From Frankia sp. AgB1.9 (lineage in GTDB: Bacteria > Actinomycetota > Actinomycetes > Frankiales > Frankiaceae), in NCBI RefSeq assembly GCF_016786355.1, contig NZ_JADWYX010000026.1, positions 6,749-70,748 on the forward strand: a DNA stretch of 64,000 bases, given 5' to 3'. Shown piece by piece: positions 1-64,000 of this stretch. Every line of letters starts with the position of its first letter. Positions within the stretch are counted from its first letter, which is position 1. The position numbers were made by a program, and so were the translations under genes. The notes below the pieces were generated by a model. The model was given only the letters and a program-made list of their open reading frames with translations, searched no databases and was not told where the DNA came from.

Positions 1-100
1 GCCGCCCCCCCCCCCCGCCCCCCCCCGGGGGGCCCCCGCCCCGCCCCCCGCGGCCCCCCACCCGCCGCCACGCGGCCGCACAGCTGACCTGGGCCCGGGA
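1..100. other. Extreme C/G-tract leader at window edge
   Basis: The first 60 bases are almost pure C and G, with several C runs of six or more and one run of six G. No open frame with sensible composition crosses it. It may be low-complexity intergenic DNA or a poorly resolved assembly stretch. I see no function in it. Confidence 0.5.
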
Positions 101-146
101 GCCTGCCGTCCATCCGACCGGCGGGTGACCCGAGCCATGCCCATTG

Positions 147-175
147 ATAGTTTCTACTATGTGGCGACTACCATA
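147..175 (+). promoter_or_regulatory. ATAG-N6-CTAT operator/promoter, copy 1
   Basis: Positions 147-160 read ATAGTTTCTACTAT, an inverted repeat (ATAG/CTAT around six bases). The right arm doubles as a -10-like TACTAT. The flank continues GTGGCGACTACCATAG, which is also conserved at copies 3 and 4 (about 3058 and 8698), and CTATG...CATAG forms a second inverted repeat. It lies about 100 bp upstream of the lipoprotein gene at 258. It fits a TetR-type operator over the promoter; the binding protein is unknown, and the TetR gene at 4766 is the nearest candidate. Confidence 0.6.
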
Positions 176-257
176 GAGCGAACGTTGATCTCGCCCTAGC
201 GGCCGCCAGTCGAGAAACCATCCGGCCTCCTTTGGTCGGCAAGAAGAGGAGACAGCT

Positions 258-1601
258 ATGCGGCGACCTCACCGGGTTGCTTTAGTTGTGACGGTGGCCT
301 GCGCCGTAGGCCTCGCCGGTTGCGGCGGCAGTAGTGGCGGCGGGAGCGCCGCCCCGGTCACGGTGGACCCGGCGCTGACCAAGCTGGGGCCGGATCACGG
401 CTGGAACCAGACCAACGTCACCGCCGACGCCGCCTCGCTCAAATGCAACACGGCCGCCTCGGACCCGAACCGCGGCATCACCGCGACCTCCATCAAGATC
501 GGCGGGCTGGTCTCTGTTACCAGCCCCGCCGGCGCCGCGATGGGTGACACGACGGCCGGCGCCGAGGCACGCTTCGGGCGCGCCAACGCGGACGGCGGCG
601 TGAACGGCCGCAAGATCGATCTTCTGGACGTGCGCGACGACGGCAGCGACCCAGCCCGCGACGCCGACCAGGCCAAGGCGATCGTCGAGAAGGACAAGCC
701 CTTCGCGTCGCTCGTGGCGACCACGGACGGGAACTACATCGACTCGTTCTGCTCGGGCGAGATGCCTTTCTTCGGCTGGGGCAACAACACCGGCTTCTGC
801 GGCAACGTGATCGGCTTCGGCATCACCGGCTGCCAGACGCCGGCGACCGGCAGCCCGCGCGCCGTCGACACCACCGGCGGCCTGCTGGTGGGCAAGTCCG
901 TCCCCGCCGGAGCCGCCAAGACCATCGCGCTCATCGGGCTCGACAACGACGCGGCCCGCCAGGGACTCGTCACCGTACGGCAGAGCTTCGACATCGCCGG
1001 GTTCAAGACGGTCTACAACAAGAGCCCGATCCCGGTCTCCGGCCTGACCGATCCGACCTCGATCGTCAGCGAGGTCATGACCGCCGACGCGGGCAAGCCG
1101 CCGGCCGTCGTCTTCTTCATCTCCCAGTTCAATGACGCCATCAAGCTCACCGGCGCGCTCAAGGCGGCCGGCTACAAGGGCACGATCGTCTCGCCGATCT
1201 ACGACCCGCGCGTCAGTGGCCTCAAGGAGTTCGACGACACCTACGCGCTGCTGCAGTGGCAGGGCGGCTTCAACACCGACATCCCCGCCGTCGCCCAGAT
1301 GGTCGCCGACTTCAAGAAGTACTCCCCCGACGCCGCGCTCAGCCTGACCGCGGTGGCCGGTTACTGGGCCGCCGACATGCTGGTCACCGGCCTGCAGAAG
1401 GCCGGGAAGGACCTCACGGTCGACTCCTTCCTGAAGACGCTCAACAACAACTACTCCAACTACGTCCCCGGAGCGCTGCCGGAGACCCGCTGGCCGGTCA
1501 ACCACGTCGCCCCCGCGCCGTGCGAGACGGTCGCGCACCTGACGAACGGCACGTGGTCCGCCGGCCCGCTGCAGTGCGGCGCCATCGCCCGGACCAACTG
1601 A
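258..1601 (+). CDS. ABC transporter Leu/branched-chain-type substrate-binding lipoprotein
   Basis: The 447-residue product has a basic N-terminus, a hydrophobic stretch and a lipobox LAGC with Cys22, so it should be a lipid-anchored extracellular protein. The rest matches the type-I periplasmic binding fold (Peripla_BP_6), with repeated INGRKI/VNGRKI-like and GITATSIKIGG segments. A GGAG-like ribosome site sits just upstream of the ATG. It is a close paralog of the protein at 14388-15746: both share the ALPxTRWPxNH segment near the C-terminus and paired cysteines. No permease or ATPase genes adjoin it. The neighbours are acyl-CoA catabolic genes, so the ligand is probably an organic acid or lipid degradation product rather than an amino acid; that is inference. 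Confidence 0.88.
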   Translation: MRRPHRVALVVTVACAVGLAGCGGSSGGGSAAPVTVDPALTKLGPDHGWNQTNVTADAASLKCNTAASDPNRGITATSIKIGGLVSVTSPAGAAMGDTTAGAEARFGRANADGGVNGRKIDLLDVRDDGSDPARDADQAKAIVEKDKPFASLVATTDGNYIDSFCSGEMPFFGWGNNTGFCGNVIGFGITGCQTPATGSPRAVDTTGGLLVGKSVPAGAAKTIALIGLDNDAARQGLVTVRQSFDIAGFKTVYNKSPIPVSGLTDPTSIVSEVMTADAGKPPAVVFFISQFNDAIKLTGALKAAGYKGTIVSPIYDPRVSGLKEFDDTYALLQWQGGFNTDIPAVAQMVADFKKYSPDAALSLTAVAGYWAADMLVTGLQKAGKDLTVDSFLKTLNNNYSNYVPGALPETRWPVNHVAPAPCETVAHLTNGTWSAGPLQCGAIARTN

Positions 1602-1683
1602 CCGGACGATCCTGGCCGGCCTGGCGACCAACCCCCGCCGGACCGGCCAGGCATCAGGCCGCCACAGCGGTCGCCCCCACCAC

Positions 1684-1697
1684 ATAGCAAGTGCTAC
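1684..1697 (+). promoter_or_regulatory. ATAG-N6-CTAC operator/promoter, copy 2
   Basis: ATAGCAAGTGCTAC differs from the best palindrome (copy 6, ATAGCAAGTACTAT) at two bases. It sits about 60 bp before the acyl-CoA dehydrogenase start at 1758, so that gene likely has its own regulated promoter rather than depending on read-through from the lipoprotein gene. Confidence 0.5.
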
Positions 1698-1757
1698 GTT
1701 CCGCACGCCCACGGATTCCGCGGGGTCTTCGGAACATCGCTAGCGAGGAGAGTCGAC

Positions 1758-2933
1758 GTGCGGCGAGAGCTCTTCGGGCCCGACCACGAGGCGCTGCGGG
1801 AGACCGCCAGGACGTTCGTCGAGCGCGAGGTCGTTCCCCACCAGGACACCTGGCTGGAGAAGGGCCTGGTGGACCGGTCGGCCTGGCTCGCGGCCGGCGC
1901 CCAGGGGCTCCTGGGTATCGCCGCGCCGGCCGAGTACGGCGGCGCCGGCGAGCACGACTACCGGTACCGGCTGGTGCTCGTCGAGGAGCTGGCCCGGGTG
2001 GGCGCGGCGTCCTTCAACGCCGGCACCTCCGCGCAGGACGACCTCGTCGTCCCCTACCTGCGGGACCTCGGCACCGCAGAGCAGCAGGCGGCCTGGCTGC
2101 CGCGGCTGTGCACCGGCGAGGCGATCGGCGCGCTGGCGATGACCGAGCCGGGCGCGGGCAGCGACCTGCAGGGCATCCGGACCAGCGCCGTTCGCGACGG
2201 CGAGGGCTGGCGGCTGTCGGGCAGCAAGACGTTCATCACCAACGGCATCCTGGCCGACGTCGTCATCGTCTTCGCCCGGACCGAACCCGAGGCCGGCTCG
2301 CGCGGGTACAGCCTGTTCCTGGTCGAGAGCGCGGCGGACGGCTTCCGGCGCGGCCGCAAGCTGGAGAAGCTCGGCCTGCGCGGCAACGACACCGCCGAGC
2401 TGTTCTTCGACGACATCGTGCTGCCCTCGACGGCCCTGCTCGGCACCGAGGGGCGCGGCCTGGCTCACCTGATGGAACGGCTGCCACTGGAGCGGCTGTC
2501 GATCGGGGCCACGTCCTACGCGTTCGCCCGCGCCGCCTACGACTGGACCGTCGAGTACTGCTTCGGGCGCCGCGCCTTCGGCCAGCCGATCGGCGACTTC
2601 CAGAACACCCGGTTCACCCTGGCCGAGATCGCCACCGAGCTGGATGTCGCGCAGGCCTACCACGACCGCGCCGTCCTGGCCCTGGGCGACGGCTCACTGA
2701 CGGCGGTCGACGCCGCCAAGGCCAAGTGGTGGCTGACCGACCTGCAGAACCGGGTCGTCGACCGGTGCGTGCAGCTGCACGGCGGCTACGGCTTCATGTG
2801 GGAGTACCCGATCACCCGCGCCTACGCCGACGCCCGGATCCAGCCGATCTTCGGCGGCACCAACGAGATCATGAAAGAGATCATCGGCCGCGACATCGCC
2901 CGAGGCGCCAATGCGGGCGGCGCGACGGCGTAG
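1758..2933 (+). CDS. Acyl-CoA dehydrogenase
   Basis: FAD-dependent alpha,beta-dehydrogenation of an acyl-CoA. The 391-residue length is normal for the family. Visible motifs are MTEPGAGSD (128-136, flavin/substrate contact), RRAFGQPIGDFQ (271-282) and the C-terminal QLHGGYGFMWEYP and IFGGTNEIM blocks. At the usual IYEGT catalytic position the residue is Gly366, as in isovaleryl/long-chain-type enzymes whose base lies on another helix. The GTG start follows GAGGAGAG. Codon use is normal for the window. The context (DUF35, Ltp2-like thiolase, crotonase) suggests side-chain or branched-acid beta-oxidation. The exact substrate cannot be read from sequence. Confidence 0.92.
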   Translation: MRRELFGPDHEALRETARTFVEREVVPHQDTWLEKGLVDRSAWLAAGAQGLLGIAAPAEYGGAGEHDYRYRLVLVEELARVGAASFNAGTSAQDDLVVPYLRDLGTAEQQAAWLPRLCTGEAIGALAMTEPGAGSDLQGIRTSAVRDGEGWRLSGSKTFITNGILADVVIVFARTEPEAGSRGYSLFLVESAADGFRRGRKLEKLGLRGNDTAELFFDDIVLPSTALLGTEGRGLAHLMERLPLERLSIGATSYAFARAAYDWTVEYCFGRRAFGQPIGDFQNTRFTLAEIATELDVAQAYHDRAVLALGDGSLTAVDAAKAKWWLTDLQNRVVDRCVQLHGGYGFMWEYPITRAYADARIQPIFGGTNEIMKEIIGRDIARGANAGGATA

Positions 2934-3043
2934 CACGACCGCCCGCACGGCCGGCCGCCGGAAGACCGCAGGTGGCCCTCCCGGCGGCCGGAGGCGGCCA
3001 GCCTCCGGCCGCCGGCTCCGTTTGCGGCGCGTCAGGTCCGCCG

Positions 3044-3073
3044 ATAGCATCTACTATGTGGCGGACACCATAA
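3044..3073 (+). promoter_or_regulatory. ATAG-N6-CTAT operator/promoter, copy 3
   Basis: ATAGCATCTACTAT at 3044-3057 is followed by GTGGCGGACACCATAA, the same extended flank as copy 1. The -10-like TACTAT (3052-3057) would start transcription near 3064, upstream of the DUF35 gene, making DUF35-thiolase (and perhaps the TetR gene) a regulated operon. Confidence 0.6.
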
Positions 3074-3090
3074 CCCCGGTCGACGCGACC

Positions 3091-3516
3091 GTGCACCCTG
3101 TGCCAGCGGTCACCGCGGACAACGAGTTCTTCTGGACGGCCGCCAGCGAGGGCCGGCTGGTAGCCCAGCGCTGCACGGGCTGCGGCCTGCTGCGCCACCC
3201 GCCGGCCGTCGCCTGCCCGGCCTGTCACTGCCTCGACCACGAGGTCGTGGAGCTCAGCGGGCGCGGCGAGGTGTACAGCTACGCGCTGCTGCATCATCCC
3301 CGCAGCCCGCGGTTCCAGTACCCGGTGGCGGCCGTGCTGGTCGATCTGGAGGAAGGCGTCCGGGTGGTCTCGAACCTCGTGGACGTCGACCCGGCCGCCG
3401 TCCGCGTCGGCCTTCCGGTCGAGGTCGCCTTCGAGCCGACGGACGACGACGACCTCGCGGTCCCGGTCTTCCGCCCCCGGGCCGGCGTGGCACCAACGAA
3501 GGGAGTCGCCCGATGA
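3091..3516 (+). CDS. DUF35 OB-fold / zinc-ribbon acyl-CoA-associated protein
   Basis: Small protein (141 residues from the GTG at 3091) with an N-terminal rubredoxin-like zinc ribbon: CTGCG then CPACH, four metal-binding cysteines, followed by an OB-fold domain (GEVYSYALLHHP, VAAVLVDLEEGVRVVSNL). Such DUF35 proteins (ChsH2 C-terminal-domain type) bind thiolase-fold partners and present the CoA ester. Its stop overlaps the start of the thiolase gene (ATGA at 3513), so the two are translationally coupled, as for known DUF35-Ltp2 pairs. The start is uncertain: GTG codons at 3058 and 3100 are also in frame. 3058 lies inside the putative operator and before the predicted transcript start, so I prefer 3091. 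Confidence 0.85.
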   Translation: MHPVPAVTADNEFFWTAASEGRLVAQRCTGCGLLRHPPAVACPACHCLDHEVVELSGRGEVYSYALLHHPRSPRFQYPVAAVLVDLEEGVRVVSNLVDVDPAAVRVGLPVEVAFEPTDDDDLAVPVFRPRAGVAPTKGVAR

Positions 3517-4682
3517 GCGGCGGCGGGTTGGGCGGACGGACCGCGATCGTCGGCATCGGGTCGACCGAGTTCTCGCAGGACGCCGGGCGCAGCGAGACAC
3601 GGCTCGCGACCGAGGCGATCCTCGCCGCGCTGGCCGACGCCGGGCTGTCGACCGATGACGTCGACGGCCTGGTCAGCTACACGATCGACCCGGTCGAGGA
3701 GACCGAGCTGGTTCGCGCGCTCGGGATCCCGGAGATCGGCTGGTCGAGCCGGGTCCCGTATGGCGGGGCCGGCTCGCAGGGCGTGCTCCTGCATGCCGCG
3801 GCCGCGGTCGCCTCCGGCGCCGCCGACGTCGTGGTCGCCTACCGGGCGGTGCGGGCCCGGTCGGGAGCACGGCGGTTCGGGGCGGCGAAGGCCGGCGGAG
3901 CGACGTCGTCGCACTCCGGCACGACCGCGGGACAGTGGTGCGCCCCCTTCGGCGTCCTCACCCCGGCGTCCTGGATGTCGCTGAACGCCACCCGCTACAT
4001 GCACGCCTTCGACGTCACCAACGAGGACTTCGGGCGGGCGGTGGTCGGCCTGCGGGCCTACGCGGCCACCAACCCGGCCGCGCGCTTCTTCGGCCGGCCG
4101 ATCACCCTGGACGACCACCAGGCGTCACGGTGGATCGCCGAGCCGGCGATCCGGCTGTTCGACTGCTGCCAGGAGACGGACGGCGCGATCGCCCTGGTCA
4201 TCACGTCGCGCGACCGCGCGCGGGACACCCCGGCCCCGGTGACCATCGCCGCGGCGGCCGGCGCGGCGCTCGCCGGCCAGGAGGTCGCCACCGACCACTA
4301 CTCCCCCGACCTGTCGGCGATGGCCGGATCGGCGGCGCTCGCCCGCCGGCTGTTCGACCGGACCGGCATCGACCGCTCCGACCTCGATCTCCTGATGATC
4401 TACGACGCGTTCACCCCGGTCCTGTTCATGCAGCTCGAAGGCCTCGGCTTCTGCGCGCCCGGCGAGGCGAAGGACCTCGTCGCCTCTGGCGTGTTCGCGC
4501 CCGGCGGGTCGCTGCCCCTGAACACCAACGGAGGCCTGATCGGCGAGGGCTACATCCACGGGCTCAACCTCGCCACCGAGGCGGTCCGCCAGCTGCGCGG
4601 CACGGCCGCCAACCAGCTCGACCGCGTCGAGCTCGCCCTCGTCAGCGCCAGCCGTACCGGCGTCGTGCTCGCCAGCGCGTGA
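3513..4682 (+). CDS. Thiolase-fold lipid-transfer protein (Ltp2/SCP-x-like), no nucleophilic Cys
   Basis: Thiolase superfamily, 389 residues. Where degradative thiolases carry the acylated Cys, this protein reads PYGGAGSQG (82-90), with no cysteine. The C-terminal NTNGGLIGEGYIHG motif and YDAFTPVLFMQLEGLGFC are typical of the Ltp2/SCP-x thiolase-like group, where partners with DUF35 proteins act as retro-aldolases that cleave a beta-hydroxyacyl-CoA side chain. Coupling to the DUF35 gene by a 4-bp overlap supports that role. By inference it releases a short acyl-CoA from a cyclic or branched backbone. It could instead be a non-catalytic scaffold. Confidence 0.87.
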   Translation: MSGGGLGGRTAIVGIGSTEFSQDAGRSETRLATEAILAALADAGLSTDDVDGLVSYTIDPVEETELVRALGIPEIGWSSRVPYGGAGSQGVLLHAAAAVASGAADVVVAYRAVRARSGARRFGAAKAGGATSSHSGTTAGQWCAPFGVLTPASWMSLNATRYMHAFDVTNEDFGRAVVGLRAYAATNPAARFFGRPITLDDHQASRWIAEPAIRLFDCCQETDGAIALVITSRDRARDTPAPVTIAAAAGAALAGQEVATDHYSPDLSAMAGSAALARRLFDRTGIDRSDLDLLMIYDAFTPVLFMQLEGLGFCAPGEAKDLVASGVFAPGGSLPLNTNGGLIGEGYIHGLNLATEAVRQLRGTAANQLDRVELALVSASRTGVVLASA

Positions 4683-4765
4683 CGAGTGACCCACCCTTCG
4701 CTCCGGCCAGGAACGTCCCAGCATGCGAGGATCTACTTGCAGAGGGAAAGTCCGGGAGGAGAACA

Positions 4766-5428
4766 GTGACGGAGACGGCCGAGAACGGGACGTCCTACGC
4801 TCCGCGTGACCGCTCACGGTCGCGTCGGCAGCCGAAGGACCAGGCCGGGCGGACCCAGATCGTCGACGCCGCCGTCGCCTGCATCCTCGAGCTCGGCTTC
4901 TACCGCGCGAGCAGCAACGAGATCGCCCGGCGCGCGCACCTGAGCTGGGGCGCGATCCAGTACCACTTCGGCACCCGCGAGGCCCTGATGCTCGCCGCGG
5001 TCGAGGAGATCAACCGCCGCTTCATCGCCTCGCTCGCGCAGTGTCACGTCGAGGGCGAGACGCTCACCGAGCGCGTCGAGTCCCTCTACGACCTGCTCGC
5101 CCAGCACTACGGCGCCTCGTCCTACCTGGCCAGCATGCAGATCATGCTGAACTTCCAGCACGACCCGAACACGTCGCCCGCTGCCAACGAGGCGCTCCAC
5201 GCGCAGCACCAGCGGGTCGGCGACGAGATCCGCCGCCTGCTCACCGAGACGTTCGGCCCGGACATCGACCACGCCCAGCGCACCGCGATGTTCCACGCGA
5301 TCCGCGGCTACGCCATCAGCACCCAGCTGCGCGACCTCGTCGCGGCCGACCTGGCCGGCCCGCTCCAGCCCGAAGCCCGCAAGTTCTTCCTCGCCGGGCT
5401 CGTCGCCGGCGCGGAACCGACCAGCTGA
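4766..5428 (+). CDS. TetR-family transcriptional regulator
   Basis: 220 residues with an N-terminal DNA-binding domain at about 29-75: GRTQIVDAAVACILELGF, then the helix-turn-helix ending WGAIQYHFGTREALM. The C-terminal ligand domain is divergent, as is usual. The GTG start at 4766 is chosen because GGGAGGA lies 5 bp upstream. The gene follows the thiolase gene by about 80 bp on the same strand and is the only regulator inside the block that carries the ATAG-N6-CTAT sites, so it is the best candidate for the factor binding them. Just before it, GATCTACTTGCAG resembles only the core of that motif. Confidence 0.9.
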   Translation: MTETAENGTSYAPRDRSRSRRQPKDQAGRTQIVDAAVACILELGFYRASSNEIARRAHLSWGAIQYHFGTREALMLAAVEEINRRFIASLAQCHVEGETLTERVESLYDLLAQHYGASSYLASMQIMLNFQHDPNTSPAANEALHAQHQRVGDEIRRLLTETFGPDIDHAQRTAMFHAIRGYAISTQLRDLVAADLAGPLQPEARKFFLAGLVAGAEPTS

Positions 5429-5494
5429 CCAGCTTCACGGGCGCCGTGGCGCTTTCGGCGCACGCTCCAGTGACGGGCAGCGAGTCCGCCGGCG

Positions 5495-5526
5495 GTTGTG
5501 CCATTTCCCCGACCCAATTGGCGATC
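5495..5526 (-). repeat. Half copy of GATCGCC-ended intergenic element
   Basis: Read on the minus strand from 5526 the sequence begins GATCGCCAATTGGGTCGGGG then AAAT, closely matching the left ends of the elements at 14138 and 14244. No matching right end is visible within 75 bp, so this is a decayed or truncated copy in the gap after the TetR gene. Confidence 0.5.
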
Positions 5527-5636
5527 ATCACGCCCTTGTCACAGGCCACAAGCGCGTCGACACGAACACGGCACCGCGATCGATCATCGCATCGACGCGG
5601 ACGTTCGCGCGCGGACCGGGAACAGGAGAAGCAGGC

Positions 5637-6539
5637 GTGACTTCCTTCGAGCAGATTCGCCTCGACAGCGCGGATGGCATCGCCACGATCACGCTGAACC
5701 GGCCGGAGGCGCTCAACGCGTTCACGGACACGATGGAGGCCGAGCTCGTCGCCGCCTACGACCTCGTGGACGCCGACGACGCCGTCCGGGCGGTCATCCT
5801 GACCGGCGCCGGGCGGGCGTTCTGCGCCGGCATGGACCTCAGCGACGGTGGGGCCGTCTTCGACGCCTGGACGTCGAGTGGCTCCCCGTCCGACGGTGCG
5901 CCGTCGCCTGCCCGGGAACTGCGCCGCGATGGCGGTGGCCGGGTGGCGCTGCGCATGTACGAGTCCCGAAAGCCGATCATCGCCGCGATCAACGGGCCCG
6001 CCGTCGGGGTGGGCATCACGATGACCCTGGCCGCCGACTTCCGCCTGGCGGTGCCGGCGGCGAAGATCGGTTTTGTCTTCTCGCGTCGCGGCCTCGTTCC
6101 CGAGTCCTGCTCCAGCTGGTTCCTGCCACGCCTGGTCGGGCTGCAGACGGCGCTCGACTGGATGTACAGCGGGAGGATCTTCACCTCCGAGGAGGCGCTC
6201 GACGCGGGGCTGCTGCGCGGTCTCCACGAGCGTGCCGACCTTCTCCCGGCCGCGCGTGCGCTGGCCGTCTCGCTCACGGCGGAGTCCGCGCCCGTGTCGG
6301 TGGCGCTGACCCGCCAGCTGCTGTGGCGGATGCTCGGCGAGAACCATCCGATGCGCGCGCACGAGGTCGAGACCCTCGGCATCAACGTTCGCGGGGTGAG
6401 CGAGGACGCGCGTGAGGGCATCAGCGCGTTCCTCGACAAGCGGGCGGCGGTTTTCCCGCAGGACGTGTCGACGCAGACGCCGGACCTGTTCGGTGACCTG
6501 CCCGCTCCGGCCTATCGGGAGCCGCGATCGCCACGGTGA
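5637..6539 (+). CDS. Enoyl-CoA hydratase/isomerase (crotonase family)
   Basis: 300-residue crotonase acting on 2-enoyl-CoA esters. The two oxyanion-hole segments are visible: AFCAGMDLSDGG (61-72) and INGPAVGVGITM (118-129). RRGLVPESCSSWFLPRLVG (150-168) supplies the usual helix and the candidate catalytic acid Glu156. The GTG start at 5637 follows AGGAGAAGCAGGC; an upstream in-frame start at 5496 would add 47 residues of atypical sequence. It carries a longer insert (73-105) than minimal crotonases. It is followed by a strong hairpin shared with the convergent operon. Confidence 0.92.
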   Translation: MTSFEQIRLDSADGIATITLNRPEALNAFTDTMEAELVAAYDLVDADDAVRAVILTGAGRAFCAGMDLSDGGAVFDAWTSSGSPSDGAPSPARELRRDGGGRVALRMYESRKPIIAAINGPAVGVGITMTLAADFRLAVPAAKIGFVFSRRGLVPESCSSWFLPRLVGLQTALDWMYSGRIFTSEEALDAGLLRGLHERADLLPAARALAVSLTAESAPVSVALTRQLLWRMLGENHPMRAHEVETLGINVRGVSEDAREGISAFLDKRAAVFPQDVSTQTPDLFGDLPAPAYREPRSPR

Positions 6540-6551
6540 CTGGCCCGCCTC

Positions 6552-6580
6552 GGCTGCCCGCCCCGCTCTGGCGGGCAGCC
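6552..6580. terminator. Bidirectional hairpin terminator between convergent genes
   Basis: Perfect 11-bp inverted repeat GGCTGCCCGCC (6552-6562) / GGCGGGCAGCC (6570-6580) with a 7-base loop, in the 52-bp gap between the stop at 6539 (+) and the stop at 6592 (-). There is no T run, as is common in GC-rich actinobacteria. Confidence 0.75.
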
Positions 6581-6591
6581 GGGCGCGGCGG

Positions 6592-7017
6592 TCAGGGGAA
6601 GCGGCGCATCAGGGTCACGTTGAACCCGAACCACTGTGCCGGGTCGAGGATGAGCTGGTGGACGGCCGCGGACTGCTCGTCGGCGTTGCCCTTGCGGCTG
6701 TCGTACTCGTAGACGATGTTGTAGTCGTGCTCCGCGAGCCAGGCGCGGGTCTCGTCGATGTCGGCGATCTGCCAGACCAGGGGGCCGATCTGGCCCGGCC
6801 CTCGTTCCAGCTTCGCGGCGAAGCTGCCCTTTCCGTCGACGGGAGCCACCAGCTCGATGAAGCCGTCGAAGGCGGTCGCCGACAGCACCGGCATGCCCTG
6901 AATCGGGTGCGGCTTCGGCAGGCCCAGCCCGAAGACCTCGTTGAACTGCTCGACGGCCTTCTCGATCTCGTCCTCGCGGACGACGAGCTCGACCCGATTG
7001 AATCCTAAGTGGTCCAC
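6592..7017 (-). CDS. VOC (glyoxalase/epimerase-like) superfamily protein
   Basis: 141-residue protein of the vicinal-oxygen-chelate fold, with an opening strand GFNRVELVVRED, a pairing helix EKAVEQFNEVFGL and a second module ending DPAQWFGFNVTLMRRF. VOC enzymes use a metal site for epimerisation, dioxygenation or lyase reactions. Resemblance to methylmalonyl-CoA epimerase is only at fold level. It is the last gene of the minus-strand unit running from 8559. Function is unknown beyond the superfamily. Confidence 0.75.
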   Translation of the reverse strand: MDHLGFNRVELVVREDEIEKAVEQFNEVFGLGLPKPHPIQGMPVLSATAFDGFIELVAPVDGKGSFAAKLERGPGQIGPLVWQIADIDETRAWLAEHDYNIVYEYDSRKGNADEQSAAVHQLILDPAQWFGFNVTLMRRFP

Positions 7018-7108
7018 TTTTCCTCCTGCATATAGGAAATGAATGCGGGCTGGGTGTGTCCGGTCGTGCTTTCAAAAGAAGACGGGCCGCGTCGCCAGGG
7101 GTGTCGGG

Positions 7109-7867
7109 TCACCACGACACGCCGCGCGCACCGCCGCCGTTGACGGTCAGGACCTGGCCGCTGACATACCCGGAGTCGTCCGAGGCGAGGAACGCGACCA
7201 CGTCGGCGACGTCCTCGGGCAGGCACACCCGGCCCGCGGCGGACGCGGCGCCGAACTTGTTGATCATCTCGTCGTCGAAGATCCCGCGGATGCCCTCGGT
7301 CAGGACGAAGCCGGGCGCCACCACGTTGCTGCGAATGCCGGCCTGGCCGAAGTTGGCTGCCGTGTACAGGGACAAGGTCTCCACCGCGGCCTTCGCCGTG
7401 CCATAGGCGACCCGGGTCGCTGTCGCGGCATGGGCCGCGCCCGAGCTGGTGGTGATGATCGAGCCGCCCCCGGTCTTCACCATCACGGGAATGGCATGGC
7501 GGCACCCGTAGACAGCCGCCATCACCACCACGTCGAAGGTCGACCGCCACAGCGAGTCGGGGGTGCGGACCGTGTCGGTGTCCTCGGCCGACGAGCTGAC
7601 GGCGTTGTTGTGCAGGACGTCGAGCCGGCCGAACCGCTCGACCGCCGTGTCGACTAGGGCCGCGACGGCGGCCTCGTCGGTGACGTCGGCCTGGCGCGCC
7701 ACGACCGCGTCGCCGAGCTGCTCGGCCACGGCTGCCACGGCGTCGGCGTCGATGTCCGAGGCGACCACCGACGCGCCGTCGGCGGCGAGGCGGCGCACGG
7801 TGGCGGCGCCGATGCCGCGACCAGCCCCGGTCACGATCGCGACCTTGCCCGCGAGCCTGGCGGTCAT
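7109..7867 (-). CDS. SDR-family NAD(P)-dependent oxidoreductase (3-oxoacyl/hydroxyacyl reductase type)
   Basis: 252-residue classical short-chain dehydrogenase: cofactor motif TGAGRGIG (13-20), DVTD near 61-64, HNNAV at 86-90, catalytic Ser about 141, Tyr155 and Lys159 (AYGTAKA), and a C-terminal QVLTVNGGGARG block. Its start overlaps the stop of the upstream hypothetical gene in ATGA, so the two are translationally coupled. A role in oxidising or reducing a hydroxyacyl intermediate of the neighbouring pathway is likely; cofactor preference cannot be fixed. Confidence 0.9.
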   Translation of the reverse strand: MTARLAGKVAIVTGAGRGIGAATVRRLAADGASVVASDIDADAVAAVAEQLGDAVVARQADVTDEAAVAALVDTAVERFGRLDVLHNNAVSSSAEDTDTVRTPDSLWRSTFDVVVMAAVYGCRHAIPVMVKTGGGSIITTSSGAAHAATATRVAYGTAKAAVETLSLYTAANFGQAGIRSNVVAPGFVLTEGIRGIFDDEMINKFGAASAAGRVCLPEDVADVVAFLASDDSGYVSGQVLTVNGGGARGVSW

Positions 7868-8559
7868 CGCTTCGCGCCGCTGTAGTTGACGATGATCGAC
7901 CGGGGGTCGGCCGGGTCGACGAAACCGAACCCGGTCATCCAGAGCTGCCCGTTCTGGTGCCAGGTGAGGTCGAGGCCAGGCCCTCGCTCCGTGATGGTCC
8001 AGGCGAACGGCCCCCAGGTCGTCCCGCCGTACCCGTCGTAGGTGATGGCGTACGTCCCAGGGAACCCGTCCCTGGCGTCACCGATCGCCCGGCCACGCAG
8101 CGCCTCGTGCTGCCCGGATGTGGCCGACATGATCGAGCAGTAGTAGGCGTCGATCGTGTACGGGTCGCGGATGGTGTACCGCACGATTCCCGTCGGCGCC
8201 GCGTCGCCGGTCCAGCAGCTGAGGAGGACCGTCGAGGGCGACGCCTCGTCGCGCAGTCCCATGCCGCGCCACACCGTTCCGTCGACCTTCGCCTCGACGT
8301 CGACCAGGGCTGTGCCCCGGGTGCTGACGTCGAGCTCGATGGCGAGCTCTGTGCCGTCCGGCAGCTGTGCGGCCGCCTGGTGGTGCCCGGCCGTGTCCAG
8401 GCCGCCCGTGGAGAAGCTGAGCAGCGCCGTCTGGGTGGCCGCTTCGGAGTCGGCCTGACCAGGCAGCAGGTAGGTCACGGTGACTCGTTCCGGTGCCGCC
8501 GCGTCCCAGGAGCAGGTCGCCACCGCGAGCGCGGCCGACCCGGCGTCGTCGTCGGTCAT
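7864..8559 (-). CDS. Conserved-looking hypothetical, beta-rich, first gene of SDR/VOC operon
   Basis: I do not recognise this 231-residue protein. It is rich in alternating hydrophobic/Thr stretches and Trp/Tyr pairs (VTVTYLLPG, TAIELDVSTRG-like repeats, GTYAITYDGYGG, WGPFAWTITERG), suggesting a beta-barrel or lipocalin-like fold, with no signal peptide or transmembrane helix. The ATG at 8559 begins MTDDDAG; longer upstream frames read through the divergent promoter and are unlikely. It overlaps the SDR gene by 4 bp, so it probably acts with it. A ligand-binding role for the hydrophobic intermediate is a guess. Confidence 0.7.
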   Translation of the reverse strand: MTDDDAGSAALAVATCSWDAAAPERVTVTYLLPGQADSEAATQTALLSFSTGGLDTAGHHQAAAQLPDGTELAIELDVSTRGTALVDVEAKVDGTVWRGMGLRDEASPSTVLLSCWTGDAAPTGIVRYTIRDPYTIDAYYCSIMSATSGQHEALRGRAIGDARDGFPGTYAITYDGYGGTTWGPFAWTITERGPGLDLTWHQNGQLWMTGFGFVDPADPRSIIVNYSGAKR

Positions 8560-8683
8560 CTGGTTCCGCCCGTCCTGAATGGTGTTCGGGGTCGTCGGTA
8601 CGCCGGCCCACCGAGGTGACCGCGGATGCGGCCGGTCGGTGGGAAGCCTGGCGCGGACCCTTGCGGGATGAGGTTCCAGCACT

Positions 8684-8713
8684 GTAGTACTCGCTATGTG
8701 GCGCACGCCATGC
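8684..8713 (+). promoter_or_regulatory. ATAG-type operator/promoter, copy 4 (divergent region)
   Basis: GTAGTACTCGCTAT (8684-8697) followed by GTGGCGCACGCCATGCC. The downstream flank matches copies 1 and 3 base for base except in the variable positions. It lies between the minus-strand operon starting at 8559 and the acyl-CoA dehydrogenase starting at 8826, and could serve both. Confidence 0.55.
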
Positions 8714-8825
8714 CTTCGGCGTGTTGTCAGGACCAGGGCCCACCGGGAGCCAACCAGCGTCTCGGACCGCGCCACGCACTGAGCGTTGGGACACGCGGCC
8801 GTCGAGGAACCGAGGAGGAACGGGA

Positions 8826-10046
8826 GTGGACTTCGCGCCGAGCCCGAAGGCCGCCGAGTACATCGCACGGCTGACGGAGTTCATGGAGGAGCACGTCTAT
8901 CCGGCTGAGCCGAGCTACGAGGCGTACCGGCGGGAACGCGGGTGGGCCGACAACACCGTTCCGCCGGTGGTCGAGGAGCTCAAGGCCGAGGCTCGCCGGC
9001 GCGGGCTGTGGAACCTTTTCCTGCCTGACGCGGATGACCCCGCCCACGGCCTGTCGGTCACCGACTACGCGCAGCTCGCGGAGATCACCGGCCGCAGTCT
9101 CGACCTCGCGCCGGAGGCGTTGAACTGCTCCGCGCCGGACACCGGCAACATGGAGGTCCTGCACCTGTTCGGCACCGCCGAACAGAAGGAGACGTGGCTG
9201 CGCCCGCTGCTCGACGGGCGCATTCGCTCCGCCTTCGCCATGACCGAGCCCGACGTCGCCTCCTCCGACGCGACCAACATCCAGACGTCGATCCGCCGCG
9301 ACGGTGACGAGTACGTCATCAACGGCCGGAAATGGTGGATCAGCGGTGTCGCCGATCCCCGCTGCGAAGTCATGATCGTGATGGGCCGCACCGACCCCGA
9401 AGCTCCGACGCATCGGCAGCAGTCGCAGGTCCTGGTGCCGCTCGACACGCCAGGCGTGGAGATCGTCCGGCCGCTGCCGGTGTTCGGGTACTGGGACCAG
9501 CACGGGCACTGCGAGATCACGTTCACCGACGTCCGGGTACCGGTCCGCAACCTGATCGCGGGCGAGGGCGACGGCTTCGTCATCGCGCAGGCTCGGCTCG
9601 GCCCCGGCCGGATCCACCACTGCATGCGCTGCATCGGGGTCGCCGAGCGGGCGCTGGAGCTGGCGTGCCGGCGGGCCAGCACACGGGTGGCGTTCGGGAT
9701 GACGCTGGCCGAGCAGGGGGTCGTGCAGCAGCAGATCGCTGAGTCGCGGATGGAGATCGAACAGGCCAGGCTGCTGACCCTGAAAGCGGCCTGGCTGATC
9801 GACAACGGCGGCGTGAAGGGCGCCAGGACCGAGATCGCGGCCATCAAGGTGATCGCCCCGCGGATCGCGCTCGCCGTGCTCGACCGCGCGATCCAGATCC
9901 ACGGTGGTGGCGGCGTCTCCGACGACTTCCCGCTCGCCTCGCTGTACGCCCACACCCGGACGCTGCGCCTCGCCGACGGGCCCGACGAGGTGCACGTCCG
10001 CACCGTCGCGCGCCAGGAACTGCGTCCCTACCTCAGCCGCGTCTGA
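8826..10046 (+). CDS. Acyl-CoA dehydrogenase, ACAD10/11-like group
   Basis: 406-residue flavoprotein with [15 protein letters not shown] (flavin/substrate motif), [40 protein letters not shown], and the C-terminal [19 protein letters not shown] that marks the ACAD10/11-like group. The GTG start follows GAGGAGG 8 bp upstream. It probably oxidises a different acyl-CoA from the enzyme at 1758, as the two are not close paralogs. An operator of the shared family lies in its upstream region. Confidence 0.92.
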
Positions 10047-10127
10047 CCCCCGCACCAGCCGGCTCCTGCCTGCCGGCCACCAGACCGTGACTACTTCAGC
10101 TTCACCTTCACCTGAGGACGGAACTTC

Positions 10128-11381
10128 ATGGCATTTGGACTGGGGAGGAAGGCCAGCGTCGTCGGTCGCGTCGGCGCGGCCACGTTGTTATGCCTGGTCG
10201 CGGGTTGTGCCGGGACGAGCGCCGACGCAGGACAAGCGGGCTCATGTGACTCGCCCGGCGTCAGTGCCGACGCCATAAAGGTCGGGTTGGTCTACCCGGA
10301 CACGGGGGCCCTGGCGGCAGCGTTCGCGACGGCCCGCGGCGGTTTCGAGGCACGCATCGACCTGGCGAACGAGCAGGGTGGTGTCCACGGGCGTCGGGTC
10401 GAGGTCGTCTGGGGCGACGACGCGGGCGCCCTCAGCGGCAACCTCGCCGTCGCCCAGGACCTCGTGCAGAAGTCCGGGGTCTTCGCCCTGGCGGAGCTCA
10501 CCACGGTCGCGTCGGGCTCCGCTCCCTACCTCGCGAACGCCGGTGTCCCGGTGGTCGGACTGGCGACCGAGCCGTCCTGGAGCCAGTACGACAACATGTT
10601 CTCGACGTCGTACGACGTCTCGGACCAGAAATCCATCTCCACCTACGGCGATTTCATCGCGGCGCGTGGTGGCAAGAAGGTGGCCATCGTCGAGGACCAG
10701 GGCTCGCCCGCGACCCGTGCCGCCACCAACACCCTGATAACCAGCCTGACCGCGGCGGGCATACAGGTAGTAGCTCGTATCCCTTACACGGCGGGTGTCA
10801 CCTCCGCCGTACAGACTGCTTCGAAGATCGGGGCTAGCCGGGCGGACGTGCTGATCGGCGAGCTCGGTGCCGACAGCATCAGCGAGATCGTGGCCGCGAC
10901 CCACCAGGCCGGTCTCCGCCTCAAGGTCGTGCTTTCGGGCTCGGTGTACGACAAGACGCTGCTCGCGCGCTACGGAGCCGACCTCGCGGGCATGACGGCC
11001 TACATCACCCACCTGCCGTTCGAGTCGAACGCACCGGCCGTGACCACGTTCCGCTCGGCGGTGCGGCGCTTCTCCCCGGAGATCGACGACCCGGACCAGA
11101 GCGTGGTGCTCGGTTCCTACGGGCAGGCGGACCTGCTGCTGCGCGGGCTGGAGGTCGCCGGCGCGTGCCCGACCCGCCAGGCGTTCATCACCAACCTGCG
11201 GTCCGTACACGACTTCAACGCCGCGGGATTCCTCCCGGGCGGTGTTGACCTGAGCACCAACCGGGGCTCCCCGACGGTGTGCCTGGCCTTCCTCACGGTC
11301 AACGCGCAGGGGACGGCGTTCGAGATAGACCGGGCCCCGGACGGCAAGGAACAGTGGTGCGGCACCCGGATCGGCACCTGA
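10128..11381 (+). CDS. ABC transporter Leu-type substrate-binding lipoprotein (third in block)
   Basis: 417 residues. Lipoprotein signal with lipobox LVAGC, Cys27. Type-I binding-protein fold: AIKVGLVYPDTGALAAAF, NEQGGVHGRRVEVVWGDD, and a ligand-domain hinge around FFSxSYDVSDQKS-like sequence. It is more distant from the two paralogous lipoproteins at 258 and 14388 than they are from each other. No transporter membrane components adjoin. The ATG start lies 81 bp after the dehydrogenase stop, so it may be in the same transcript. Confidence 0.86.
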   Translation: MAFGLGRKASVVGRVGAATLLCLVAGCAGTSADAGQAGSCDSPGVSADAIKVGLVYPDTGALAAAFATARGGFEARIDLANEQGGVHGRRVEVVWGDDAGALSGNLAVAQDLVQKSGVFALAELTTVASGSAPYLANAGVPVVGLATEPSWSQYDNMFSTSYDVSDQKSISTYGDFIAARGGKKVAIVEDQGSPATRAATNTLITSLTAAGIQVVARIPYTAGVTSAVQTASKIGASRADVLIGELGADSISEIVAATHQAGLRLKVVLSGSVYDKTLLARYGADLAGMTAYITHLPFESNAPAVTTFRSAVRRFSPEIDDPDQSVVLGSYGQADLLLRGLEVAGACPTRQAFITNLRSVHDFNAAGFLPGGVDLSTNRGSPTVCLAFLTVNAQGTAFEIDRAPDGKEQWCGTRIGT

Positions 11382-11479
11382 CCGACCGCGGCCCGCGCGC
11401 CCCGGGCGGCGGCGGGTACGCCGGAATCTGCGCGGCCACCCTGCCCGAGATCGGCTACTCGGCCATGGGGGTTTTGCCG

Positions 11480-12037
11480 TCAATCCGTGACGTCAGGGCC
11501 TGGGTGCCGGTTGGGTAGCGTCGGCGGGGGCGAGAGATTGGGCAGCGAGGGCGGACGGTCGGGCGCCTCATCCGTGTTGTGCCCGCCGTAGTAGTACCTC
11601 ACGGGACCGTCGCTGGCTATCAGCGGAGTCTCGCCGGCCGGAGTAGCGGCCTGTAGGACACGCCCGCGTCGCCCGACTCGGCCTGAATCGATGGCGAAGC
11701 TGCCGATGATGGTCACGCCGTCCTGCTCATAGACCGGGATCAGGTTTGGTTGTCCGGCCGCTTCCCGTTCGGCGAGGTTCATGTTCCATGCAGACAGCTC
11801 GGACGGGGGTAGATGGGCGCCGGTCGCGGCGTCGACTTCGGTCCGCCTGATGTAGCCGCTCTTCCAGTCCGTGGTCCACGCGGAGATCAGGTCTGGCCGG
11901 TTGCCCGGGAACAGGGCGGCCAGATCCGAGCCGTAGGTCTCTCCGGCCGCGTTGGACGGCCAGAGCGTCACGTGGCCGGGACGAGCCTGTTCGGACGGAC
12001 GAGGGGGCACGGGCGGACCTGACTCGTTGTCGGGCAT
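11480..12037 (-). CDS. Hypothetical protein
   Basis: Unrecognised 185-residue protein, starting MPDNESG at 12037. It is Pro-rich at both ends (PPVPPRPSEQ; a tail rich in PPSLPNLSPPP), with a central folded part containing AWTTDWKSGYIRRTEVDAATG and RYYYGGHNTDE. No signal peptide or membrane span. Composition and codon third positions look coding. It is convergent with the lipoprotein gene at 11381, and the next gene upstream is another small hypothetical on the same strand. Confidence 0.55.
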   Translation of the reverse strand: MPDNESGPPVPPRPSEQARPGHVTLWPSNAAGETYGSDLAALFPGNRPDLISAWTTDWKSGYIRRTEVDAATGAHLPPSELSAWNMNLAEREAAGQPNLIPVYEQDGVTIIGSFAIDSGRVGRRGRVLQAATPAGETPLIASDGPVRYYYGGHNTDEAPDRPPSLPNLSPPPTLPNRHPGPDVTD

Positions 12038-12106
12038 GCAACCTCTACCAGCATCCGAAAAGATCACCAGATTGCCCGCCGTCCTTCACCGCGCGACTGT
12101 CACTCG

Positions 12107-12370
12107 TCAGCACTCGCCAAATTTCACCTCATACGAAGGCCCAAGTTCGTCCGCGACGCGGACGGCCAGCGCGCGACCTCGGGTGTTCAGATCGATCCGG
12201 GCCTGTTCGTCGGGCCAGGCACAGCCGTTGGCGAGAAGCGTCTGGGTGTAGTCGTCCGACCAGCGGGCGAGATCCTCGCGCAACGGCGCTCTGAGCGGCA
12301 GCGCGTCAGGCGAGAGCATTCCGCCTCGCTCGCCTCCGGACCACAACGGAAACGCGTAGTAGTCGGCCAT
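12107..12370 (-). CDS. Small hypothetical protein
   Basis: 87 residues beginning MADYYAFPLWSGG; an in-frame ATG at 12394 would add eight residues. It has a mix of acidic and aromatic residues (LREDLARWSDDYTQTLL, RVADELGPSYEVKFGEC). No known domain is recognised. It lies 69 bp upstream of the hypothetical at 11480-12037 on the same strand and is probably cotranscribed. Confidence 0.5.
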   Translation of the reverse strand: MADYYAFPLWSGGERGGMLSPDALPLRAPLREDLARWSDDYTQTLLANGCAWPDEQARIDLNTRGRALAVRVADELGPSYEVKFGEC

Positions 12371-12599
12371 CACGGCCACCCGCGACACAGGCACGCTGTC
12401 AGGATAAGGCGGTTCGCGGGACGGCGCGGACCATCAGTGAAGGCGCTGAGCCGGAGCGACGCGGCATGTCGTTCCCGGCATCAGGTCCACGACGAATACC
12501 AGGAGCACCGGAAGGCCGCCTGACCACCTCGAATAGCGACACGGGTAACGTGACCGGAGGCACCTGCGGCCGGTTTGCTTTTCTGGCACCCTTGGGCCC

Positions 12600-12992
12600 G
12601 TGAGCGCCTCCGACTTGGAGCAAGGCACCGAAGCTGAGCTGCTTCGCGAGTGGACCTTGTATCGCCAGGAGATCGATCCCGCCGCCCGAGAGTTACTCGC
12701 GGCGAGCGACTCGTGGGACGCACACGACGCTGCCCTCCTCCTCTGTGGCGTGCTCGTCGAGCACCTCACGTGGCTGCCACATGGCGGTCGGGTCTACGCC
12801 GCCTGGGCCGAACTCACTGACCTCTACGAAGTCGGCGACACCCCGAAGGACATTGCTCACCGCGTCTTGCGTAACGCGGCGACACGGTGGGTCGAGACGC
12901 CTACGACACCTAGTCCTAGGTACATCACAGACTGGCTCATCGCGACGCACGCGGACATCCGGGAGACCTTGGCAAGTCAAGCCGGTCAGTGA
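12600..12992 (+). CDS. Hypothetical protein, acidic helical
   Basis: 130 residues from GTG at 12600. Predicted mostly alpha-helical and acidic (LEQGTEAELLREWTLYRQEIDPAARELL, AWAELTDLYEVGDTPKDIAHRVL). No recognised domain. Divergent from the small hypothetical at 12370. GC3 is somewhat lower than in the catabolic genes, which fits a recently arrived or weakly expressed locus, but the signal is slight. Confidence 0.55.
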   Translation: MSASDLEQGTEAELLREWTLYRQEIDPAARELLAASDSWDAHDAALLLCGVLVEHLTWLPHGGRVYAAWAELTDLYEVGDTPKDIAHRVLRNAATRWVETPTTPSPRYITDWLIATHADIRETLASQAGQ

Positions 12993-13048
12993 CGGAATCC
13001 GCGCGGCGGCCCCTTCTCGCGCGGCCGACGCATCCGACACACGCGGGA

Positions 13049-13131
13049 GGGGTGGCATCCCGACACGTCCGGGGTGCCGAGCGAAGCGAGGCGGGGCCCG
13101 GGTCGTGGCGGGCTGCCACCCCTTCGGCAGC
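13049..13131 (+). other. Structured intergenic segment upstream of purN-like gene
   Basis: GGGGTGGCA (13049-13057) pairs perfectly with TGCCACCCC (13114-13122) across a GC-rich 56-base interior. The right arm is also part of a competing local hairpin, GCTGCC (13112-13117) / GGCAGC (13126-13131). Two mutually exclusive folds in a 326-bp gap without a gene suggest a structured RNA or attenuator; this is inference from base pairing only. Confidence 0.4.
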
Positions 13132-13318
13132 GTCGCCCCGTCGCTACAGGACGGCGGCTGAAAGCCGGTGCCACACTGTCGTCGCCAGTCCGACCGACAC
13201 GGGTTGGCGCAGAGTAACAGTTGAGACCGCGCATAAACTCTGCGCGTGGTCGCTCTTTCGTTCCAGCCCGAACTTTCCCCGGTCTCGACGACAGGTACGG
13301 ACTGCGAGGTGCCAGGTT

Positions 13319-13987
13319 GTGGCTGACTTTCGCGTTGCCGTGTTCGCGTCACACGAGGGGACCAACCTGCGGGCGTTGCACCGAGCCTCCCTCGAACCGG
13401 GGACCGCGTACAGCCTGACTCTGGTCCTGAGCAACAACAGAGACTCCGCCGCGCTCGGTTACGCCCGGACCCATGCCATACCGGCCGCGCACCTGTCAGG
13501 GATGACCCATCCCGACCCCGTCAAGCTGGATGCAGCCATCTGCGCGCTCTTGCGCGAGCACCAGGTCGACCTGATCGTGACGGCTGGCTACATGAAGAAA
13601 ATCGGTCCGCTCACGCTGGCGTCCTACGCCGGCCAGATCATTAACGTTCACCCGTCCCTGCTGCCGCGACACGGCGGTCAAGGCATGTATGGCCGCGCTG
13701 TGCATGAAGCCGTCCTCGCTTCCCTCGATCCCGTGACCGGCCCCTCGGTCCATCTCGTCACGGCCGAATACGACACAGGGCCCGTCATCGCCCGCCACGA
13801 ACTCCCGGTACGCCCAGATGACACCGTCGAAAGCCTCGCCAGCCGAGTCCTCGCGGCCGAGCACGACCTACTGCCCGCCGTGGTCCAGAATCTCGCCGCA
13901 CGCGCGACCAGCCCGCCGACGCCCGCGGACTCCCTCAGAGCACCCTCTGCGACCAGACCCAACGGCCATCCGCGCACGACGCCCTGA
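13319..13987 (+). CDS. purN: Phosphoribosylglycinamide formyltransferase-like (GART/formyl_transf_N family)
   Basis: 222-residue formyltransferase fold using 10-formyltetrahydrofolate. Phosphate-loop-like SHEGTNLRAL (11-20), hydrophobic core VDLIVTAGYMKKIG, catalytic signature NVHPSLLPRHGG with Asn109 and His111, then GQGMYGRAVHEAV and the acidic residue Asp152 in AEYDTGP. These match PurN residues N106/H108/D144. The GTG at 13319 is chosen; upstream frame sequence to 12989 looks non-coding. It is not beside purH or other purine genes, so it could be a second PurN or a formyltransferase for another amine. The C-terminal 25 residues are a disordered Pro/Ser tail. Confidence 0.78.
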   Translation: MADFRVAVFASHEGTNLRALHRASLEPGTAYSLTLVLSNNRDSAALGYARTHAIPAAHLSGMTHPDPVKLDAAICALLREHQVDLIVTAGYMKKIGPLTLASYAGQIINVHPSLLPRHGGQGMYGRAVHEAVLASLDPVTGPSVHLVTAEYDTGPVIARHELPVRPDDTVESLASRVLAAEHDLLPAVVQNLAARATSPPTPADSLRAPSATRPNGHPRTTP

Positions 13988-14032
13988 GGTGGCACCCCAG
14001 GCGTCGCCCGACGGGGCGCCGAGGTTCTTCAT

Positions 14033-14106
14033 GATCGCGAGTTGGCAGGGGAAATCGTCGTTCACTGCCCTGGCTTGTCGCACTTATTCATGCGCAACTG
14101 GCGATC
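14033..14106. repeat. GATC-ended near-palindromic element, subfamily 2, copy 1
   Basis: 74 bp starting GATCGCGAGTTGGCAGGG and ending GCGCAACTGGCGATC, so the ends are imperfect inverted repeats (GATCGCCAGTTGCGCA on the opposite strand). It is the first unit of an array with about 106-bp spacing between convergent genes (purN-like + and lipoprotein -). Confidence 0.6.
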
Positions 14107-14137
14107 ACTGCCGCCACTCACCACCGGACCGCACGAA

Positions 14138-14212
14138 GATCGCCAGATGGGTAGGCGAAATCGTCGTTCTGTATCCTGATTTGCGCTTTTTATCCCTGCG
14201 CAACTAGTGATC
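14138..14212. repeat. GATC-ended near-palindromic element, subfamily 2, copy 2
   Basis: 75 bp starting GATCGCCAGATGGGTAGG and ending GCGCAACTAGTGATC. It shares GAAATCGTCGTTC internally with copy 1 at the same offset. The second unit of the array. Confidence 0.6.
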
Positions 14213-14243
14213 ATGGCCGGTCAGGCATCCGGAATCGACCGAA

Positions 14244-14272
14244 GATCGCCAGTTGGGCAGGCAATCCGGCGT
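14244..14272 (+). repeat. Half copy of subfamily 2 element
   Basis: GATCGCCAGTTGGGCAGGC repeats the left end of the previous unit at a spacing of 106 bp. The right half is missing, as sequence diverges toward the lipoprotein stop at 14388. Confidence 0.5.
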
Positions 14273-14387
14273 CTGCGCGCGGAATGAGGAGCCGCCTCGG
14301 GTGGCCCGGCGAACGTCGTCGCCGGACGTCGCCGCGCGCCGAACGGGCCCGAGCGCCAGCGGCGTCCGGGCCCGTCCGGGTCGGTGG

Positions 14388-15746
14388 CTACTTCTTGACG
14401 AGCACCGAGCCGCAGCTGAGCGAGCCCAGGAGGTGCCAGGCACCGTCCTTGAGCTGCGAGAGCGTGCTGCACGGTGTGGCCACGAAGTGGTTGAGCGGCC
14501 ACCGGGTCTGGGGAAGCGCGCCTGGGAGCTCATACGTGTAGTTGGTGTTGAGGACGGACAGCAGCTTGTCCACCGTCAGGTCGCGGCCGGCCTTCTGCGC
14601 GGCGGTGATGAACATGTCGGCGGCGAAGTAGCCGGCCATCGTCGCGAGACTTGCCGCCTGGCCCGGCGCGTACTTGGCGAGATCCGCGCGCATCTGGCGG
14701 ATCGCCGGGTTGCTGTCGTCGAGCGCGGGCAGCCACTGCACGGTGCCGTAGGCGCCGTCGAGGTCCTTGAGCGCGGCGAGTCGGGGGTCGAAGGTCGGGC
14801 TGATCTGCTTCCCGGTGTACCCGGCCGCCTTCAACGCGGTCGTCAGCTTCAGCACCGACTGGAAGTCGGACGTGTGGAAGACGACGTCCGGTGGCTGGCC
14901 GTTGTTGGACCGCATCACGGCCTGGACCACCGGCGTCGGGTCGGTCAGGCCGCTGGCCGGGATCGGGTTCTGCGCGTAGACCACGTGCAGGCCGCCGGCC
15001 TTCGCGTACGCGGCGAGGGTCGTGACCCCGGCCCGGGCGGAGTCGTTGTCCACTCCGACGAACGCGATCGTGTGCGAGGCCGGCTGTCCGCCGAAGGCGG
15101 CGTTGACCGTGTAGGCCAGGCCGTTGTTCGCCAGGTTGCTGGCGGCGAACTGGCAGCCGGTGATGCCGAAGCCGATCGTCGTGGCGCAGTAGCCCTGGTT
15201 GAAGCCCCAGCCGAAGAAGGGCACCACGTTCTTGCAGAAGGTGTCCAGGTAGCCGGTGTTGCTGGTCATCAGCGGCACGGCCGCGAAGATCTTGTCCTGC
15301 TCGACGAGCTTGTTGGCGGCCTGCGCGTTGCGGGTGATGTCCTGGCCGTCGTCCAGCACGCCCACGAACTTGATCTTGCGGCCGTTGATGCCGCCCTCGT
15401 CGTTCGCGCGGTCGAACCGGGCCTGCGCGCCGGCGTCGGTTCCGGCCATCGAGCTGCCATTAGGGCTGGTCAGATAGGCGAGGCCGCCGATGGTGATGCT
15501 GTCCGAGGTGACTCCCCTGGTCGGGTCGGCTGCCTTGGAACCGCATTTCAGGTCGGCGTTGTTGACCTGGTAGCCGCCGTCGCTCCAGCCCGAGGCAGGT
15601 CCGGCGGTCGGGCCGACCTTGATGAAGCCCGAACCGGTCGAGGTCGGCGCCCCGCCGGAGGATCCGCACGCGGCGAGCCCCAGCGCCAGGACGGTTCCCA
15701 CGACGCCCAGCGCGCGGTACCGGGAACTCCTTCTCATGATCGGCAT
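14388..15746 (-). CDS. ABC transporter Leu-type substrate-binding lipoprotein (paralog of first gene)
   Basis: 452 residues with a lipoprotein signal (LAAC, Cys27) followed by a Gly/Ser linker. Strong similarity to the product at 258-1601 across the whole length: ADLKCG versus ASLKCN, GTDAGAQARFDRANDEGG versus GDTTAGAEARFGRANADGG, PGALPQTRWPLNHF versus PGALPETRWPVNHV. The cysteine pattern is conserved, implying shared disulfides. The ATG at 15746 follows GGGAGG 8 bp upstream. It is divergent from the crotonase at 16080, with operator copy 5 between them. The duplicated binding protein suggests two related ligands in one pathway. Confidence 0.88.
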   Translation of the reverse strand: MPIMRRSSRYRALGVVGTVLALGLAACGSSGGAPTSTGSGFIKVGPTAGPASGWSDGGYQVNNADLKCGSKAADPTRGVTSDSITIGGLAYLTSPNGSSMAGTDAGAQARFDRANDEGGINGRKIKFVGVLDDGQDITRNAQAANKLVEQDKIFAAVPLMTSNTGYLDTFCKNVVPFFGWGFNQGYCATTIGFGITGCQFAASNLANNGLAYTVNAAFGGQPASHTIAFVGVDNDSARAGVTTLAAYAKAGGLHVVYAQNPIPASGLTDPTPVVQAVMRSNNGQPPDVVFHTSDFQSVLKLTTALKAAGYTGKQISPTFDPRLAALKDLDGAYGTVQWLPALDDSNPAIRQMRADLAKYAPGQAASLATMAGYFAADMFITAAQKAGRDLTVDKLLSVLNTNYTYELPGALPQTRWPLNHFVATPCSTLSQLKDGAWHLLGSLSCGSVLVKK

Positions 15747-16079
15747 AACGGGAGCCTCCCGTTCGCGTGCTGCGCGAGCGGGTGAACCGACCCCGCGGGC
15801 CCGGCCGGCGGCCGTGCCTTATCAGGCCACGAGCCGCGTGGCAGATCGAGCATGATCACTCCTGTGTCGTGGCGGACCGAACGTCCGGCGGCGGGTCGGC
15901 GACGCGAGCGGCAGCCTCGACGGCTGCCGCCAGCCCCGCGGGTCCACACCTGTGACCGGCCGCCCAGGCAAGCATGTGAGCTAGGGCACATTAGCATTTA
16001 CTATGTGCCCACTGCTACTCACGTGTTTCGCTAGCCCGGAGAGGCGGCCGTCCTGGCCAGCGCCACAGGAGTGATCGCG
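15747..16079. other. Divergent regulatory region
   Basis: 333-bp gap between the lipoprotein gene (-) and the crotonase (+). Apart from operator copy 5 near 15991 and the two ribosome-binding sites, I see only GC-rich sequence with no coding frame. Confidence 0.5.
15991..16004 (+). promoter_or_regulatory. ATAG-type operator/promoter, copy 5
   Basis: TTAGCATTTACTAT, with the -10-like TACTAT at its right arm and the flank GTGCCCACTGCTACT, a weaker version of the GTGGCG-N4-CCAT flank at copies 1, 3 and 4. It lies 75 bp upstream of the crotonase start at 16080 and in the divergent region of the lipoprotein gene. Confidence 0.55.
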
Positions 16080-16853
16080 ATGGAAGCTGGACCACCTCGC
16101 CCCGAGGTCAGGATCGACCGAGACGGCCCCCTGGCCGTCGTGACCGTCGATCGCCCGGGTACGCGCAACGCGTTCGGGCCCGACACGCTGCATCACGTCG
16201 CGAGCGTGATCCGACACGCGACGGACGACGGCATCCGCGCGCTCGTCCTCACCGGCGCCGGCGAGGTGAGCTTCTCGTCAGGAATGGATCTCAAGGCACT
16301 CGCCAGCGCGCCTCGCGAGCAGCTGTCTGCCGCCGTGGAGGCCTTCGACGCGGCGATGGACGCGGCCGAGCGGCCGCCGCTCATCGCCGCCGTCAACGGT
16401 GCCGCGACCGGCGGCGGTTTCGAGATCGCGTTGCGTTGCGACCTTGTCGTGGCGGCGGACCACGCGACCTTCGGGCTGCCGGAGGTCCGGCGCGGGATCG
16501 TGCCGGGCGGCCGCGGCACGCTGCTGCCGAGCCGCATCCCGATCGCCGTCGCGCTCGAGATCGGGATCGTCGGCGAGCCGATCAGCGCGGCGCGGGCCTA
16601 CGAGCTCGGCCTGGTGAACCGGGTCGTCTCCGCCCCCGAGCTGCTGGACGTCGCTCGGGACCTCGGGCGCCGGATCGCCGCGAACGGCCCTCTGGCCGTC
16701 GCGCGCACCCGCGCGCTGATGTGGACGGCCGCGACCGAGTCGGCCGCGCTCGCCTGGGAGGAGACGCGGCGAGTACGAGACGACCCCGGCCTGGCCCGGG
16801 AGATGCGGGAAGGCGTCACCGCCTTCCTGGAGAAGCGTTCCCCTCGCTGGTGA
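16080..16853 (+). CDS. Enoyl-CoA hydratase/isomerase (crotonase family)
   Basis: 257 residues. Oxyanion-hole segments SFSSGMDLKALA and NGAATGGGFEIALRCDL are clear, followed by FGLPEVRRGIVPGGRGTLLPSRIP, which lacks the Glu normally found in hydratases at the GTIPGAGGTQ-like helix, so isomerase or another crotonase chemistry is possible. The ATG at 16080 has AGGAG at 16067-16071; a GTG at 16071 would overlap that ribosome site. Expression is probably driven by operator copy 5. Confidence 0.9.
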   Translation: MEAGPPRPEVRIDRDGPLAVVTVDRPGTRNAFGPDTLHHVASVIRHATDDGIRALVLTGAGEVSFSSGMDLKALASAPREQLSAAVEAFDAAMDAAERPPLIAAVNGAATGGGFEIALRCDLVVAADHATFGLPEVRRGIVPGGRGTLLPSRIPIAVALEIGIVGEPISAARAYELGLVNRVVSAPELLDVARDLGRRIAANGPLAVARTRALMWTAATESAALAWEETRRVRDDPGLAREMREGVTAFLEKRSPRW

Positions 16854-16984
16854 CCGCCCGGCGAACGTCCGCCTGAGGCCCGTCCCGCGCAGCGGCTCTC
16901 CACACCGAGCGTGCGGTCCTGTGACGGTCCACTCACGCCTCAGCCGGGTCGGTGACAGACCTTCCGACGCGGAATCATGTCAAC

Positions 16985-16998
16985 ATAGCAAGTACTAT
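16985..16998 (+). promoter_or_regulatory. ATAG-N6-CTAT operator/promoter, copy 6
   Basis: ATAGCAAGTACTAT, the most symmetrical site. TACTAT at 16993-16998 as -10 would start the transcript near 17005, leaving a leader of about 16 bases that just holds GAGGGG before the ATG at 17021. This spacing is the best evidence that the right arm is a true -10 element and that a bound repressor would block the polymerase. Confidence 0.65.
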
Positions 16999-17020
16999 AT
17001 TCATCGACCGAGGGGCGTAC

Positions 17021-18166
17021 ATGCGGGACGCAGTGATCGTGGAGGCCGTGCGGACGCCGGTCGGCAAAAGGAACGGGTCGCTGTCCGGGGTACACCCGGT
17101 GAACCTGTCCGCGCACGTCCTGCGGGCGCTGGCCGAGCGCAGCGGGATCGACCCGGGCGTCGTCGACGACGTGGTCTGGGGCTGCGTGTCCCAGGTCGGG
17201 CAGCAGACCCTGAACATCGCCCGCAACGCGCCGCTGGCCGCGGGCTGGCCCGAGACGGTCACCGGGGTCACGGTGGATCGGCAGTGCGGCTCGTCCCAGC
17301 AGGCCGTGCACTTCGCCGCGGCCGGCCTGGTCTCGGGCCAGTACGACGTCGTGGTGGCCGGCGGCGTCGAGTCGATGAGTCGGGTACCGATGTTCAGTGC
17401 GCTCTTGGACGAGGACCCGCTGGGTTCCGAGTTCCTGGCCCGCTACGGCGGAGTGGCGCCCAACCAGGGCATCGGCGCGGAGATGATCGCCGAGCGGTGG
17501 GGATTCTCGCGCACCCAGCTGGACGAGTTCTCCCTCGCCTCGCACGAGAAGGCCGGCGCGGCGCAGGACGACGGCCGGTTCGACGCGCAGATCGCCCCGG
17601 TCACGCTGGACGACGGCACGGTGGTCAGCCGGGACGAGGGGGTGCGCCGCGGCGGCACGGTGGCGAAGCTGGCCGGGCTGAACCCCGCGTTCAAACCGGA
17701 CGGCGTGATCACCGCGGCGAACAGCTCGCAGATCTCCGACGGCTGCGCCGCGCTGCTCATGACGACGAGCGAGAAGGCCCGGGAGCTGGGGCTCACCCCC
17801 ATCGCGCGGGTGCACACGGCCGTGCTCGCCGGCGCCGACCCGGTGATCATGCTGACGGCGCCGATTCCCGCCACCCAGAAGGTGCTGCGCAGGTCCGGGC
17901 TGCGCCTGGACGAGATCGGCGCCTTCGAGGTCAACGAGGCCTTCGCGCCGGTGCCGCTCGCCTGGCTGGCCGACATCGGCGCCGACCCGAAGGCGCTCAA
18001 CCCGAACGGCGGCGCGATCGCGTTGGGCCATCCCCTCGGCGGCTCCGGCGCCCGGATCGCGACCACCCTGGTGCATCACCTGCGCGACAACGGCATCCGC
18101 TACGGACTGCAGACCATGTGCGAGGGCGGTGGCCAGGCGAACGCGACCATCTTCGAGCTGCTCTGA
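17021..18166 (+). CDS. Acetyl-CoA acyltransferase (thiolase)
   Basis: 381-residue degradative thiolase with the full catalytic set: Cys89 in VDRQCGSSQQ, His337 in NPNGGAIALGHPLGGSGAR and Cys367 in TMCEGGGQAN. It cleaves 3-ketoacyl-CoA with CoA in the last step of a beta-oxidation round. The ATG is preceded by GAGGGG and by operator copy 6. It complements the cysteine-less thiolase-fold protein at 3513, so the block has both a classical thiolase and an aldolase-type cleaving enzyme. Ends the plus-strand block and faces the SDR gene 37 bp away. Confidence 0.94.
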   Translation: MRDAVIVEAVRTPVGKRNGSLSGVHPVNLSAHVLRALAERSGIDPGVVDDVVWGCVSQVGQQTLNIARNAPLAAGWPETVTGVTVDRQCGSSQQAVHFAAAGLVSGQYDVVVAGGVESMSRVPMFSALLDEDPLGSEFLARYGGVAPNQGIGAEMIAERWGFSRTQLDEFSLASHEKAGAAQDDGRFDAQIAPVTLDDGTVVSRDEGVRRGGTVAKLAGLNPAFKPDGVITAANSSQISDGCAALLMTTSEKARELGLTPIARVHTAVLAGADPVIMLTAPIPATQKVLRRSGLRLDEIGAFEVNEAFAPVPLAWLADIGADPKALNPNGGAIALGHPLGGSGARIATTLVHHLRDNGIRYGLQTMCEGGGQANATIFELL

Positions 18167-18203
18167 CGAGCTGCTCTGAGACAGCGCGGCGGCGACGCGG
18201 CGG

Positions 18204-19106
18204 CTACCGGGTCGGGTGGCTGGCGAGGAGCCGCTCGGTCTCGTCCCAGAGCCGCTGGGCCAGGTCGAGGTCGGCGGCGACGGGACTGAGCGCCGCCGGC
18301 CTCCCCCGGTCGAAGTAGACGCCGGTGGTGCCCGCCAGCTCCGGGGCGGTCGCGAGGGTGATCGAGGGGGCCGCTCCCCTCGCCGGGCTCATCGGCTCGG
18401 GCAGGTTCGCCAGGGCGGCACTCGACGCGGCCGGCTCCTTCGGCATCGCCACCGCGTGGGCCAGGTCGGCCTCCCGGGGCTGGCCCAGCTGGGTCGCCAC
18501 GTAGCCCGGGTTGACGGCGTTGACGGTCACCCCGGTGCCGGCGAGCTCGCGGGCGAGGACGTGGGTGAAGTAGATGTTGGCAAGCTTGGACTCGGCGTAC
18601 ACCCGCAGCGAGTGGAACTCCTCCCGGTGCTGCAGGTCGTGGAAGCAGAGGCCGTCCGGCGCCGCGCGGTAGGCGCCGGAGGAGACCATGACGACGCGGG
18701 CCGGTGCGCTCTCGACGAGCCTGGCCCGCAGCAGGCTCGTCAGCAGGTGCGGGCCGACGTGGTTGACGCCGAAGGCGGCCTCAAGACCCTCCGCGGTCTC
18801 CCACCGGTGACCGCCCGGTGCGAGGCCGGCGTTGTTGACCAGCACGTCGATCCGTGGGTAACGGTCGAGCACGGTCGCGGCGAACTCGCGGATCGAGGCG
18901 AACGAGGCCAGGTCGAGCCGCACCAGGTCGGCGGGCCCGCCGGACCGGCGGCGGATCTCGGCCACCGCGTCGGCGCCGCGGCGCTCGTCGCGGGCGCCGA
19001 CGACGACGTGCCAGCCGCGCTCCGCGAGGCCCGCCGCCGTCTCGAAGCCGATGCCGGTGTTCCCACCAGTGACGATCGCGACAGGTCGCGGGGCGTCGCC
19101 GTCCAT
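18204..19106 (-). CDS. SDR-family oxidoreductase (retinol-dehydrogenase-like)
   Basis: 300 residues: TGGNTGIG cofactor motif (13-20), LVNNAG (89-94), Ser142-Ser143, Tyr170 and Lys174 (YAESKLAN) and NPGYVATQL. The YAESKLAN form is typical of the RDH/WWOX-like SDR group acting on lipophilic alcohols. The start at 19106 follows GGAGGGATCAGACC. It is the last gene of the minus-strand unit that includes the crotonase and the F420-type oxidoreductase upstream. Confidence 0.9.
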   Translation of the reverse strand: MDGDAPRPVAIVTGGNTGIGFETAAGLAERGWHVVVGARDERRGADAVAEIRRRSGGPADLVRLDLASFASIREFAATVLDRYPRIDVLVNNAGLAPGGHRWETAEGLEAAFGVNHVGPHLLTSLLRARLVESAPARVVMVSSGAYRAAPDGLCFHDLQHREEFHSLRVYAESKLANIYFTHVLARELAGTGVTVNAVNPGYVATQLGQPREADLAHAVAMPKEPAASSAALANLPEPMSPARGAAPSITLATAPELAGTTGVYFDRGRPAALSPVAADLDLAQRLWDETERLLASHPTR

Positions 19107-19155
19107 GGTCTGATCCCTCCTGGAGTTACGCCTGGCGAGGTGAGGGCCGCGGTTC

Positions 19156-19950
19156 TCAGGTGTCGGACCAGTCGGTGCTGACCTGGCCGTGCCATTGCGG
19201 GGCTCGCCGTTCGAGGAAGGCGAGGACGCCCTCCCTGGCATCGGGTGCGCCCATGGTGTGGTGATGCGCCGCCGTCTCGCGTTCCTCGACGCCCGCCGGG
19301 TCCAGTCCCCAGCTGTCCCAGAGCAGGCGCTTGCTGTACGCGACGGACAGTGGCGCGGTGTTGGCGGCGATGTCGCGGGCGAGCGCGAGGGCGGCGGGCA
19401 GGACGTCCTCGTTCGGCAGCACCCGGCTGCAGACGCCCAGGCGGTGGGCCTCGTGGCCGTCGAACGTCCGGCCGGTCAGCAGGATCTCGGCGGCGGCGGA
19501 CATCCCGGCGATCCGGGGCAGCGTCCAGTGCGAGTAGGCGTCGCCGAGCACCCCGCGGCGGACCTGCACGACGCCGTACTTCGCGTCCGCCGCGAAGATC
19601 CTGATGTCGCACTGCAGGGTCAGCGTGAAACCGATCCCGATCGCATGGCCGTTGACCGCCGCGATGACGGGCTTGCGGACCCGCCAGGCCGGCACGGACA
19701 GCCCCGCCGCGCTGAAGGCCGAGGCGTCCCGGCTGGCGAACGTGTCCCCGCCGGCGGTCATGTCCGCCCCGGCGCAGAACGCGGGCGGCGTGCCGGTGAG
19801 CACGACCGCGCGGACCGCGTCGTCGGCGTCGCAGTCGCGGTAGGCCTCCGCGAGGTCGCGGGCCATCGCGCCGCCGAACGCGTTGCGGACCTCCGGCCGG
19901 TGCAGGGTCAGCGTGGCGACCCCGTCGCTCACGTCGCGCAGGACGGTCAT
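19156..19950 (-). CDS. Enoyl-CoA hydratase/isomerase (crotonase family)
   Basis: 264 residues with AFCAGADMTAGGDTF and NGHAIGIGFTLTLQCDI as the two oxyanion-hole segments and VRRGVLGDAYSHWTLPRIAG on the following helix. The C-terminal REGVLAFLERRAPQW block is typical. Its start overlaps the stop of the luciferase-like gene by 4 bp (ATGA), showing translational coupling, so the oxidoreductase and crotonase likely act on successive intermediates. Confidence 0.92.
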   Translation of the reverse strand: MTVLRDVSDGVATLTLHRPEVRNAFGGAMARDLAEAYRDCDADDAVRAVVLTGTPPAFCAGADMTAGGDTFASRDASAFSAAGLSVPAWRVRKPVIAAVNGHAIGIGFTLTLQCDIRIFAADAKYGVVQVRRGVLGDAYSHWTLPRIAGMSAAAEILLTGRTFDGHEAHRLGVCSRVLPNEDVLPAALALARDIAANTAPLSVAYSKRLLWDSWGLDPAGVEERETAAHHHTMGAPDAREGVLAFLERRAPQWHGQVSTDWSDT

Positions 19951-21020
19951 GACGCGGCCGTCCCCGCGGCCGTTCCCGCAGGCGTGACGCCGGCTTCGAC
20001 GGCCGGCCCGGACGCCGCGCGCAGGGCCCGCGCGAGGTCCGCGAGCAGGTCGTCCCCGACCGGATAGCCGGGGAAGTAGGCGCAGACGCGGTCGCAGTGC
20101 CCGAACCGGCGGACGATCTCCGCGGCGACCTGGTCGGGGGTGCCGAACACGCCGAGCGTCCCGAGCATCTCGTCATCGATCAGCTCGGTCATCCCCGCCC
20201 AGTCCCCGCGCTTCGACCGCGCGTTCAGCTCGGGCTGCAGGTGCCCCCAGCCCTCGACCTCGAGCACCTGCCGGTAGGACGGTGTCGAGCCGTAGAAGCC
20301 CAGCACTCCGCGGGCGGCCCGGGCGGCGGTCAGCTCCTCGTCGGTGCGCCCGACGGCGACGATGACCTCCGCGGTGACCGCGATCTCGGCGCGGGACCGG
20401 CCGGCCGCCGCCAGGCCGGCCTCGATGGCGGGCATCGTGCGCTCCCTCATGTGCCGGTCGCTGTTGAACGGCATCACCAGGTTCCCGTCCGCGACCTCGG
20501 CGGCCATCTGGTTCATCTTGGGGCCGAGCGCTCCGACCAGCACCTTCGGCAGGCCGTACGGGTTCGGCCCGGGGTTGAATGCTGGGGTCATGAGGGTGTG
20601 GCTCGTGTAGTCGCCGCGGAAGTCGAGGCGGGTGCCGTCCTGCCAGCTGTCCAGGATCGCCTTGGTGGCCAGCACCCACTCCCGCATCTGGGCCACCGGC
20701 CGGTCCCACCGGGCGCCATACCGCTTCTCGATGTGCGCCCGTACCTGCGAGCCGAGCCCGAGCCGGAACCTCCCCCGCGACAGCAGCTGCAGGTCGTAGG
20801 CCGCGTGCGCGAGATGCAGCGGGCTGCGTGGGAAGGCGATCGCGACGTTCGTCAGCAGGTCCAGCGAGCAGACCGGCGCCGCCGCGACCAGCGGGAAGAA
20901 CAGGTCGTGCGCGTTCTCGAAGCTGAAGACCCCGTCCACGCCGGCGCGCTCCAGCGCCTGGGCCCGCTCGGCCGCGTCCACGACCGACCCGGATAGCATC
21001 ACGTCCAGTTTGAGCGGCAT
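19947..21020 (-). CDS. LLM-class F420-dependent oxidoreductase (TIGR03617-like)
   Basis: 357-residue luciferase-fold TIM barrel with GVDGVFSFENAHDLFFPL, SRGRFRLGLGSQVRAHIEKRYG, LPKVLVGALGPKMNQMAAEVADG and GFYGSTPSYRQVLEVEGWG. The SQVRxHIEKR segment is shared with the paralog at 53735, marking the same subgroup, which in actinobacteria uses F420 rather than FMN. First gene of the operon with the crotonase and SDR. Cofactor assignment is by family, not by a visible diagnostic residue. Confidence 0.87.
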   Translation of the reverse strand: MPLKLDVMLSGSVVDAAERAQALERAGVDGVFSFENAHDLFFPLVAAAPVCSLDLLTNVAIAFPRSPLHLAHAAYDLQLLSRGRFRLGLGSQVRAHIEKRYGARWDRPVAQMREWVLATKAILDSWQDGTRLDFRGDYTSHTLMTPAFNPGPNPYGLPKVLVGALGPKMNQMAAEVADGNLVMPFNSDRHMRERTMPAIEAGLAAAGRSRAEIAVTAEVIVAVGRTDEELTAARAARGVLGFYGSTPSYRQVLEVEGWGHLQPELNARSKRGDWAGMTELIDDEMLGTLGVFGTPDQVAAEIVRRFGHCDRVCAYFPGYPVGDDLLADLARALRAASGPAVEAGVTPAGTAAGTAAS

Positions 21021-21233
21021 CGCCCGGTCCCTCTCCTCGTGTGGCGCGTGTATCGCCGTCTTCTTCCCGCACTGTGAGACCGCCGGTCGCCGTCGGCGCC
21101 CCCGCGTCGCCGGCCGCCGAGGTCGTGGCAGCCATCACCGCCGTGGGCGACCTGGCGCCTCGGGGCTGAGCCCGCCGAAGCCGCATCCTCGCCGATTGGC
21201 ATCCGATGACGTCGAGAAGGACGGAGAGGCGCG

Positions 21234-22112
21234 ATGGATGACCGGAACGCGACCGTGTTGTTATCCGACGGATTCACCTTCCCAGAGGGACTGCGCTGGC
21301 GGGACGGCTGGCTGTGGGTCGCCGACCAGACCACCGGCACGGTCTGGAGGATGACCGAGGACGGCGTGGCCGCACCCGTGGTCGAGGTCGCCGGCGGCGC
21401 GTCCGGCCTCGGCTGGTTGCCGGGCGGCGACCTGCTGGTCGTGTCGATGGCGGACCGCCAGGTGCTGCGCGTCGACCCGCGCACCGGCGCGACCACACCG
21501 CACGCCAGCCTCGCCGGCCTGCCCGGCTACCGGCTCAACGACATGGTCGTCGACGCCGACGGACGGGCCTACGTCGGCGACTTCGGCTTCGACCCGCAGG
21601 CCTTCGTCGCGCGGTTCGGCGGCGCCGCCCTCACCGGTGGTCAGGCTCCCACGTCGATCCTCGCCCGGGTCGACCCCGACGGATCGGTCCGCGCCGTCGC
21701 GGACGGCCTCCAGTTCCCCAACGGCTGCGTGATCACCGCGGACGGCCGGACGCTCATCGTCGCCGAGACCTTCGGGGGCCGGCTGACGGCGTTCGACCGG
21801 TCCGAGGCCGGCGACCTGTCCGGGCCGCGGACCTGGGCGAGCCTCGACGCCCGCCCCGACGGCATCTGCCTGGACGCGGACGGCGCGGTCTGGGTCGCGA
21901 ACGCCGGAGCCCCCGAATGCCTGCGGGTCGCGCCGCCCCGGGCCGGACAGCCCGCGGCGGTGGTCGACCGGGTGGCGACGGGAGCCCCGGCCTACTCGTG
22001 CGCCCTGGGCGGCGCCGACGGTCGCACCCTGTTCGTCGCGACTTCCCAGCGCTCCCCCGGCGGCGGCGCGGGCCGCGTCGAGGCCACGCGGGTTGCCGTC
22101 CCCGCCAGCTGA
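21234..22112 (+). CDS. SMP-30/gluconolactonase/LRE-like protein
   Basis: 292-residue six-bladed beta-propeller: repeated blade sequences such as FPEGLRWRDGWLWVADQTTGTVWRM, YRLNDMVVDADGRAYVGDFGF, FPNGCVITADGRTLIVAETFGGRLTAF and PDGICLDADGAVWVANAG. These carry the Glu/Asn/Asp residues that hold the divalent metal in SMP-30 lactonases (Glu in FPEG, Asn in RLND, Asn in FPNG, Asp in PDG). A lactone hydrolase role is probable. Divergent from the oxidoreductase operon, with 213 bp between starts. Confidence 0.9.
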   Translation: MDDRNATVLLSDGFTFPEGLRWRDGWLWVADQTTGTVWRMTEDGVAAPVVEVAGGASGLGWLPGGDLLVVSMADRQVLRVDPRTGATTPHASLAGLPGYRLNDMVVDADGRAYVGDFGFDPQAFVARFGGAALTGGQAPTSILARVDPDGSVRAVADGLQFPNGCVITADGRTLIVAETFGGRLTAFDRSEAGDLSGPRTWASLDARPDGICLDADGAVWVANAGAPECLRVAPPRAGQPAAVVDRVATGAPAYSCALGGADGRTLFVATSQRSPGGGAGRVEATRVAVPAS

Positions 22113-22129
22113 GCGTCCCATCAGGTCGG

Positions 22130-23455
22130 CTACAGCGAGTTGATCAGGTGCTGCGGCCGGTGGTATCCGTCGAAGCGCAGCTCGCCGCCGCGCAGCTCCC
22201 GGATCGTGAGGAAGTCACCCTTGTAGCCCTTGTGATCCCAGGGGCCGAACTGGATGTAGGTGGCCGGCCCACCGTTCGTCGCGGGCATCCAGCGGATCCG
22301 CTCGATGCCTTCCTTGACCTCCTCGGGCGTGGCCATCGCCGCGTTGGCCACCCCGTGGATCGCCACCCGCGCCGTGTCGTAGCCCAGCGCGACGACGACG
22401 TTCTTCGACACCCGGCCGAAGCGCTTCGCGAAGCGGTCGACCATGGCCTCGTAGTTCGGGTTCGTGCCCTCGACGCCGAGCTGGTCGATGCCGTGCCAGC
22501 CCTCCAGGCCCTCGGCCCAGCGGTTGGTGTTGGAGTAGAACATGAACGCGGTGCCCATGACCCGCGGCGGGTCCCAGTCGAGCGCCTTGAACGCCTCGGC
22601 GAAGTGGAAGGTCGAGTAGCCGTAGCCGCCGTAGTAGAGGCCGGTGATGCCGTCCTCGCGCATGGACCGCAGGTGTTCGGTGAGGCCGCGCGGGTTCGGA
22701 CCGAGCCTGATGTCGCGGGCGATCGTCAGGCCGAGACTGTTGCACTCGTCGCGGAAGAAGCCGGCGTAGTCACGGCCCGAGCTGCCCTGCTCCCAGAACA
22801 TGCCGACCTTGCTGTGGCCCTGGGCCTTCAGCCACTGCGCGCACATCACCGCCTCGGTGGGGATGTCGCCGTTGGCGATGGTGAAGCAGTACTCGCTGGC
22901 GAACCGCCAGGCGCCGGTCCACGCGAGGACCGGGACCTTGCGCCGGTTGACGAGCTCCTGCAGTGACAGCGAGTTGTCGCTGATCTCCGGCCCGATCACG
23001 ACGACGCAGCCCTGGTCGCACAGCCACTCGTAGCCGGTGCGGGCCTTCTGGAAGTTCTCCCGGGGCAGGCCGCGGGCGTCGGCGATGACGAGCCGGACCG
23101 GCCGGTCGTAGATGCCCTCGTTCAGCGCGTCCTCGAAGGCGAGGATGGTGGCGTTGACCCAGTCGAAGATCAGCTGGCCGTTCTCGATGTCCATCAGCAG
23201 CCCGATCTTCACGGGCTCGAACGCGTCGCCCTGGGTCTGCAGGCCACGCGAGGGCGGATAGACGACGATGTCCGCATGGGCCTTCTCGCCGATGCGGCCG
23301 CCGCCCTCGTACCACCGGGTGGCGTCACCGGCCGTGGGCGAGTCGGTGCCCGAGACGACGTTGCTGACCGCGCGGTCGGGCTCGGCGATCCCGTGGTCCG
23401 CCGGCTCCGGGAACATCCGCTCCACGAACTCGCTGTCCGAGTATGAGCTGCTCAT
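22130..23455 (-). CDS. Type-I substrate-binding-fold protein without signal peptide
   Basis: 441 residues. The fold matches Leu-type ABC binding proteins: VKIGLLMDIENGQLIFDW, ARTGYEWLCDQGCVVVIGPEIS, GHSKVGMFWEQGSSGRDYAGFF and ITGLYYGGYGYSTFHFAEAFK. There is no hydrophobic signal or lipobox; the first 80 residues are acidic and disordered-looking. The protein would stay in the cytoplasm, so it is likely a sensor or amidase-regulator-type binding protein (AmiC-like role) rather than a transport component. The ATG at 23455 is preceded by GGAG; an ATG at 23467 has no ribosome site. Divergent from a TetR gene with a shared operator. Confidence 0.82.
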   Translation of the reverse strand: MSSSYSDSEFVERMFPEPADHGIAEPDRAVSNVVSGTDSPTAGDATRWYEGGGRIGEKAHADIVVYPPSRGLQTQGDAFEPVKIGLLMDIENGQLIFDWVNATILAFEDALNEGIYDRPVRLVIADARGLPRENFQKARTGYEWLCDQGCVVVIGPEISDNSLSLQELVNRRKVPVLAWTGAWRFASEYCFTIANGDIPTEAVMCAQWLKAQGHSKVGMFWEQGSSGRDYAGFFRDECNSLGLTIARDIRLGPNPRGLTEHLRSMREDGITGLYYGGYGYSTFHFAEAFKALDWDPPRVMGTAFMFYSNTNRWAEGLEGWHGIDQLGVEGTNPNYEAMVDRFAKRFGRVSKNVVVALGYDTARVAIHGVANAAMATPEEVKEGIERIRWMPATNGGPATYIQFGPWDHKGYKGDFLTIRELRGGELRFDGYHRPQHLINSL

Positions 23456-23483
23456 CCACCGCTCCATGATCCGAGAGGTTAGA

Positions 23484-23506
23484 ATTATTACGTGTCACAT
23501 CATAAT
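23484..23506. promoter_or_regulatory. Inverted-repeat operator between binding-protein gene and TetR gene
   Basis: ATTAT-N3-GTG-T-CAC-N3-ATAAT, a 23-bp quasi-palindrome centred at 23495 in the short divergent gap. Its position over both promoters fits autoregulation by the adjacent TetR protein. It also covers the GTG at 23492, arguing against that codon as the TetR start. Confidence 0.5.
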
Positions 23507-23521
23507 GTAAACGGGAGCCAG

Positions 23522-24124
23522 GTGGCCACGGACCCCGCGGAATCGTCCCGTGGGCGCCCTCGCGACCCTCAGGTCGACGAGCGGGTCCGCCTCGCCACCC
23601 TCGAGCTGCTCAGCGAGAAGGGCTTCGCCGACACCACGATCGCCGCCGTCGCGCGCCGGGCCGGCGTCGGGGCACCCGCCATCTACCGGCGCTGGCCCAC
23701 CCGGATCGCGCTGATCGAGAACGCGATCTTCCCCGGCTTCGACCAGGTCATCGTGCGGCCCACCGGCGATCTGCGCCATGACCTCAAGCGCTACGTCGAC
23801 GCGTTCATCGCGACCTTCGACCAGCCGGCGGCCCGCGCCGCGCTGCCCGCGCTGCTGAGCGTCTACCAGTCCGACCCCGAGAGCAACGCGCTGATGGGCC
23901 TGCGGGTCGGCGGCAGCGTCCGCGAACCGTTCCGCGAGATGCTGGCCGAGGCCGTCTCCGGCGACGAGAACCTCGATCTCAACAGTGACGACGTGCTCGA
24001 CATGCTGATCGGCTCGGTCGTGTTCCACGTGTTCATCCGCCGGTTCTCCGGCCGGGACATGACCGGCGACTACATCGTCGAGCTGCTCGCCCGCGCCGTG
24101 ACCGCCGGACCGGCCGCCTCCTAG
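23522..24124 (+). CDS. TetR-family transcriptional regulator
   Basis: 200 residues from the GTG at 23522, which has GGGAG 4-8 bp upstream. DNA-binding domain at about 18-63: DERVRLATLELLSEKGFADTTIAAVARRAGVGAPAIYRRWPTR, the YRRWP form common to the AcrR-like group. C-terminal dimer/ligand domain with an LDMLIGSVVFHVFIRRFSG helix. It faces the signal-less binding protein gene, suggesting it controls that gene in response to an intracellular ligand. Confidence 0.9.
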   Translation: MATDPAESSRGRPRDPQVDERVRLATLELLSEKGFADTTIAAVARRAGVGAPAIYRRWPTRIALIENAIFPGFDQVIVRPTGDLRHDLKRYVDAFIATFDQPAARAALPALLSVYQSDPESNALMGLRVGGSVREPFREMLAEAVSGDENLDLNSDDVLDMLIGSVVFHVFIRRFSGRDMTGDYIVELLARAVTAGPAAS

Positions 24125-24214
24125 CGGCGACTGCCTGCGACGTCGACCGCGCTGGCATCGAGCGTGCCTACTCGTCCAACGTGCGAGGACTGTCGAAGCT
24201 GCCGTTCACCACGA

Positions 24215-24239
24215 AAGGCTGACCTGGCGGGTCAGCCTT
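24215..24239 (+). terminator. Hairpin after TetR gene
   Basis: AAGGCTGACC (24215-24224) and GGTCAGCCTT (24230-24239) form a perfect 10-bp stem with a 5-base loop, about 90 bp after the TetR stop and before the next operon. Likely an intrinsic terminator without a long T run. Confidence 0.65.
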
Positions 24240-24420
24240 CCAGGCGGGTGCCGCACCATTGCTCGCCGTGGTTCTGGGCCGCCATTTCCGATACGCTCCC
24301 TCCCGTAACTTATCTGGCCGTGCGAGAGGCCCGAAGGAGTCGCGATGAAGGCCCGCTGTCCTGCGTGGAGCCCTCCCAGCAGTGCCGAGCCCGGCCCGGG
24401 CCGAGCCTTAGGAGCGCATC

Positions 24421-25404
24421 GTGTTCGCCCTTAGATTCGACATGCGGGCACCCGCCACCGGTGCCGCGGCGACGGAGCTGTACGCCGCCGCCCTGGAGAT
24501 GAGTTCCTGGGCCGAGTCCCGGGGCTGTGTCAGCATGCTGGTGTGCGAGCACCACATGGCTGCCGACGGCTACCTGCCGGCACCGCTGATCTTCGCCAGC
24601 GCCCTCGCGGCGCGCACGAGTACGGTGCCGATCTTCGTCGCGGTCGTCATTCTCCCGCTGCGTGACCCGATCCGGCTCGCCGAGGAGATGGCGGTCCTCG
24701 ACCTTGTGAGTGGCGGCCGGGTCTCGTACGTGGCGGCACTGGGCTACCGGCCGGCCGAGTACGAGATGTTCGGCGTCGACTTCAAGCGCCGCGGCGCGAT
24801 CGCCGAGGAGAAGCTCGACCTCCTGCTGCACGCGAAGTCCGGGGCGCCCTTCGAGCACGAGGGACGCCGGATCCACGTCACCCCGGCGCCGGTCACGCCC
24901 GGTGGCCCGATGGTCATGTGGGGTGGCGGCAGCCTGGCCGCGGCCCGCCGGGCCGGGCGCCACGGCGTCGGCTTCTTCGCGCAGAGCGGCGACCCGAAAC
25001 TGGGAGTGGCCTACGAGCAGGCGTCCCAGGAGGCCGGCCACGCGCCGGGCCTGTGCATCCTGCCGCCGCCGGAGCTGCCGATGACGACGTTCGTGGCCGA
25101 CGACGTGGACCAGGCCTGGGATGAGCTCGGGCCCTACCTGCTGCACGACGCCGTCAGCTATGCGGAGTGGAACGACCCGGCGGCCGACACCACGAGCCTG
25201 TCCTTCGCCCAGACGGTCGACGAGCTGCGCGCCGAGAACCGCAGCCACCGCATCCTGTCCGTCGACGAGGCCGTCGCGCTCGTCCGCTCGGGAACGCCGC
25301 TGAGCCTGCATCCGCTCGTCGGCGGCCTTCCGCCGGACATCGCGTGGCGCTACCTGCGGACCGTCACCGACACCGTTCTGCCCGCCGCCGGCGCGACGGC
25401 CTAG
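24421..25404 (+). CDS. LLM-class flavin-dependent oxidoreductase
   Basis: 327-residue luciferase-like TIM barrel: SRGCVSMLVCEHHMAADGYLPAP, RDPIRLAEEMAVLDLVSGGRVSYVAALGYRPAEYEMFG and the flavin-phosphate region MVMWGGGSLAAARRAGRHGVGF. The GTG start follows AGGAGCGCATC. It heads an operon with a SnoaL-like protein and an SDR. F420 or FMN use cannot be told apart here. The role is probably oxidation of a ketone/alcohol or monooxygenation of a lipophilic substrate. Confidence 0.88.
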   Translation: MFALRFDMRAPATGAAATELYAAALEMSSWAESRGCVSMLVCEHHMAADGYLPAPLIFASALAARTSTVPIFVAVVILPLRDPIRLAEEMAVLDLVSGGRVSYVAALGYRPAEYEMFGVDFKRRGAIAEEKLDLLLHAKSGAPFEHEGRRIHVTPAPVTPGGPMVMWGGGSLAAARRAGRHGVGFFAQSGDPKLGVAYEQASQEAGHAPGLCILPPPELPMTTFVADDVDQAWDELGPYLLHDAVSYAEWNDPAADTTSLSFAQTVDELRAENRSHRILSVDEAVALVRSGTPLSLHPLVGGLPPDIAWRYLRTVTDTVLPAAGATA

Positions 25405-25426
25405 AACGCCCGAGGGGAAGGCTTAC

Positions 25427-25858
25427 ATGCCCGACTACCGAGAAGACCAGGCGAGCATCAGCGAAGTCCTGATCCGTTACGCGACCGGGATCGACCGGCG
25501 GGACTGGGCACTGTTCCGAACCTGCTGGACCCCCGACGTCGAGGCCGACTACGGCGACATGGGGCGTTTTGACGGCGCCGACGCGATCACCGAGTTCATG
25601 ACGGCCGTCCACAAGGACATGGGCAGCACCCGCCACCAGCTCTCCAACTTCGTCATCGAGGTGGACGGCGACCGGGCCACCGCGTCCAGCTACGTGCACG
25701 CCGTGCTCGCGCTCTCGCCCACCGACCCGGCTCTCTGGATCGATGCCGTCGGCGGCTACGAGGACGAGCTCGTGCGGACGGCCGACGGGTGGCGGATCAG
25801 CCGGCGCAGCTTCAGCGCCACCCGCCTCGTCAGCAGCACCGACCTGCCGAAGGCCTGA
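25427..25858 (+). CDS. SnoaL/NTF2-like domain protein
   Basis: 143-residue cone-shaped NTF2-like fold: an N-terminal helix EDQASISEVLIRYATGIDRRDWALFRTCW with a conserved aspartate/arginine pocket, DGADAITEFM, and the last strand GWRISRRSFSATRLV. Members include ring-hydroxylating dioxygenase small-subunit-like proteins, cyclases and ketosteroid-isomerase-like enzymes. It lies 22 bp after the LLM gene and so is cotranscribed. Substrate unknown. Confidence 0.85.
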   Translation: MPDYREDQASISEVLIRYATGIDRRDWALFRTCWTPDVEADYGDMGRFDGADAITEFMTAVHKDMGSTRHQLSNFVIEVDGDRATASSYVHAVLALSPTDPALWIDAVGGYEDELVRTADGWRISRRSFSATRLVSSTDLPKA

Positions 25859-25927
25859 CGACGACGCCCGTCGGCAATCCCTTTCACCGCGGTCGGCGTT
25901 CGGCCGACCGGAGACAGGAGCAAGCTC

Positions 25928-26749
25928 ATGACGTTCGCTGACGACTACGGGCCCTGGGCGCTGGTCGCGGGCGCGTCCGACGGGGTCGGCGCCGCGTTCG
26001 CCGAGGCGCTCGCCGAGCGTGGCGTCAACGTGGTGCTGCTTGCCCGCCGGCAGGCCCTCCTCGACGAGGTGGCCGCGGGCATCGGTGCCCGCACAGGAGT
26101 CGAGACCCGGGCCGTCGCCGTGGACCTCGCCGCCCCGAACGCAGCGGCGACGGTCGCCGCGGCCACCGCGGGCCTTGAGATCGGCTTCCTGGTCTACTGC
26201 GCGGGCGCCGACCCGAACTACGAGCACTTCCTCGCGAACCCGATCGAGACCGCCGAGGCGATGGTGCAGCGCAACTGCACCGTGCCGATGCAGCTGTGCC
26301 ACCACTACACCCCGGGAATGGTCGCGCGCGGCCGCGGTGGGGTCATCCTGCTCGGATCGGCCGCCGGCTTCGCCGGCGCGCCGAACATGGTGGCCTACGC
26401 CGCCACGAAGTCGTTCGGCATGGTCTTCGCCGAGGCGCTGTGGGCGGAGCTGCGAGACAAGGGCGTCGACGTCCTGGGGCTCGTGCTCGGCAAGACCGAC
26501 ACCCCGACCCTGCGCCGGCTGGAACATGCCCGCGGCCAGCTCGCCGGGCTGGACACCGCACCGAGCGACGCCGCCGCCGTCAGCGACGTCGTCGCCGAGG
26601 GCTTCGACAACCTCCGCAACGGTCCCACCTGGGTCGTCGGAGAGAAGCTGCGGGAGGCCGTCTTGATGATGGGTTCGCTGCCCCGCAACGACCTGGTCCG
26701 GTTCATGGCGCAGGCCGCCGAGGAGGCGATGGCCGGCAACGGCTCATAG
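25928..26749 (+). CDS. SDR-family oxidoreductase
   Basis: 273 residues with GASDGVGAAFAEAL as cofactor loop, VVLLARRQALLDEV, a NCTVPMQLCHH helix, Ser in LLGSAAGFAGAPN, and catalytic Tyr and Lys in AYAATKSFG. It belongs to the classical SDRs of the 3-ketoacyl/steroid reductase type. The RBS GGAGACAGGAGCAAGCTC precedes the ATG. Last gene of the LLM-SnoaL-SDR operon, ending at a strong hairpin. Confidence 0.9.
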   Translation: MTFADDYGPWALVAGASDGVGAAFAEALAERGVNVVLLARRQALLDEVAAGIGARTGVETRAVAVDLAAPNAAATVAAATAGLEIGFLVYCAGADPNYEHFLANPIETAEAMVQRNCTVPMQLCHHYTPGMVARGRGGVILLGSAAGFAGAPNMVAYAATKSFGMVFAEALWAELRDKGVDVLGLVLGKTDTPTLRRLEHARGQLAGLDTAPSDAAAVSDVVAEGFDNLRNGPTWVVGEKLREAVLMMGSLPRNDLVRFMAQAAEEAMAGNGS

Positions 26750-26762
26750 CCGGCGAGACGTC

Positions 26763-26802
26763 GAGCGGCTCGCGCGTCCCGCTACGGGCGCGCGAGCCGC
26801 TC
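26763..26802. terminator. Bidirectional hairpin terminator
   Basis: Perfect 14-bp inverted repeat GAGCGGCTCGCGCG (26763-26776) / CGCGCGAGCCGCTC (26789-26802), followed by TTT, between the convergent SDR (+) and carboxylesterase (-) genes. Confidence 0.8.
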
Positions 26803-26856
26803 TTTCGCCGTTACTCGTCGATCAGACAGGCGTGGCCGATCTCGGGGCCGGACAGC

Positions 26857-28380
26857 TCAGGCTGGCGAGGTCCAAGCGCTGGTGACGTCGTCGTCAGGGG
26901 GTTCGGTGACCCTGTCGGCGTCGCCGCCGAACTGGCGGGTGTTGGCGGTGGCAGCGGGGTCGTACGCCGGCCAGCCGGGGTCGCCGGTGGCGGCGAACTC
27001 GGCCCAGGCTCGGGTCAGGTCCTGCTGAACCTCGACGAGTTCCGGTGTGGCTTTCCCGAAGCGTTCCAGGCCGTCGAACAGGAAAAGAAGGTCGGCGGCA
27101 TGGAACGCGCCGAGGTCCGCTCCGAAGGGCTCCGCGGCGAAGAGGTAGGCGTGCGCTCGGCCTCCGGCGGCCGTCTGGGCGGCGGCCAGCCGGCTGGCGG
27201 GCAGCCGGTAGACCGCGTCGGTGAGCAACAGGGTGCGCAGGTCGGCGAGGCTGCCGTTCGGAGCCCTGCGGCGGTAGCCGGCCAGGAGACGCTCAGGGGC
27301 GGCGACACCGGCCCTGCGGATCTCGGCGAGCAGTCCCGCCTCGTCCGTGGGTTGGTAGGCGGCTCCCTGCATGACCTGGAAGAGGCGTACCTCGTCGCGG
27401 TTGGCGCCGACGAGCAGGTCGAGGCCGGCGGCGGCGCCGTCGAGGACGGCCTGGTGGGGATGGCGGGGCAGGACGGTTCCGTCGTGCACGACGCCCCAGG
27501 AGCGTCCGCCGGGCAGGTTGCGCCGGCCGATGTCGCTGTCGACGACCGAGGTCTGAACGTCCAGAATCCGTTCGACCGGCAGGTCGAGGAGGTCGTCGAC
27601 CGTCCGCAGGTCGAGCGCGGCCAGGAGGTCGGCGGCGATCCCGGTGGCGGTGTCGGTGTCGAAGATCCGCGCGGTGCTGCCGCTGCTCAGGATCGCCCGG
27701 TGGAAGGTGCCCACGGCCGCGGGCATGGTGAGCAGCGCGCCGACACAGAACGCTCCGGCGGACTCGCCGGCCGCCGTGACGTTGCCCGGGTCGCCGCCGA
27801 AGGACGCGATGGTGTCACGGACCCAGCGCAGCGCCGCTGCCTGGTCCTGCAGGCCGAGGTTGCTGCTGCCCTCCCAGCCGGGGCCGCCGAGGTCGGCCAG
27901 GTGCAGGAAGCCGAGCGCGCCGAGCCGGTAGTTCGCCGTGACGACCACCGCGCCGGTGAGCCGGGACAGCGCCCCGCCGTCGGTCATGGGCGGGGCAGCG
28001 GAGCCCACGTCGAAACCGCCGCCGTAGAACCAGACGATCACCGGCCGGCGACCGGTCGGATCAGGGGTCCAGACGTTGAGGTAGAGGCAGTCCTCGTCGT
28101 AGTCGATCTTTGGTGGCCCCGCCGGGCCGGTGAGCGGGGTGGACGTCGCGGCCGTGCCGGTGCTCATCAGCGCGGGGGCGCGCTGCGGGGGTGCGGCCCG
28201 AAACTCGGTGGCGTCCCGAATGCCCGACCACGGCCGGGCGGGCCGTGGCGGGCGCAGTCGCAGTGGCCCGACGGGCGGGGCGGCGAACGGGATCCCGGCG
28301 AACAACACGCCACCGTCGTCCCGCGAGGTTCCGCGCAGCGTCCCCGCGGGCGTGTCGACCAGGTAAGGGTCGATCATCAT
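26857..28380 (-). CDS. Type-B carboxylesterase/lipase
   Basis: 507-residue alpha/beta-hydrolase of the COesterase family. EDCLYLNVW (96-104), oxyanion loop GGGFDVGS (120-127), nucleophile Ser207 in AAGESAGAF, and a distal His region HAADLLFLFDG near the C-terminus. No secretion signal, so it is cytoplasmic. Hydrolyses carboxylic esters; substrate unknown. It lies just downstream of the AtuA pair on the same strand, with a 72-bp gap, and may release the acid that the pair or nearby CoA ligases handle (inference). Confidence 0.9.
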   Translation of the reverse strand: MMIDPYLVDTPAGTLRGTSRDDGGVLFAGIPFAAPPVGPLRLRPPRPARPWSGIRDATEFRAAPPQRAPALMSTGTAATSTPLTGPAGPPKIDYDEDCLYLNVWTPDPTGRRPVIVWFYGGGFDVGSAAPPMTDGGALSRLTGAVVVTANYRLGALGFLHLADLGGPGWEGSSNLGLQDQAAALRWVRDTIASFGGDPGNVTAAGESAGAFCVGALLTMPAAVGTFHRAILSSGSTARIFDTDTATGIAADLLAALDLRTVDDLLDLPVERILDVQTSVVDSDIGRRNLPGGRSWGVVHDGTVLPRHPHQAVLDGAAAGLDLLVGANRDEVRLFQVMQGAAYQPTDEAGLLAEIRRAGVAAPERLLAGYRRRAPNGSLADLRTLLLTDAVYRLPASRLAAAQTAAGGRAHAYLFAAEPFGADLGAFHAADLLFLFDGLERFGKATPELVEVQQDLTRAWAEFAATGDPGWPAYDPAATANTRQFGGDADRVTEPPDDDVTSAWTSPA

Positions 28381-28452
28381 CGTGAGCTCCCGGCAGTTCC
28401 TTGATCCATTCGTTGTCTTCTCGCCGCGAGGGCACAGCGGCGGAGCACGCGT

Positions 28453-28794
28453 TCACGCGACCGTGCTGTCATCGTCGGTCCGGCGTGGGGGCGCGGGCAG
28501 GTCGAGTTCGAGCATCCAGAAGCTGAGCGTCTTGCCGTGGCTGTCCAGCGCGAGTGATCGCGTCACGCCGCCGTCGAGTGCGTCATGCAGGACAAACTTG
28601 AGCGCCGCCAGTTGCGGGAGCTCAAAACGCACGATGGCACCGCGAACGCTTTCGCCGAAATGGGCGCGCACGCGTTCGGTGGTCACGTGCCGGCGGATGT
28701 GGTCGAAATCCGCGATCCGGTAGGCGATCACGGAGATGTCGGAGATGTTGCCCTTGTCGCCCGCGCGGGCGTGGGCGACTTCGTAGAGCCTCAT
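28453..28794 (-). CDS. AtuA C-terminal-like small protein
   Basis: 113 residues beginning LYEVAHARAGDKGNISDISVIAYR, the signature of the small ferredoxin-fold domain that in many AtuA proteins is the C-terminal domain. Here it is a separate gene, overlapping the larger AtuA-type gene by 4 bp (ATGA), so the two are coupled and probably form a complex. The role in acyclic terpene or leucine/isovalerate-type catabolism is by family only. Confidence 0.85.
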   Translation of the reverse strand: MRLYEVAHARAGDKGNISDISVIAYRIADFDHIRRHVTTERVRAHFGESVRGAIVRFELPQLAALKFVLHDALDGGVTRSLALDSHGKTLSFWMLELDLPAPPRRTDDDSTVA

Positions 28795-30155
28795 TCGTCA
28801 GACCCGATCAGCGTCGTCCGGGCCGTCACGTCCACGCGGGGCAGGAAGACCGAGGCGATGCCGACGTCCTCGGTGGCCGTGCGGGTCACGCCGCCGCCGC
28901 CGGCGGGCCCGTTGAGCCACAGCGCCGCGACCTCCTGCCCGACCCGGCGGGCACTGCGCAGGTCCGGAGTCCGGGCCGCGACGCGAGCACGCACCTCGCC
29001 CGGCTGGCCTTCAGTGCCTGCCCCGGGGAACCCTCCGGTGCCAGCCCCTGGGAACGCGGAGTCCACCCCGATCAGCTCGTACCTGGCCTCCTGCACCGGA
29101 CTGGCGTCGCGGGACAGTCGCTCCCGCACGACGTCGAGGGCGAGCCGGCCCCGTGCCACCGCGTTGGGGCCGGCGTAGGAGATCTGCCCTTCGCCGACGA
29201 AGCCGTCGAGGTAACCCACCGAGACCTTGAGCGTCTCGGGCCGAGCCGTGCCCCGGACACCGGTCACGGCCACCCGGTCGGCCCCGACCTGCGTGAGCTC
29301 GGTCGCGGAGAAGTCCGCGACGACGTCCGGGGTGACGTAGCGCGCGGGATCGTGGATCTCGTAGAGCAGCTGCTCGGTCACCGTCGCGACCGACACCTCG
29401 CCACCGGTGCCCGCCAGCTTCGTCACCACGAAAGAGCCGTCCGCGCGCACCTCGGCGAGTGGGAACCCGAGCCCGGCCAGGTCGTGGACGTCCTTGACGC
29501 CGGGATCGGCGAAATAGCCGCCCGTCAGCTGGCCGGCGCACTCCAACAGGTGGCCGACCGCGGTTCCCGCCGCGAGCCGGGTCCAGTCGTCGTGCGCCCA
29601 GCCGAACTCGTGCACGAGCGGGGCGAGGAACAGCGACGGGTCCGCGACCCGACCGGCGACGATCACGTCGACGCGCTGGTCGAGGGCGCCCAGCAGCGCG
29701 TCCATTCCCAGATACGCGTTCGCGGAGATGACCTCGGGGAGCGACGACACCCGCCCCGGGCGCTCCAGTAGGGGAGGGTCGGCGCTCCGCACGGCCGGAA
29801 GGACGTCGTCGCCCGTGATCGCCGCGATCCGCAGGCCGTGCAGCCCCAACGCGGCGGCCCGCGCCGCGACCCGGTGGGCCGCGCCGAGCGGGTTCGCGGC
29901 ACCCATGTTCGTGATGATCGTGGTGCCGTGCCGCCCCGCCGGTTCGAGGACCGCGTCCATTCGCTCGTCGAGCCACTCGTTCCAGCCACCGTCGGGATCC
30001 CGGCGCCGCTCCAGCTGCGCGAGCGCGATGCTGCGTTCCGCGAGGCATTCGAAGACGAGGTAGTCCAGCTCCCCGCGGTCCGCCAGGTCCACGGCCGGGG
30101 CGATCCGATCGTCGGCGAAGCCCGCGCCGACTCCGATCCGGATCGTCCTCACCAC
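28791..30155 (-). CDS. Acyclic terpene utilisation AtuA-type protein (DUF1446)
   Basis: 454 residues with the family pattern IRIGVGAGFADDRIAPAVDLADRGELDYLVFECLAERSIALAQL, followed by TTIITNMGAANPLGAAHRVA and DVIVAGRVADPSLFLAPL. AtuA is needed for citronellol/geraniol breakdown in pseudomonads, though its chemistry is not settled. The geranyl-CoA carboxylase genes usually nearby are absent from this window. GTG start. Divergent from a LysR gene with a palindromic operator, so probably induced by its substrate. Confidence 0.86.
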   Translation of the reverse strand: MVRTIRIGVGAGFADDRIAPAVDLADRGELDYLVFECLAERSIALAQLERRRDPDGGWNEWLDERMDAVLEPAGRHGTTIITNMGAANPLGAAHRVAARAAALGLHGLRIAAITGDDVLPAVRSADPPLLERPGRVSSLPEVISANAYLGMDALLGALDQRVDVIVAGRVADPSLFLAPLVHEFGWAHDDWTRLAAGTAVGHLLECAGQLTGGYFADPGVKDVHDLAGLGFPLAEVRADGSFVVTKLAGTGGEVSVATVTEQLLYEIHDPARYVTPDVVADFSATELTQVGADRVAVTGVRGTARPETLKVSVGYLDGFVGEGQISYAGPNAVARGRLALDVVRERLSRDASPVQEARYELIGVDSAFPGAGTGGFPGAGTEGQPGEVRARVAARTPDLRSARRVGQEVAALWLNGPAGGGGVTRTATEDVGIASVFLPRVDVTARTTLIGSDE

Positions 30156-30185
30156 ACCACCTCCGGCGCCGATCCTGGCCCGGAC

Positions 30186-30229
30186 GATGCATGCGAGGCA
30201 AAGACCAAAAGCGTATGCTTTTATGCATC
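30186..30229. promoter_or_regulatory. LysR-type operator in AtuA/LysR divergent gap
   Basis: A perfect 6-bp-arm inverted repeat AAAAGCGTATGCTTTT (30207-30222), plus an outer pair GATGCAT (30186-30192) / ATGCATC (30223-30229). The gap between starts is only 80 bp, and its A/T content is far above the surroundings, as expected for a LysR binding and promoter region. Confidence 0.6.
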
Positions 30230-30235
30230 ACAGAC

Positions 30236-31171
30236 ATGGATCATCCGCGCACAGCAGCTCTCACGGTCGCGAGGGACCTCACGATCGCTCAGCTGCGATC
30301 CGTGCTCGCTGTCGCCGAGACCGGATCGTTCACCGCGGCGGCGGCACGGACGCTGCTCAGCCAGCCCGCGCTCAGCCGGACCGTGCAGGACGTCGAGCGC
30401 ACCGTCGGGACGCGCCTGTTCGACCGCACGACGCGCTCGGTCACCCCCACCACCCAGGGGCGCGAGTTCCTCGCCGTCGCCCGCGACATCGTCGGCGGAT
30501 TCGATGACGGCCTCGGCCGTTTCGCCGCCTACGTCGACGGCCGCGGTGGCACCCTGCACGTCACCGCCCTGCCGTCGCTCGCGGCGACCGTCCTGCCCGA
30601 CGTCGCCGCGGCCTTCGCCGCCGAACGGCCCCGGGTAGGCGTCCGCGTCCTGGAAGGCAACGCCTCCCAGGTCCTACGGCAGCTCCACGACGGCCGCGCG
30701 GACCTCGCGCTCACCGAGGACCCCGGCCCGGTCCGCGGCCTCCACGTTCAGGTCGTCGGCGACGACGAGATGATCGCCATCGTGCCGCCCGGCCACGAGC
30801 TGCACGCCGCCGGCCGCACCACCTGGAAACAGCTCGCGCGTCATCCCTTCATCGCCATCGAGTCGGGCACCAGCCTGCGCCGCCTCGCCGACGACGCGTT
30901 CGCCCGTGCCGGAGCCGCACCCACGCACCGCATCGAGACGACGTCCGTCGCCACGGCTGGCGGCCTCGTCGCCTCCGGTTTCGGCGTCTCGGCCGTCACC
31001 CGCGCCGTGCTGCCCCTGGTCGCCTTCGCCCAGATCGCCGTCGTCCCCATCGACGAGCCGGTCATCGCGCGATCGATCGCGCTCGTCCGCCCGGAAGTCC
31101 CGCAGCCGTCGGCCCTCACCATGGCCTTCGCCGCCGCAGTCGCCGCCGCCCTACGGTGCCGGACCGGCTAG
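30236..31171 (+). CDS. LysR-family transcriptional regulator
   Basis: 311 residues: winged HTH at about 12-72 (LTIAQLRSVLAVAETGSFTAAAARTLLSQPALSRTVQDVERTVGTRLFDR) and a periplasmic-binding-type effector domain (GTLHVTALPSLAATVLPDV, DLALTEDPGPVRGLHVQVVG, VASGFGVSAV). Start ATG 30236 gives the canonical N-terminus; an upstream ATG at 30191 lies inside the operator. It very likely controls the divergent AtuA-type operon. Confidence 0.92.
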   Translation: MDHPRTAALTVARDLTIAQLRSVLAVAETGSFTAAAARTLLSQPALSRTVQDVERTVGTRLFDRTTRSVTPTTQGREFLAVARDIVGGFDDGLGRFAAYVDGRGGTLHVTALPSLAATVLPDVAAAFAAERPRVGVRVLEGNASQVLRQLHDGRADLALTEDPGPVRGLHVQVVGDDEMIAIVPPGHELHAAGRTTWKQLARHPFIAIESGTSLRRLADDAFARAGAAPTHRIETTSVATAGGLVASGFGVSAVTRAVLPLVAFAQIAVVPIDEPVIARSIALVRPEVPQPSALTMAFAAAVAAALRCRTG

Positions 31172-31193
31172 TCCCCGCGCGACGCCGGACCGG

Positions 31194-31568
31194 CTACCCC
31201 CACAGTGCCTGGGAGAGCGCGGCGCCGAGGACAGCGGCGCCGAGCGCGGCGAGCGCGCTCCCGACGACGTTCGCGGCGGCGAGCGCCCGGGAGCCGGTCT
31301 CGGCCAGCCGCAACGTCTCGTACGAGAACGTCGAGTAGGTGCTCAGCGCCCCGCACAGCCCGGTCCCGACCAGGATCGCCACCCGCGGGGAGGCCGCGCC
31401 GGCGGTGACCGCGCCGGTGATGAATCCGAGCAGCAGGCTCGCGGTGACGTTGACGGCGAACGTGCCCCAGGGGAAGACCGTGTCGTGGCGCGTCTGCACG
31501 GCCCGGTCGGTCAGGTAGCGCAGCGGAGCTCCGACGGCGGCGCCCGCGATGACGAGCAGCCAGTTCAC
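31194..31568 (-). CDS. crcB: Fluoride channel CrcB/FluC (second subunit of locus)
   Basis: 124-residue, four-helix membrane protein exporting fluoride as a dual-topology dimer. Diagnostic [14 protein letters not shown], the [16 protein letters not shown] helix with the family Asn, and [15 protein letters not shown], the polar-track sequence around the Na+/F- path. GTG start overlapping the DUF190 stop (GTGA). With the crcB at 31909 it may form a heterodimer, as in many actinobacteria and Bacillus. Confidence 0.93.
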
Positions 31569-31912
31569 CGGTCGCCCTTCCGTCCGACGTAGCGGATGAC
31601 CTCGACCTCGTCGAGGATGACCAACCCTTCGCCGACGAGTTCGTCCAGCTCCGGCAGGAAGCCGCGGATCCGGGTCTCGTCGTCGACGATGACGACGGCG
31701 ACGGGCAGGTCCTCGCTCAGTGACAGAAGACGGGTGGTGTGCACGATCGAGGACGCGCCGAACCCTTCGACGCCATGGAAGACGCTGGCGCCGGCGAGGC
31801 CGGCGTGATGCGCCCGGTGCACGATCTCCGTGGACAGTGGCCGGTGGTGCCAGAGGTCGCTCTCTCCGATGAACACCGTCAGCCGCAGCGCCCGGCCGGT
31901 CAGTCGTGTCAT
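31565..31912 (-). CDS. DUF190 protein (PII-like fold) between two crcB genes
   Basis: 115 residues: [54 protein letters not shown] is the DUF190 signature, a PII-like ferredoxin-fold ligand-binding family. It overlaps both crcB genes by 4 bp, so all three are coupled. A regulatory role in fluoride export is likely from this constant association, but the ligand is unknown. Confidence 0.9.
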
Positions 31913-32391
31913 GCCCGCCCCCTCGCGAGTCGCCGCGTCGCCGTCGCCGCGATCCACACGGCACCGAGCGCGCCGGCCATCGTCGCGGCCAGATAGCCGA
32001 GCGCCAGGCCGGGCCGGTCGGTGTCCAGCAGCCGTTGCGTGTCCACCGCGTAGGTGGAGAACGTCGTGAACCCGCCGAGGACGCCGGTGCCGAGAAAGGG
32101 ACGGACCAGGGGGTGCGCGGTCCGCACCTCGGCGATCAGGACCATCAGCACGCCGATCGCGGCGCAGCCGGACACGTTCACGACCCACGTCGTCCACGGG
32201 AACGCCCCAGCGGATGTCGGCCACGCCAACGCCGCCCCGTAACGGGCGCAGGACCCCAGCACCCCGCCAGCGGAGATCGCCAGAAGCAGCGTGACCGGCG
32301 CCCGACGCAGCTCACCCCGCTGCACCGGGACATGCAGATCGACATCAGGATCCGATGGCTGGGCTGCCCGCTCGACCTCGGTCACGGTCAA
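31909..32391 (-). CDS. crcB: Fluoride channel CrcB/FluC (first subunit of locus)
   Basis: 160 residues, longer than its partner through an N-terminal charged extension (first 30 residues). Membrane segments start at [44 protein letters not shown] carries the conserved Asn, and [20 protein letters not shown] the Phe/Thr/Ser track. First gene of the operon. I could not make out a fluoride riboswitch upstream. Confidence 0.93.
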
Positions 32392-32600
32392 CCTCCTACC
32401 TGCGCGGCGCCCAAGGCTCAGCCTCGGGCGTGACTCGTCACAAGTAGGGACCGTTGGCGGCGCGAACGCCGCGGTTCGGGTACGGCGGGCCCCACCGCCG
32501 CGGCGGCCCGCGGGCCGCCTGGCCCCACACTATCGCCCGCAGGCCGCCAGCCGCCCGGCAGCCTCCGCCTCGCTCGGAAGCCGGCGGGTCTCGCCGCCGA

Positions 32601-33677
32601 TCAGGGCAGTTCGGGCAGACCGATCGGGCCCGGCCCCCAGCCCCAGGGCGGGTCGGGAATCTCCCGGCGCAGCACGGGCGCGATGTCGGACTGGAAGAGC
32701 TCCAGGCTGGCCCGGTGCTGGGCGGCGGTGAGACCGCTGGCCTCGGCGTGCAGGTGCAGGACGCTGTGCCCGAACTGCTCGTGGTAGCGGTGCACCTTCT
32801 CGACGATCTGGGCCGGGCTGCCGATCAGGGCCGAGCTGCGCTCGACGAAGTCCTCCAGGGTCGGGAAGACCGGCTGCATCCCGAGGCTCTTCTGGAAGGC
32901 GAGCTGGCCCTCGAAGACCGGTCGGTAGGCGTTGAGCGCGTCCTGCGAGTTACGGGCGGCGTAGTAGCCCGCCGTGCCGGCACCCACGGCGATCGCCGCC
33001 GGGTCGTGGCCGTAGTGGGCCCAGCGCTCGCGGTAGTAGTGGACGAGCTCGGCGTAGGGCTCGATCGGGTTGGTGACGTTGGCCGAGAACAACGGGTCGC
33101 CGTACCGGGCGGCGAGGTCCACCGACTCCTTGCTGGTGGCGCTGCCGTGCCAGATCCGGATCGGTCGCTGCAGCGGGCGGGGCCAGACCTCGGCCTCGTG
33201 CAGCGGCGGGCGGAACCGGGTGTCATAGGTGATCTTGTTGTCTCGCCAGAGCCGGCGGAAGACCTCGTACGACTCGGCGTTGCGGTCCCACTGGTCCTCG
33301 GGCGTGACGTGGAACAGGTCGCGCTGGGCCGCGCCGTTGCCCTTGCCGATGATCAGCTCCAGCCGGCCGCCGGCCAGGTGGTCGAGGGTCGCGTAGTCCT
33401 CGAAGGCGCGGACCGGGTCGAGCAGGCTCAGCGTGGTCACGGCGGTGAACAGCCGGATCCGCCGGGTCAACGCGGCGATGTGGCTCAGCACCACTGTCGG
33501 CGACGAGGAGATGAACGGGCGCTCGTGCCGCTCCCCCACCCCGAACCCGTCGAAGCCGAGCTCCTCCGCCAACAGCGCGCTGTCGAGTACCGCGCGGAAC
33601 CGGTCCGCTGTGCTCGGCACCTTGCCGGTGATCGGATCCGGCGCATGGACGATCAGCGTGATCGTGATGAACCTCAT
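32601..33677 (-). CDS. LLM-class flavin-dependent oxidoreductase (bacterial luciferase-like)
   Basis: 358 residues with FDGFGVGERHERPFISSSPTVVLSHIAALTRRIRLFTAVTTLSLLDPVRAFEDYATLDHLAGGRLELIIGKGN, the classical N-terminal half of luciferase-like monooxygenases, and a later flavin-phosphate loop IWHGSATSKESVDLAARYG. It is the last gene of a three-gene minus-strand operon with two SnoaL-like proteins, joined by a 4-bp overlap. Probably a monooxygenase for a hydrophobic substrate. Confidence 0.88.
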   Translation of the reverse strand: MRFITITLIVHAPDPITGKVPSTADRFRAVLDSALLAEELGFDGFGVGERHERPFISSSPTVVLSHIAALTRRIRLFTAVTTLSLLDPVRAFEDYATLDHLAGGRLELIIGKGNGAAQRDLFHVTPEDQWDRNAESYEVFRRLWRDNKITYDTRFRPPLHEAEVWPRPLQRPIRIWHGSATSKESVDLAARYGDPLFSANVTNPIEPYAELVHYYRERWAHYGHDPAAIAVGAGTAGYYAARNSQDALNAYRPVFEGQLAFQKSLGMQPVFPTLEDFVERSSALIGSPAQIVEKVHRYHEQFGHSVLHLHAEASGLTAAQHRASLELFQSDIAPVLRREIPDPPWGWGPGPIGLPELP

Positions 33678-34144
33678 GACGCCGCCCGGACCGGCGCCGC
33701 CTCGCCCGCCGGCAGCGGCGCCAGCCAGGTGGCCGTGGACAGGCTCCGCGTCGAGGGGCCGTCGGGGTCGTCGTCCGGGCGGTTGCCGCGCGTGACCTGC
33801 CGCTCGGCGATCCGCCAGCCCAGCGGGGTGCGCACCACGGTGTCCTGGTAGTCGCCGGACCCAGCCGTGCCGTCGCCGCGGATCACGAAGTACTTCGCCC
33901 AGACCCGCAGCGTGTCGTCGTCGACCCGGTGGACGGCCACGTCCGTGGTGTGGTGCGGAAACATCACCCGCCCGAACGGGAGCCCACCGACGACCTGCGC
34001 CAGCGGCGCCTCACCCATCACCGCGTCGGCGGTGTACGCCCCGGGCACGGCGGCCAGGGCGAGGTTGTCGAACAGGTGCGGATGCCGGGCGAGCAGGTCG
34101 CAGACCTCGGCGTAGGTGGCCGCGTCGACCGGCACCACCGTCAC
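33674..34144 (-). CDS. SnoaL/NTF2-like protein
   Basis: 156 residues from the GTG at 34144, which overlaps the upstream stop in GTGA; a GTG at 34150 would also be in frame. It has the cone-shaped NTF2-like pattern with a pocket region PHHTTDVAVHRVDDDTLRVWAKYFVIRGDG and the closing strand DTVVRTPLGWRIAERQVTRG. It likely works with the adjacent luciferase-like enzyme and its own neighbour. Function within the fold is unknown. Confidence 0.78.
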   Translation of the reverse strand: MTVVPVDAATYAEVCDLLARHPHLFDNLALAAVPGAYTADAVMGEAPLAQVVGGLPFGRVMFPHHTTDVAVHRVDDDTLRVWAKYFVIRGDGTAGSGDYQDTVVRTPLGWRIAERQVTRGNRPDDDPDGPSTRSLSTATWLAPLPAGEAAPVRAAS

Positions 34145-34641
34145 GCCCACGGCGCCTCCCCGTCGCCGTCTCCGATGACGGCCGGGCCGCCGTGGCGTGG
34201 GTGGACGGTGCGCCGGGCCACCCGCCAGCCGGCTGGCGTCTCGGCCAGGACGTCGAGGACGTCGGCGCTCGCCACGCTCCCGTCGCCCGCGATCGTCACC
34301 AGCCGGCTCCAGGCGGCCAGGCCGGCGGGGACGTGCTTGACCTCGGTGTTGACGACGTGGTGGGAGGGCGACGTCGCCGGTTCCAGGGTTGGCGGGTCGA
34401 CGAAGACCTGGGCGAGCAGCTCCTGGTCGGCGTTGTCGATCGCATGACCGAAACGCGCGAGGACCTGCGCCACCGCCGCCGTCTCTTCGGCGGTCGCCGC
34501 GGGCAGCGCGGCGAACGCGGCGTAGGTCGTCGGCAGGCGGTGCTGCTCCACCTTCACCCCGGCGCTGTCGCGCACACCACCGGGTGGGGAACCGCCGGGT
34601 CGCAGGTGCCCCGCGATGTGGTCTGTCGTCACGGTCGGCAC
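34141..34641 (-). CDS. SnoaL/NTF2-like protein, operon leader
   Basis: 166 residues from the GTG at 34641 (GGAG 5 bp upstream); another GTG is at 34632. Pattern ETAAVAQVLARFGHAIDNADQELLAQVF, HHVVNTEVKHV, ADVLDVLAETPAGWRVARRTVHPRHGG is that of a SnoaL-like hydroxylase/isomerase subunit. It resembles the following gene product in fold and final strand and may form a heteromer with it. Confidence 0.75.
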   Translation of the reverse strand: MPTVTTDHIAGHLRPGGSPPGGVRDSAGVKVEQHRLPTTYAAFAALPAATAEETAAVAQVLARFGHAIDNADQELLAQVFVDPPTLEPATSPSHHVVNTEVKHVPAGLAAWSRLVTIAGDGSVASADVLDVLAETPAGWRVARRTVHPRHGGPAVIGDGDGEAPWA

Positions 34642-34815
34642 GCTAACTCCAATCCGCGCCACCTCGGCCGTTTTGTAACGCGACTGAAGCGTCCGGCGGT
34701 TCTGCCCGCGCCCACCCGTTCCCGCGCTGGCCGGCGGCCCGCGGCACGACTCGCGCATCGGTAGCCTCGGTCGAGGTCGGAGGGGTGGCGGCCGCTGAGA
34801 ACGGGAGGCTGACCG

Positions 34816-36078
34816 ATGACGTCCAGCGAGTCACTGCCCACGCAGGGCACGCCGGCGGCCGACGTTCTGGCGAGCGTCCGGGCGAACCGACACGATGACG
34901 CTCCGTGGCGGGAGGGGCGGATCTTCAGCCTGATCTACCACCCGGACGACCCCGAGCTGGAGGAGCTCCTCGCCGCCGTCAGCCGCGAGTACCTGGCCGA
35001 GAACGCGCTCAACCCGTTCCGTTTCCCGAGTCTCGCGCGCCTTGAGCAGGAGGCCGCCGACATGGTGTCCGGCCTGCTGCACGGACCGCCCGGGGCCGGC
35101 GGGCTGACGTCGGGCGGCACAGAGTCGATCTTCGTCGCGGTGTCCGTGGCACGGGCCGTGGCCCAGGAGCGCGGCGTCGAGACGCCCGAGATCATCACGG
35201 CCCGCACCGCGCATCCCGCGTTCGCCAAGGCCTGCCACCTGCTCGGCGTCCGCCAGACGCGGGTCGACGTCGGTCCGGATTTCCGGGCGGACGCGGCGGC
35301 GATCCGGGCCGCGATCGGTCCGGACACGGCGATGGTCGTCGCCAGCGCCCCCTGCTACCCCTACGGCGTGATCGACCCGGTGCCGGAGATCGCCGCCGCG
35401 GCGGCAGCGGCGGGCGTGCTCTGCCATGTGGACGCCTGCCTCGGCGGCCTGCTGCTGCCGTTCTGGGAGCGCCTCGGTGAACCGGTGCCGCCGTGGGACT
35501 TCCGCGTCCCGGGAGTGACGAGCATCAGCGCCGACATCCACAAGTACGGGTACAGCTTCAAGGGCGCGTCCACCATCCTGTGGCGCGATCCCGACCTGGC
35601 GTTCAAGCGGGTGTGGTTCGACGACGGGGTCTGGGGCGGCGGCCTGTACGCCACGGCGACACCGGCCGGCACCCGCCCGGCGCCCCCCATCGCCGGCGCG
35701 TGGGCCGCGCTGAAGTACCACGGCGTCGAGGGCTATCTGGCCAAGGCGCGGGCGGTCCGCGACGCGACGCGGCGGCTCGTCGCCGGTATCGAGAGCATCG
35801 ACGGGCTGCGCCTGACGATCCGGCCCGACGCGGCGGTGTTCCAGTTCGCCAGCGAAGACGTCGATCTCGCCGCCGTCGCCGACGTCCTGGAGGAACGGCG
35901 GTGGTGGCTCAACCGGCAGCCCGGCGGCCTGCACCTGATGGTCTCCCCGTACCACGTGCACATCGTCGACGAGCTGCTCGCGGAACTGCGCGCGGCCGTC
36001 GACCAGGTCCGCGCCGGCCGCCGCAGCCAGGGAGCCGCCGCCAGCTACACCGGCCTTCGGACCCCGCCCACCGGCTAG
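34816..36078 (+). CDS. PLP-dependent decarboxylase/lyase (sphingosine-1-phosphate-lyase-like)
   Basis: 420-residue fold-type I PLP enzyme: GGLTSGGTESIFVAV (95-109, phosphate cradle), aromatic-partner AHPAFAKACHLLGV, HVDACLGG (204-211, Asp to the pyridine nitrogen) and Schiff-base Lys243 in SADIHKYGYSFKG. The SADIHKYG/PKG-like motif and the TGGTES-like motif are typical of the S1P-lyase group rather than glutamate decarboxylases. The bacterial substrates of this group are mostly unknown; a phosphoethanolamine- or amino-acid-type cleavage is possible. It faces the ssuD-like gene, so no operon partner is obvious. Confidence 0.87.
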   Translation: MTSSESLPTQGTPAADVLASVRANRHDDAPWREGRIFSLIYHPDDPELEELLAAVSREYLAENALNPFRFPSLARLEQEAADMVSGLLHGPPGAGGLTSGGTESIFVAVSVARAVAQERGVETPEIITARTAHPAFAKACHLLGVRQTRVDVGPDFRADAAAIRAAIGPDTAMVVASAPCYPYGVIDPVPEIAAAAAAAGVLCHVDACLGGLLLPFWERLGEPVPPWDFRVPGVTSISADIHKYGYSFKGASTILWRDPDLAFKRVWFDDGVWGGGLYATATPAGTRPAPPIAGAWAALKYHGVEGYLAKARAVRDATRRLVAGIESIDGLRLTIRPDAAVFQFASEDVDLAAVADVLEERRWWLNRQPGGLHLMVSPYHVHIVDELLAELRAAVDQVRAGRRSQGAAASYTGLRTPPTG

Positions 36079-36088
36079 GAGCCGCGGT

Positions 36089-37225
36089 TCAGGTCGTCGG
36101 GACCGGGACGGGCGGCTGGACTTCCGTTACGACGCCGCGGCGGCGTAGCAGGCGGCCGGCGCCCTCGCCGAACCAGTAGGCCTCCTCCAGGTGTGGCTGG
36201 CCGGAGAGGATCGCGTGGTCGATGCCCAGCGCGTGGTACTCCTCGAGGCGCTCGGCGACCTGTTCGTGGCTGCCGACCAGCGCGGTCCCGGCGCCGCCGC
36301 GGACCAGGCCGTAGCCAGCCCACAGGTTCGGGTAGATCTCCAGGTCCTCGCGGCGGCCCCCGTGCAGGTCCTGCATGCGCCGCTGCCCGACCGAGTCCAT
36401 CTTCGCGAGATCGGCCTGCGCCGACGCGATCCGCTCCGGGCTGAGGTTCTCGATCATCCGGTTGGCCTCGTCCCAGGCCTGGCCCGCGGTGTCGCGGCCG
36501 AGGACGTGCAGCCGGATGCCGAACCGCAGGTCGTCGTTCCCGGCGGCTGCCGCCTTCTCGCGCATCCGGTCGAGCCGCTCCTTCAGCTGCGGCGGCGTCT
36601 CGCCCCAGGCGAGGTACACGTCGGCGTGCGCGGCCGCGACGTCCTCGGCGGCCGGGCTCGCGCCGCCGAAGAACACCGGCGGTGTCCCCCACCGGCTCGG
36701 TCGGGACGTCGCCCCCTCGACCTGGAAGTACTTGCCGTCGAAGTCGAACGGCGTCCCGCCGGACGCGCCGCGCAGCACCTGGAGGAACTCGGCCGTGCGG
36801 GCGTAACGCTCGTCGTGGGAGAGGAAGTCACCGAACCGGCGCTGCTCGACCGGGTCGCCGCCCGTCACCACGTTCAGGTACAGCCGTCCCGCCGAGATGC
36901 GCTGGAACGTCTGGGCCTGCTGGGCGGCCAGCGTCGGGCTGAGGAACCCCGGGCGGAACGCGACCAGGAACCTCAGCCGCGAGGTGACCTGCGACAACGC
37001 GGCGGTGGTGAGCCAGGCGTCCTCACACCAGCTGCCGGTCGGGGTCAGCATCGCCTCGAAGCCAAGCTGTTCGGCCGAGCGGGCGATCTGGGCGAGGTAG
37101 TCGATGTCGGGGAGACGCTCGACGGCCTCCGAGTCGCCGACGCCGCTCGAACCCGCGCGGCCGGAGCCGACGATCCCCCGGCCGTCGCCGTTCGTGGGCA
37201 GATACCAGTGCAGGTGCAGGGACAT
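36089..37225 (-). CDS. ssuD: Alkanesulfonate monooxygenase-like (SsuD, LLM family)
   Basis: 378-residue FMNH2-dependent monooxygenase. LHLHWYLPTNGDGR at the N-terminus, RLRFLVAFRPGFLSPTLAAQQAQTFQRISAGRLYLNVVTGGDP, the flavin-phosphate segment FFGGASPAAEDVAAAHADVYLAWGE, and a C-terminal ALGIDHAILSGQPHLEEAYWFGEG match the SsuD group, which cleaves C-S bonds of alkanesulfonates to yield sulfite. The context (ABC transporter genes upstream on the same strand) supports it. The flavin reductase SsuE is not seen here. Confidence 0.88.
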   Translation of the reverse strand: MSLHLHWYLPTNGDGRGIVGSGRAGSSGVGDSEAVERLPDIDYLAQIARSAEQLGFEAMLTPTGSWCEDAWLTTAALSQVTSRLRFLVAFRPGFLSPTLAAQQAQTFQRISAGRLYLNVVTGGDPVEQRRFGDFLSHDERYARTAEFLQVLRGASGGTPFDFDGKYFQVEGATSRPSRWGTPPVFFGGASPAAEDVAAAHADVYLAWGETPPQLKERLDRMREKAAAAGNDDLRFGIRLHVLGRDTAGQAWDEANRMIENLSPERIASAQADLAKMDSVGQRRMQDLHGGRREDLEIYPNLWAGYGLVRGGAGTALVGSHEQVAERLEEYHALGIDHAILSGQPHLEEAYWFGEGAGRLLRRRGVVTEVQPPVPVPTT

Positions 37226-37270
37226 CAGCGGCCCTTTCCGTCAGCGGTCGTGTGCTCAGCGGCCCGTCGG

Positions 37271-38176
37271 TCAGCGGGTCGTGGGGTCGGCGAAGCGGTG
37301 CAGCAGGCGCAGCAGGCCGTCGAAGGCGATGCCGAGCACCGAGATGGCGAGGATGCCGGAAAGGACGAGCGGTGTCTGCAGGTTCACGCCGGCATTGTTG
37401 ATCAGGTAGCCGAGGCCGCTCGTCGCGGCGATCAGTTCCACCGCCACGATGCTCGTCCACGCGCCCCCCATCGCCAACCGCATGCCGGTGATGATGGACG
37501 GCAGCGCGCTGCGCAGCCGGACGGTCAGCAGCGACCACAGCGGCGAGGCGCCGAGGCTGCGGCTCGCCTGCACCAGCTCCTTGGGGACCGCGTCGAGCGC
37601 CGACACCGTCGCGATGATCATCACGGGCACCACCCCGATGAGGATCAGGATGAACTTCGGCGTCTCACCGATGCCGAACCACACGATGAACAGCGGGATG
37701 AAGGCCAGCGGCGGCAACGGCCGGGTGATCTCGATGATCGGGTCGAGCAGGTGCCGGATGACCCGTACCGAGGCCATGATCCCGCCGATGGCGACGCCCA
37801 GGACGACGCCGGCGGCCCAGCCGGCGAGGATGCGCGCCGCGCTGACGAGCGCGTGCTGCCAGAGCGTCTTGCCCTGCACCGCCGGGTACTTCTGGAAGAG
37901 GTAGTGCCAGAAGGTACTCACCGTCTTCTGCACCGTCGGCAGGATCACCGGGTCGTCCTTGAGGTAGGACCCGACCTCCCAGACCGCCGCGGCCAGAACC
38001 AGGCCGAGCACCCCGTACGCGACCCGGGACCAGGAGAACGTTCGGGCCGGGGCGCGGTCCCCGGCCAGGGTGATCGTTGCCTCCGTCATCGTCCGCGCCG
38101 CGAGCTGTGCATCGCCTCCCGGCAGGCCGTGCATCGCCCCGGCGGCCTGGGAACTGGGTGACACCTCAGTGCTCAC
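37271..38176 (-). CDS. ssuC: Sulfonate/nitrate/taurine-type ABC transporter permease (SsuC-like)
   Basis: 301 residues. A cytoplasmic N-tail of about 45 residues precedes the first span (VAYGVLGLVLAAAVWEV). The BPD_transp_1 domain has the EAA loop VPKELVQASRSLGASPLWSLLTVRLRSALPSIITG, which docks to the ATPase, and six predicted spans. Its start overlaps the end of the ATPase gene by 11 bp. Forms the channel of the importer with SsuB. Confidence 0.92.
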   Translation of the reverse strand: MSTEVSPSSQAAGAMHGLPGGDAQLAARTMTEATITLAGDRAPARTFSWSRVAYGVLGLVLAAAVWEVGSYLKDDPVILPTVQKTVSTFWHYLFQKYPAVQGKTLWQHALVSAARILAGWAAGVVLGVAIGGIMASVRVIRHLLDPIIEITRPLPPLAFIPLFIVWFGIGETPKFILILIGVVPVMIIATVSALDAVPKELVQASRSLGASPLWSLLTVRLRSALPSIITGMRLAMGGAWTSIVAVELIAATSGLGYLINNAGVNLQTPLVLSGILAISVLGIAFDGLLRLLHRFADPTTR

Positions 38177-38972
38177 TTTCGAGCGCCTCCCTTATCTGGC
38201 GCTTGAGCCGCACGAACTCCAGGGTCTCCGTGTCGGCGATGCTGCGGGGCCGGGGCAGGTCGATGTCGATGACCGCCCGGGTCCGGCCGGGACTTCCCGA
38301 CATGACGCAGACCCGGTCGCCGAGCAGAGCCGCCTCCTCGACGTCGTGGGTGACGAACACGATCGTGATCCGGTCCCGTTGCCACAGGTCGAGCAGGAAC
38401 CGCTGCATCGCGACCCGAGTGATCGCGTCGAGCGCGCCGAACGGCTCGTCCATCAGCAGCAGCCGCGGGCGGTTCACCAGGACCCTGGCGAAGGCCGCCC
38501 GGTGCCGCATGCCACCGGAGAGCTCGTGTGGGTAGGCGTCCCGGGCATCGCCGAGGCCCACCGTCTCGAGCAGTTCGACGGCCCGGCCGCGCGTCTCGGC
38601 GTCGAGCTCGTGACGGGCTCGCGGCCCGTAGAGCACATTGTCGAGCACGCTGAGCCAGGGGAAAAGCATCGGCGTCTGGAAAAGCACGCCACGGTCGGGA
38701 CCGGGACCGGTGACCGGCCGCTCGTCGACGAGCACCTCACCGCCGTCCGGGTGGGAGAAGCCGGCGAGCATGTTCAGCAACGTCGACTTGCCACAGCCGG
38801 ACGGTCCCAGCAGGCACAGGAACTCGCCGGGCGCGACCGCCAGGTCGAACCCGTCGAGCGCGAGGCGCGCGGGCGCCCGGCGCGAGCGTCCGGCGAATTG
38901 CTTGCGCACACCGATGATCTCGACGGCGGGTCTGGTGCCGGCGCCCGCCCGCGCCTGCTGGGTGGTGGTCAC
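38166..38972 (-). CDS. ssuB: Sulfonate/taurine-type ABC transporter ATP-binding protein (SsuB-like)
   Basis: 268 residues: Walker A GPSGCGKS (56-63), Q-loop FQTPMLFPWLSV, signature LSGGM (151-155), Walker B LLLMDE (171-176), then FVTHDVEEAALLGDRVCVMS with the switch histidine. The short family sequence PFGALDAITRVAMQ is typical of the SsuB/TauB/nitrate group. The start overlaps the stop of the binding protein by 4 bp. Confidence 0.94.
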   Translation of the reverse strand: MTTTQQARAGAGTRPAVEIIGVRKQFAGRSRRAPARLALDGFDLAVAPGEFLCLLGPSGCGKSTLLNMLAGFSHPDGGEVLVDERPVTGPGPDRGVLFQTPMLFPWLSVLDNVLYGPRARHELDAETRGRAVELLETVGLGDARDAYPHELSGGMRHRAAFARVLVNRPRLLLMDEPFGALDAITRVAMQRFLLDLWQRDRITIVFVTHDVEEAALLGDRVCVMSGSPGRTRAVIDIDLPRPRSIADTETLEFVRLKRQIREALESEH

Positions 38973-40042
38973 GACGCGCAGTTGTCCTTCAGGGCCTGCT
39001 CGACGTAGCTGGAGTCGAGGTGGGCGGTGATCTGCGCGGCCGTCGGGACGGTCGTCACGCGGCCCTGGTCCTTGAGGAACTGCCCGGTCAGCGCGTAGGC
39101 CTTGGCGATCTCACCGTCGGCCAGCGTGCCGCCCGGCTTCTTGAACCAGGACAACTCCTCGCTGGCCGGCACGAAGGGGATGATCTTCGTGGCGGGAATG
39201 GCCTGCGAGGCGGGCGAGCCGGTCAGCCCGGAAGCCTTGGTGATGTACGCGTCCGCCTGCGGGCCGGTGCTGATCGCCTGGGCGTGCATGATCTGGCAGA
39301 CGAACTGCTGCACGACCGGGCGGTTCTTGGCCGCGAAGTCGTCGGTCACGCCCAGCACGTTGAGCGACGGGAAGCCGAGCTTCGCGATCTCCTCGGCCGT
39401 CACGACCTGCCGACCCGAGTTGTTGGCCTTCAGGTCGAGAGCCTGGGCGATCTCGACGTAGGCACCGTCGATCCGGCCGGCCTTGAACGCCGCCGCGACC
39501 GCCGCCTCGCTCGGGAAGCCGACGACCTTGGTCTTGTCGGTGAGCCCCTGCTTGGACAGCCAGCCGCGGATCTCGAAGTCCTCCGAGGAGCCCTGGAGGT
39601 CACCGACGGTCTTGCCGGCGAGGTCGCCGTTGGCCTTGATGTCGGGGCCGACGATCAGCTGCGCGGCGTCGAAGTACTCCGCGTAGATGACCTTGAACTT
39701 GGTGTCGTTGGCGATCGCTCCCACCACCGGCGGGTTGCCGACGCCCGAGACGAACGGGAACGCGCCACCGCGCAGCTCGGCGAGGCCCGCGACGCCGGAG
39801 TCGATGGGGGTGAGCTTGATCTTCCCGTCGATCTTGCCGGCCAGGTCGGAGTTCCCCGCGACCAGCACCTCCGGACCGACCGTGGCGCTCTGGAAGTACC
39901 CGACGCCGAGGGTCGGGTTCGTGCCGGACGAACCCGCGGAGGCCGACGAACCAGCCGAGCCGGACGAGCCAGAGGAGCCGCAGGCGGCGAGGGCCAGCGC
40001 TCCGGCGGTGAGCAGGGAGATGCCAAGAAGGGTCTTGCGCAT
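38969..40042 (-). CDS. ssuA: Sulfonate/taurine-type ABC transporter binding lipoprotein (SsuA-like)
   Basis: 357 residues with a lipoprotein signal, lipobox LAAC with Cys21, and a Ser/Gly linker. NMT1/SsuA-like fold: PTLGVGYFQSATVGPEVLVAG, LRGGAFPFVSGVGNPPVVGA, AGKTVGDLQGSSEDFEIRGWLSKQGL and YVEIAQALDLKAN. First gene of the ssuABC(D) operon. The start at 40042 gives the signal peptide; longer frames reach into the divergent region. Confidence 0.9.
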   Translation of the reverse strand: MRKTLLGISLLTAGALALAACGSSGSSGSAGSSASAGSSGTNPTLGVGYFQSATVGPEVLVAGNSDLAGKIDGKIKLTPIDSGVAGLAELRGGAFPFVSGVGNPPVVGAIANDTKFKVIYAEYFDAAQLIVGPDIKANGDLAGKTVGDLQGSSEDFEIRGWLSKQGLTDKTKVVGFPSEAAVAAAFKAGRIDGAYVEIAQALDLKANNSGRQVVTAEEIAKLGFPSLNVLGVTDDFAAKNRPVVQQFVCQIMHAQAISTGPQADAYITKASGLTGSPASQAIPATKIIPFVPASEELSWFKKPGGTLADGEIAKAYALTGQFLKDQGRVTTVPTAAQITAHLDSSYVEQALKDNCAS

Positions 40043-40388
40043 GAAGGGGTATCTCCAGGTTGAGGGAAGCTGAGGCCGCGCACGCGGGCCGGCACGCACC
40101 GTCAGGGGCGGCGCGCGCCTGCGGCGAACGATGATCATGCGGCGGACGATGTGGGGGCGATCGGCACTCGATCTGCCGGATCGGGAGCATCTCGGCCGGC
40201 GGCTGAGCCGCCGGCCATCAACACATCGTGACGGGACAGCTGGCGCTCGTGACGTGACCGAGATCGACGTGACGCCGACGCGTCCCCCTGAACTCAATCA
40301 TCACCTTGCACACAATCCAGATCGGAATAGTGGCTGTCAACTGCGCTGTTGGGGAGGAACCGACACCGCGCCGACCGAGGAGAGCGAC
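40043..40388. other. Divergent region between ssuA-like and tauD-like genes
   Basis: 346 bp without a gene. It is less GC-rich near 40290-40350 (TCAATCATCACCTTGCACAC, then AATCCAGATCGGAATAGTGG), the likely promoter zone for both units. I see no clear palindrome. Regulation by sulfate or cysteine limitation is expected from the gene content, not read from a motif. Confidence 0.5.
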
Positions 40389-41363
40389 ATGCCAGGCGTC
40401 ACCGACGACCGACGTCCACCCGCCGCGCCCCGGCCAGCGGCCGCGCGAGCCTCGCGGAACGACGCCGGCACCCGCGGTACCACGGACAGCGCGGCCTGGC
40501 GGGCCGAGCGGCTCACCCCCCGGATCGGGGCACGCCTCGACGGCCTGGACCTGCGGACGCTGGCGCGTTCCGGCGGGGCCGAGGAGCTGCGCACGGCCCT
40601 TGTCACCCACAAGGTGCTGTTCGTTCCGGATCAGGATCTCGACGCCGACGACCACGTCGCGCTGGGCCGGGCGCTGGGCGAGGTGACGACCTCGCATCCG
40701 GTCGTGCCGGGGGCAGACTCACAGCACCCGGAGATCTACGAACTGGACAGCCACGACGGCGGAACATCCGACGTCTGGCACACCGACGTCACGTTCATGG
40801 CCCGACCGCCCATGGCGTCGATCCTGCGGGCGGTGCGGTTGCCCGACCTCGGCGGCGCCACGAACTGGGTCGACCTGGAACAGGCCTACGAGTCGCTCTC
40901 GCCGTCAGTGCGCGCACTCGCGGACGGGCTGGAGGCCATCCACGACGGGAACCGGGAGTTCGGTGAGTACCTCGCCAACCGCCGCGGCGGCGAGGGCAAC
41001 GACTGGGACGGAACGCAGGTTCGGACCCTGGTTCCTGTCCGGCACCCCGTCGTGCGGGTGCACCCCGAGACCGGCCGGCGGTCGCTTTTCGTGAATCCTG
41101 GCTTCACCGTGCGGATCGCCGGGGTGAGCGACGCCGAGAGCCGGGGGCTGCTCGATATCTTCTTCGCGCACATCACCCGGCCCGAACACCTGGTCCGTCA
41201 CCACTGGCGGCCCGGCGACGTCGTGCTCTGGGACAACCGCAGCACCGCCCACTACGCCGACCACGACTACGGCGACTTCCAACGGATCATGCACCGCATC
41301 ACCCTCCGCGGCGACATCCCAGTCGGCCCGAACCTCGCGGAGCGACCTTCCGCTCGAACCTGA
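40389..41363 (+). CDS. tauD: TauD/TfdA-family Fe(II)/2-oxoglutarate dioxygenase
   Basis: 324 residues. Metal triad His131-X-Asp133 (DVWHTDVTF) and His288 (STAHYADHD), with the 2-oxoglutarate-binding Arg299 and Arg303 at the same +11 and +15 spacing from the distal His as in TauD. The first 37 residues are a Pro/Ala-rich extension not in E. coli TauD. Hydroxylates taurine or an alkyl sulfonate/sulfate so that it breaks down to sulfite. Divergent from the ssu-type operon, which supports a sulfonate substrate; TfdA-like substrates remain possible. Confidence 0.9.
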   Translation: MPGVTDDRRPPAAPRPAAARASRNDAGTRGTTDSAAWRAERLTPRIGARLDGLDLRTLARSGGAEELRTALVTHKVLFVPDQDLDADDHVALGRALGEVTTSHPVVPGADSQHPEIYELDSHDGGTSDVWHTDVTFMARPPMASILRAVRLPDLGGATNWVDLEQAYESLSPSVRALADGLEAIHDGNREFGEYLANRRGGEGNDWDGTQVRTLVPVRHPVVRVHPETGRRSLFVNPGFTVRIAGVSDAESRGLLDIFFAHITRPEHLVRHHWRPGDVVLWDNRSTAHYADHDYGDFQRIMHRITLRGDIPVGPNLAERPSART

Positions 41364-41376
41364 CCTGAAGCGACGA

Positions 41377-42951
41377 TCACCGCGTCGCGTGCGATGAGGC
41401 CGCTTCGGCTCGTTGCTCGGCCCATTGGCGTAGGACGCCCTTGGAGATCTTGTCGAGGGTGGCGCGGGGCAGCTCGTCGACGAGGTAGACGTCGTGGGGA
41501 ACCTTGAAGTCGGCCAGCTGGGCGCGGCACGCGGCCAGTACCTGGTCGGTCAGCTCGGTGGGCGAGGCGGTGTCGGGCGCGGTGATGAACGCGACGGGGA
41601 CCTCGCCGCGGAACCGGTCCTGGCGCCCGACGACCGCGGCCGCGGTGACGTCCGTGACCGCGGCGATGACCCGTTCGATCTCGGCCGCGGCGACGTTCTC
41701 GCCGCTGACCTTCAGCATGTCCTTGGCCCGGCCGGCGAACTTCAGGCCGCCGGTGGGCGTCAGCGTGACCAGGTCACCCGTGCGGAAGTAGCCGTCGAGA
41801 AACGCTTCCGCGGTGGCCTTCGGGTCGCCCAGGTACTCGGCGAACAGCGACAGCCCGCGGACGCCACGGACGAGGAGCTCCCCTGTCTCGCCCGGCGCGA
41901 CGGGAACGCCGGTCGGGTCGGCGATCCGGAGTTCGTAGGCCGGGGCGGCGCGCCCCATCTCGAGCGGCTCGCCCGGGCTGTCCAGGTTGCCGGCTATCGG
42001 GGTGGCGACGACCTCGGTCATTCCCCAGGCACTGAGGAGCCGTAATCCGTAGCGAGCATCGACCTGCGGGTACTCGAAGCCGAAGATCCAGCTGCGGTAG
42101 CTGTGGGCCGGCACGGGCTGCTCGGCCAGCAACGTGAAAGGAAGCCCCAACAGGCCGGTGTGGGTGCAGCCGTTGCGGACGGAGACCTCCCAGAACCGGC
42201 TCGCCGAGAACTTCGGTACGAGCACCGTCGTCCCGCCGGCCCACAGGGTCGGGAGGAACTGCCAGCACAGCGCATGGGTGTGGAACAGCGGCGCGTAGAC
42301 GAACTGGACGGCCTCCGAGGACAGCCGCCACGTCGTCGCCCCCAGCTGCCCCGCCCACAACGCGTTCGCGTGGGTGTAGAGCACCGCCTTGGGGCGGGAC
42401 GTCGTGCCCGAGGTGAGCTGGACGCACAGCGGAGCTCCCGGGTCGGGGGTCCGGGTGGGCGCGTCCGCCGGGTCGCCGAACAGGTCCGGCACCGTGCCCG
42501 TGGCCGGGTCCAGCCGCGCGATCCAGCCCAGCCGGGCCGCCGTCGAGCTGTCCGCGAGGCCCAGCCGCGCGTCCGTCACGATGCCGACCGCACCGGTGAT
42601 CTCGACCGCGTGGGCGAGCTCGTCCTGCGCGTACCGGGTGTTGACGTCGATCGCGACGGCGCCGAGCCGAGCGCACGCGAACCACACCTGCAGGAAGCCG
42701 GGACTGTTGTCCAGATGGATGATGACCGCGTCGCCGGGCCCGACGCCGCGAGCGGCCAGGCCGGCGGCAGTGGCCGCGACGTCGTGGGCGAACTCGGCGT
42801 AGGTCCAGGTCCGCGGCGCGGCGTCGGCCGGTTCCCAGATCAGCATCAGGTGGTCGGGGCGGCGGCGGACGCGCTCGGCGAGAACGGTCGTCAGGTCCAT
42901 GCCGACGAACGGGTGCACCGGCGGCAGAGTGGATCCCGCGATTCTCGTCAT
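41377..42951 (-). CDS. AMP-forming acyl-CoA synthetase / fatty-acid-CoA ligase
   Basis: 524-residue ANL enzyme: ATP-loop LTSGTTSRPKAV (179-190), SAWGMTEVVATP (A5-like), and FRTGDLVTLTPTGGLKFAGRAKDMLKVSGENV. The C-terminal catalytic Lys is in LPRATLDKISKG. Activates a carboxylic acid to its CoA ester via acyl-adenylate. It lies 12 bp downstream of the nitronate-monooxygenase-like gene on the same strand. A role in feeding acids to the beta-oxidation genes of the window is likely, but substrate length and type are unknown. Confidence 0.92.
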   Translation of the reverse strand: MTRIAGSTLPPVHPFVGMDLTTVLAERVRRRPDHLMLIWEPADAAPRTWTYAEFAHDVAATAAGLAARGVGPGDAVIIHLDNSPGFLQVWFACARLGAVAIDVNTRYAQDELAHAVEITGAVGIVTDARLGLADSSTAARLGWIARLDPATGTVPDLFGDPADAPTRTPDPGAPLCVQLTSGTTSRPKAVLYTHANALWAGQLGATTWRLSSEAVQFVYAPLFHTHALCWQFLPTLWAGGTTVLVPKFSASRFWEVSVRNGCTHTGLLGLPFTLLAEQPVPAHSYRSWIFGFEYPQVDARYGLRLLSAWGMTEVVATPIAGNLDSPGEPLEMGRAAPAYELRIADPTGVPVAPGETGELLVRGVRGLSLFAEYLGDPKATAEAFLDGYFRTGDLVTLTPTGGLKFAGRAKDMLKVSGENVAAAEIERVIAAVTDVTAAAVVGRQDRFRGEVPVAFITAPDTASPTELTDQVLAACRAQLADFKVPHDVYLVDELPRATLDKISKGVLRQWAEQRAEAASSHATR

Positions 42952-42963
42952 CGTGAGTACCTC

Positions 42964-43839
42964 CTAGGCAGGGCGCTGGGCGGGCGGGTTCGCCGGCTGG
43001 GTGAGTGCGCGCGATGTCCGGGCGCGGGCGTCGTCCCATTCGCGTTCGGTCTGGTCGACCACCTGGCGGACGGTCGTCACGGCGTCCACTCCTGAGACGG
43101 TGTGGCCGGCGCTCCCGTGGGCGGGGAGCAGGCTGGCCTTGACGCCGGTGGGCGACATTCCGACGGTGATGTCGTCGAGCCGCGCGTCGACGACCGCCTG
43201 CCGCCACGCGGGCGACGCACCGCCCTCGGCTGTCGCGATGAACCTGGTTCCCATGTATCCGAGGTCGTAGCCGAGGGCGATCGCCGCCCACAGCGCGGCT
43301 CCGTCGCTGACACCTCCGGCCAGCACGAGGAGGCCGTCGTAGAAGCGCCGGACGGCGCGGGCGAAGGCGAAGGGGTTGGCCCAGCCGGTGTGGCCGCCGG
43401 CGCCGGCGCTGAGCAGGACGAGCCCGTCGGCTCCGGCGGCCAACGCCTTCTCGGCGTGCGCCAGCGACGCGACGTCCGCGACCACGGCGATCCCGGCCTG
43501 GCGCAGGTCGGCCACCACCCGGACCGGGCTGCCGACGCTGGTGATGACGAAGTCGACCTGGCGGCGGGCGACGAGGGCGAGGTCGTCGTCCAGTCGCCGG
43601 TTCGAGCCGTGCACGATGAGGTTGGCGGCCAACGGCCCCGCTGGCCCGCTGGAAAGCGCGGCCGTGGTGGCCTCGATCTCGTCGAACCATTCGTCGAGCT
43701 CCGCGGACGTGCGGCAGTTGCTGGTCGGAAACGCACCGACGATGCCGGCCGCCCGCGCGGCGGCGACCAGCGCGGGAGTCGAGACCTGCGTCATCGGCGC
43801 CGCCACCAACGGCAACCGCATCCCGCTCAGGCAGCGCAC
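42964..43839 (-). CDS. Nitronate monooxygenase / FMN-dependent TIM-barrel (2-nitropropane dioxygenase-like)
   Basis: 291 residues: LPLVAAPMTQVSTPALVAAARAAGIVGAFPTSN opening, VDFVITSVGSPVRVVADL, ADGLVLLSAGAGGHTG with the catalytic-site HTG, then LVLAGGVSDGAALWAAIALGYDLGYMGTRFIATAEGGAS, the FMN-phosphate site. The GTG at 43839 has GGAGG 7 bp upstream. The same fold includes enoyl-ACP reductase FabK-like proteins; HTG and the lack of the long FabK C-terminus favour a nitronate-monooxygenase-type enzyme. Next to an acyl-CoA ligase, so nitro substrates are not certain. Confidence 0.85.
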   Translation of the reverse strand: MRCLSGMRLPLVAAPMTQVSTPALVAAARAAGIVGAFPTSNCRTSAELDEWFDEIEATTAALSSGPAGPLAANLIVHGSNRRLDDDLALVARRQVDFVITSVGSPVRVVADLRQAGIAVVADVASLAHAEKALAAGADGLVLLSAGAGGHTGWANPFAFARAVRRFYDGLLVLAGGVSDGAALWAAIALGYDLGYMGTRFIATAEGGASPAWRQAVVDARLDDITVGMSPTGVKASLLPAHGSAGHTVSGVDAVTTVRQVVDQTEREWDDARARTSRALTQPANPPAQRPA

Positions 43840-43884
43840 TGTGCTCCTCCAACCGCGAACCTCGTCTGGCGCGATTAGAATAGC

Positions 43885-43920
43885 GTTTCAGTCTCCGAGT
43901 CGACAGCGAAACAGAGACTG
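43885..43920. promoter_or_regulatory. Nested inverted repeat upstream of the nitronate-monooxygenase-like operon
   Basis: CAGTCTC (43889-43895) pairs with GAGACTG (43914-43920), and GTTTC (43885-43889) with GAAAC (43908-43912). It lies about 50 bp upstream of the start at 43839, in an A/T-enriched patch, so a repressor operator is plausible. Confidence 0.4.
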
Positions 43921-44050
43921 TCACTACATGCGGTGAGCGAGAGTCGGGGGCACCCCCTGGCGTGGAACGATGTTCTTACCAGCGACGCGGGCCAGCAGAC
44001 GGTCGCTCTGGCGTTCCTCGCCGGTCATGCCGGCGGAGCGGCGGCGGCCA

Positions 44051-44800
44051 CTACGAAGCGTGGATCACCCGCACGTCCAGGGCGCGCACGGTCGGGTTGT
44101 CCGGGGCGGCGTCGGTGATGATCCCCGCGACGTCGACCAGGGGCAGCACCGCGAACCGTGACGCCGCGCCGATCTTCTCCGAGCTCGCCAGCACGTAGGT
44201 GTCCGCGGCCTGGCGGGCCAGCGCGCGCTTCATCGCGGCCTCGTCCGCGTCACCGGTGGTCAGCCCCACCTCGGGGTGCACGCCGGTCACGCCGAGTAGG
44301 AACAGGTCGGCGTGCAGCCCACGCGCGGCCTCCACGGCGGCGGCACCGCAGGCGACCATCGAGTGCTTGAACAGCCGGCCGCCGATCAGATAGACCTCCA
44401 CGTCCTGGTGGCCGACGAGCGCACTCGCCACGGTCGGGCTGTGCGTCACGACGGTGGCCCGCAGGTCGAGGGGCAGCGCGTGCACGACGGCCAACGTCGT
44501 CGTGCCACCGTCGAGGATGGCCGTGCTGCCCGGTTCGATCAGCGCGGCCGCCGCGACGGCCACGCGCTGCTTGCCGGAGACCTCGACCTCCTGGCGCCCG
44601 ACGTAGTCGACGATCGCGGCCGAGACGGGCAGCGCACCGCCGTAGACCCGCTGGCACAGTCCGGCCGCCGCGAGGTCACGCAGGTCGCGGCGGATGCTGT
44701 CCTCCGACAGGCCGAGCTCGGCCGCGAGGTCCTTGGCGACGATCCGGCCGTCCGCGCGCAGGCGCCCGAGGAGAAGATCGCGGCGTTGAGCAGCAAGCAT
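44051..44800 (-). CDS. DeoR-family transcriptional regulator
   Basis: 249 residues: N-terminal winged HTH (RRDLLLGRLRADGRIVAKDLAAELGLSEDSIRRDLRDLAAAGLCQRVYGGAL) and the C-terminal DeoR effector domain, an ISOCOT fold with LDGGTTTLAVVHAL, VVTHSPTVASAL and VYLIGGRLFKHSMV, which binds a phosphosugar or nucleoside-type effector. Start at 44800 after AAGGGGAAACGTGC. Divergent from the DUF4406 gene with 49 bp between starts and an inverted repeat, so it likely controls that gene and itself. Confidence 0.92.
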   Translation of the reverse strand: MLAAQRRDLLLGRLRADGRIVAKDLAAELGLSEDSIRRDLRDLAAAGLCQRVYGGALPVSAAIVDYVGRQEVEVSGKQRVAVAAAALIEPGSTAILDGGTTTLAVVHALPLDLRATVVTHSPTVASALVGHQDVEVYLIGGRLFKHSMVACGAAAVEAARGLHADLFLLGVTGVHPEVGLTTGDADEAAMKRALARQAADTYVLASSEKIGAASRFAVLPLVDVAGIITDAAPDNPTVRALDVRVIHAS

Positions 44801-44820
44801 GCACGTTTCCCCTTGTTCTT

Positions 44821-44846
44821 GCCGACTCATGCACGATATTGTCGGC
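44821..44846. promoter_or_regulatory. Inverted repeat in DeoR/DUF4406 gap
   Basis: GCCGAC (44821-44826) and GTCGGC (44841-44846) flank TCATGCACGATATT in the 49-bp divergent gap. The size and placement suit a DeoR operator. Confidence 0.4.
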
Positions 44847-44849
44847 GGC

Positions 44850-45212
44850 ATGCTGATTCTTATCGCAGGGCCCTACCGATCCGGCACCGGCGACGATCCC
44901 GAGGCGATGGCCCGCAACCTGGCCCGCCTGGAGGAGGCCGCCTGGCCGATCTTCCGCAGCGGCCACGTCCCGATGATCGGAGAGTGGGTCGCGCTGCCCG
45001 TGCTGCGCGGCGCGGGCGCCACCGGCCCGACCGACCCGGTCGCCGAACAGGTCATGTACCCCACCGCGCAACGCCTGCTCCAGAACTGCGACGCCGTGCT
45101 GCGCCTGCCCGGCGAGTCCACCGGCGCCGACCAGGACGTCCAGATCGCCCAGGACCGGGGCCTGCCCGTCTACCGCCGCGTCGAGGACATCCCCGGCTAC
45201 CAGGCCGCCTAG
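44850..45212 (+). CDS. DUF4406 / nucleoside 2-deoxyribosyltransferase-like protein
   Basis: 120 residues beginning MLILIAGPYRSGTGDDPEAMARNL. The AGPYRS-like loop and the later CDAVLRLPGESTGADQDVQIAQDRGLPVYR are the nucleoside deoxyribosyltransferase/DUF4406 pattern: Glu/Asp nucleophile region and a sugar-binding loop. Such proteins cleave or transfer N-glycosidic bonds of nucleotides or deoxynucleosides, or act as regulators. Divergent from a DeoR repressor, whose relatives sense nucleoside-derived sugars, which fits. Confidence 0.82.
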   Translation: MLILIAGPYRSGTGDDPEAMARNLARLEEAAWPIFRSGHVPMIGEWVALPVLRGAGATGPTDPVAEQVMYPTAQRLLQNCDAVLRLPGESTGADQDVQIAQDRGLPVYRRVEDIPGYQAA

Positions 45213-45253
45213 TGCCACGGCCGACAACGCTGGCCTCGCCCCGAGACCGGCAA

Positions 45254-45326
45254 GATCTCCGTTTTGGCCCTTACGTGGCTGTAACCGCAACGGTTTTGCG
45301 ACCACTTGAGGGCCAAAACGGCGATC
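45254..45326. repeat. GATCGCC-ended near-palindromic element, subfamily 1, copy A
   Basis: 73 bp. Left arm GATCTCCGTTTTGGCCCTTA continuing CGTGG, right arm complementary to GATCGCCGTTTTGGCCCTCA continuing AGTGG: 22 of 25 bases pair, with a 23-base centre. Its right end is the exact point where AraC-like coding sequence begins, so it sits at, or caused, the truncation of that gene. Confidence 0.7.
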
Positions 45327-45532
45327 AAGCCAGCGGGCCGGCACGCGCCTGGCTGACCAACCAACGCCTCAACCAGGCCGAGGAACTGCTCGAGACCACC
45401 GACCTGCCGGTCGAGCACATCGCCCACCACGTCGGATACACCAGCAGCGCCGCCCTGCGCGACCAGTTCGTCCAGCGCCGCGGGGTGCCACCCCGGGAAT
45501 ATCGACGCACCTTCCTCGGGCGCCAGCCGTAG
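45327..45532 (+). pseudogene. AraC-family regulator remnant (C-terminal HTH only)
   Basis: The frame ending at 45532 encodes ARAWLTNQRLNQAEELLETTDLPVEHIAHHVGYTSSAALRDQF and ends PREYRRTFLGRQP, the second helix-turn-helix of an AraC/GlxA-type activator. The expected 200 or more upstream residues (effector domain and first HTH helices) are missing. The in-frame sequence before it is the palindromic element and then unrelated DNA after the DUF4406 gene. No start codon or ribosome site precedes it, so it is a decayed gene fragment. Confidence 0.75.
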
Positions 45533-45652
45533 GACGCGCAGAAACAACAACCGATGCCGCGCCGGATCAACAGAACCCCGGCCAGGGCGGCACTAGGTTG
45601 ACGTCAGGGGACCTGCCTGCCGGCGGCACCGACGCGACCCGAGGGGGACGGC

Positions 45653-46225
45653 GTGCGGGAGCGGAACGCATTCTGGATCGATCATGACTACGACCGGGCG
45701 CAGTCCAGCGACACCGGCGGCCGCTACGCCGCGTACGTGGCGGCGAACAGCGATCGGTTCCGCCCGGCCCTCGAGGACATCGCGCCGGTCCGGTTCGCCT
45801 GCCTGGCCTGGGAACTCGCGACGCAACCGCGGCTGGACCCCGGATTCGTCCGCTGGCACAGCCGGATCCTCGACGCCTCCTGCCACCGGGGCGAGTGGGA
45901 CGGCGGGCTGGACGCCCACGTCCGCCTGGTCTCGCCGCGGCCCGGGCAGCTCAGCGCGTCGCGCGCCTGGGAGCACGACCGCGGCTGGCGCGACTGGCCA
46001 CAGGTCTTCGGCCAGTTCGTGGAACCGTCTTCCGAGAAGACGGCCGCGCATCCCTACCTCCGCGCGGTGCTCCTCGCGCAGACGCCCCTTCCGGTCGCCG
46101 AGCTACCCCCGCTCCCAGCCCACGACAAGGACATCCCGCAACACGCCGAGCGTGCCGTGAGCGTCATCGTCCGGGAGCTCAACGACCAGCTGAACCCGAT
46201 CCTGCGCAGCCTCGACGAGGCCTAG
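45653..46225 (+). CDS. Hypothetical protein
   Basis: 190 residues from GTG 45653, which follows GAGGGGGA. I do not recognise a domain. It has Trp/His/Arg-rich segments (FWIDHDYDRAQSSDTGGRYAAYVAANSDRF, RAWEHDRGWRDWPQVFGQF) and an acidic helical C-terminus (DIPQHAERAVSVIVRELNDQLNPILRSLDEA). No signal or membrane segment. It is followed 33 bp later by palindromic element B. Confidence 0.6.
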   Translation: MRERNAFWIDHDYDRAQSSDTGGRYAAYVAANSDRFRPALEDIAPVRFACLAWELATQPRLDPGFVRWHSRILDASCHRGEWDGGLDAHVRLVSPRPGQLSASRAWEHDRGWRDWPQVFGQFVEPSSEKTAAHPYLRAVLLAQTPLPVAELPPLPAHDKDIPQHAERAVSVIVRELNDQLNPILRSLDEA

Positions 46226-46258
46226 CGCCGGCTCCACGCAGGTCGCCCCAGCGGGGTG

Positions 46259-46332
46259 ATCGCCGTTTGCGCCCTCTCATGGTCGCGAGTAAGGCCCTCA
46301 GCGCAACCACCCGAGGGCCAGACTCGCGATCA
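46259..46332. repeat. GATCGCC-ended near-palindromic element, subfamily 1, copy B
   Basis: 74 bp, GATCGCCGTTTGCGCCCTC ... GAGGGCCAGACTCGCGATC. Arms pair at 16 of 25 positions, so this copy is more decayed than A and C. It lies between the convergent genes ending at 46225 (+) and about 46330 (-); the stop codon of the minus-strand membrane protein abuts its right end. Confidence 0.65.
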
Positions 46333-46773
46333 CGGCCTGGGTGACGACACTGGCAGGCCTGGCATCGAGCGGATGATCCGGGCAGCGAGGCAGACGGCCG
46401 CCAGGGCCGCGACCAGCGGATGGATCACTCGGTCGCGCATGTCGACCGGGATCGCGCCGATCAGGATCGTGCTGCTGACGGACGCTTCGAGCAGAGTGGC
46501 CGCGGCATACGTCAGTCCGATCGCGACGACGCAGAAGAGCCGCCGGCGCGGGAACAGCAGGCCGCCGGCGGCGAGCGCCACCATGGCGAGCTGCCAGACC
46601 GAACGCCAGCCCGTCCCGGGCGTCGTCCAGCTGGCTCCGGCTCCGAGAGTGGTCACCGCTCGAACGCCGAAGACCCCGACCACCAGCAGGCAGAACCAGA
46701 CAGCCGGGGAGCGGAGCGCCCTGCGGCGGCCGGCGGGGGTGGACAGGACCTCTTGGTGCCCGTGCTCGGTCAT
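46330..46773 (-). CDS. Small membrane protein
   Basis: 147 residues beginning MTEHGHQEVLS. Four hydrophobic spans: AVWFCLLVVGVFGVRAVTTL, SVWQLAMVALAAGGLLF, LFCVVAIGLTYAAATLLEA, and VIHPLVAALAAVCLAARII, with short charged loops. No family recognised. Divergent from a TetR gene with two copies of an operator between them, so its expression is probably repressed by that TetR protein. Together the pair looks like a small-molecule-responsive membrane protein switch. Confidence 0.72.
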   Translation of the reverse strand: MTEHGHQEVLSTPAGRRRALRSPAVWFCLLVVGVFGVRAVTTLGAGASWTTPGTGWRSVWQLAMVALAAGGLLFPRRRLFCVVAIGLTYAAATLLEASVSSTILIGAIPVDMRDRVIHPLVAALAAVCLAARIIRSMPGLPVSSPRP

Positions 46774-46815
46774 CGGCGCCTTCCTTCGTGACTCGCGGAT
46801 CTCCACGGACCGCGC

Positions 46816-46866
46816 TACTGCCGGCATGGCAGTAGGAAGAACCTATACTGCCACGGTGGCAGTAGA
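46816..46866. promoter_or_regulatory. Doubled TetR operator with -10 and leaderless start
   Basis: Two copies of CTACTGCC-N5-GGCAGTAG-type palindrome: 46816-46836 (CTACTGCC GGCAT GGCAGTAG, perfect) and about 46846-46866 (TACTGCCACGGTGGCAGTA). TATACT at 46844-46849 is a near-ideal -10; transcription would begin about 46856, which is the GTG start of the TetR gene itself. Confidence 0.7.
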
Positions 46867-47476
46867 TGCGGGAGGGCCCCCGGCGCGCAGGGTGCGGCGA
46901 ACCCCCACCGTGGCGCGACGGGAGATCCTGGAGGCGGCGCGCGCGGTCCTCGAGGACGGGCAGGCGGCCGACTTCACGGTCGCCTCCGTGATGAGCCGCA
47001 CCGGGATGACCCGCAAGACCTTCTACGTGCACTTCGCCGACCGGGCCGAGCTGATCCGCGAGCTGGTCGCGCCGTTGCGCGCCGACCTCGACGCCAGCAT
47101 GCGGCGATGGTCCGGCGCGGCGGACCCGCTGGTCGCCGGGACGGCGGCGCTCGCCGAGGCCGCGCGGATGTACACGACGCACGCGACGCTGCTGCGCGCC
47201 GTGTGGTGGTCCGCCGCCGAGGACGCCGAGGTGGATCGGGCCCGCACCACGCTGCTGGAGCCACTGGTAACGGTCGGCGCGAAGCTCCTCGTTGAGCGGC
47301 GCGGATTCGACGGCGAACGGGCGCGGGCCGTCGCTCGCGCCCTGGCGATGATGAACGTGCACGTTTTGTTGTCGCTGGGCCCGACGCCCACCGACCCGGA
47401 GATCAGCGCGACAACGGACGCCCTGGGCGAGGTCTGGACCAGTGTCGTCCTGCGCGGCGACACATCCTGGCCGTGA
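46856..47476 (+). CDS. TetR-family transcriptional regulator
   Basis: 206 residues: HTH at about 17-66 (TVARREILEAARAVLEDGQAADFTVASVMSRTGMTRKTFYVHFADRAELI). The FYVHFADRAEL form is typical of EthR-like regulators with a hydrophobic ligand pocket in the C-terminal domain. The GTG at 46856 sits at the predicted transcription start, so translation is probably leaderless. A double operator over its promoter and that of the divergent membrane-protein gene indicates autoregulation and control of that gene. Confidence 0.9.
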   Translation: MAVDAGGPPARRVRRTPTVARREILEAARAVLEDGQAADFTVASVMSRTGMTRKTFYVHFADRAELIRELVAPLRADLDASMRRWSGAADPLVAGTAALAEAARMYTTHATLLRAVWWSAAEDAEVDRARTTLLEPLVTVGAKLLVERRGFDGERARAVARALAMMNVHVLLSLGPTPTDPEISATTDALGEVWTSVVLRGDTSWP

Positions 47477-47566
47477 CCAGATCAGGCCCCTGCAGCAAAT
47501 AGTCGTGCCGGCTTTGCCTTACGCGAATGCCGGGAACCCGCTGGCAGGTGGCAATGACCGGCATCG

Positions 47567-47926
47567 CTACCGGTCGGCAGCCCAGTTCTGCCTGCCGCCC
47601 GGAGGCCGTGCCCGCTCGCCGACCGTCGCGTCGAGGGCCGCGCGGGGTCTGGGCAGGCGAGTCGGCAGGGTCGCGTCGATTCCCAGGCTGTCCGTGGCGA
47701 CGACGGCGTCGCGGGAATAGTCGGGCTGGTCGAGCAGGGCCAGGTTGCTGTCCGCCAGAACCACGATCGAGCAGGGCCACCGGCCTCCGCAGCCGGTGCA
47801 CACCCCGTCGAGGTCCGCATGGGTCCGCATGGCGCGTAACGCCGTGGACCGCAGCCGCTCCAACGAGTTCTCCGGCCAGGAGACAGTCCCGTCCGCGGCC
47901 GCGAGCTTCCAAGCGGGCTCGGTCAC
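47567..47926 (-). CDS. Hypothetical protein with CxxC-like motif
   Basis: 119 residues from GTG 47926, preceded by GGAAGG. Contains CTGCGGRWPC, which could bind a metal or form a disulfide, within a soluble alpha/beta-type sequence (MRTHADLDGVCTGCGGRWPCSIVVLADSNLALLDQPD). No domain recognised. It overlaps the stop of a 35-codon upstream frame by GTGA, so the two appear translationally coupled. Convergent with the TetR gene. Confidence 0.58.
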   Translation of the reverse strand: MTEPAWKLAAADGTVSWPENSLERLRSTALRAMRTHADLDGVCTGCGGRWPCSIVVLADSNLALLDQPDYSRDAVVATDSLGIDATLPTRLPRPRAALDATVGERARPPGGRQNWAADR

Positions 47927-48030
47927 GCGGAACCTTCCGACACCAGGCCGGCGGACGCGAGGCGGGAGACGCGGGCGGCGTCGAGTGCCGGTCGCCCGCG
48001 CAGTGCCGCGCCATGATTGCCGATGCCCAT
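47923..48030 (-). CDS. Possible 35-residue peptide coupled to the following gene
   Basis: ATG at 48030 with GGGGAG 5 bp upstream, encoding MGIGNHGAALRGRPALDAAR and ending VSEGSA. Its TGA overlaps the GTG start of the downstream hypothetical gene. Codon third positions are mostly G/C. Real translation is uncertain, but a good ribosome site plus an exact 4-bp overlap makes it a plausible leader peptide or small protein. Confidence 0.4.
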   Translation of the reverse strand: MGIGNHGAALRGRPALDAARVSRLASAGLVSEGSA

Positions 48031-48328
48031 CAGACTCCCCAGGTCAGGTCAACCGGCCGCGTCCGGGCGGGCGCCGTCACGTCATCGGGCCTTCGCCCGG
48101 TAACGCGGCCGGTCTGCTCGCGCGTCGCGCACGCTGTCCTCATCATCGAAACAGCCCGCGCGGAGGTCGCGAACAGGTACCCCCCAACGATCACCGCCCC
48201 GCCCCGGCGCCGTCATTCTCCCGACTGGGAGGATTTCACTCGTCCCACACTGACGACCTCGCCCGTGGAAACACCGCCGCGGTACTGGCCGGAACGCAAA
48301 GAGCCAGGAACCGTGTCCGGGCGCCCGC
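48031..48328. other. Intergenic region
   Basis: 298 bp between the small-peptide frame and the end of the crotonase gene at 48329. I see no frame with coding character, palindrome or repeat. It contains the upstream region for the 47567 unit. Confidence 0.5.
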
Positions 48329-49090
48329 CTACCGACCGGTCCAGACTGGCGGCCGCCGTTCGGCGAACGCGACGGCGCCTTCCCTGGCGTCGTCGCTGCC
48401 GAAGATCGGGCCGATCAGCTTGTGGAAGCGGTTCAGCTCCTCAGGGTCGGTTCCGCCGCCGACCGTGCGCATCTGCTCCTTGGTGAACCGCACCGCGAGC
48501 GGGGCGTTGGCGGCGATCCGCTCGGCCAGCTTCAGGGCCTCGGCGCGCACCTCGGACGCCGGGACGACGCGGTTGACCAGCCCGAGCTCGTAGGCCCGGG
48601 CCGCGTCGACCGGGTCACCGGTCAGGCCCAGTTCCAGTGCGAGCGCGAGCGGCAGCCGGCGCGGCAGGTTCAGGATGCCACCACCCGCCGCGACCAGGCC
48701 CCGCTTCACCTCCGGCAGCCCGAAGCGGGCGCTGTCCGCGGCCACCACCAGGTCACAGGCCAGCAGCAGCTCGAACCCGCCCGCGACGGCGGGGCCGTTC
48801 GCCGCGCCGATGATCGGTTTCGGGTACAGCCGCTGGGTGAAGACCTCCAGGCCTGGACCGCTCTCGGCGAGCTGGGTGCCGCTCGACGCGAAGGCCTTCA
48901 GGTCCAGGCCGGCGCAGAACACGTCACCGGCACCGGTCAGCACGATCGCGGCGACCGTGTCGTCGCCCTCGGCGTCGGAGAGAGCCCGGCCGACGCCGGC
49001 CATCGTCGCGCCGTCCAGAGCGTTGCGCTGCTCGGGGCGGTTGAGCGTGACGATCAGCACGGCGCCCTGCTGCTCGACGAGGACAGTCAC
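48329..49090 (-). CDS. Enoyl-CoA hydratase/isomerase (crotonase family)
   Basis: 253 residues: oxyanion-hole segments VFCAGLDLKAFAS and NGPAVAGGFELLLACDL, then FGLPEVKRGLVAAGGGILNLPRRLP, which lacks a glutamate at the usual hydratase position, as in the paralog at 16080. The two share LDLKAFAS/MDLKALAS and AAYELGLVNRVV-type blocks and may be isofunctional. Start ATG 49090. It follows the fused acyl-CoA dehydrogenase on the same strand but with a hairpin between. Confidence 0.91.
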   Translation of the reverse strand: MTVLVEQQGAVLIVTLNRPEQRNALDGATMAGVGRALSDAEGDDTVAAIVLTGAGDVFCAGLDLKAFASSGTQLAESGPGLEVFTQRLYPKPIIGAANGPAVAGGFELLLACDLVVAADSARFGLPEVKRGLVAAGGGILNLPRRLPLALALELGLTGDPVDAARAYELGLVNRVVPASEVRAEALKLAERIAANAPLAVRFTKEQMRTVGGGTDPEELNRFHKLIGPIFGSDDAREGAVAFAERRPPVWTGR

Positions 49091-49116
49091 GAGTTCTCTC
49101 CTTCAGCGCTGCGCAC

Positions 49117-49146
49117 GCCGCACGGCCGCCTTCGCGGCCACGCGGC
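49117..49146 (-). terminator. Hairpin between fused dehydrogenase and crotonase genes
   Basis: GCCGC-AC-GGCCGC-CTTC-GCGGCC-AC-GCGGC: an 11-bp stem with two A/C bulge pairs and a CTTC loop in the 148-bp gap. Probably a terminator or attenuator after the gene at 49239. Confidence 0.5.
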
Positions 49147-49175
49147 ACGGGCACGGCGTCGCCGACCCAGCCCTT

Positions 49176-49197
49176 TCTATACCTCTAGATATTTCAG
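49176..49197 (-). promoter_or_regulatory. TCTA-N6-TAGA-type A/T-rich site upstream of crotonase
   Basis: TCTATACCTCTAGATATTTC: an A/T-rich patch with the inverted repeat TCTA-N6-TAGA, about 90 bp before the crotonase start at 49090 in a GC-rich surround. Similar TCTAGA-type patches occur at 51747 and 54787 (see findings). Confidence 0.35.
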
Positions 49198-49238
49198 GTC
49201 CAGCGGTTCATCATCACTGGATGGGTCTCGGCTCCCGG

Positions 49239-51518
49239 TCAGGCCTGGGACCGGGTGCCCTGGCGCGTCTTGGGGAGGCCGAGGCGCTGTTCGGCGACCA
49301 GGTTGCGGGCGATCTCGGTGGTGCCGCCCTGGATGGTCACGACGCACGAGTGGCGGGCGGCCCGTTCGATCTCGCCGTCGGCGGCGGACGCGACGACGCC
49401 GCCCGTGGCCGACGCCCGCAGGATGCCGCCCAGGCCCGCGACGTCCTGCAGCTCGCGGCTGGCCCGCTGGTAGGCCGTCGAGGCGAACAGCTTCGCGATG
49501 GTGCCGGCGACCGCGGGAGACTGGCCGGCGACGTTCAGCCAGGCGGTCCACTGGGTGAGCAGGAACGCGGCCTCGGCGTCGGCACGGGCCCGCGCGATCG
49601 CCGTCAGCACGGCCGGGTCGTCGCCCGGCCGTTCTCCGTCCAGCCAGCTTCCCGCCGGGCCTGGAACCCGGGCCCAGGCCGTCACCGCGGCGAGCAGCGG
49701 CTCCAGCATCGCGGTGCTGCCCATGACGCCGCGTTCCAGGCTCAGCCCGACGGCCATGACCCGCCAGCCCCCGTCCACCTCGCCGATCCGGCAGGAGTCC
49801 GGGACGATCACGTCGTCGTAGAAGACCACGTTGGTCCGCTCGTCGGCGATCGTGTGGATCGGCTGGATCGTGATCCCCGGGGTGTCCATCGGCACCAGGA
49901 ACATCGTCAGGCCACGGTGCTTGGGCACGTCGGGGTTGGTGCGGGTCAGCAGCAGGCAGTGCGCGGCGGTGTGCGCCAGCGTGGTCCACATCTTCTGGCC
50001 GTCGATCCGCCAGGCCGACCGCGCGTCGTCCACGGGCACGGCCCGGGTGCGCGCGGACGCGACGTCCGAGCCCGCGCCCGGCTCCGAGTAGCCGAGCACC
50101 GCCGTCGCCTCGCCGGCCAGCAGCCGAGGCAGCACCTCGGCCCGCAGCGCCGGGCTCCCGAGCTGGTCCAGCACCCCGGCGACGATCATGGTGGTGCCGA
50201 TCCCGTGGTACGGGGCGTCGGCGAGCTCCAGCTCCCGGAACAGGGCGCCCAGCTCGAAGGGATCCCTGGCGGCGCGCTCCCCCGGCGCCGACGCGGCGAG
50301 CCAGCCACGCTCGGCCAGCGCCCGGTGCAGCGCGGGCACGTGCACGGTGCCGGTCCGGCGGGCCTGTGCGCGGACCTCGTCGGTGAGCCAGGACCGCGTG
50401 AAGGCCCGCACCTCGGCGGCGAACGCCGCGACGGCAGGGCTGTGGGCGAAGCCGGGCCCGCCGTCGGCCTGGGCCGCCGCCGCGGTGGGCGCCACGTCGT
50501 CGCCGGCCTGGTTGTCGACGAGGTCGCGGCCCAGCTCCCTGGCCAGGGCGCGCGGGGCGCCGGCCAGCGCCGGATAGGCGCGGGCGCGGCGGAAGTACAG
50601 CTGGGCGTCGTGCTCGACGGCGACCCCGAGCCCACCGTGGTACTGCACCGCGCGCTCGGCGGACTGCCGGGCGGCGTCGGTGGCGAACAGCGCCGCCATG
50701 AACGCGAGCTGGCGACCGTCGGCCCCGGTCACCGACCGCTGCCCGCTCTCCAGGCTCCAGGCCGCCTCCCGGGCCAGCAGCGCGGAGGCGTCGACGAGTC
50801 CCGGCAGGTCGGCGAGGCCGTGCTGGACGCCTTGGAAGGAGCCGACTGGCACCCCGAACTGGACCCGCTCCTTCACCCACCGGGTCGCGAGACCGAGCGC
50901 GCCGTCCGCGAGACCGGCCAGCCAGCCGGCCACCAGGACCAACCACTCCGCCCGCGCCCGCGCGAAGGCCGTCACGGCTTCTTCCCCGCCGAGCACCACG
51001 GCACCCGCCAGGTCGCGGTCGGCGACGGGCAGGTCCCCCTGATTGGCCGTCGCGGCCGGCGGCTCACCGCGCTTCGCGACCACCTGCCCGTCGACGACCG
51101 CCAGCACCAGGCCGGCGACCGCACCCGCTGGAACCGCCACGCCGAGACCGGCGCGCACCCGGGTAGCCAGCGTCGCGACCAGCTCACCCGCGACGACGGC
51201 CGGCAGGTCGGGATGACCCGGCGCCACGGCGGCGAGCAGCCGCGCCGCCGCGACGTGCTCGGCGAACGGCACTGGCGCCAGCCCGCGGCCCAGCTCGACC
51301 GCGGCGATCACCGACGCGTGCAGGCCGGCGCCGCCGCCGTCGTGCTCCACGCCGACCGCCAGGCCGGGCAGCCCGGCCGCGCAAAGCTCGGCCCAGAGCT
51401 TCGGGTCATACCCCAGCGGCTCGGCGGCCCGCGCGGCCGCGAGGCCCGGATGGCGAGCAAGGACGGCCTCGACCAGGTCCCGCGCCGCGGCGGACGCCTC
51501 ATCCAACGACAGGTCCAT
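49239..51518 (-). CDS. Tandem-fused acyl-CoA dehydrogenase (two ACAD domains)
   Basis: 759 residues, twice normal length. N-terminal half (1-350) is an ACAD fold with RVQFGVPVGSFQGVQHGLADL (219-239) and QYHGGLGVAVEHDAQLYFRRARAY (292-315) but no TEPG-x-GSD motif. C-terminal half (360-759) has YSEPGAGSDVASART (477-491), RTNVVFYDDVIVP and TIQGGTTEIARNLVAEQRLGLP. Steroid-catabolic actinobacteria use heteromeric alpha2beta2 acyl-CoA dehydrogenases with one catalytic and one structural subunit; this gene looks like such a pair fused in one chain. FAD is probably bound mainly by the C-terminal half. First gene of its unit, with a 263-bp divergent gap to the Rieske gene. Confidence 0.9.
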   Translation of the reverse strand: MDLSLDEASAAARDLVEAVLARHPGLAAARAAEPLGYDPKLWAELCAAGLPGLAVGVEHDGGGAGLHASVIAAVELGRGLAPVPFAEHVAAARLLAAVAPGHPDLPAVVAGELVATLATRVRAGLGVAVPAGAVAGLVLAVVDGQVVAKRGEPPAATANQGDLPVADRDLAGAVVLGGEEAVTAFARARAEWLVLVAGWLAGLADGALGLATRWVKERVQFGVPVGSFQGVQHGLADLPGLVDASALLAREAAWSLESGQRSVTGADGRQLAFMAALFATDAARQSAERAVQYHGGLGVAVEHDAQLYFRRARAYPALAGAPRALARELGRDLVDNQAGDDVAPTAAAAQADGGPGFAHSPAVAAFAAEVRAFTRSWLTDEVRAQARRTGTVHVPALHRALAERGWLAASAPGERAARDPFELGALFRELELADAPYHGIGTTMIVAGVLDQLGSPALRAEVLPRLLAGEATAVLGYSEPGAGSDVASARTRAVPVDDARSAWRIDGQKMWTTLAHTAAHCLLLTRTNPDVPKHRGLTMFLVPMDTPGITIQPIHTIADERTNVVFYDDVIVPDSCRIGEVDGGWRVMAVGLSLERGVMGSTAMLEPLLAAVTAWARVPGPAGSWLDGERPGDDPAVLTAIARARADAEAAFLLTQWTAWLNVAGQSPAVAGTIAKLFASTAYQRASRELQDVAGLGGILRASATGGVVASAADGEIERAARHSCVVTIQGGTTEIARNLVAEQRLGLPKTRQGTRSQA

Positions 51519-51589
51519 CAGTCTCTCCCGAGGTCGGCCGCCTGCCGGGCGACGGATCCGGCGCCATCCGTCCGACTGGACGCTCGGCG

Positions 51590-51760
51590 CTTAAGATCTT
51601 TATATATATTATCCACACAGGGCGCCGCCCCGGCGAGATCCGCAGGTCAGCCCACGTGCCCGTCTGCCCCTGCCGAGGAGCACATGACCGGTCCAGCTCG
51701 CTCGTGCCAGGTCGTGACGTCCTTGCCACCCCTCCGAGCGGGTGTTAGATAAATCTAGAG
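51590..51760. promoter_or_regulatory. Divergent promoter region with A/T-rich sites
   Basis: Two A/T patches: TTAAGATCTTTATATATATT (about 51592-51611), near the fused-dehydrogenase start, and TTAGATAAATCTAGAGC (51746-51762), 25 bp before the Rieske start. The latter contains TAGAT-N2-ATCTA, an inverted repeat. Both lie in the gap between starts and probably hold the two promoters and a shared operator. Confidence 0.45.
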
Positions 51761-51781
51761 CTTTTAGCGAGGGGAAGTCGG

Positions 51782-52777
51782 ATGAAGGTTCCGTTCACCT
51801 GGAAGCCCACCGGCTGGTTCATGGTCGGCTGGTCGGGCGAGTTCGCCACCGGGGCGGTCCGGTCGCTGCGGTACTTCGGCGAGGAGCTGGTCGCCTACCG
51901 GGACGACGACGGCGAGCTTCACGTGATGCAGGCCCACTGTCGGCACCTGGGCGCGCACCTCGGGCACGGCGGCAAGGTCAACGGCGACTGCATCGAGTGC
52001 CCGTTCCACGGCTGGGGCTGGGGACCGGACGGCCGGAACCGCTACATCCCCTACCAGGACAAGCCCAACCGCGCCGCCCAGCTGCGGGTCTACCCGGTCC
52101 GTGAGCAGTACGGCTGCGTGTTCGTCTGGCACCAGCCCCAGGGCGCGGAGCCCGGCTGGGAGATGCCCGATATTTTTCGGATCTTCCCCCAGTACGAGAC
52201 CGACCCGGGCGCCTACTACCCGCCCTACCCAGCCATGTCGCGCAAGATGGAACGCGAACCGGTCCACCCGCAGATCCCGGGCGAGAACGCCGCGGACAGC
52301 ATGCACTTCCGCTACGTCCACCACGCCACCGTCACACCGGTCCTGGTCGACTGGCAGGCCGACGACCACGGCTGGCTGTTCGAGACCGGCTGGCCCGACA
52401 AGCGCAGCGACGACCCCGCCGCGATGGCGCTGAACATCCACAGCTACCTGTTCGGCCTCGGCGGCGCGATCAGCGCCTTCGACGGCACGACCAACTACCG
52501 CCTGATCTTCGCGACCACGCCCGTCGAGGACGGCTGCTCGGACATGTTCTACTCGATCTGGTGGCCCCGCCTCCCCGGCGACGAGTCCGACACCCCGCCG
52601 CCCGACGTCCTCGAACGCATCGAGAAGGAGTTCCTCTCCACCCTCGACGACGACCTCGAGATCTGGCGCTACCAGGACTACATCGACCACCCCGTGCTCG
52701 CCATCCAGGACGCGAAGCCCTACATGGCCTACCGCCGCTGGGCCACCCAGTTCTACGAGCTCCCGCCCAGCGCATGA
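51782..52777 (+). CDS. Rieske [2Fe-2S] oxygenase, KshA-like
   Basis: 331 residues. Rieske ligands Cys53-X-His55 (HCRHLGAHLG) and Cys73-X2-His76 (CPFHGW); mononuclear iron ligands His175 and His180 in ADSMHFRYVHHATV, with a bridging Asp172. The WKPTGWFMVGWSGEFATGAVRSLRYFGEELVAYR start and GPDGRNRYIP resemble 3-ketosteroid-9-alpha-hydroxylase oxygenase subunits. Needs a separate reductase, which is not seen here. A sterol/steroid-like ring substrate is suggested by similarity; other polycyclic or terpenoid substrates are possible. Confidence 0.88.
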   Translation: MKVPFTWKPTGWFMVGWSGEFATGAVRSLRYFGEELVAYRDDDGELHVMQAHCRHLGAHLGHGGKVNGDCIECPFHGWGWGPDGRNRYIPYQDKPNRAAQLRVYPVREQYGCVFVWHQPQGAEPGWEMPDIFRIFPQYETDPGAYYPPYPAMSRKMEREPVHPQIPGENAADSMHFRYVHHATVTPVLVDWQADDHGWLFETGWPDKRSDDPAAMALNIHSYLFGLGGAISAFDGTTNYRLIFATTPVEDGCSDMFYSIWWPRLPGDESDTPPPDVLERIEKEFLSTLDDDLEIWRYQDYIDHPVLAIQDAKPYMAYRRWATQFYELPPSA

Positions 52778-53643
52778 CGGCGGCTTCCGCGTTCGAGGAT
52801 GTCCGCCTGGAGATCGAGGATCCCGTCGCGGTCGTCACGATCGATCGGCCCGGGAGCATGAACGCCTTCCGGGGGCAGACGCTGCGGGAGCTTCGGGAGG
52901 CGTTCTCGCTCGCGGAGCAGGATCGCCGAGTGGTCGGGATCGTGCTGACCGGCGCGGGCGACCGGGCCTTCTCGGCCGGCCTCGACGTCTCCGTCCTGCA
53001 GGCCCAGGTCAGTGGAGGCCCTGACGCCGCGCGGCGGCCAGCGGACGAGGGGGGCTGGGGCGGGCCGTTCCCCGGCTCCCCTGCCATGGCGGACATGGCG
53101 CGGATGCTGACCTGGCCGCTGGCGATCCGTAAGCCGGTGATCGCGGCGGTGAACGGGGTGTGCGCCGGCGGGGCGTTCCTGCTGGCCGCGGCCTGCGACC
53201 TGCGGTTCGCCGCCGACACCGCGGGGTTCACGACGGTGTACTCCCGTCGCGGCCTGATCGCGGAGCAGGGCGTCAGCTGGCTGCTTCCACGCCTCATCGG
53301 GCCGGCGCACGCCCTTGACCTGCTGTGGACGTCCCGCGTCGTCCCCGCGCGGGAGGCGCTGGCCATCGGCCTCGCGCAGCGCGTCGTCCCGCCAGAAGGC
53401 CTGCTGGACGAGTGCCGCGCGTACATCGCGCAGCTAGCCCGGGTCGCGTCGCCGTTCTCGATGATGGCGTCGAAGCAGCTGGTCTACCAGCACCTCCAGC
53501 AGGCCCTGGCGGAGGCGGTCGACCAGGCTGACGCGCTGATGCACGAGTCGTTCGAACGCGCCGACCCCGTGGAAGGTGCGTTGTCCTTCTTCGAGCGCCG
53601 CGACCCGAAGTTCCAGCGTCTGGACGTGCACCGAGCCGACTGA
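52774..53643 (+). CDS. Enoyl-CoA hydratase/isomerase (crotonase family)
   Basis: 289 residues, starting at the ATG at 52774, which overlaps the Rieske stop in ATGA. Oxyanion segments AFSAGLDVSVL and NGVCAGGAFLLAAACDL, then YSRRGLIAEQGVSWLLPRLIG with Glu as candidate acid, like the enzyme at 5637. It has a Gly/Pro-rich insert after the first oxyanion segment, also as at 5637. Coupling to the Rieske oxygenase suggests a shared pathway for a ring-cleavage or side-chain CoA ester. Confidence 0.9.
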   Translation: MTAASAFEDVRLEIEDPVAVVTIDRPGSMNAFRGQTLRELREAFSLAEQDRRVVGIVLTGAGDRAFSAGLDVSVLQAQVSGGPDAARRPADEGGWGGPFPGSPAMADMARMLTWPLAIRKPVIAAVNGVCAGGAFLLAAACDLRFAADTAGFTTVYSRRGLIAEQGVSWLLPRLIGPAHALDLLWTSRVVPAREALAIGLAQRVVPPEGLLDECRAYIAQLARVASPFSMMASKQLVYQHLQQALAEAVDQADALMHESFERADPVEGALSFFERRDPKFQRLDVHRAD

Positions 53644-53646
53644 CCC

Positions 53647-53677
53647 GGCAGCGCGTGGCCTCACGGCCTCGGCTGCC
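53647..53677 (+). terminator. Hairpin after Rieske-crotonase operon
   Basis: GGCAGC (53647-53652) / GCTGCC (53672-53677) enclosing a second stem GGCC (53657-53660) / GGCC (53665-53668). In the 91-bp gap between convergent genes. Confidence 0.5.
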
Positions 53678-53734
53678 TGCTCGTCGGTGGGCCGCGGTGA
53701 CCAGTCGAACCTCGCCGTTCCGGCCCGAGGCCGG

Positions 53735-54754
53735 CTACCCGGCGCGCGGCCCGCGCACCGCCTCCAACACGGCCGCGACTGTCTCCGCGGGCGTGCCCTC
53801 CGGAAGGCTGAACATGAGCCGGTCGACCACGCCCTCGAAGCGTTCCCGGACGCGGTCGGCGAGCGTGTCGAGTGGCCCGACGACGGCGAAGGCGTCGAGG
53901 ACCTCGTCGTCGATCAGCTTGCCCATCGCCGCCCACTCCCCCCGCAGCGACAGCGCCCGCAGCTCGGTCTGCAGCTCGCCCCAGCCGTGCAGGTCGAGCA
54001 CACCCCGGTACGCGGGGGTCGAGCCGTAGAAGGCGATCCGCTGGCGCATCGCGTCGGCGGTGACCTCGACCTCGGCCGCCGTGCGCCCGGTCGCCACGAA
54101 GGCCGGGTAGCAGACCTGGATGTCACCGCGGCCCCGGCCGGCTCGGGTGAGACCGTCCGCCAGCGCCGGAAGGGTCACCTCCTGGAGGTACCGGCGGGTG
54201 GTGAAGGCATGGGTGTGCATGCCGTCCGCCACCTCGCCGCACATCCGGGTCATCGCCGTCCCGACCGCGGCCACGAAGACCCTCGGCTGGCCGTAGGCGT
54301 GCGGCTCGGGGACGAAGGTCGGCGTCATGAGCGTGTGCGTGAAGAACTCACCCTCGAACCGCAGCGGCGTCCCGTCCTGCCAGGACGTCCAGATCGCCCG
54401 CAGGGCCAGGATGAACTCCCGCATCCGGCTGACCGGCTGGCCCCACGGCATGCCGAACCGCTTCTCGATGTGCGGGCGAACCTGCGAGCCGAGGCCCAGG
54501 ACGAACCTGCCCCCGGAATACGACTGCAGGTCCCAGCCGAGCTGCGCGACGGACATCGGGTTACGCGCGAACGCCACCGCGATGCAGGTCCCGATCTCCA
54601 GGCGCGACGTGTGCTCCGCGGCAAGCACGAGCGGCAGGAAGGGATCATGGTTCACCTCGCCGCACCACGCGCCGTCGTACCCCTGCCGCTCCAGCGCGGC
54701 CGCTGTGGCCGGCACCCGCGCGAGCACGGATGGCAGCCCGCCGTCGATTCTCAT
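53735..54754 (-). CDS. LLM-class F420-dependent oxidoreductase (TIGR03617-like)
   Basis: 339 residues. SGGRFVLGLGSQVRPHIEKRFGMPWGQPVSRMREFILALRAIWTSWQ closely parallels the protein at 19947, as do TLMTPTFVPEPHAYGQPRVFVAAVGTAMTRMCGEVADG and FYGSTPAYRGVLDLHGWGELQTEL. Start ATG 54754. F420 use is by subgroup. Two members of one subgroup beside two crotonase clusters point to parallel or consecutive steps of one kind of pathway. Confidence 0.88.
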   Translation of the reverse strand: MRIDGGLPSVLARVPATAAALERQGYDGAWCGEVNHDPFLPLVLAAEHTSRLEIGTCIAVAFARNPMSVAQLGWDLQSYSGGRFVLGLGSQVRPHIEKRFGMPWGQPVSRMREFILALRAIWTSWQDGTPLRFEGEFFTHTLMTPTFVPEPHAYGQPRVFVAAVGTAMTRMCGEVADGMHTHAFTTRRYLQEVTLPALADGLTRAGRGRGDIQVCYPAFVATGRTAAEVEVTADAMRQRIAFYGSTPAYRGVLDLHGWGELQTELRALSLRGEWAAMGKLIDDEVLDAFAVVGPLDTLADRVRERFEGVVDRLMFSLPEGTPAETVAAVLEAVRGPRAG

Positions 54755-54861
54755 GACGCCCGACTCTAGCCGCGACGCCCCGAAAAATTTAGATGTATCG
54801 ACCCGTCGGGGCGAGCGGTGGGCGTCACGGACCGCCCCCTCGCTTGCGTTCGTCGCCGATG

Positions 54862-54878
54862 ACGCAATAAAATTGCGT
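54862..54878. promoter_or_regulatory. Perfect inverted repeat in divergent gap
   Basis: ACGCAAT-AAA-ATTGCGT, 7-bp arms, between the F420-type gene (-) and the DinB-fold gene (+). With the A/T patch AAAAATTTAGATGTAT at about 54782-54797, it marks the regulatory region; it may be an operator for either gene. Confidence 0.45.
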
Positions 54879-55013
54879 GCAATACGACGTTCGTCGGCCT
54901 GACCTAGCGGACGCCCGCCAGAGCCCGATCCGCGGTGGGTCAGGGTGCCCGAGCGGTCCGGACCAGGTCCGCCCCGTCGATTTCGATCAAGCGAAGCCAG
55001 GAGGCCACGCTCC

Positions 55014-55691
55014 ATGCTGCCGAATGACCACAAGGGAGCTGCCCCTGAGGGCGCCGTCGCCGCGCCCGGCCGCGAGACCGGGTACGCCCGCGCGGAGCGT
55101 GCGTCCCTGGCGGATCTGCTGTCCGAGGCCGGTCCGGACCGGCCGACGTTGTGTACCGGATGGACGACGCACGACCTCGTGGCCCACCTCGTCACCCGCG
55201 AACGCGTGCCCTACGCGGCGCCCGGCCTCGTGGTTCCCGCGTTGCACGGGGTCACCGAGCGCGCCGAGCGAGCGACCGGTCAGGCGCACTCCTTCCCGGA
55301 CCTGGTCGAGATGTTCCGCTCAGGTCCGCCTCGCTGGAATCCGGCCCGGATTCGCCGATTCGACGACGCCACCAACACGAACGAGTTCTACGTCCACTAC
55401 GCCGACGTCGACCGGGCCAGGCCAGGCTTCACCTCGCGAGAGGTCGATCCCGCCATACGCACCAGGATCTGGTCGGCGTTGCGGCTGCTGGCCCGCTCCG
55501 GATATCGCGGGACGGACGCCGAGATAGTCGCCGAGCGCACCGACACCCACGAGCGGCGCGTCCTCCGGCGGGGCGGGCCGACCGTCGTCATAGCCGGGCT
55601 CCCCGAGGAGCTGCTGCTACACGCCTTCGGCCGACGCTCGGTCGCGCAGGTCGAGCTACGAGGCGACCCGACGGCAGTCGCCACGTTCTGA
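55014..55691 (+). CDS. TIGR03085-type (mycothiol-dependent/DinB-like) metal-binding protein
   Basis: 225 residues: ERASLADLLSEAGPDRPTLCTGWTTHDLVAHLVTRERVPYAAPG is the N-terminal signature of the actinobacterial DinB-fold group, with metal ligands expected at His in HDLVAHL and later His residues (EFYVHYADVDRARPG; LLLHAFGR). Members include mycothiol-dependent maleylpyruvate isomerase and mycothiol S-transferases. AGGAGG precedes the ATG by 9 bp. Its function here is unassigned; isomerase or detoxification with mycothiol is plausible. Confidence 0.85.
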   Translation: MLPNDHKGAAPEGAVAAPGRETGYARAERASLADLLSEAGPDRPTLCTGWTTHDLVAHLVTRERVPYAAPGLVVPALHGVTERAERATGQAHSFPDLVEMFRSGPPRWNPARIRRFDDATNTNEFYVHYADVDRARPGFTSREVDPAIRTRIWSALRLLARSGYRGTDAEIVAERTDTHERRVLRRGGPTVVIAGLPEELLLHAFGRRSVAQVELRGDPTAVATF

Positions 55692-55797
55692 CGCCGCCGA
55701 CCCTTGAGGGCGTAGGCCCGGTCCTCCTACACGGGGTGAGCGACGTACGTCGTCGGCACCAGCCTGGGCCCGCGCCACTTTCGCGGGTGGTTCCCGT

Positions 55798-55870
55798 GAT
55801 CGCTGTTTCGGCCCTCCGGTGGTCGTTACTGGGGCTTTTTCACAGCCACCAGAGGGCGAAAACGGCGATC
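55798..55870. repeat. GATCGCC-ended near-palindromic element, subfamily 1, copy C
   Basis: 73 bp, GATCGCTGTTTCGGCCCTC ... GAGGGCGAAAACGGCGATC; 21 of 25 arm bases pair. Between convergent genes ending at 55691 (+) and 55930 (-). Confidence 0.7.
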
Positions 55871-55929
55871 AAGGTGACGGACGGACCTCGGGCGCCGCGG
55901 ACGCCTGGGACGACACCGGCTGGCGATCG

Positions 55930-56754
55930 CTAGCCGAGGGCGCCGGTCAGGATGGCGGCGACCGAGCCGCCGTCGACGAGCAGGTCGATGCCGGAGATGA
56001 AGCTGGCGGCGGGACTGAGCAGGAACGCGGCCGCGGCGGCGATGTCGTCGGGGGTGCCGAGCCGCTTGGCGTTGGAGGCGTCGATCATCATGCGCATGAT
56101 GGCGCCGTTCTCGCTGGCGAGCTCGGCGGCGCCCATCGGGGTGGCGATGATGCCGGGGCTGATGGAGTTGATCCGCGCGCCGCGCCCGGCCCAGGTGGTG
56201 CTGGCCGCCTGCACGCGGACCTGGTTGGCACGTTTGGCGAAGCCATAGGCCTGGCCGCTGTCGGAGAACAGTTCGAGGCTGGTGGCCGGGAGCGTGAGCA
56301 GTTCGGCCGCCGGGGTGGTGGCGAGCTGGCGGGCGACGTCCGGCGGCAGGGGCGGCGTCAGGTGCCCGGCCATGCTGGAGATGACGACGCCGGCCCCGCC
56401 CGGCGCGACGACGTCCGCGAACTCCTCCAGCACCAACGCGACCCCGAGCAGGTCCACCGCCAGGACCGCGGCCACTGGAGCCTGCACGGGAGAAAGCCCG
56501 GCCGTGTGCGCGACCGACCGCACCGGCCCCAACGATCCGGCCTGCTTGGCGAACGCCACGACGGACTCGGGCGAGGACACGTCGACCACGGCCGTGGCCA
56601 CGGCGTGACCCTCGGCCTCCAGCCTCTCGGCGGCCGACGCCAGGATCGCCTCGTCGAAATCGGCGATCAGAAGCTGGGCGCCGGAGCCGATCCGGCGGGC
56701 GATCGCCAGGCCCATCCCACCGACACCGATCACCACAGCGACATCGCGTTCCAT
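55930..56754 (-). CDS. SDR-family oxidoreductase
   Basis: 274 residues with a variant cofactor loop GVGGMGLAIARRI, no NNAG but HTAGLSP at that place, catalytic Tyr and Lys in AYGFAKRANQVRV, SPGIIATPMG, and the closing SGIDLLVDGGS. It belongs to the classical SDR group of hydroxysteroid/3-ketoacyl reductases. Divergent from a TetR gene with direct and inverted repeats between, so regulated by it in all likelihood. Confidence 0.9.
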   Translation of the reverse strand: MERDVAVVIGVGGMGLAIARRIGSGAQLLIADFDEAILASAAERLEAEGHAVATAVVDVSSPESVVAFAKQAGSLGPVRSVAHTAGLSPVQAPVAAVLAVDLLGVALVLEEFADVVAPGGAGVVISSMAGHLTPPLPPDVARQLATTPAAELLTLPATSLELFSDSGQAYGFAKRANQVRVQAASTTWAGRGARINSISPGIIATPMGAAELASENGAIMRMMIDASNAKRLGTPDDIAAAAAFLLSPAASFISGIDLLVDGGSVAAILTGALG

Positions 56755-56799
56755 GATCCGCCTTCTTCAGGGTGCGGCCGACCACCTGTCCGCCCATTG

Positions 56800-56848
56800 G
56801 ACGTCAGATGTCGATTATTAGACGTATGTCGGTCAGTATCCTGATGAG
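56800..56848. promoter_or_regulatory. Repeat-containing divergent region, TetR operator candidate
   Basis: GACGTCAGATGTCGATTATT and AGACGTATGTCGG are imperfect repeats of a GACGT-N2-TGTC-type motif. TATCCT (56837-56842) ends six bases before the GTG start at 56849, so the TetR transcript is probably leaderless. Operator placement over both promoters fits autoregulation. Confidence 0.45.
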
Positions 56849-57460
56849 GTGGCTGCCCGGCAACCCCTCGATCGCCGGTCCCGCCGGTCGCGCGCGGCGA
56901 TGGAAGGCGCGTTGATGAGGCTCGTCGGCGAGCGGGATCTGGCCCAGATCACGGTCTCCGACGTCACCACCCTGGCCGACGTCAACCGCACCACGTTCTA
57001 CCTGCACTACAGCGACGTACACGACCTGGCCGCGAGCGCCTGCACCGCGATGTTCGACGAGATGATCTCCGCGTCGCCGGTGCTGATGCCCGACGACTCA
57101 CCCGACGAGCACCGTCTCGCCCGGGAGGCGCTGGCGGGGGTGCTCGCGCACGTCGGCGAACGCGCCGACCTCTACCGGGCACTCCTCGGCGAGGACGGAA
57201 GCGCCAGGGTCATCAACTACCTGCTCCAACGGCTCACGATTGCCGTCCACGTCAATCTCACCGAACCTGACGCCGAAACCCACGCCAACGACCCGGCCAG
57301 CCTCCCCGACGACCCCGCCGCCGCGGTGCTGGCCGGCGCCCTCCTCGGCCTCGTGATCGACTGGCTACGCCGCGGCTGCCCGGAGACCCCCGAACAGCTC
57401 ACGGCCAGCGTCTGGCCCCACCTCGCCAGGACCGCGGCGGCGGTCCTTCCCCCCAGCTAG
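56849..57460 (+). CDS. TetR-family transcriptional regulator
   Basis: 203 residues: DNA-binding domain RSRAAMEGALMRLVGERDLAQITVSDVTTLADVNRTTFYLHYSDVHDL (about 12-60), the FYLHYSDV form typical of TetR-like regulators with short C-terminal domains; then a helical dimer domain ending in a hydrophobic AAAVLAGALLGLVIDWLRRG helix. Faces the SDR gene and likely represses it. Confidence 0.88.
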   Translation: MAARQPLDRRSRRSRAAMEGALMRLVGERDLAQITVSDVTTLADVNRTTFYLHYSDVHDLAASACTAMFDEMISASPVLMPDDSPDEHRLAREALAGVLAHVGERADLYRALLGEDGSARVINYLLQRLTIAVHVNLTEPDAETHANDPASLPDDPAAAVLAGALLGLVIDWLRRGCPETPEQLTASVWPHLARTAAAVLPPS

Positions 57461-57536
57461 GTCGGAACTCGAACCCGGTGCGCGGCCGCGGACGGCGTGG
57501 GCCAACACGGCGCGATCTTTCCCCAGCGCGGAGCCG

Positions 57537-57824
57537 CTACGCGCCCGCCACGATGCGCAGGTCACGGATGGCGCCGCCGTCGAGCGCGGCGAGGGCCTCC
57601 TGGTAGGCGGCGCTGTCGTGGGCGGCCAGGGCAGCCTCGACCGACTCGAACTCGATGAGCACCGTGCGGGTCGCCTCCCCGGCCTCGAAGGTGTGGGCGG
57701 GAAGGCCTCGGGCCAGGAACCTGCCGCCGCCGGCGCGCAGAGCCGGGCCGGCCAGCTCCACGTACGCGGCGACCTTGCGCTCGTCGACGATTTCCTTGAA
57801 CACGTTGATCCAGTAGGCGCTCAC
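57537..57824 (-). CDS. DUF1330 protein
   Basis: 95 residues: MSAYWINVFKEIVDERKVAAYVELAGPALRAGGGRFLARG is the DUF1330 dimeric alpha/beta-barrel signature, with VLIEFESVEAALAAHDSAAYQEALA after it. Such proteins resemble antibiotic biosynthesis monooxygenases and muconolactone-isomerase-like folds; function is not defined. Separate from its neighbours (convergent with the TetR gene, divergent from the SDR gene). Confidence 0.87.
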   Translation of the reverse strand: MSAYWINVFKEIVDERKVAAYVELAGPALRAGGGRFLARGLPAHTFEAGEATRTVLIEFESVEAALAAHDSAAYQEALAALDGGAIRDLRIVAGA

Positions 57825-57975
57825 CCCGCCATCCTGCCCGTGGACGGCCGGCCGTGGGGGGCCAGGCCGTCGCGGTGCTGGTCACCGTCGCCGCGACCGT
57901 CCGCGATCGCGGGGCGGATGCCATCGTCACGCGGTCGAACGCGAGATCGCGCGTGCCCCGCATCGGAGCCAGACA

Positions 57976-58040
57976 CGCAACTAAAGGTTGCTCATGTCGG
58001 CAACGGCGGGTACGTTGATGTGCAACCACTGGTTGCACAT
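57976..58040 (+). promoter_or_regulatory. Two inverted-repeat operators upstream of SDR gene
   Basis: A perfect 10-bp-arm palindrome ATGTGCAACC-ACT-GGTTGCACAT (58018-58040) and a second GCAAC-TAAAG-GTTGC site near 57977-57991. Both share GCAAC/GTTGC half-sites. They flank TACGTT (-10-like), which is about 50 bp before the ATG at 58063. Typical of a TetR- or MarR-type repressor; no regulator gene adjoins directly. Confidence 0.65.
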
Positions 58041-58062
58041 GACGGACGGGGCTCGATAACTC

Positions 58063-58791
58063 ATGACGATGACCATCAAGGGCAAGGCGGTCCTGGTGAC
58101 CGGCGCGAACCGCGGCCTCGGCCAGGCACTGGTCGAGGACGCGCTCCGGCGGGAGGCGGCGCGGGTGTACGCGGCCACCCGTCAGCCCATGACCCACCGC
58201 GACCCGCGCGTCACGCCACTCTTCCTGGACGTGACCGACACGGCGCAGATCCAGGCGGCCGTGAAGGTCGTCGAATCCCTCGACGTCCTCATCAACAACG
58301 CCGGCCTCTCGGTCCTCGACGACCTCGGCGATCCCGCCGCGATCGAGCAGCATCTCGCCGTCAACCTCTTCGGCACCTACGGCGTGACCCAGGCGTTCCT
58401 GCCGCTGCTGACGCGTTCGCGGGGAGCCATCGTCAACGTCCTGTCGCTCGCGGCCCTCGCCACGGTGCCGATCACCCCGGCCTATGCGATCTCCAAGGCG
58501 GCCGCCTTCTCCCTGTCACAGTCGCTGCGCGCGCTGCTGGCCGGGCGGGTGACCGTGCACGCCGCCCTGCCCGGCCCGATCGACACCGACATGATCCGTG
58601 GCTGGGACATCCCGAAGGCCGCGCCGGAGTCCGTCGCGCGCGCCATCCTCGACGGCGTGGAGAACGGTGACGAGGAGATCTTCCCCGATCCCATGTCGGC
58701 GGCCGTGGCCGAGGGCTGGCGCGGCGGCGCGGTCAAGGCGCTCGAACGCCAGAACGCGGCGGCCGTCCAGGCGATGTCCGTCGGAGCCTGA
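58063..58791 (+). CDS. SDR-family oxidoreductase
   Basis: 242 residues: VTGANRGLG (11-19), DVLINNAGLSVLDD, catalytic Tyr/Lys in AYAISKAAAF, LPGPIDTDMIRG. Typical of small short-chain dehydrogenases for 3-oxoacyl or hydroxy substrates. The strong palindromes upstream show it is inducible. Convergent with the E1-nitroreductase gene. Confidence 0.9.
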   Translation: MTMTIKGKAVLVTGANRGLGQALVEDALRREAARVYAATRQPMTHRDPRVTPLFLDVTDTAQIQAAVKVVESLDVLINNAGLSVLDDLGDPAAIEQHLAVNLFGTYGVTQAFLPLLTRSRGAIVNVLSLAALATVPITPAYAISKAAAFSLSQSLRALLAGRVTVHAALPGPIDTDMIRGWDIPKAAPESVARAILDGVENGDEEIFPDPMSAAVAEGWRGGAVKALERQNAAAVQAMSVGA

Positions 58792-58833
58792 TCCAAGGCG
58801 GCCGAGCGGGGTCAGCGTCCGGCCGAGGCCTCC

Positions 58834-61146
58834 TCAGCCGGAGACGATGGTGAGGATGTCGTCAAGGGGGCGGCGCAGTGACCGCGCCGTCGGTGGTCCG
58901 GCCCGGCCGACGCGGAAGAGGAACACCTCGGCCTGGTCGGGGCGCGTGTCGAAGAGCTTGCCGAACCTGCCGCGCAGCTCACGCAGCTCGTTCTGGGTGC
59001 GGTCGGCCAGCCCCGCGCCGTGGCCCCGTTCCAGCCGGGCGAACAGGTAGGGCAGCCCAGTCAGCGGCTGGAACGAGAGGCCGTGGGCACTCGCGGTCAG
59101 CCAGGTGCGTTGGAGGGCCTGGCCGCCGCGCAGATAGCTGTGCCGCCCGGTGCCGGGGACGGTGATGAGCCCGACCGCCGAGGCCGAGCCGACGAGCTGG
59201 CGGCCGCCGTCCTCCAGGCCGCGGCCGCCGGTGAGCCGGCCGATCGCCTCCATGATCCGCCAATGCTGGCTCAGGCGCAGCGCGGCGCGTTCGGCGGCGT
59301 TGTACTCGAGGGTCGCCACGTCGAGGCCGTGCGGCTGGGCGCGGACCTCGTCGGGCGTCCAGCGGAAGGCGTGGCTGATGTCGTGGTGCAGGTTCTGGTC
59401 GAGCAGGGCGACCCGATCTCCGGCACCGATGAGCGCCGCCAGGTCGTCGAGATCCGCCGGCTCCCGCAGCAGCCGCAGCTGGGCGTCCACGCCGGCGCCG
59501 GCGCAGCCGGCCAGCAGCGCGGCGGCGTCGGCGTCGGCCAGCGGCACGCGTGGGTCTCGGCGGCGGTTGGTGACCCGGGCCGTCACCTGGGCCAGCAGCG
59601 GGTCCGTCTCGCCGGGGTGGCCCGGGGTGAGCCGGATGGCGGCGACGAGGCCGGGATCGGACGGGTCCGGCCAGGGCTGGACCAGCGGATCGAGGCCGAG
59701 ATGGCGCGCGGCCAGCCGGACGTTCTCGATCAGCGCCCCGAAGGCCACCCAGGTGCCGCCGAGCTCGAAGTCGAGGATGGGCAGGTCCCGGCTCGGGTCG
59801 TGGCGGCATTCGAGGGTGCTATCCCGGGCCCACCAGCGCAGCGTCCAGGGCTGGTTGTTGTGGCCGGAGGGCGCCGCCGTCCCGAGCGCGGCGATCCAGC
59901 GGATGGCGGCCGGAGCGAGGTTCCGCGCGTCCTCCCGGTCCGGTTGTGGGGGAAGCGGCAACAGCCGGCGGGCCTCCGGCGCCACCTCGAAGGCCGGCGG
60001 CGGATCGACCGGCTCCCGCAGCGCGCCACGGTCGTCGGCGACGAGGTCCGCGGGGTCGACGTAGTAGCGGCCGGACGCGGTGAACTCGCCGAGCAGGATC
60101 CGCCGCGCGGCGTCGGCCACCAGGGCGCCGCCGAGCGCGACGCCGGACGCCAGCTGCGGCCAGCCGCCGATCGTCCGCTCCACCTCGGGAAGCGACACCG
60201 CCATCCTGGTGCTGATCTGGCGCTCGTCGACGATCGCGAGCACGATCGGCACCTTCTCCAGGGCCGTCATGCCACGCAGGCTCGCGGCGCTCACGTCACC
60301 GACCAGGCCGTGCAGCACGGCGCGATCCGGCTCCAGGTCGAACCGTTCGACGTCGAGCAGCCCGCGGTCGCTGGTGTCCATGACGACGGGAATGCGGTGG
60401 GCGCGGGCCCGCTCCCGGGCCAGCAGCTTCACGCCCAGGTCGTCGCATTCCTCGACGACGAGGTCGAGACGCCCGCCCCCGACGAGGTAGTCGTCCACCG
60501 TCTCGGGCTGCACGCCGTCGCGGTGCAGTTCGATCTCCAGCCACGGGTCGATCTCGAACAGCTCACGCGCCGCCAGCACGGTCTTCTCGACCCCGAGGTC
60601 GTGGACCGCGCCGCGCAGCCGGTTCAGGTTCGACAGGCCGAGCTGGTCGAAGTCGGCGAGCCGGAACATCCCGCCGATGCCCTCCAGGGCCATCGTGATC
60701 GCGGCCATGTTCCCGACCGACAGACCGATGACGCCGATCCGCCGGGTCGCCAGGCTCGCCTGCTCCGCCGACGTGATCTTGTAACGGTTGCGGTCCGCGC
60801 GGACCTGGCGGAACTCCTCCCGCGTCAGCAGGTGCACCAGCCGGCCGCTCCAGGGGTAGAACACCCAGGTGCCGTGCAGACGCGGATCCCGGCCGGCGAG
60901 ATGCTCCTCGACGCGCCGGTCCAGCTCGGCGGCCGGCAGCCTGCGCGGGTCACGCACCGCCATCAGCTCGCGCAACTGCTCCGCGATCGTGTCGTGGACG
61001 TGCAGCACCGCTCCGGTGGCGAACAGGCGCTGAAGCTCCGCCGCCTGGCCGTCGTCCGCGAGGTCGAACAGCAGCGGCCGCCAGGAGTCGCCGTCGGCGG
61101 CCCGGTCGGGCGACTGGGCGAGAACGGCCAGGATGTCGTCCTTCAT
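58834..61146 (-). CDS. E1/ThiF-like adenylyltransferase fused to nitroreductase-fold domain (Rv1355c/MoeW-like)
   Basis: 770 residues. N-terminal region of about 130 residues of unclear fold; E1-like domain (about 130-355) with a nucleotide loop IGLSVGN (140-146), DFDQLGLSNLNR (165-176, the E1 Asp and Asn/Arg signature) and candidate Cys234 in EECDDLG; linker; nitroreductase domain (about 408-760) opening APSGHNNQPWTLRW (425-438) and continuing through GLSFQPLTGLPYLFARLERG. E1 domains adenylate a C-terminal carboxylate; nitroreductase domains use FMN. Fusions of this type occur in actinobacteria (M. tuberculosis Rv1355c), but their substrate is not known to me. Overlaps the acyltransferase stop by 4 bp (ATGA), so they form an operon. 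Confidence 0.85.
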   Translation of the reverse strand: MKDDILAVLAQSPDRAADGDSWRPLLFDLADDGQAAELQRLFATGAVLHVHDTIAEQLRELMAVRDPRRLPAAELDRRVEEHLAGRDPRLHGTWVFYPWSGRLVHLLTREEFRQVRADRNRYKITSAEQASLATRRIGVIGLSVGNMAAITMALEGIGGMFRLADFDQLGLSNLNRLRGAVHDLGVEKTVLAARELFEIDPWLEIELHRDGVQPETVDDYLVGGGRLDLVVEECDDLGVKLLARERARAHRIPVVMDTSDRGLLDVERFDLEPDRAVLHGLVGDVSAASLRGMTALEKVPIVLAIVDERQISTRMAVSLPEVERTIGGWPQLASGVALGGALVADAARRILLGEFTASGRYYVDPADLVADDRGALREPVDPPPAFEVAPEARRLLPLPPQPDREDARNLAPAAIRWIAALGTAAPSGHNNQPWTLRWWARDSTLECRHDPSRDLPILDFELGGTWVAFGALIENVRLAARHLGLDPLVQPWPDPSDPGLVAAIRLTPGHPGETDPLLAQVTARVTNRRRDPRVPLADADAAALLAGCAGAGVDAQLRLLREPADLDDLAALIGAGDRVALLDQNLHHDISHAFRWTPDEVRAQPHGLDVATLEYNAAERAALRLSQHWRIMEAIGRLTGGRGLEDGGRQLVGSASAVGLITVPGTGRHSYLRGGQALQRTWLTASAHGLSFQPLTGLPYLFARLERGHGAGLADRTQNELRELRGRFGKLFDTRPDQAEVFLFRVGRAGPPTARSLRRPLDDILTIVSG

Positions 61147-61967
61147 GGCCGCCCTCCGGACCGCACGCCGGTCACCAGGTCGCGCGGACCCTCCGTCGCG
61201 GCGTTCGCGGAGTTCCCAGCCCGGTGCAGGAGATCGCCGATCAGGACGGAGAACGCCACCACGACGGGCTCAAGGTCCGCGCGCACCGACATCGTTTCCG
61301 CGGTGGCGACGCAGAGGGTGTCCAGAAGCTCCGGTGCCGGCCGCCGGCCGAACTCGTCCCGGATCTGCCAGCCCACGTCCGCCACCATCCTGTCCTGGCT
61401 GCGCCCGGTTCCGACCGTGGACCAGAGCAGGCGGTGACCCGTCACCCTGCCGAGGCCGAAGGCCGCCAGGCACATCGCCGTCGCCACACCGGTCCGTCGC
61501 CAGGCGGGTGCCACGACGAGCCGGCCCGGTTCCAGCACATCCGCCGGCGCGTAGCCCCGCTCGGCGAGGAGCCGCTCGGCGAGCGCCGGGTCCCAGTCCA
61601 GCACCCGGCTGTCGGGGAGCAGCCGCACGGGGGCACCCCGCAGACAGGCGGCGATCGCGTCGTCCTCCAGCGTGCGCAGCACGAGGTGATAGCCGAGCTC
61701 GTCGTGCGGATCCGGATCGAGCAACAGTCCCTCGGACCGCCGGAAAGCCGGCCGCAGACCGTTCTCCCAGATAACCGCGCCACGGAAACGCTGGAGCGCC
61801 GGAATCCATTCGCGACCCTCGGCCACAGCCCCGACTGCCGTGCGGACTTCCAGTCGCAGACCGAGCCGAGCGAGCCCGTCCTCGATTCCGTGCTGGGTGA
61901 GGTGTTGGACGACGGCCGCGGTGCGCGGCACGCGGATCGTCTGGCCGGCATCCACCTCCAGAATCAC
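61143..61967 (-). CDS. GNAT-fold acyltransferase-like protein (FeeM/autoinducer-synthase-like guess)
   Basis: 274 residues. Central region RGYAPADVLEPGRLVVAPAWRRTGVATAMCLAAFGLG has the GNAT acetyl-CoA loop pattern (RRTGVATAM), and the N-terminal VVIW/RLEVRTAVGAVAEGREWIPALQRFRG part and acidic LLLDPDPHDELGYHLVL resemble long-chain N-acyl amino acid synthases and autoinducer synthases, which use acyl-ACP. Assignment is by pattern only; a true substrate is unknown. Cotranscribed with the E1-nitroreductase fusion. Its upstream region is notably less GC-rich than the rest of the window. Confidence 0.6.
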   Translation of the reverse strand: MILEVDAGQTIRVPRTAAVVQHLTQHGIEDGLARLGLRLEVRTAVGAVAEGREWIPALQRFRGAVIWENGLRPAFRRSEGLLLDPDPHDELGYHLVLRTLEDDAIAACLRGAPVRLLPDSRVLDWDPALAERLLAERGYAPADVLEPGRLVVAPAWRRTGVATAMCLAAFGLGRVTGHRLLWSTVGTGRSQDRMVADVGWQIRDEFGRRPAPELLDTLCVATAETMSVRADLEPVVVAFSVLIGDLLHRAGNSANAATEGPRDLVTGVRSGGRP

Positions 61968-62452
61968 AGCGATGATCCGGCCGGACGGTGCGGGATGTCG
62001 AGGCCACGGTGGCTGAAAGGCACGTCACTCTCCATGGACGGGTATCAGCGACTGGAGTACTTCGAAACGTCGACTCGCAGCACGCGACAAAATAACCGCT
62101 ACTCGGATACGGACATCGACAGCATCACTACGCGCGGTAAATCGCGGTCGCACGCCGGATTGACGACGGAAGACAATCCCATGAACCACGACGTCGGCCA
62201 GTCTGATATCCAGCCCCAGAGCCGCGTAAATCAGGACAGACAAGGGTGAATTGGCGTCACGGCCACGAATATCAGGGAAATGCGCTGCCGACGTCCGTCG
62301 GGCCCACGCGTCCAGGCCGAGGACCGCGGTCATCCATGATCATCTGACGCCACGCCGCGCAGCAAACGCGCAGGTCAGACCCCGGGGCGGGTACGGCTCC
62401 GGACAGGCGGCCGGCGTCTCGTTTGGGTGGGTTCTCCCCTACGATGCGGTCT
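61968..62452. other. Low-GC divergent region with possible small reading frame
   Basis: 485 bp between the acyltransferase start (-) and the ATPase start (+). Composition is clearly lower in GC than both neighbours, with runs such as AAAATAACCGCTACTCGGAT. One plus-strand frame (61995-62249, 84 codons) is open, with about three quarters G/C at third positions, lower than real genes here; it lacks a good ribosome site. It may be a horizontal insert, a decayed gene or a peptide gene. Confidence 0.45.
61995..62249 (+). CDS. Uncertain small frame (possible peptide, low confidence)
   Basis: Encodes an 84-residue, polar, Ser/Arg/Asp-rich sequence (MSRPRWLKGTSLSMDGYQRL, later TEDNPMNHDVGQSDIQPQSR). 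A second start at 62035 is possible. No family, no clear ribosome site. I list it because it is the only frame in the gap and lies beside an E1-type operon, whose E1 relatives often act on peptides; the link is speculative. Confidence 0.2.
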   Translation: MSRPRWLKGTSLSMDGYQRLEYFETSTRSTRQNNRYSDTDIDSITTRGKSRSHAGLTTEDNPMNHDVGQSDIQPQSRVNQDRQG

Positions 62453-63814
62453 GTGGTGATCACTCCTGGCGCGGAAGGCGGCGCTGACCCGCTCCTCGAC
62501 AGCCTGCGGCGCGCGGTCGCGGCGATGCCAGACGATCTGCCGCTCCGGCTGCACCTCGCCGAGCAGCTGCTGCGCCAGGGCCTGCGGGACGAGTCCGTCG
62601 CCATGTGCGCCGAGGCGCTGCGGCGGGCACCGGACAACGCCCAGGCCCGGGAGCTCATGATCCAGGCCCTCACACCGACCGAGACGCTCAAGCCGACCGC
62701 ACCGGCTCAGCCCTCCCCCGATGCCGGGCACAACGTGCCGGTCCGACCGGTCGACCCGACGCCCGAGCACCCGGTCGCGGGCTCCGCCGAGCCCGAGGCT
62801 CCCGCCGCTGGTCCGCCGACGCGGGGCGCCTTCGACTGGGGCGCCGCGGAACGCGATCTCGGAGACCTCGTGCCGCCGCCCTTCGTCGGCGCCGAGCCAG
62901 CCGAGGGTTCGCCCGCGCAGCCGGGTCTCACCGACGCCTGGGAGGTGCGCGGCGTCGAGGTGACGCTGGCGGACGTCGGCGGGATGGCGCAGGTCAAGAA
63001 GCGGCTGGAGCAGGCGTTCCTCGCGCCGATGCGCAACCCCGAGCTGCGGCGGCTCTACGGCAAGAGCCTGCGGGGCGGGCTGCTGCTGTACGGGCCGCCC
63101 GGCTGCGGGAAGACGTTCGTGGCCAGGGCCGTCGCCGGAGAGCTCGGGGCGAAGTTCCTCTCGGTCGGGCTGGCCGACGTCCTGGACATGTGGGTGGGCT
63201 CCAGCGAGCGCAACATGCACGAGCTCTTCCAGCTGGCCCGGCGGGAAGCCCCGTGCGTGCTCTTCCTCGACGAGGTGGACGCGCTGGGCCAGAAAAGGTC
63301 CCAGACCCGCCAGTCCGCGACCCGCGGCACCGTCACCCAGCTGCTCGCGGAGATGGACGGGGTCGACGGGCTCAACGAGGGCGTCTTCGTCCTCGCCGCG
63401 ACGAACCACCCGTGGGACGTGGACCCGGCGCTGCGGCGCCCGGGCCGGCTGGACCGCACCCTGCTGGTCCTGCCACCGGACCAGCCCGCCCGGGAGGCGA
63501 TCTTCCGGTACCACCTCTCCCAGCGCCCCGTCGCGGGCGTCGACCTGGGCCGGCTGGCGAAGGCCACCGACGGGTACTCGGGCGCCGACATCGCCCACAT
63601 CTGCGAGACCGCGGTGGAGCGGGCGCTGCTGGACAGCGTCAGCACCGGTCAGGCCCGGCTGGTGGGGATGGCCGATCTCCAGGCCGCCGTCGCCGAGGTC
63701 CGTCCCTCGATGGGCCCGTGGTTCGACATCGCCCGCAACGTCGTGCTGTTCGCCGACGACGACGGCACCTACGCCGACCTGCGCGCCTACCTCAAGAAGG
63801 CCAGGCGGCTGTGA
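62453..63814 (+). CDS. AAA+ ATPase with N-terminal TPR-like segment
   Basis: 453 residues from GTG 62453. TPR-like helical repeats (10-70: LHLAEQLLRQGLRDESVAMCAEALRRAP), a Pro/Ala-rich disordered linker, then a classical AAA module: VTLADVGGMAQVKKRLEQAFLAP, Walker A GPPGCGKT (214-221), Walker B CVLFLDEVDA, second region of homology ATNHPWDVDPALRRPGRLDRTLLV, and sensor/C-terminal helices ending GADIAHICETAVERALL. FtsH/Cdc48-like remodelling ATPases share this. TACGAT (62440-62445) ends seven bases before GTG 62453, so translation may be leaderless; an ATG at 62444 is in frame. Coupled to the next TPR gene. Confidence 0.86.
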   Translation: MVITPGAEGGADPLLDSLRRAVAAMPDDLPLRLHLAEQLLRQGLRDESVAMCAEALRRAPDNAQARELMIQALTPTETLKPTAPAQPSPDAGHNVPVRPVDPTPEHPVAGSAEPEAPAAGPPTRGAFDWGAAERDLGDLVPPPFVGAEPAEGSPAQPGLTDAWEVRGVEVTLADVGGMAQVKKRLEQAFLAPMRNPELRRLYGKSLRGGLLLYGPPGCGKTFVARAVAGELGAKFLSVGLADVLDMWVGSSERNMHELFQLARREAPCVLFLDEVDALGQKRSQTRQSATRGTVTQLLAEMDGVDGLNEGVFVLAATNHPWDVDPALRRPGRLDRTLLVLPPDQPAREAIFRYHLSQRPVAGVDLGRLAKATDGYSGADIAHICETAVERALLDSVSTGQARLVGMADLQAAVAEVRPSMGPWFDIARNVVLFADDDGTYADLRAYLKKARRL

Positions 63815-64000
63815 CCCCGGCCCAGCCCTCCGGTACGCAGCCCTCCGGCGAGGCCGCCGGTCTCGATCGGGCCACCGCCGTCGAGGCGATCGCCCACCTG
63901 CTCGACGTGGGCCGGTATGACGACGCCCGCGGCCGCGCCGCGGCGCTGCTGGGCCAGTACCCGGACGACGGCCACGTGCTGTGCCTGCTCGCCCGCGCCC
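63811..64000 (+). CDS. TPR protein, partial (runs off window)
   Basis: Starts at GTG 63811, overlapping the ATPase stop in GTGA. The visible 63 residues end AIAHLLDVGRYDDARGRAAALLGQYPDDGHVLCLLARA, a tetratricopeptide-like repeat similar to the ATPase N-terminal segment. The pair is probably a chaperone/scaffold system; the 3' part lies outside the window. Confidence 0.7.
   Translation, partial: MTPAQPSGTQPSGEAAGLDRATAVEAIAHLLDVGRYDDARGRAAALLGQYPDDGHVLCLLARA

Follow-up and report, generated by a model that had tools for sequence, protein, structure and literature searches.

The window, the 64-kb stretch of DNA analyzed here, contains a block of acyl-CoA enzyme genes together with a Peripla_BP_6 binding-protein gene and a TetR-family regulator gene, the last lying 83 bp behind the gene for a thiolase-like protein (Table 1). 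The regulator carries its TetR_N helix-turn-helix domain (PF00440) at the N terminus, in residues 32 to 78 of 220, and is the only transcription factor recognized among the 20 proteins scanned from position 258 to 22109, a set that leaves out the small ORFs at 12110 and 12600. Assignments of this protein to the NCBIfam equivalogs BetI (48 bits; cut-off, 201.3) and ScbR (44.9 bits; cut-off, 150) were rejected, as both scores fell below the cut-off.

Table 1. Genes of the block and predicted operator elements (window positions; PWM scores in bits)
Feature	Position	Strand	Remark	Support
Operator 1 (22 bp, predicted)	143..164	.	Center ~104 bp before Peripla_BP_6 start	PWM 25.0
Overlapping operator-like stretch	157..178	.	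Third half-site TACCAT 169-174, 14-bp offset from operator 1	PWM 8.9; partial score 6.8
Peripla_BP_6 binding-protein gene	258..1601	+	Proposed target	PF13458 1.9e-44
Operator 2 (predicted)	1680..1701	.		PWM 26.3
Acyl-CoA dehydrogenase gene	1758..2933	+	Proposed target	PF00441 2.8e-41
Operator 3 (predicted)	3040..3061	.	Heads DUF35 - thiolase-like - TetR run	PWM 26.2
ChsH2-type zinc ribbon/OB (DUF35) protein gene	3058..3516	+	Start maybe 3091	PF01796 6.5e-19; PF12172 1.6e-10
Operator 3 third half-site CACCAT	3066-3071			Partial score -0.3
Thiolase-like (lipid-transfer type) protein gene	3513..4682	+		PF22691 2e-31; NF005892 472.6 bits, cut-off 469
TetR-family regulator gene	4766..5428	+	Proposed binder	PF00440 6e-10; operator co-occurrence
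Operator 4 (predicted)	8680..8701	.	Between minus-strand gene and second acyl-CoA dehydrogenase	PWM 21.9
Operator 4 third half-site CGCCAT	8706-8711			Partial score -0.8
Acyl-CoA dehydrogenase gene	8826..10046	+	Proposed target	PF00441 1.3e-39
Operator 5 (predicted)	15987..16008	.		PWM 24.8
Operator 5 third half-site TGCTAC	16013-16018			Partial score 2.0
Crotonase (enoyl-CoA hydratase) gene	16080..16853	+	Proposed target	PF00378 4.4e-49
Operator 6 (predicted)	16981..17002	.	Center ~29 bp before thiolase ATG	PWM 32.0
Thiolase gene	17021..18166	+	Proposed target	PF00108 2.1e-68

The first-pass annotation had described six copies of a short motif in this block and none elsewhere in the window, and both statements held. 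All six were recovered, at 147, 1684, 3044, 8684, 15991, and 16985; the pattern ATAGHANNTACTAT is exact at 3044 and 16985, carries one mismatch at 147 and 15991, and carries two at 1684 and, on the minus strand only, at 8684. This gives 11 strand matches in the window compared to a mean of 0.21 and a maximum of 2 in shuffled sequence, and no seventh place lies within two mismatches across the 64 kb. As had been claimed, the copies stand upstream of genes, namely those for the Peripla_BP_6 protein, the two acyl-CoA dehydrogenases, the DUF35/thiolase-like pair, the crotonase, and the thiolase. The longest possible ORFs contain the sites at 3044, 8684, and 16985; the first two nonetheless precede the median start of homology, and the third precedes an ATG with the Shine-Dalgarno-like sequence GAGGGG. 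Operator 3 overlaps the start codon if the DUF35 gene begins at GTG 3058 rather than at the alternative start, 3091.

The full element, CMACATAGYANNTRCTATGTKG, extends beyond the 14-bp motif and forms a palindrome of ~22 bp. It was modeled with a symmetrized position weight matrix (PWM) trained on the window and fetched regions, and both arms also recur within single sites. At 16 bits or more, 57 sites were found across the window and 21 fetched regions (together ~385 kb), compared to 0 in the same sequence reversed, the fetched regions having been picked for hits and used for training. An extra flank, GTGGCG-N4-CCAT, had been noticed in three copies; it is exact at 147, 3044, and 8684, and it combines the end of the palindrome with a portion of a third half-site, offset by 14 bp. 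Such a third half-site was present at this offset in 16 of 59 non-redundant sites from relatives and the window, where other offsets gave a mean of 0.79. The 59 leave out L094 (G005:C59), whose 28.9-bit site lies in AT-rich sequence and is counted in the PWM and among the 57. With gene starts called by an ad hoc GC3 method, 18 of the 59 sites fell inside a longest ORF; 13 of these lie ahead of the median start of homology, 3 lack homologues yet are followed by a start with a Shine-Dalgarno-like sequence, and 2 (L079 9686 and L086 1814) fit neither group.

Short patterns did not carry this signal to the genome scale. The scan proposed at first pass, the 14-bp motif with two mismatches, returned 40 places compared to 100 in the reversed control, which is background. 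Also rejected as a test was the 16-bp core CATAGYNNNNRCTATG, allowing one mismatch, as it matched in 33 of 35 genomes and the reversed control was equal or higher in 30 of them; it exceeded the control only in G000, G001, G003, G005, and G007, and the genome of the window itself was at or near the control with short and loose patterns. Using the PWM, sites outside the block were located in this genome at 29.2, 25.1, 20.0, and 18.6 bits, each preceding a CoA-transferase III or Peripla_BP_6 gene. A fifth site, also above 18.5 bits, stands before the gene for a proline dehydrogenase, and no related target was recognized at two further sites of 17.4 to 17.5 bits. The place C1:26919 in G000, between Amidohydro_2 and Peripla_BP_6 genes, scored only 9.7 bits and was therefore not counted. 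The proposed regulon therefore also reaches beyond the block. The term "lipid-catabolic" is narrower than the evidence: the commonest labeled neighbors of the 59 sites were Amidohydro_2 (12), Peripla_BP_6 (8), and CoA-transferase III (6), a tally that is descriptive only, because many of the labeled proteins were chosen for adjoining sites. Labels came from BLAST against Pfam-labeled proteins and were absent for 19 of the 59.

Across 58 genomes, the 18-bp pattern ATAGYANNTRCTATGTGG, with at most one mismatch, occurred in 7 of 8 genomes with an orthologue of the 4766 protein (at least 57% identity) and in 0 of 50 without. Three genomes of the same genus (G002, G004, and G006) have neither orthologue nor site, and G026, whose orthologue is 57% identical, has no 18-mer match at this stringency, its site being found by the PWM alone, at 26.0 bits. 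Among more distant TetR loci outside the training set, 10 of 16 carried a site of at least 16 bits, compared to 0 of 16 in the reversed control; none reached this score in L106, L108, L110, L117, L119, or L120, and a palindrome search near the TetR genes of the first three found none in two and one weak, unrelated palindrome in L110. Of 25 named loci, 10 (among them 4 of the 16 untrained ones) had a site within 1.5 kb of the TetR gene, compared to 0 of 18 control loci around TetRs of 28 to 38% identity, where the best site scored 13.4; the comparison was confined to 1.5 kb because the control loci, at 2.7 to 3.5 kb, are shorter than most positive loci. An Acidimicrobiaceae MAG (L105) keeps the layout site, DUF35, thiolase-like, CoA-transferase, TetR.

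For the off-block CoA-transferase, matches at an E value of 1e-150 or lower were found in five of the 35 family genomes, each of which also has the TetR and sites; G007 has it only as a 47% identical relative. No genome other than these five exceeded its reversed control with the loose 16-bp core. The TetR-bearing G003 has a 93% identical thiolase without a site in the 400 bp upstream, and no TetR relative was found in a plasmid search at an E value of 1e-15. Conservation between this genome and G001 adds little, because the block is ~93 to 97% identical between them. By position, a palindromic operator does lie near the regulator's own gene run, at its head. The proposals of one regulon and of the 4766 protein as its binder are well supported by co-occurrence across genomes and untrained loci, and, as sites and TetR clade go together, these genes appear to be under common control.

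Taken as a whole, these results are best explained by the six sites being operators of one TetR-type repressor (4766-5428) over a CoA-dependent degradation pathway, a reading that we consider highly probable. An unlikely alternative is that another regulator uses the sites and they are merely co-inherited with the 4766 gene and the pathway genes. Because the regulator and the pathway genes are also inherited together, co-occurrence by itself cannot tell candidate binders apart, and sites lie kilobases from the TetR gene in L105 and L112 to L115, with none within 1.5 kb of it in the window. Against this, the scan of the block gave no second candidate regulator; sites persist with TetRs of 40 to 56% identity in other genera, lying a few hundred bases or less from the gene in L107, L109, and L116; and G019, G028, and G026 keep TetR and site though no CoA-transferase match there reaches 1e-150.

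It is quite unlikely that the TetR activates its targets instead. Operator centers in the window lie ~29 to 135 bp before start codons (7 or 40 bp for operator 3), and some operators could therefore lie upstream of promoters; however, a protein bound at operator 3 or 6, so near the start codon, should obstruct polymerase, and repression is the usual mode of the family. Very improbable is the notion that the sites are promoter elements, with TACTAT, placed at first pass as a -10 element, fitting the actinobacterial -10 TANNNT and lying near a start codon at 16985, since the element is palindromic with both arms recurring, same-genus genomes lacking the TetR have no 18-bp match even at two mismatches, and among 18 sites whose downstream gene is single and clear, TANNNT occurs in the gene-facing arm at 5 and in the other arm at 3, a lack of bias by which palindromy accounts for the sequence. 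As a general rule, the -10 assignment of TACTAT was rejected.

Under the repressor model, a TetR dimer would bind the 22-bp palindrome near promoters and start codons and block transcription of the pathway, and through operator 3 would also repress its own DUF35 - thiolase-like - TetR run. The releasing ligand would be an intermediate of the pathway, with an acyl-CoA thioester the likeliest candidate, and the third half-site in about a quarter of operators could seat a second dimer beside the first. A wider reading, which in our judgment could equally well prove right or wrong, is that this TetR clade, spanning several actinobacterial lineages and Acidimicrobiaceae, shares the operator and runs a dispersed regulon for an uncharacterized CoA-dependent degradation pathway (Amidohydro_2, double CoA-transferase III, DUF35-thiolase retro-aldolase, acyl-CoA dehydrogenase, and dedicated binding proteins), in which graded operators of two or three half-sites would take one or two dimers.

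The operator serves as a tag by which scattered genes become a single unit open to testing. This unit takes in the block's acyl-CoA enzymes, a CoA-transferase locus that sits on a different contig, and no fewer than four of the 106 Peripla_BP_6 matches in the genome. Regulator, operator, and gene list together make the substrate of the pathway searchable, and knowledge of its ligand could turn the TetR into a biosensor. The regulon is new, while the TetR-regulon type itself is already known, and no matching operator was found in the searched literature.

Within the TetR family, QacR provides an example of two dimers sharing an operator region. It is described as a tetramer on a 28-bp palindrome (PMC4482099); the third half-site here would similarly allow two dimers, although it is present in 16 of 59 sites and two-dimer binding is putative. 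AmtR of Corynebacterium glutamicum, controlling a nitrogen regulon, likewise belongs to the TetR family and has CTAT/ATAG half-sites with a 6-bp spacer, but its order, CTAT-N6-AtAG, is opposite to the ATAG-N6-CTAT found here (PMC2723105), and the AmtR regulon was rejected as an identity. Mycobacterial BkaR, a TetR repressor like the one proposed here, governs a CoA-dependent degradation cluster; it binds as a dimer, but its motif differs, being GTTA(N)T(N4)A(N)TAAC, and is found twice in its own promoter region (PMC3920632).

Two further regulators, KstR and KstR2, resemble the present system in setting, as the window encodes a DUF35 protein of the ChsH2 type and a thiolase of the lipid-transfer type, both from families known from steroid side-chain removal. 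The target families here differ from theirs in including Amidohydro_2, CoA-transferase III, and Peripla_BP_6, and the match of KstR to the TetR profile was limited to profile positions 24 to 120 (E value, 4.9e-8). The consensus operators are TnnAACnnGTTnnA for KstR (PMC1995591) and AnCAAGnnCTTGnT for KstR2 (PMC3068626); by inspection, the ATAG/CTAT arms of the PWM do not match the former, in line with the first-pass impression, nor does the PWM match the latter, and both regulons were rejected as identities. These mycobacterial systems share with the one described here a TetR-family regulator and a palindrome repeated before degradation genes and the regulator's own gene (PMC1995591, PMC3068626), from which the present operator is set apart by its ATAG-N6-CTAT core within ~22 bp.

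All six motif copies claimed by the first-pass annotation were present in the window at the coordinates given, no seventh copy occurs there within two mismatches, and the 11 strand matches recovered compare with 0.21 expected from dinucleotide shuffles. Pfam agreed that the downstream genes encode a Peripla_BP_6 protein, two acyl-CoA dehydrogenases, a ChsH2-type DUF35 protein with a thiolase-like protein, a crotonase, and a thiolase; it further identified a TetR_N domain in the product of the proposed regulator gene at 4766. The window itself begins with 60 low-complexity positions (1-60) of almost pure G/C. The 14-bp form of the motif, ATAGYANNTRCTAT with two mismatches, fared worse, as a scan of the full genome (9,788,632 bases, 278 contigs) returned 40 places versus 100 in the reversed control, and at that stringency it is therefore background. 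With at most one mismatch, eight places were found in the genome, five of them in the block. Alignment of the sites showed that conservation spans about 22 bp, CMACATAGYANNTRCTATGTKG. When the window and 21 fetched regions (about 385 kb) were scored with a symmetric weight matrix, 57 sites of at least 16 bits were recovered versus 0 on the same sequence reversed, a count that is not an independent test because the regions were mostly picked for matches and also served to train the matrix; the comparisons across genomes and TetR loci below come nearer to independence.

Orthologues of the 4766 TetR with at least 57% identity were found in 8 of 58 genomes. When no more than one mismatch was allowed, the 18-bp pattern ATAGYANNTRCTATGTGG occurred in seven of these eight and in none of the other 50, and the eighth (G026) has, close to its TetR, a site that the matrix scores at 26.0 bits. 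Within the same genus, three genomes (G002, G004, and G006) have neither an orthologue nor a pattern match at these thresholds. If genomes were independent, the probability of this distribution would be 8/C(58,7), about 3e-8, a figure that serves as a guide only since they are not. With two mismatches, 9 of the 50 genomes that lack an orthologue at this identity also show one or two places.

One genome per species was then taken, giving 25 TetR loci from, among others, Frankia nepalensis CN7, Frankia sp. AgB32, AgKG'84/4, and EI5c, Pseudofrankia sp. BMG5.36, Trujillonella endophytica, three Blastococcus, Gordonia amarae, and metagenome-assembled genomes labelled Acidimicrobiaceae and Streptosporangiales. 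A site of at least 16 bits was present at 19 of the 25, nine of which repeat training contigs. Among the 16 untrained loci, 10 carried a site (L104, L105, L107, L109, L112-L116, and L118, with L116 and L118 marginal at 16.7 and 16.3 bits), six did not (L106, L108, L110, L117, L119, and L120), and the reversed control gave none. No site of this strength surrounded 18 TetRs of 28-38% identity (best, 13.4 bits); as those loci are short, sites were also compared within 1.5 kb of the TetR, where 10 of the 25 named loci, four of them untrained, had one and the window had none. Across the TetR clade, the recognition-helix region (WGxIQ, FGxRE) shows little or no variation. Co-occurrence of operator and TetR supports the earlier suggestion that one repressor, perhaps the 4766 protein, would control the sites; the six untrained loci lacking a site count against it. 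Because TetR and pathway genes travel together, a different regulator co-inherited with both could instead bind the sites, which we regard as improbable.

Of the 59 non-redundant sites, 18 fall within a longest open reading frame (ORF), mostly ahead of its homologous part, and the other 41 are outside gene calls. TACTAT had been placed as a -10 element; at 18 sites with one clear downstream gene, however, TANNNT occurs in the gene-facing arm five times versus three in the other arm; TACTAT is therefore one of the palindrome's arms rather than a fixed -10 box. The extra flank GTGGCG-N4-CCAT was likewise reinterpreted, with GTGG being the palindrome end and CCAT belonging to a third half-site at a 14-bp offset. 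When half-sites were scored on the 14 bases outside the palindrome, over the 118 flanks of the 59 sites, the 14-bp offset gave 16 matches at a threshold of -1, picked after the scores were seen, versus 0.79 on average (sd 0.85, maximum 3) across offsets 24-150; at threshold 0, the values were 12 versus 0.63. Window operators 1, 3, 4, and 5 have the third half-site beside them, and operators 2 and 6 lack it. A weaker excess was seen at offset 23 (six matches in the same set, two of them from a full-site pair in locus L092).

Proposed operators, off-window sites, and associated features
Feature	Location	Bits	Context
Operator 1	window 143		
Operator 2	window 1680		
Operator 3	window 3040		heads genes at 3058, 3513, and 4766
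Operator 4	window 8680		within inverted segment
Operator 5	window 15987		
Operator 6	window 16981		
TetR gene	window 4766-5428 (+)		proposed binder
Inverted segment	window 5598-11389		inverted versus G001 block (93-96% identical); operator intact
Lower-G+C stretch	window 11400-14340		66.5% G+C
Formyltransferase gene	window 12989-13984		PF00551; in lower-G+C stretch
P450 gene	G001 L091 6838-8085	20.9 (own operator)	absent from window at about 24135
Site	C99	29.2	between CoA-transferase III and alpha/beta-hydrolase genes
Site	C231:20530	25.1	precedes Peripla_BP_6 domain
Site	C231:8650	20.0	precedes Peripla_BP_6 domain
Site	C183	18.6	precedes Peripla_BP_6 domain
Site	C68	18.9	precedes proline dehydrogenase
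Site	C88	17.5	no related target recognised
Site	C235	17.4	no related target recognised

Outside the window, 32 of 34 places were scored (all but C88:6 and C253:9894), and seven reached 16 bits. At the three Peripla_BP_6 targets, the site falls within the 5' end of the longest ORF, ahead of the domain. The genome holds 106 matches to this family (105 over the cut-off), a large group of branched-chain-amino-acid-type binding proteins, and three such targets by chance are unlikely though not impossible. In the near relative G001, the counterpart of the C99 locus (L095) has an identical operator and encodes Amidohydro_2, a thiolase-like protein, and a double CoA-transferase. Amidohydro_2, CoA-transferase, and thiolase-like families adjoin the TetR in the Acidimicrobiaceae locus L105, as do the Amidohydro_2 and thiolase-like families in the Trujillonella locus L112, with an unscanned 820-amino-acid gene between them. 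Matches to the C99 CoA-transferase at E 1e-150 or better were confined to 5 of 35 family genomes (G000, the genome studied here, and G001, G003, G005, and G007, the last at only 47% identity), all of which carry the TetR and sites. Orthologues of the DUF35-partner thiolase with at least 72% identity mark the same five; weaker matches (48-52%) extend to three TetR-less genomes. Counting against the single-repressor reading, TetR-bearing G003 encodes a thiolase 93% identical to that of the window whose 400-bp upstream region carries no site, indicating that targets are gained and lost; that gene (L143, G003:C31) lies beside a different TetR of 30% identity. The block itself is about 93-97% identical between the genome studied here and G001, so agreement between these two carries little extra weight. 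The lower-G+C stretch has no match in the compared G001 block regions and looks like an insertion.

In the mechanism we consider probable, a dimer of the 4766 TetR would bind the palindrome near promoters and start codons and repress the target genes until an acyl-CoA intermediate frees it from DNA. A second dimer may sit beside the first, and operator 3 would confer autoregulation on the DUF35-thiolase-like-TetR run. Family membership suggests that the DUF35-thiolase pair is a retro-aldolase, an activity described for steroid side chains; on that assignment, the pathway probably shortens the side chain of a CoA thioester.

Searches of the open-licence part of the literature yielded no description of a CMACATAGYANNTRCTATGTKG-type operator. 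The first-pass annotation had not recognised the operator from known TetR regulons such as KstR, and the published operators of KstR, KstR2, BkaR, and AmtR all differ from the 22-bp palindrome found here.
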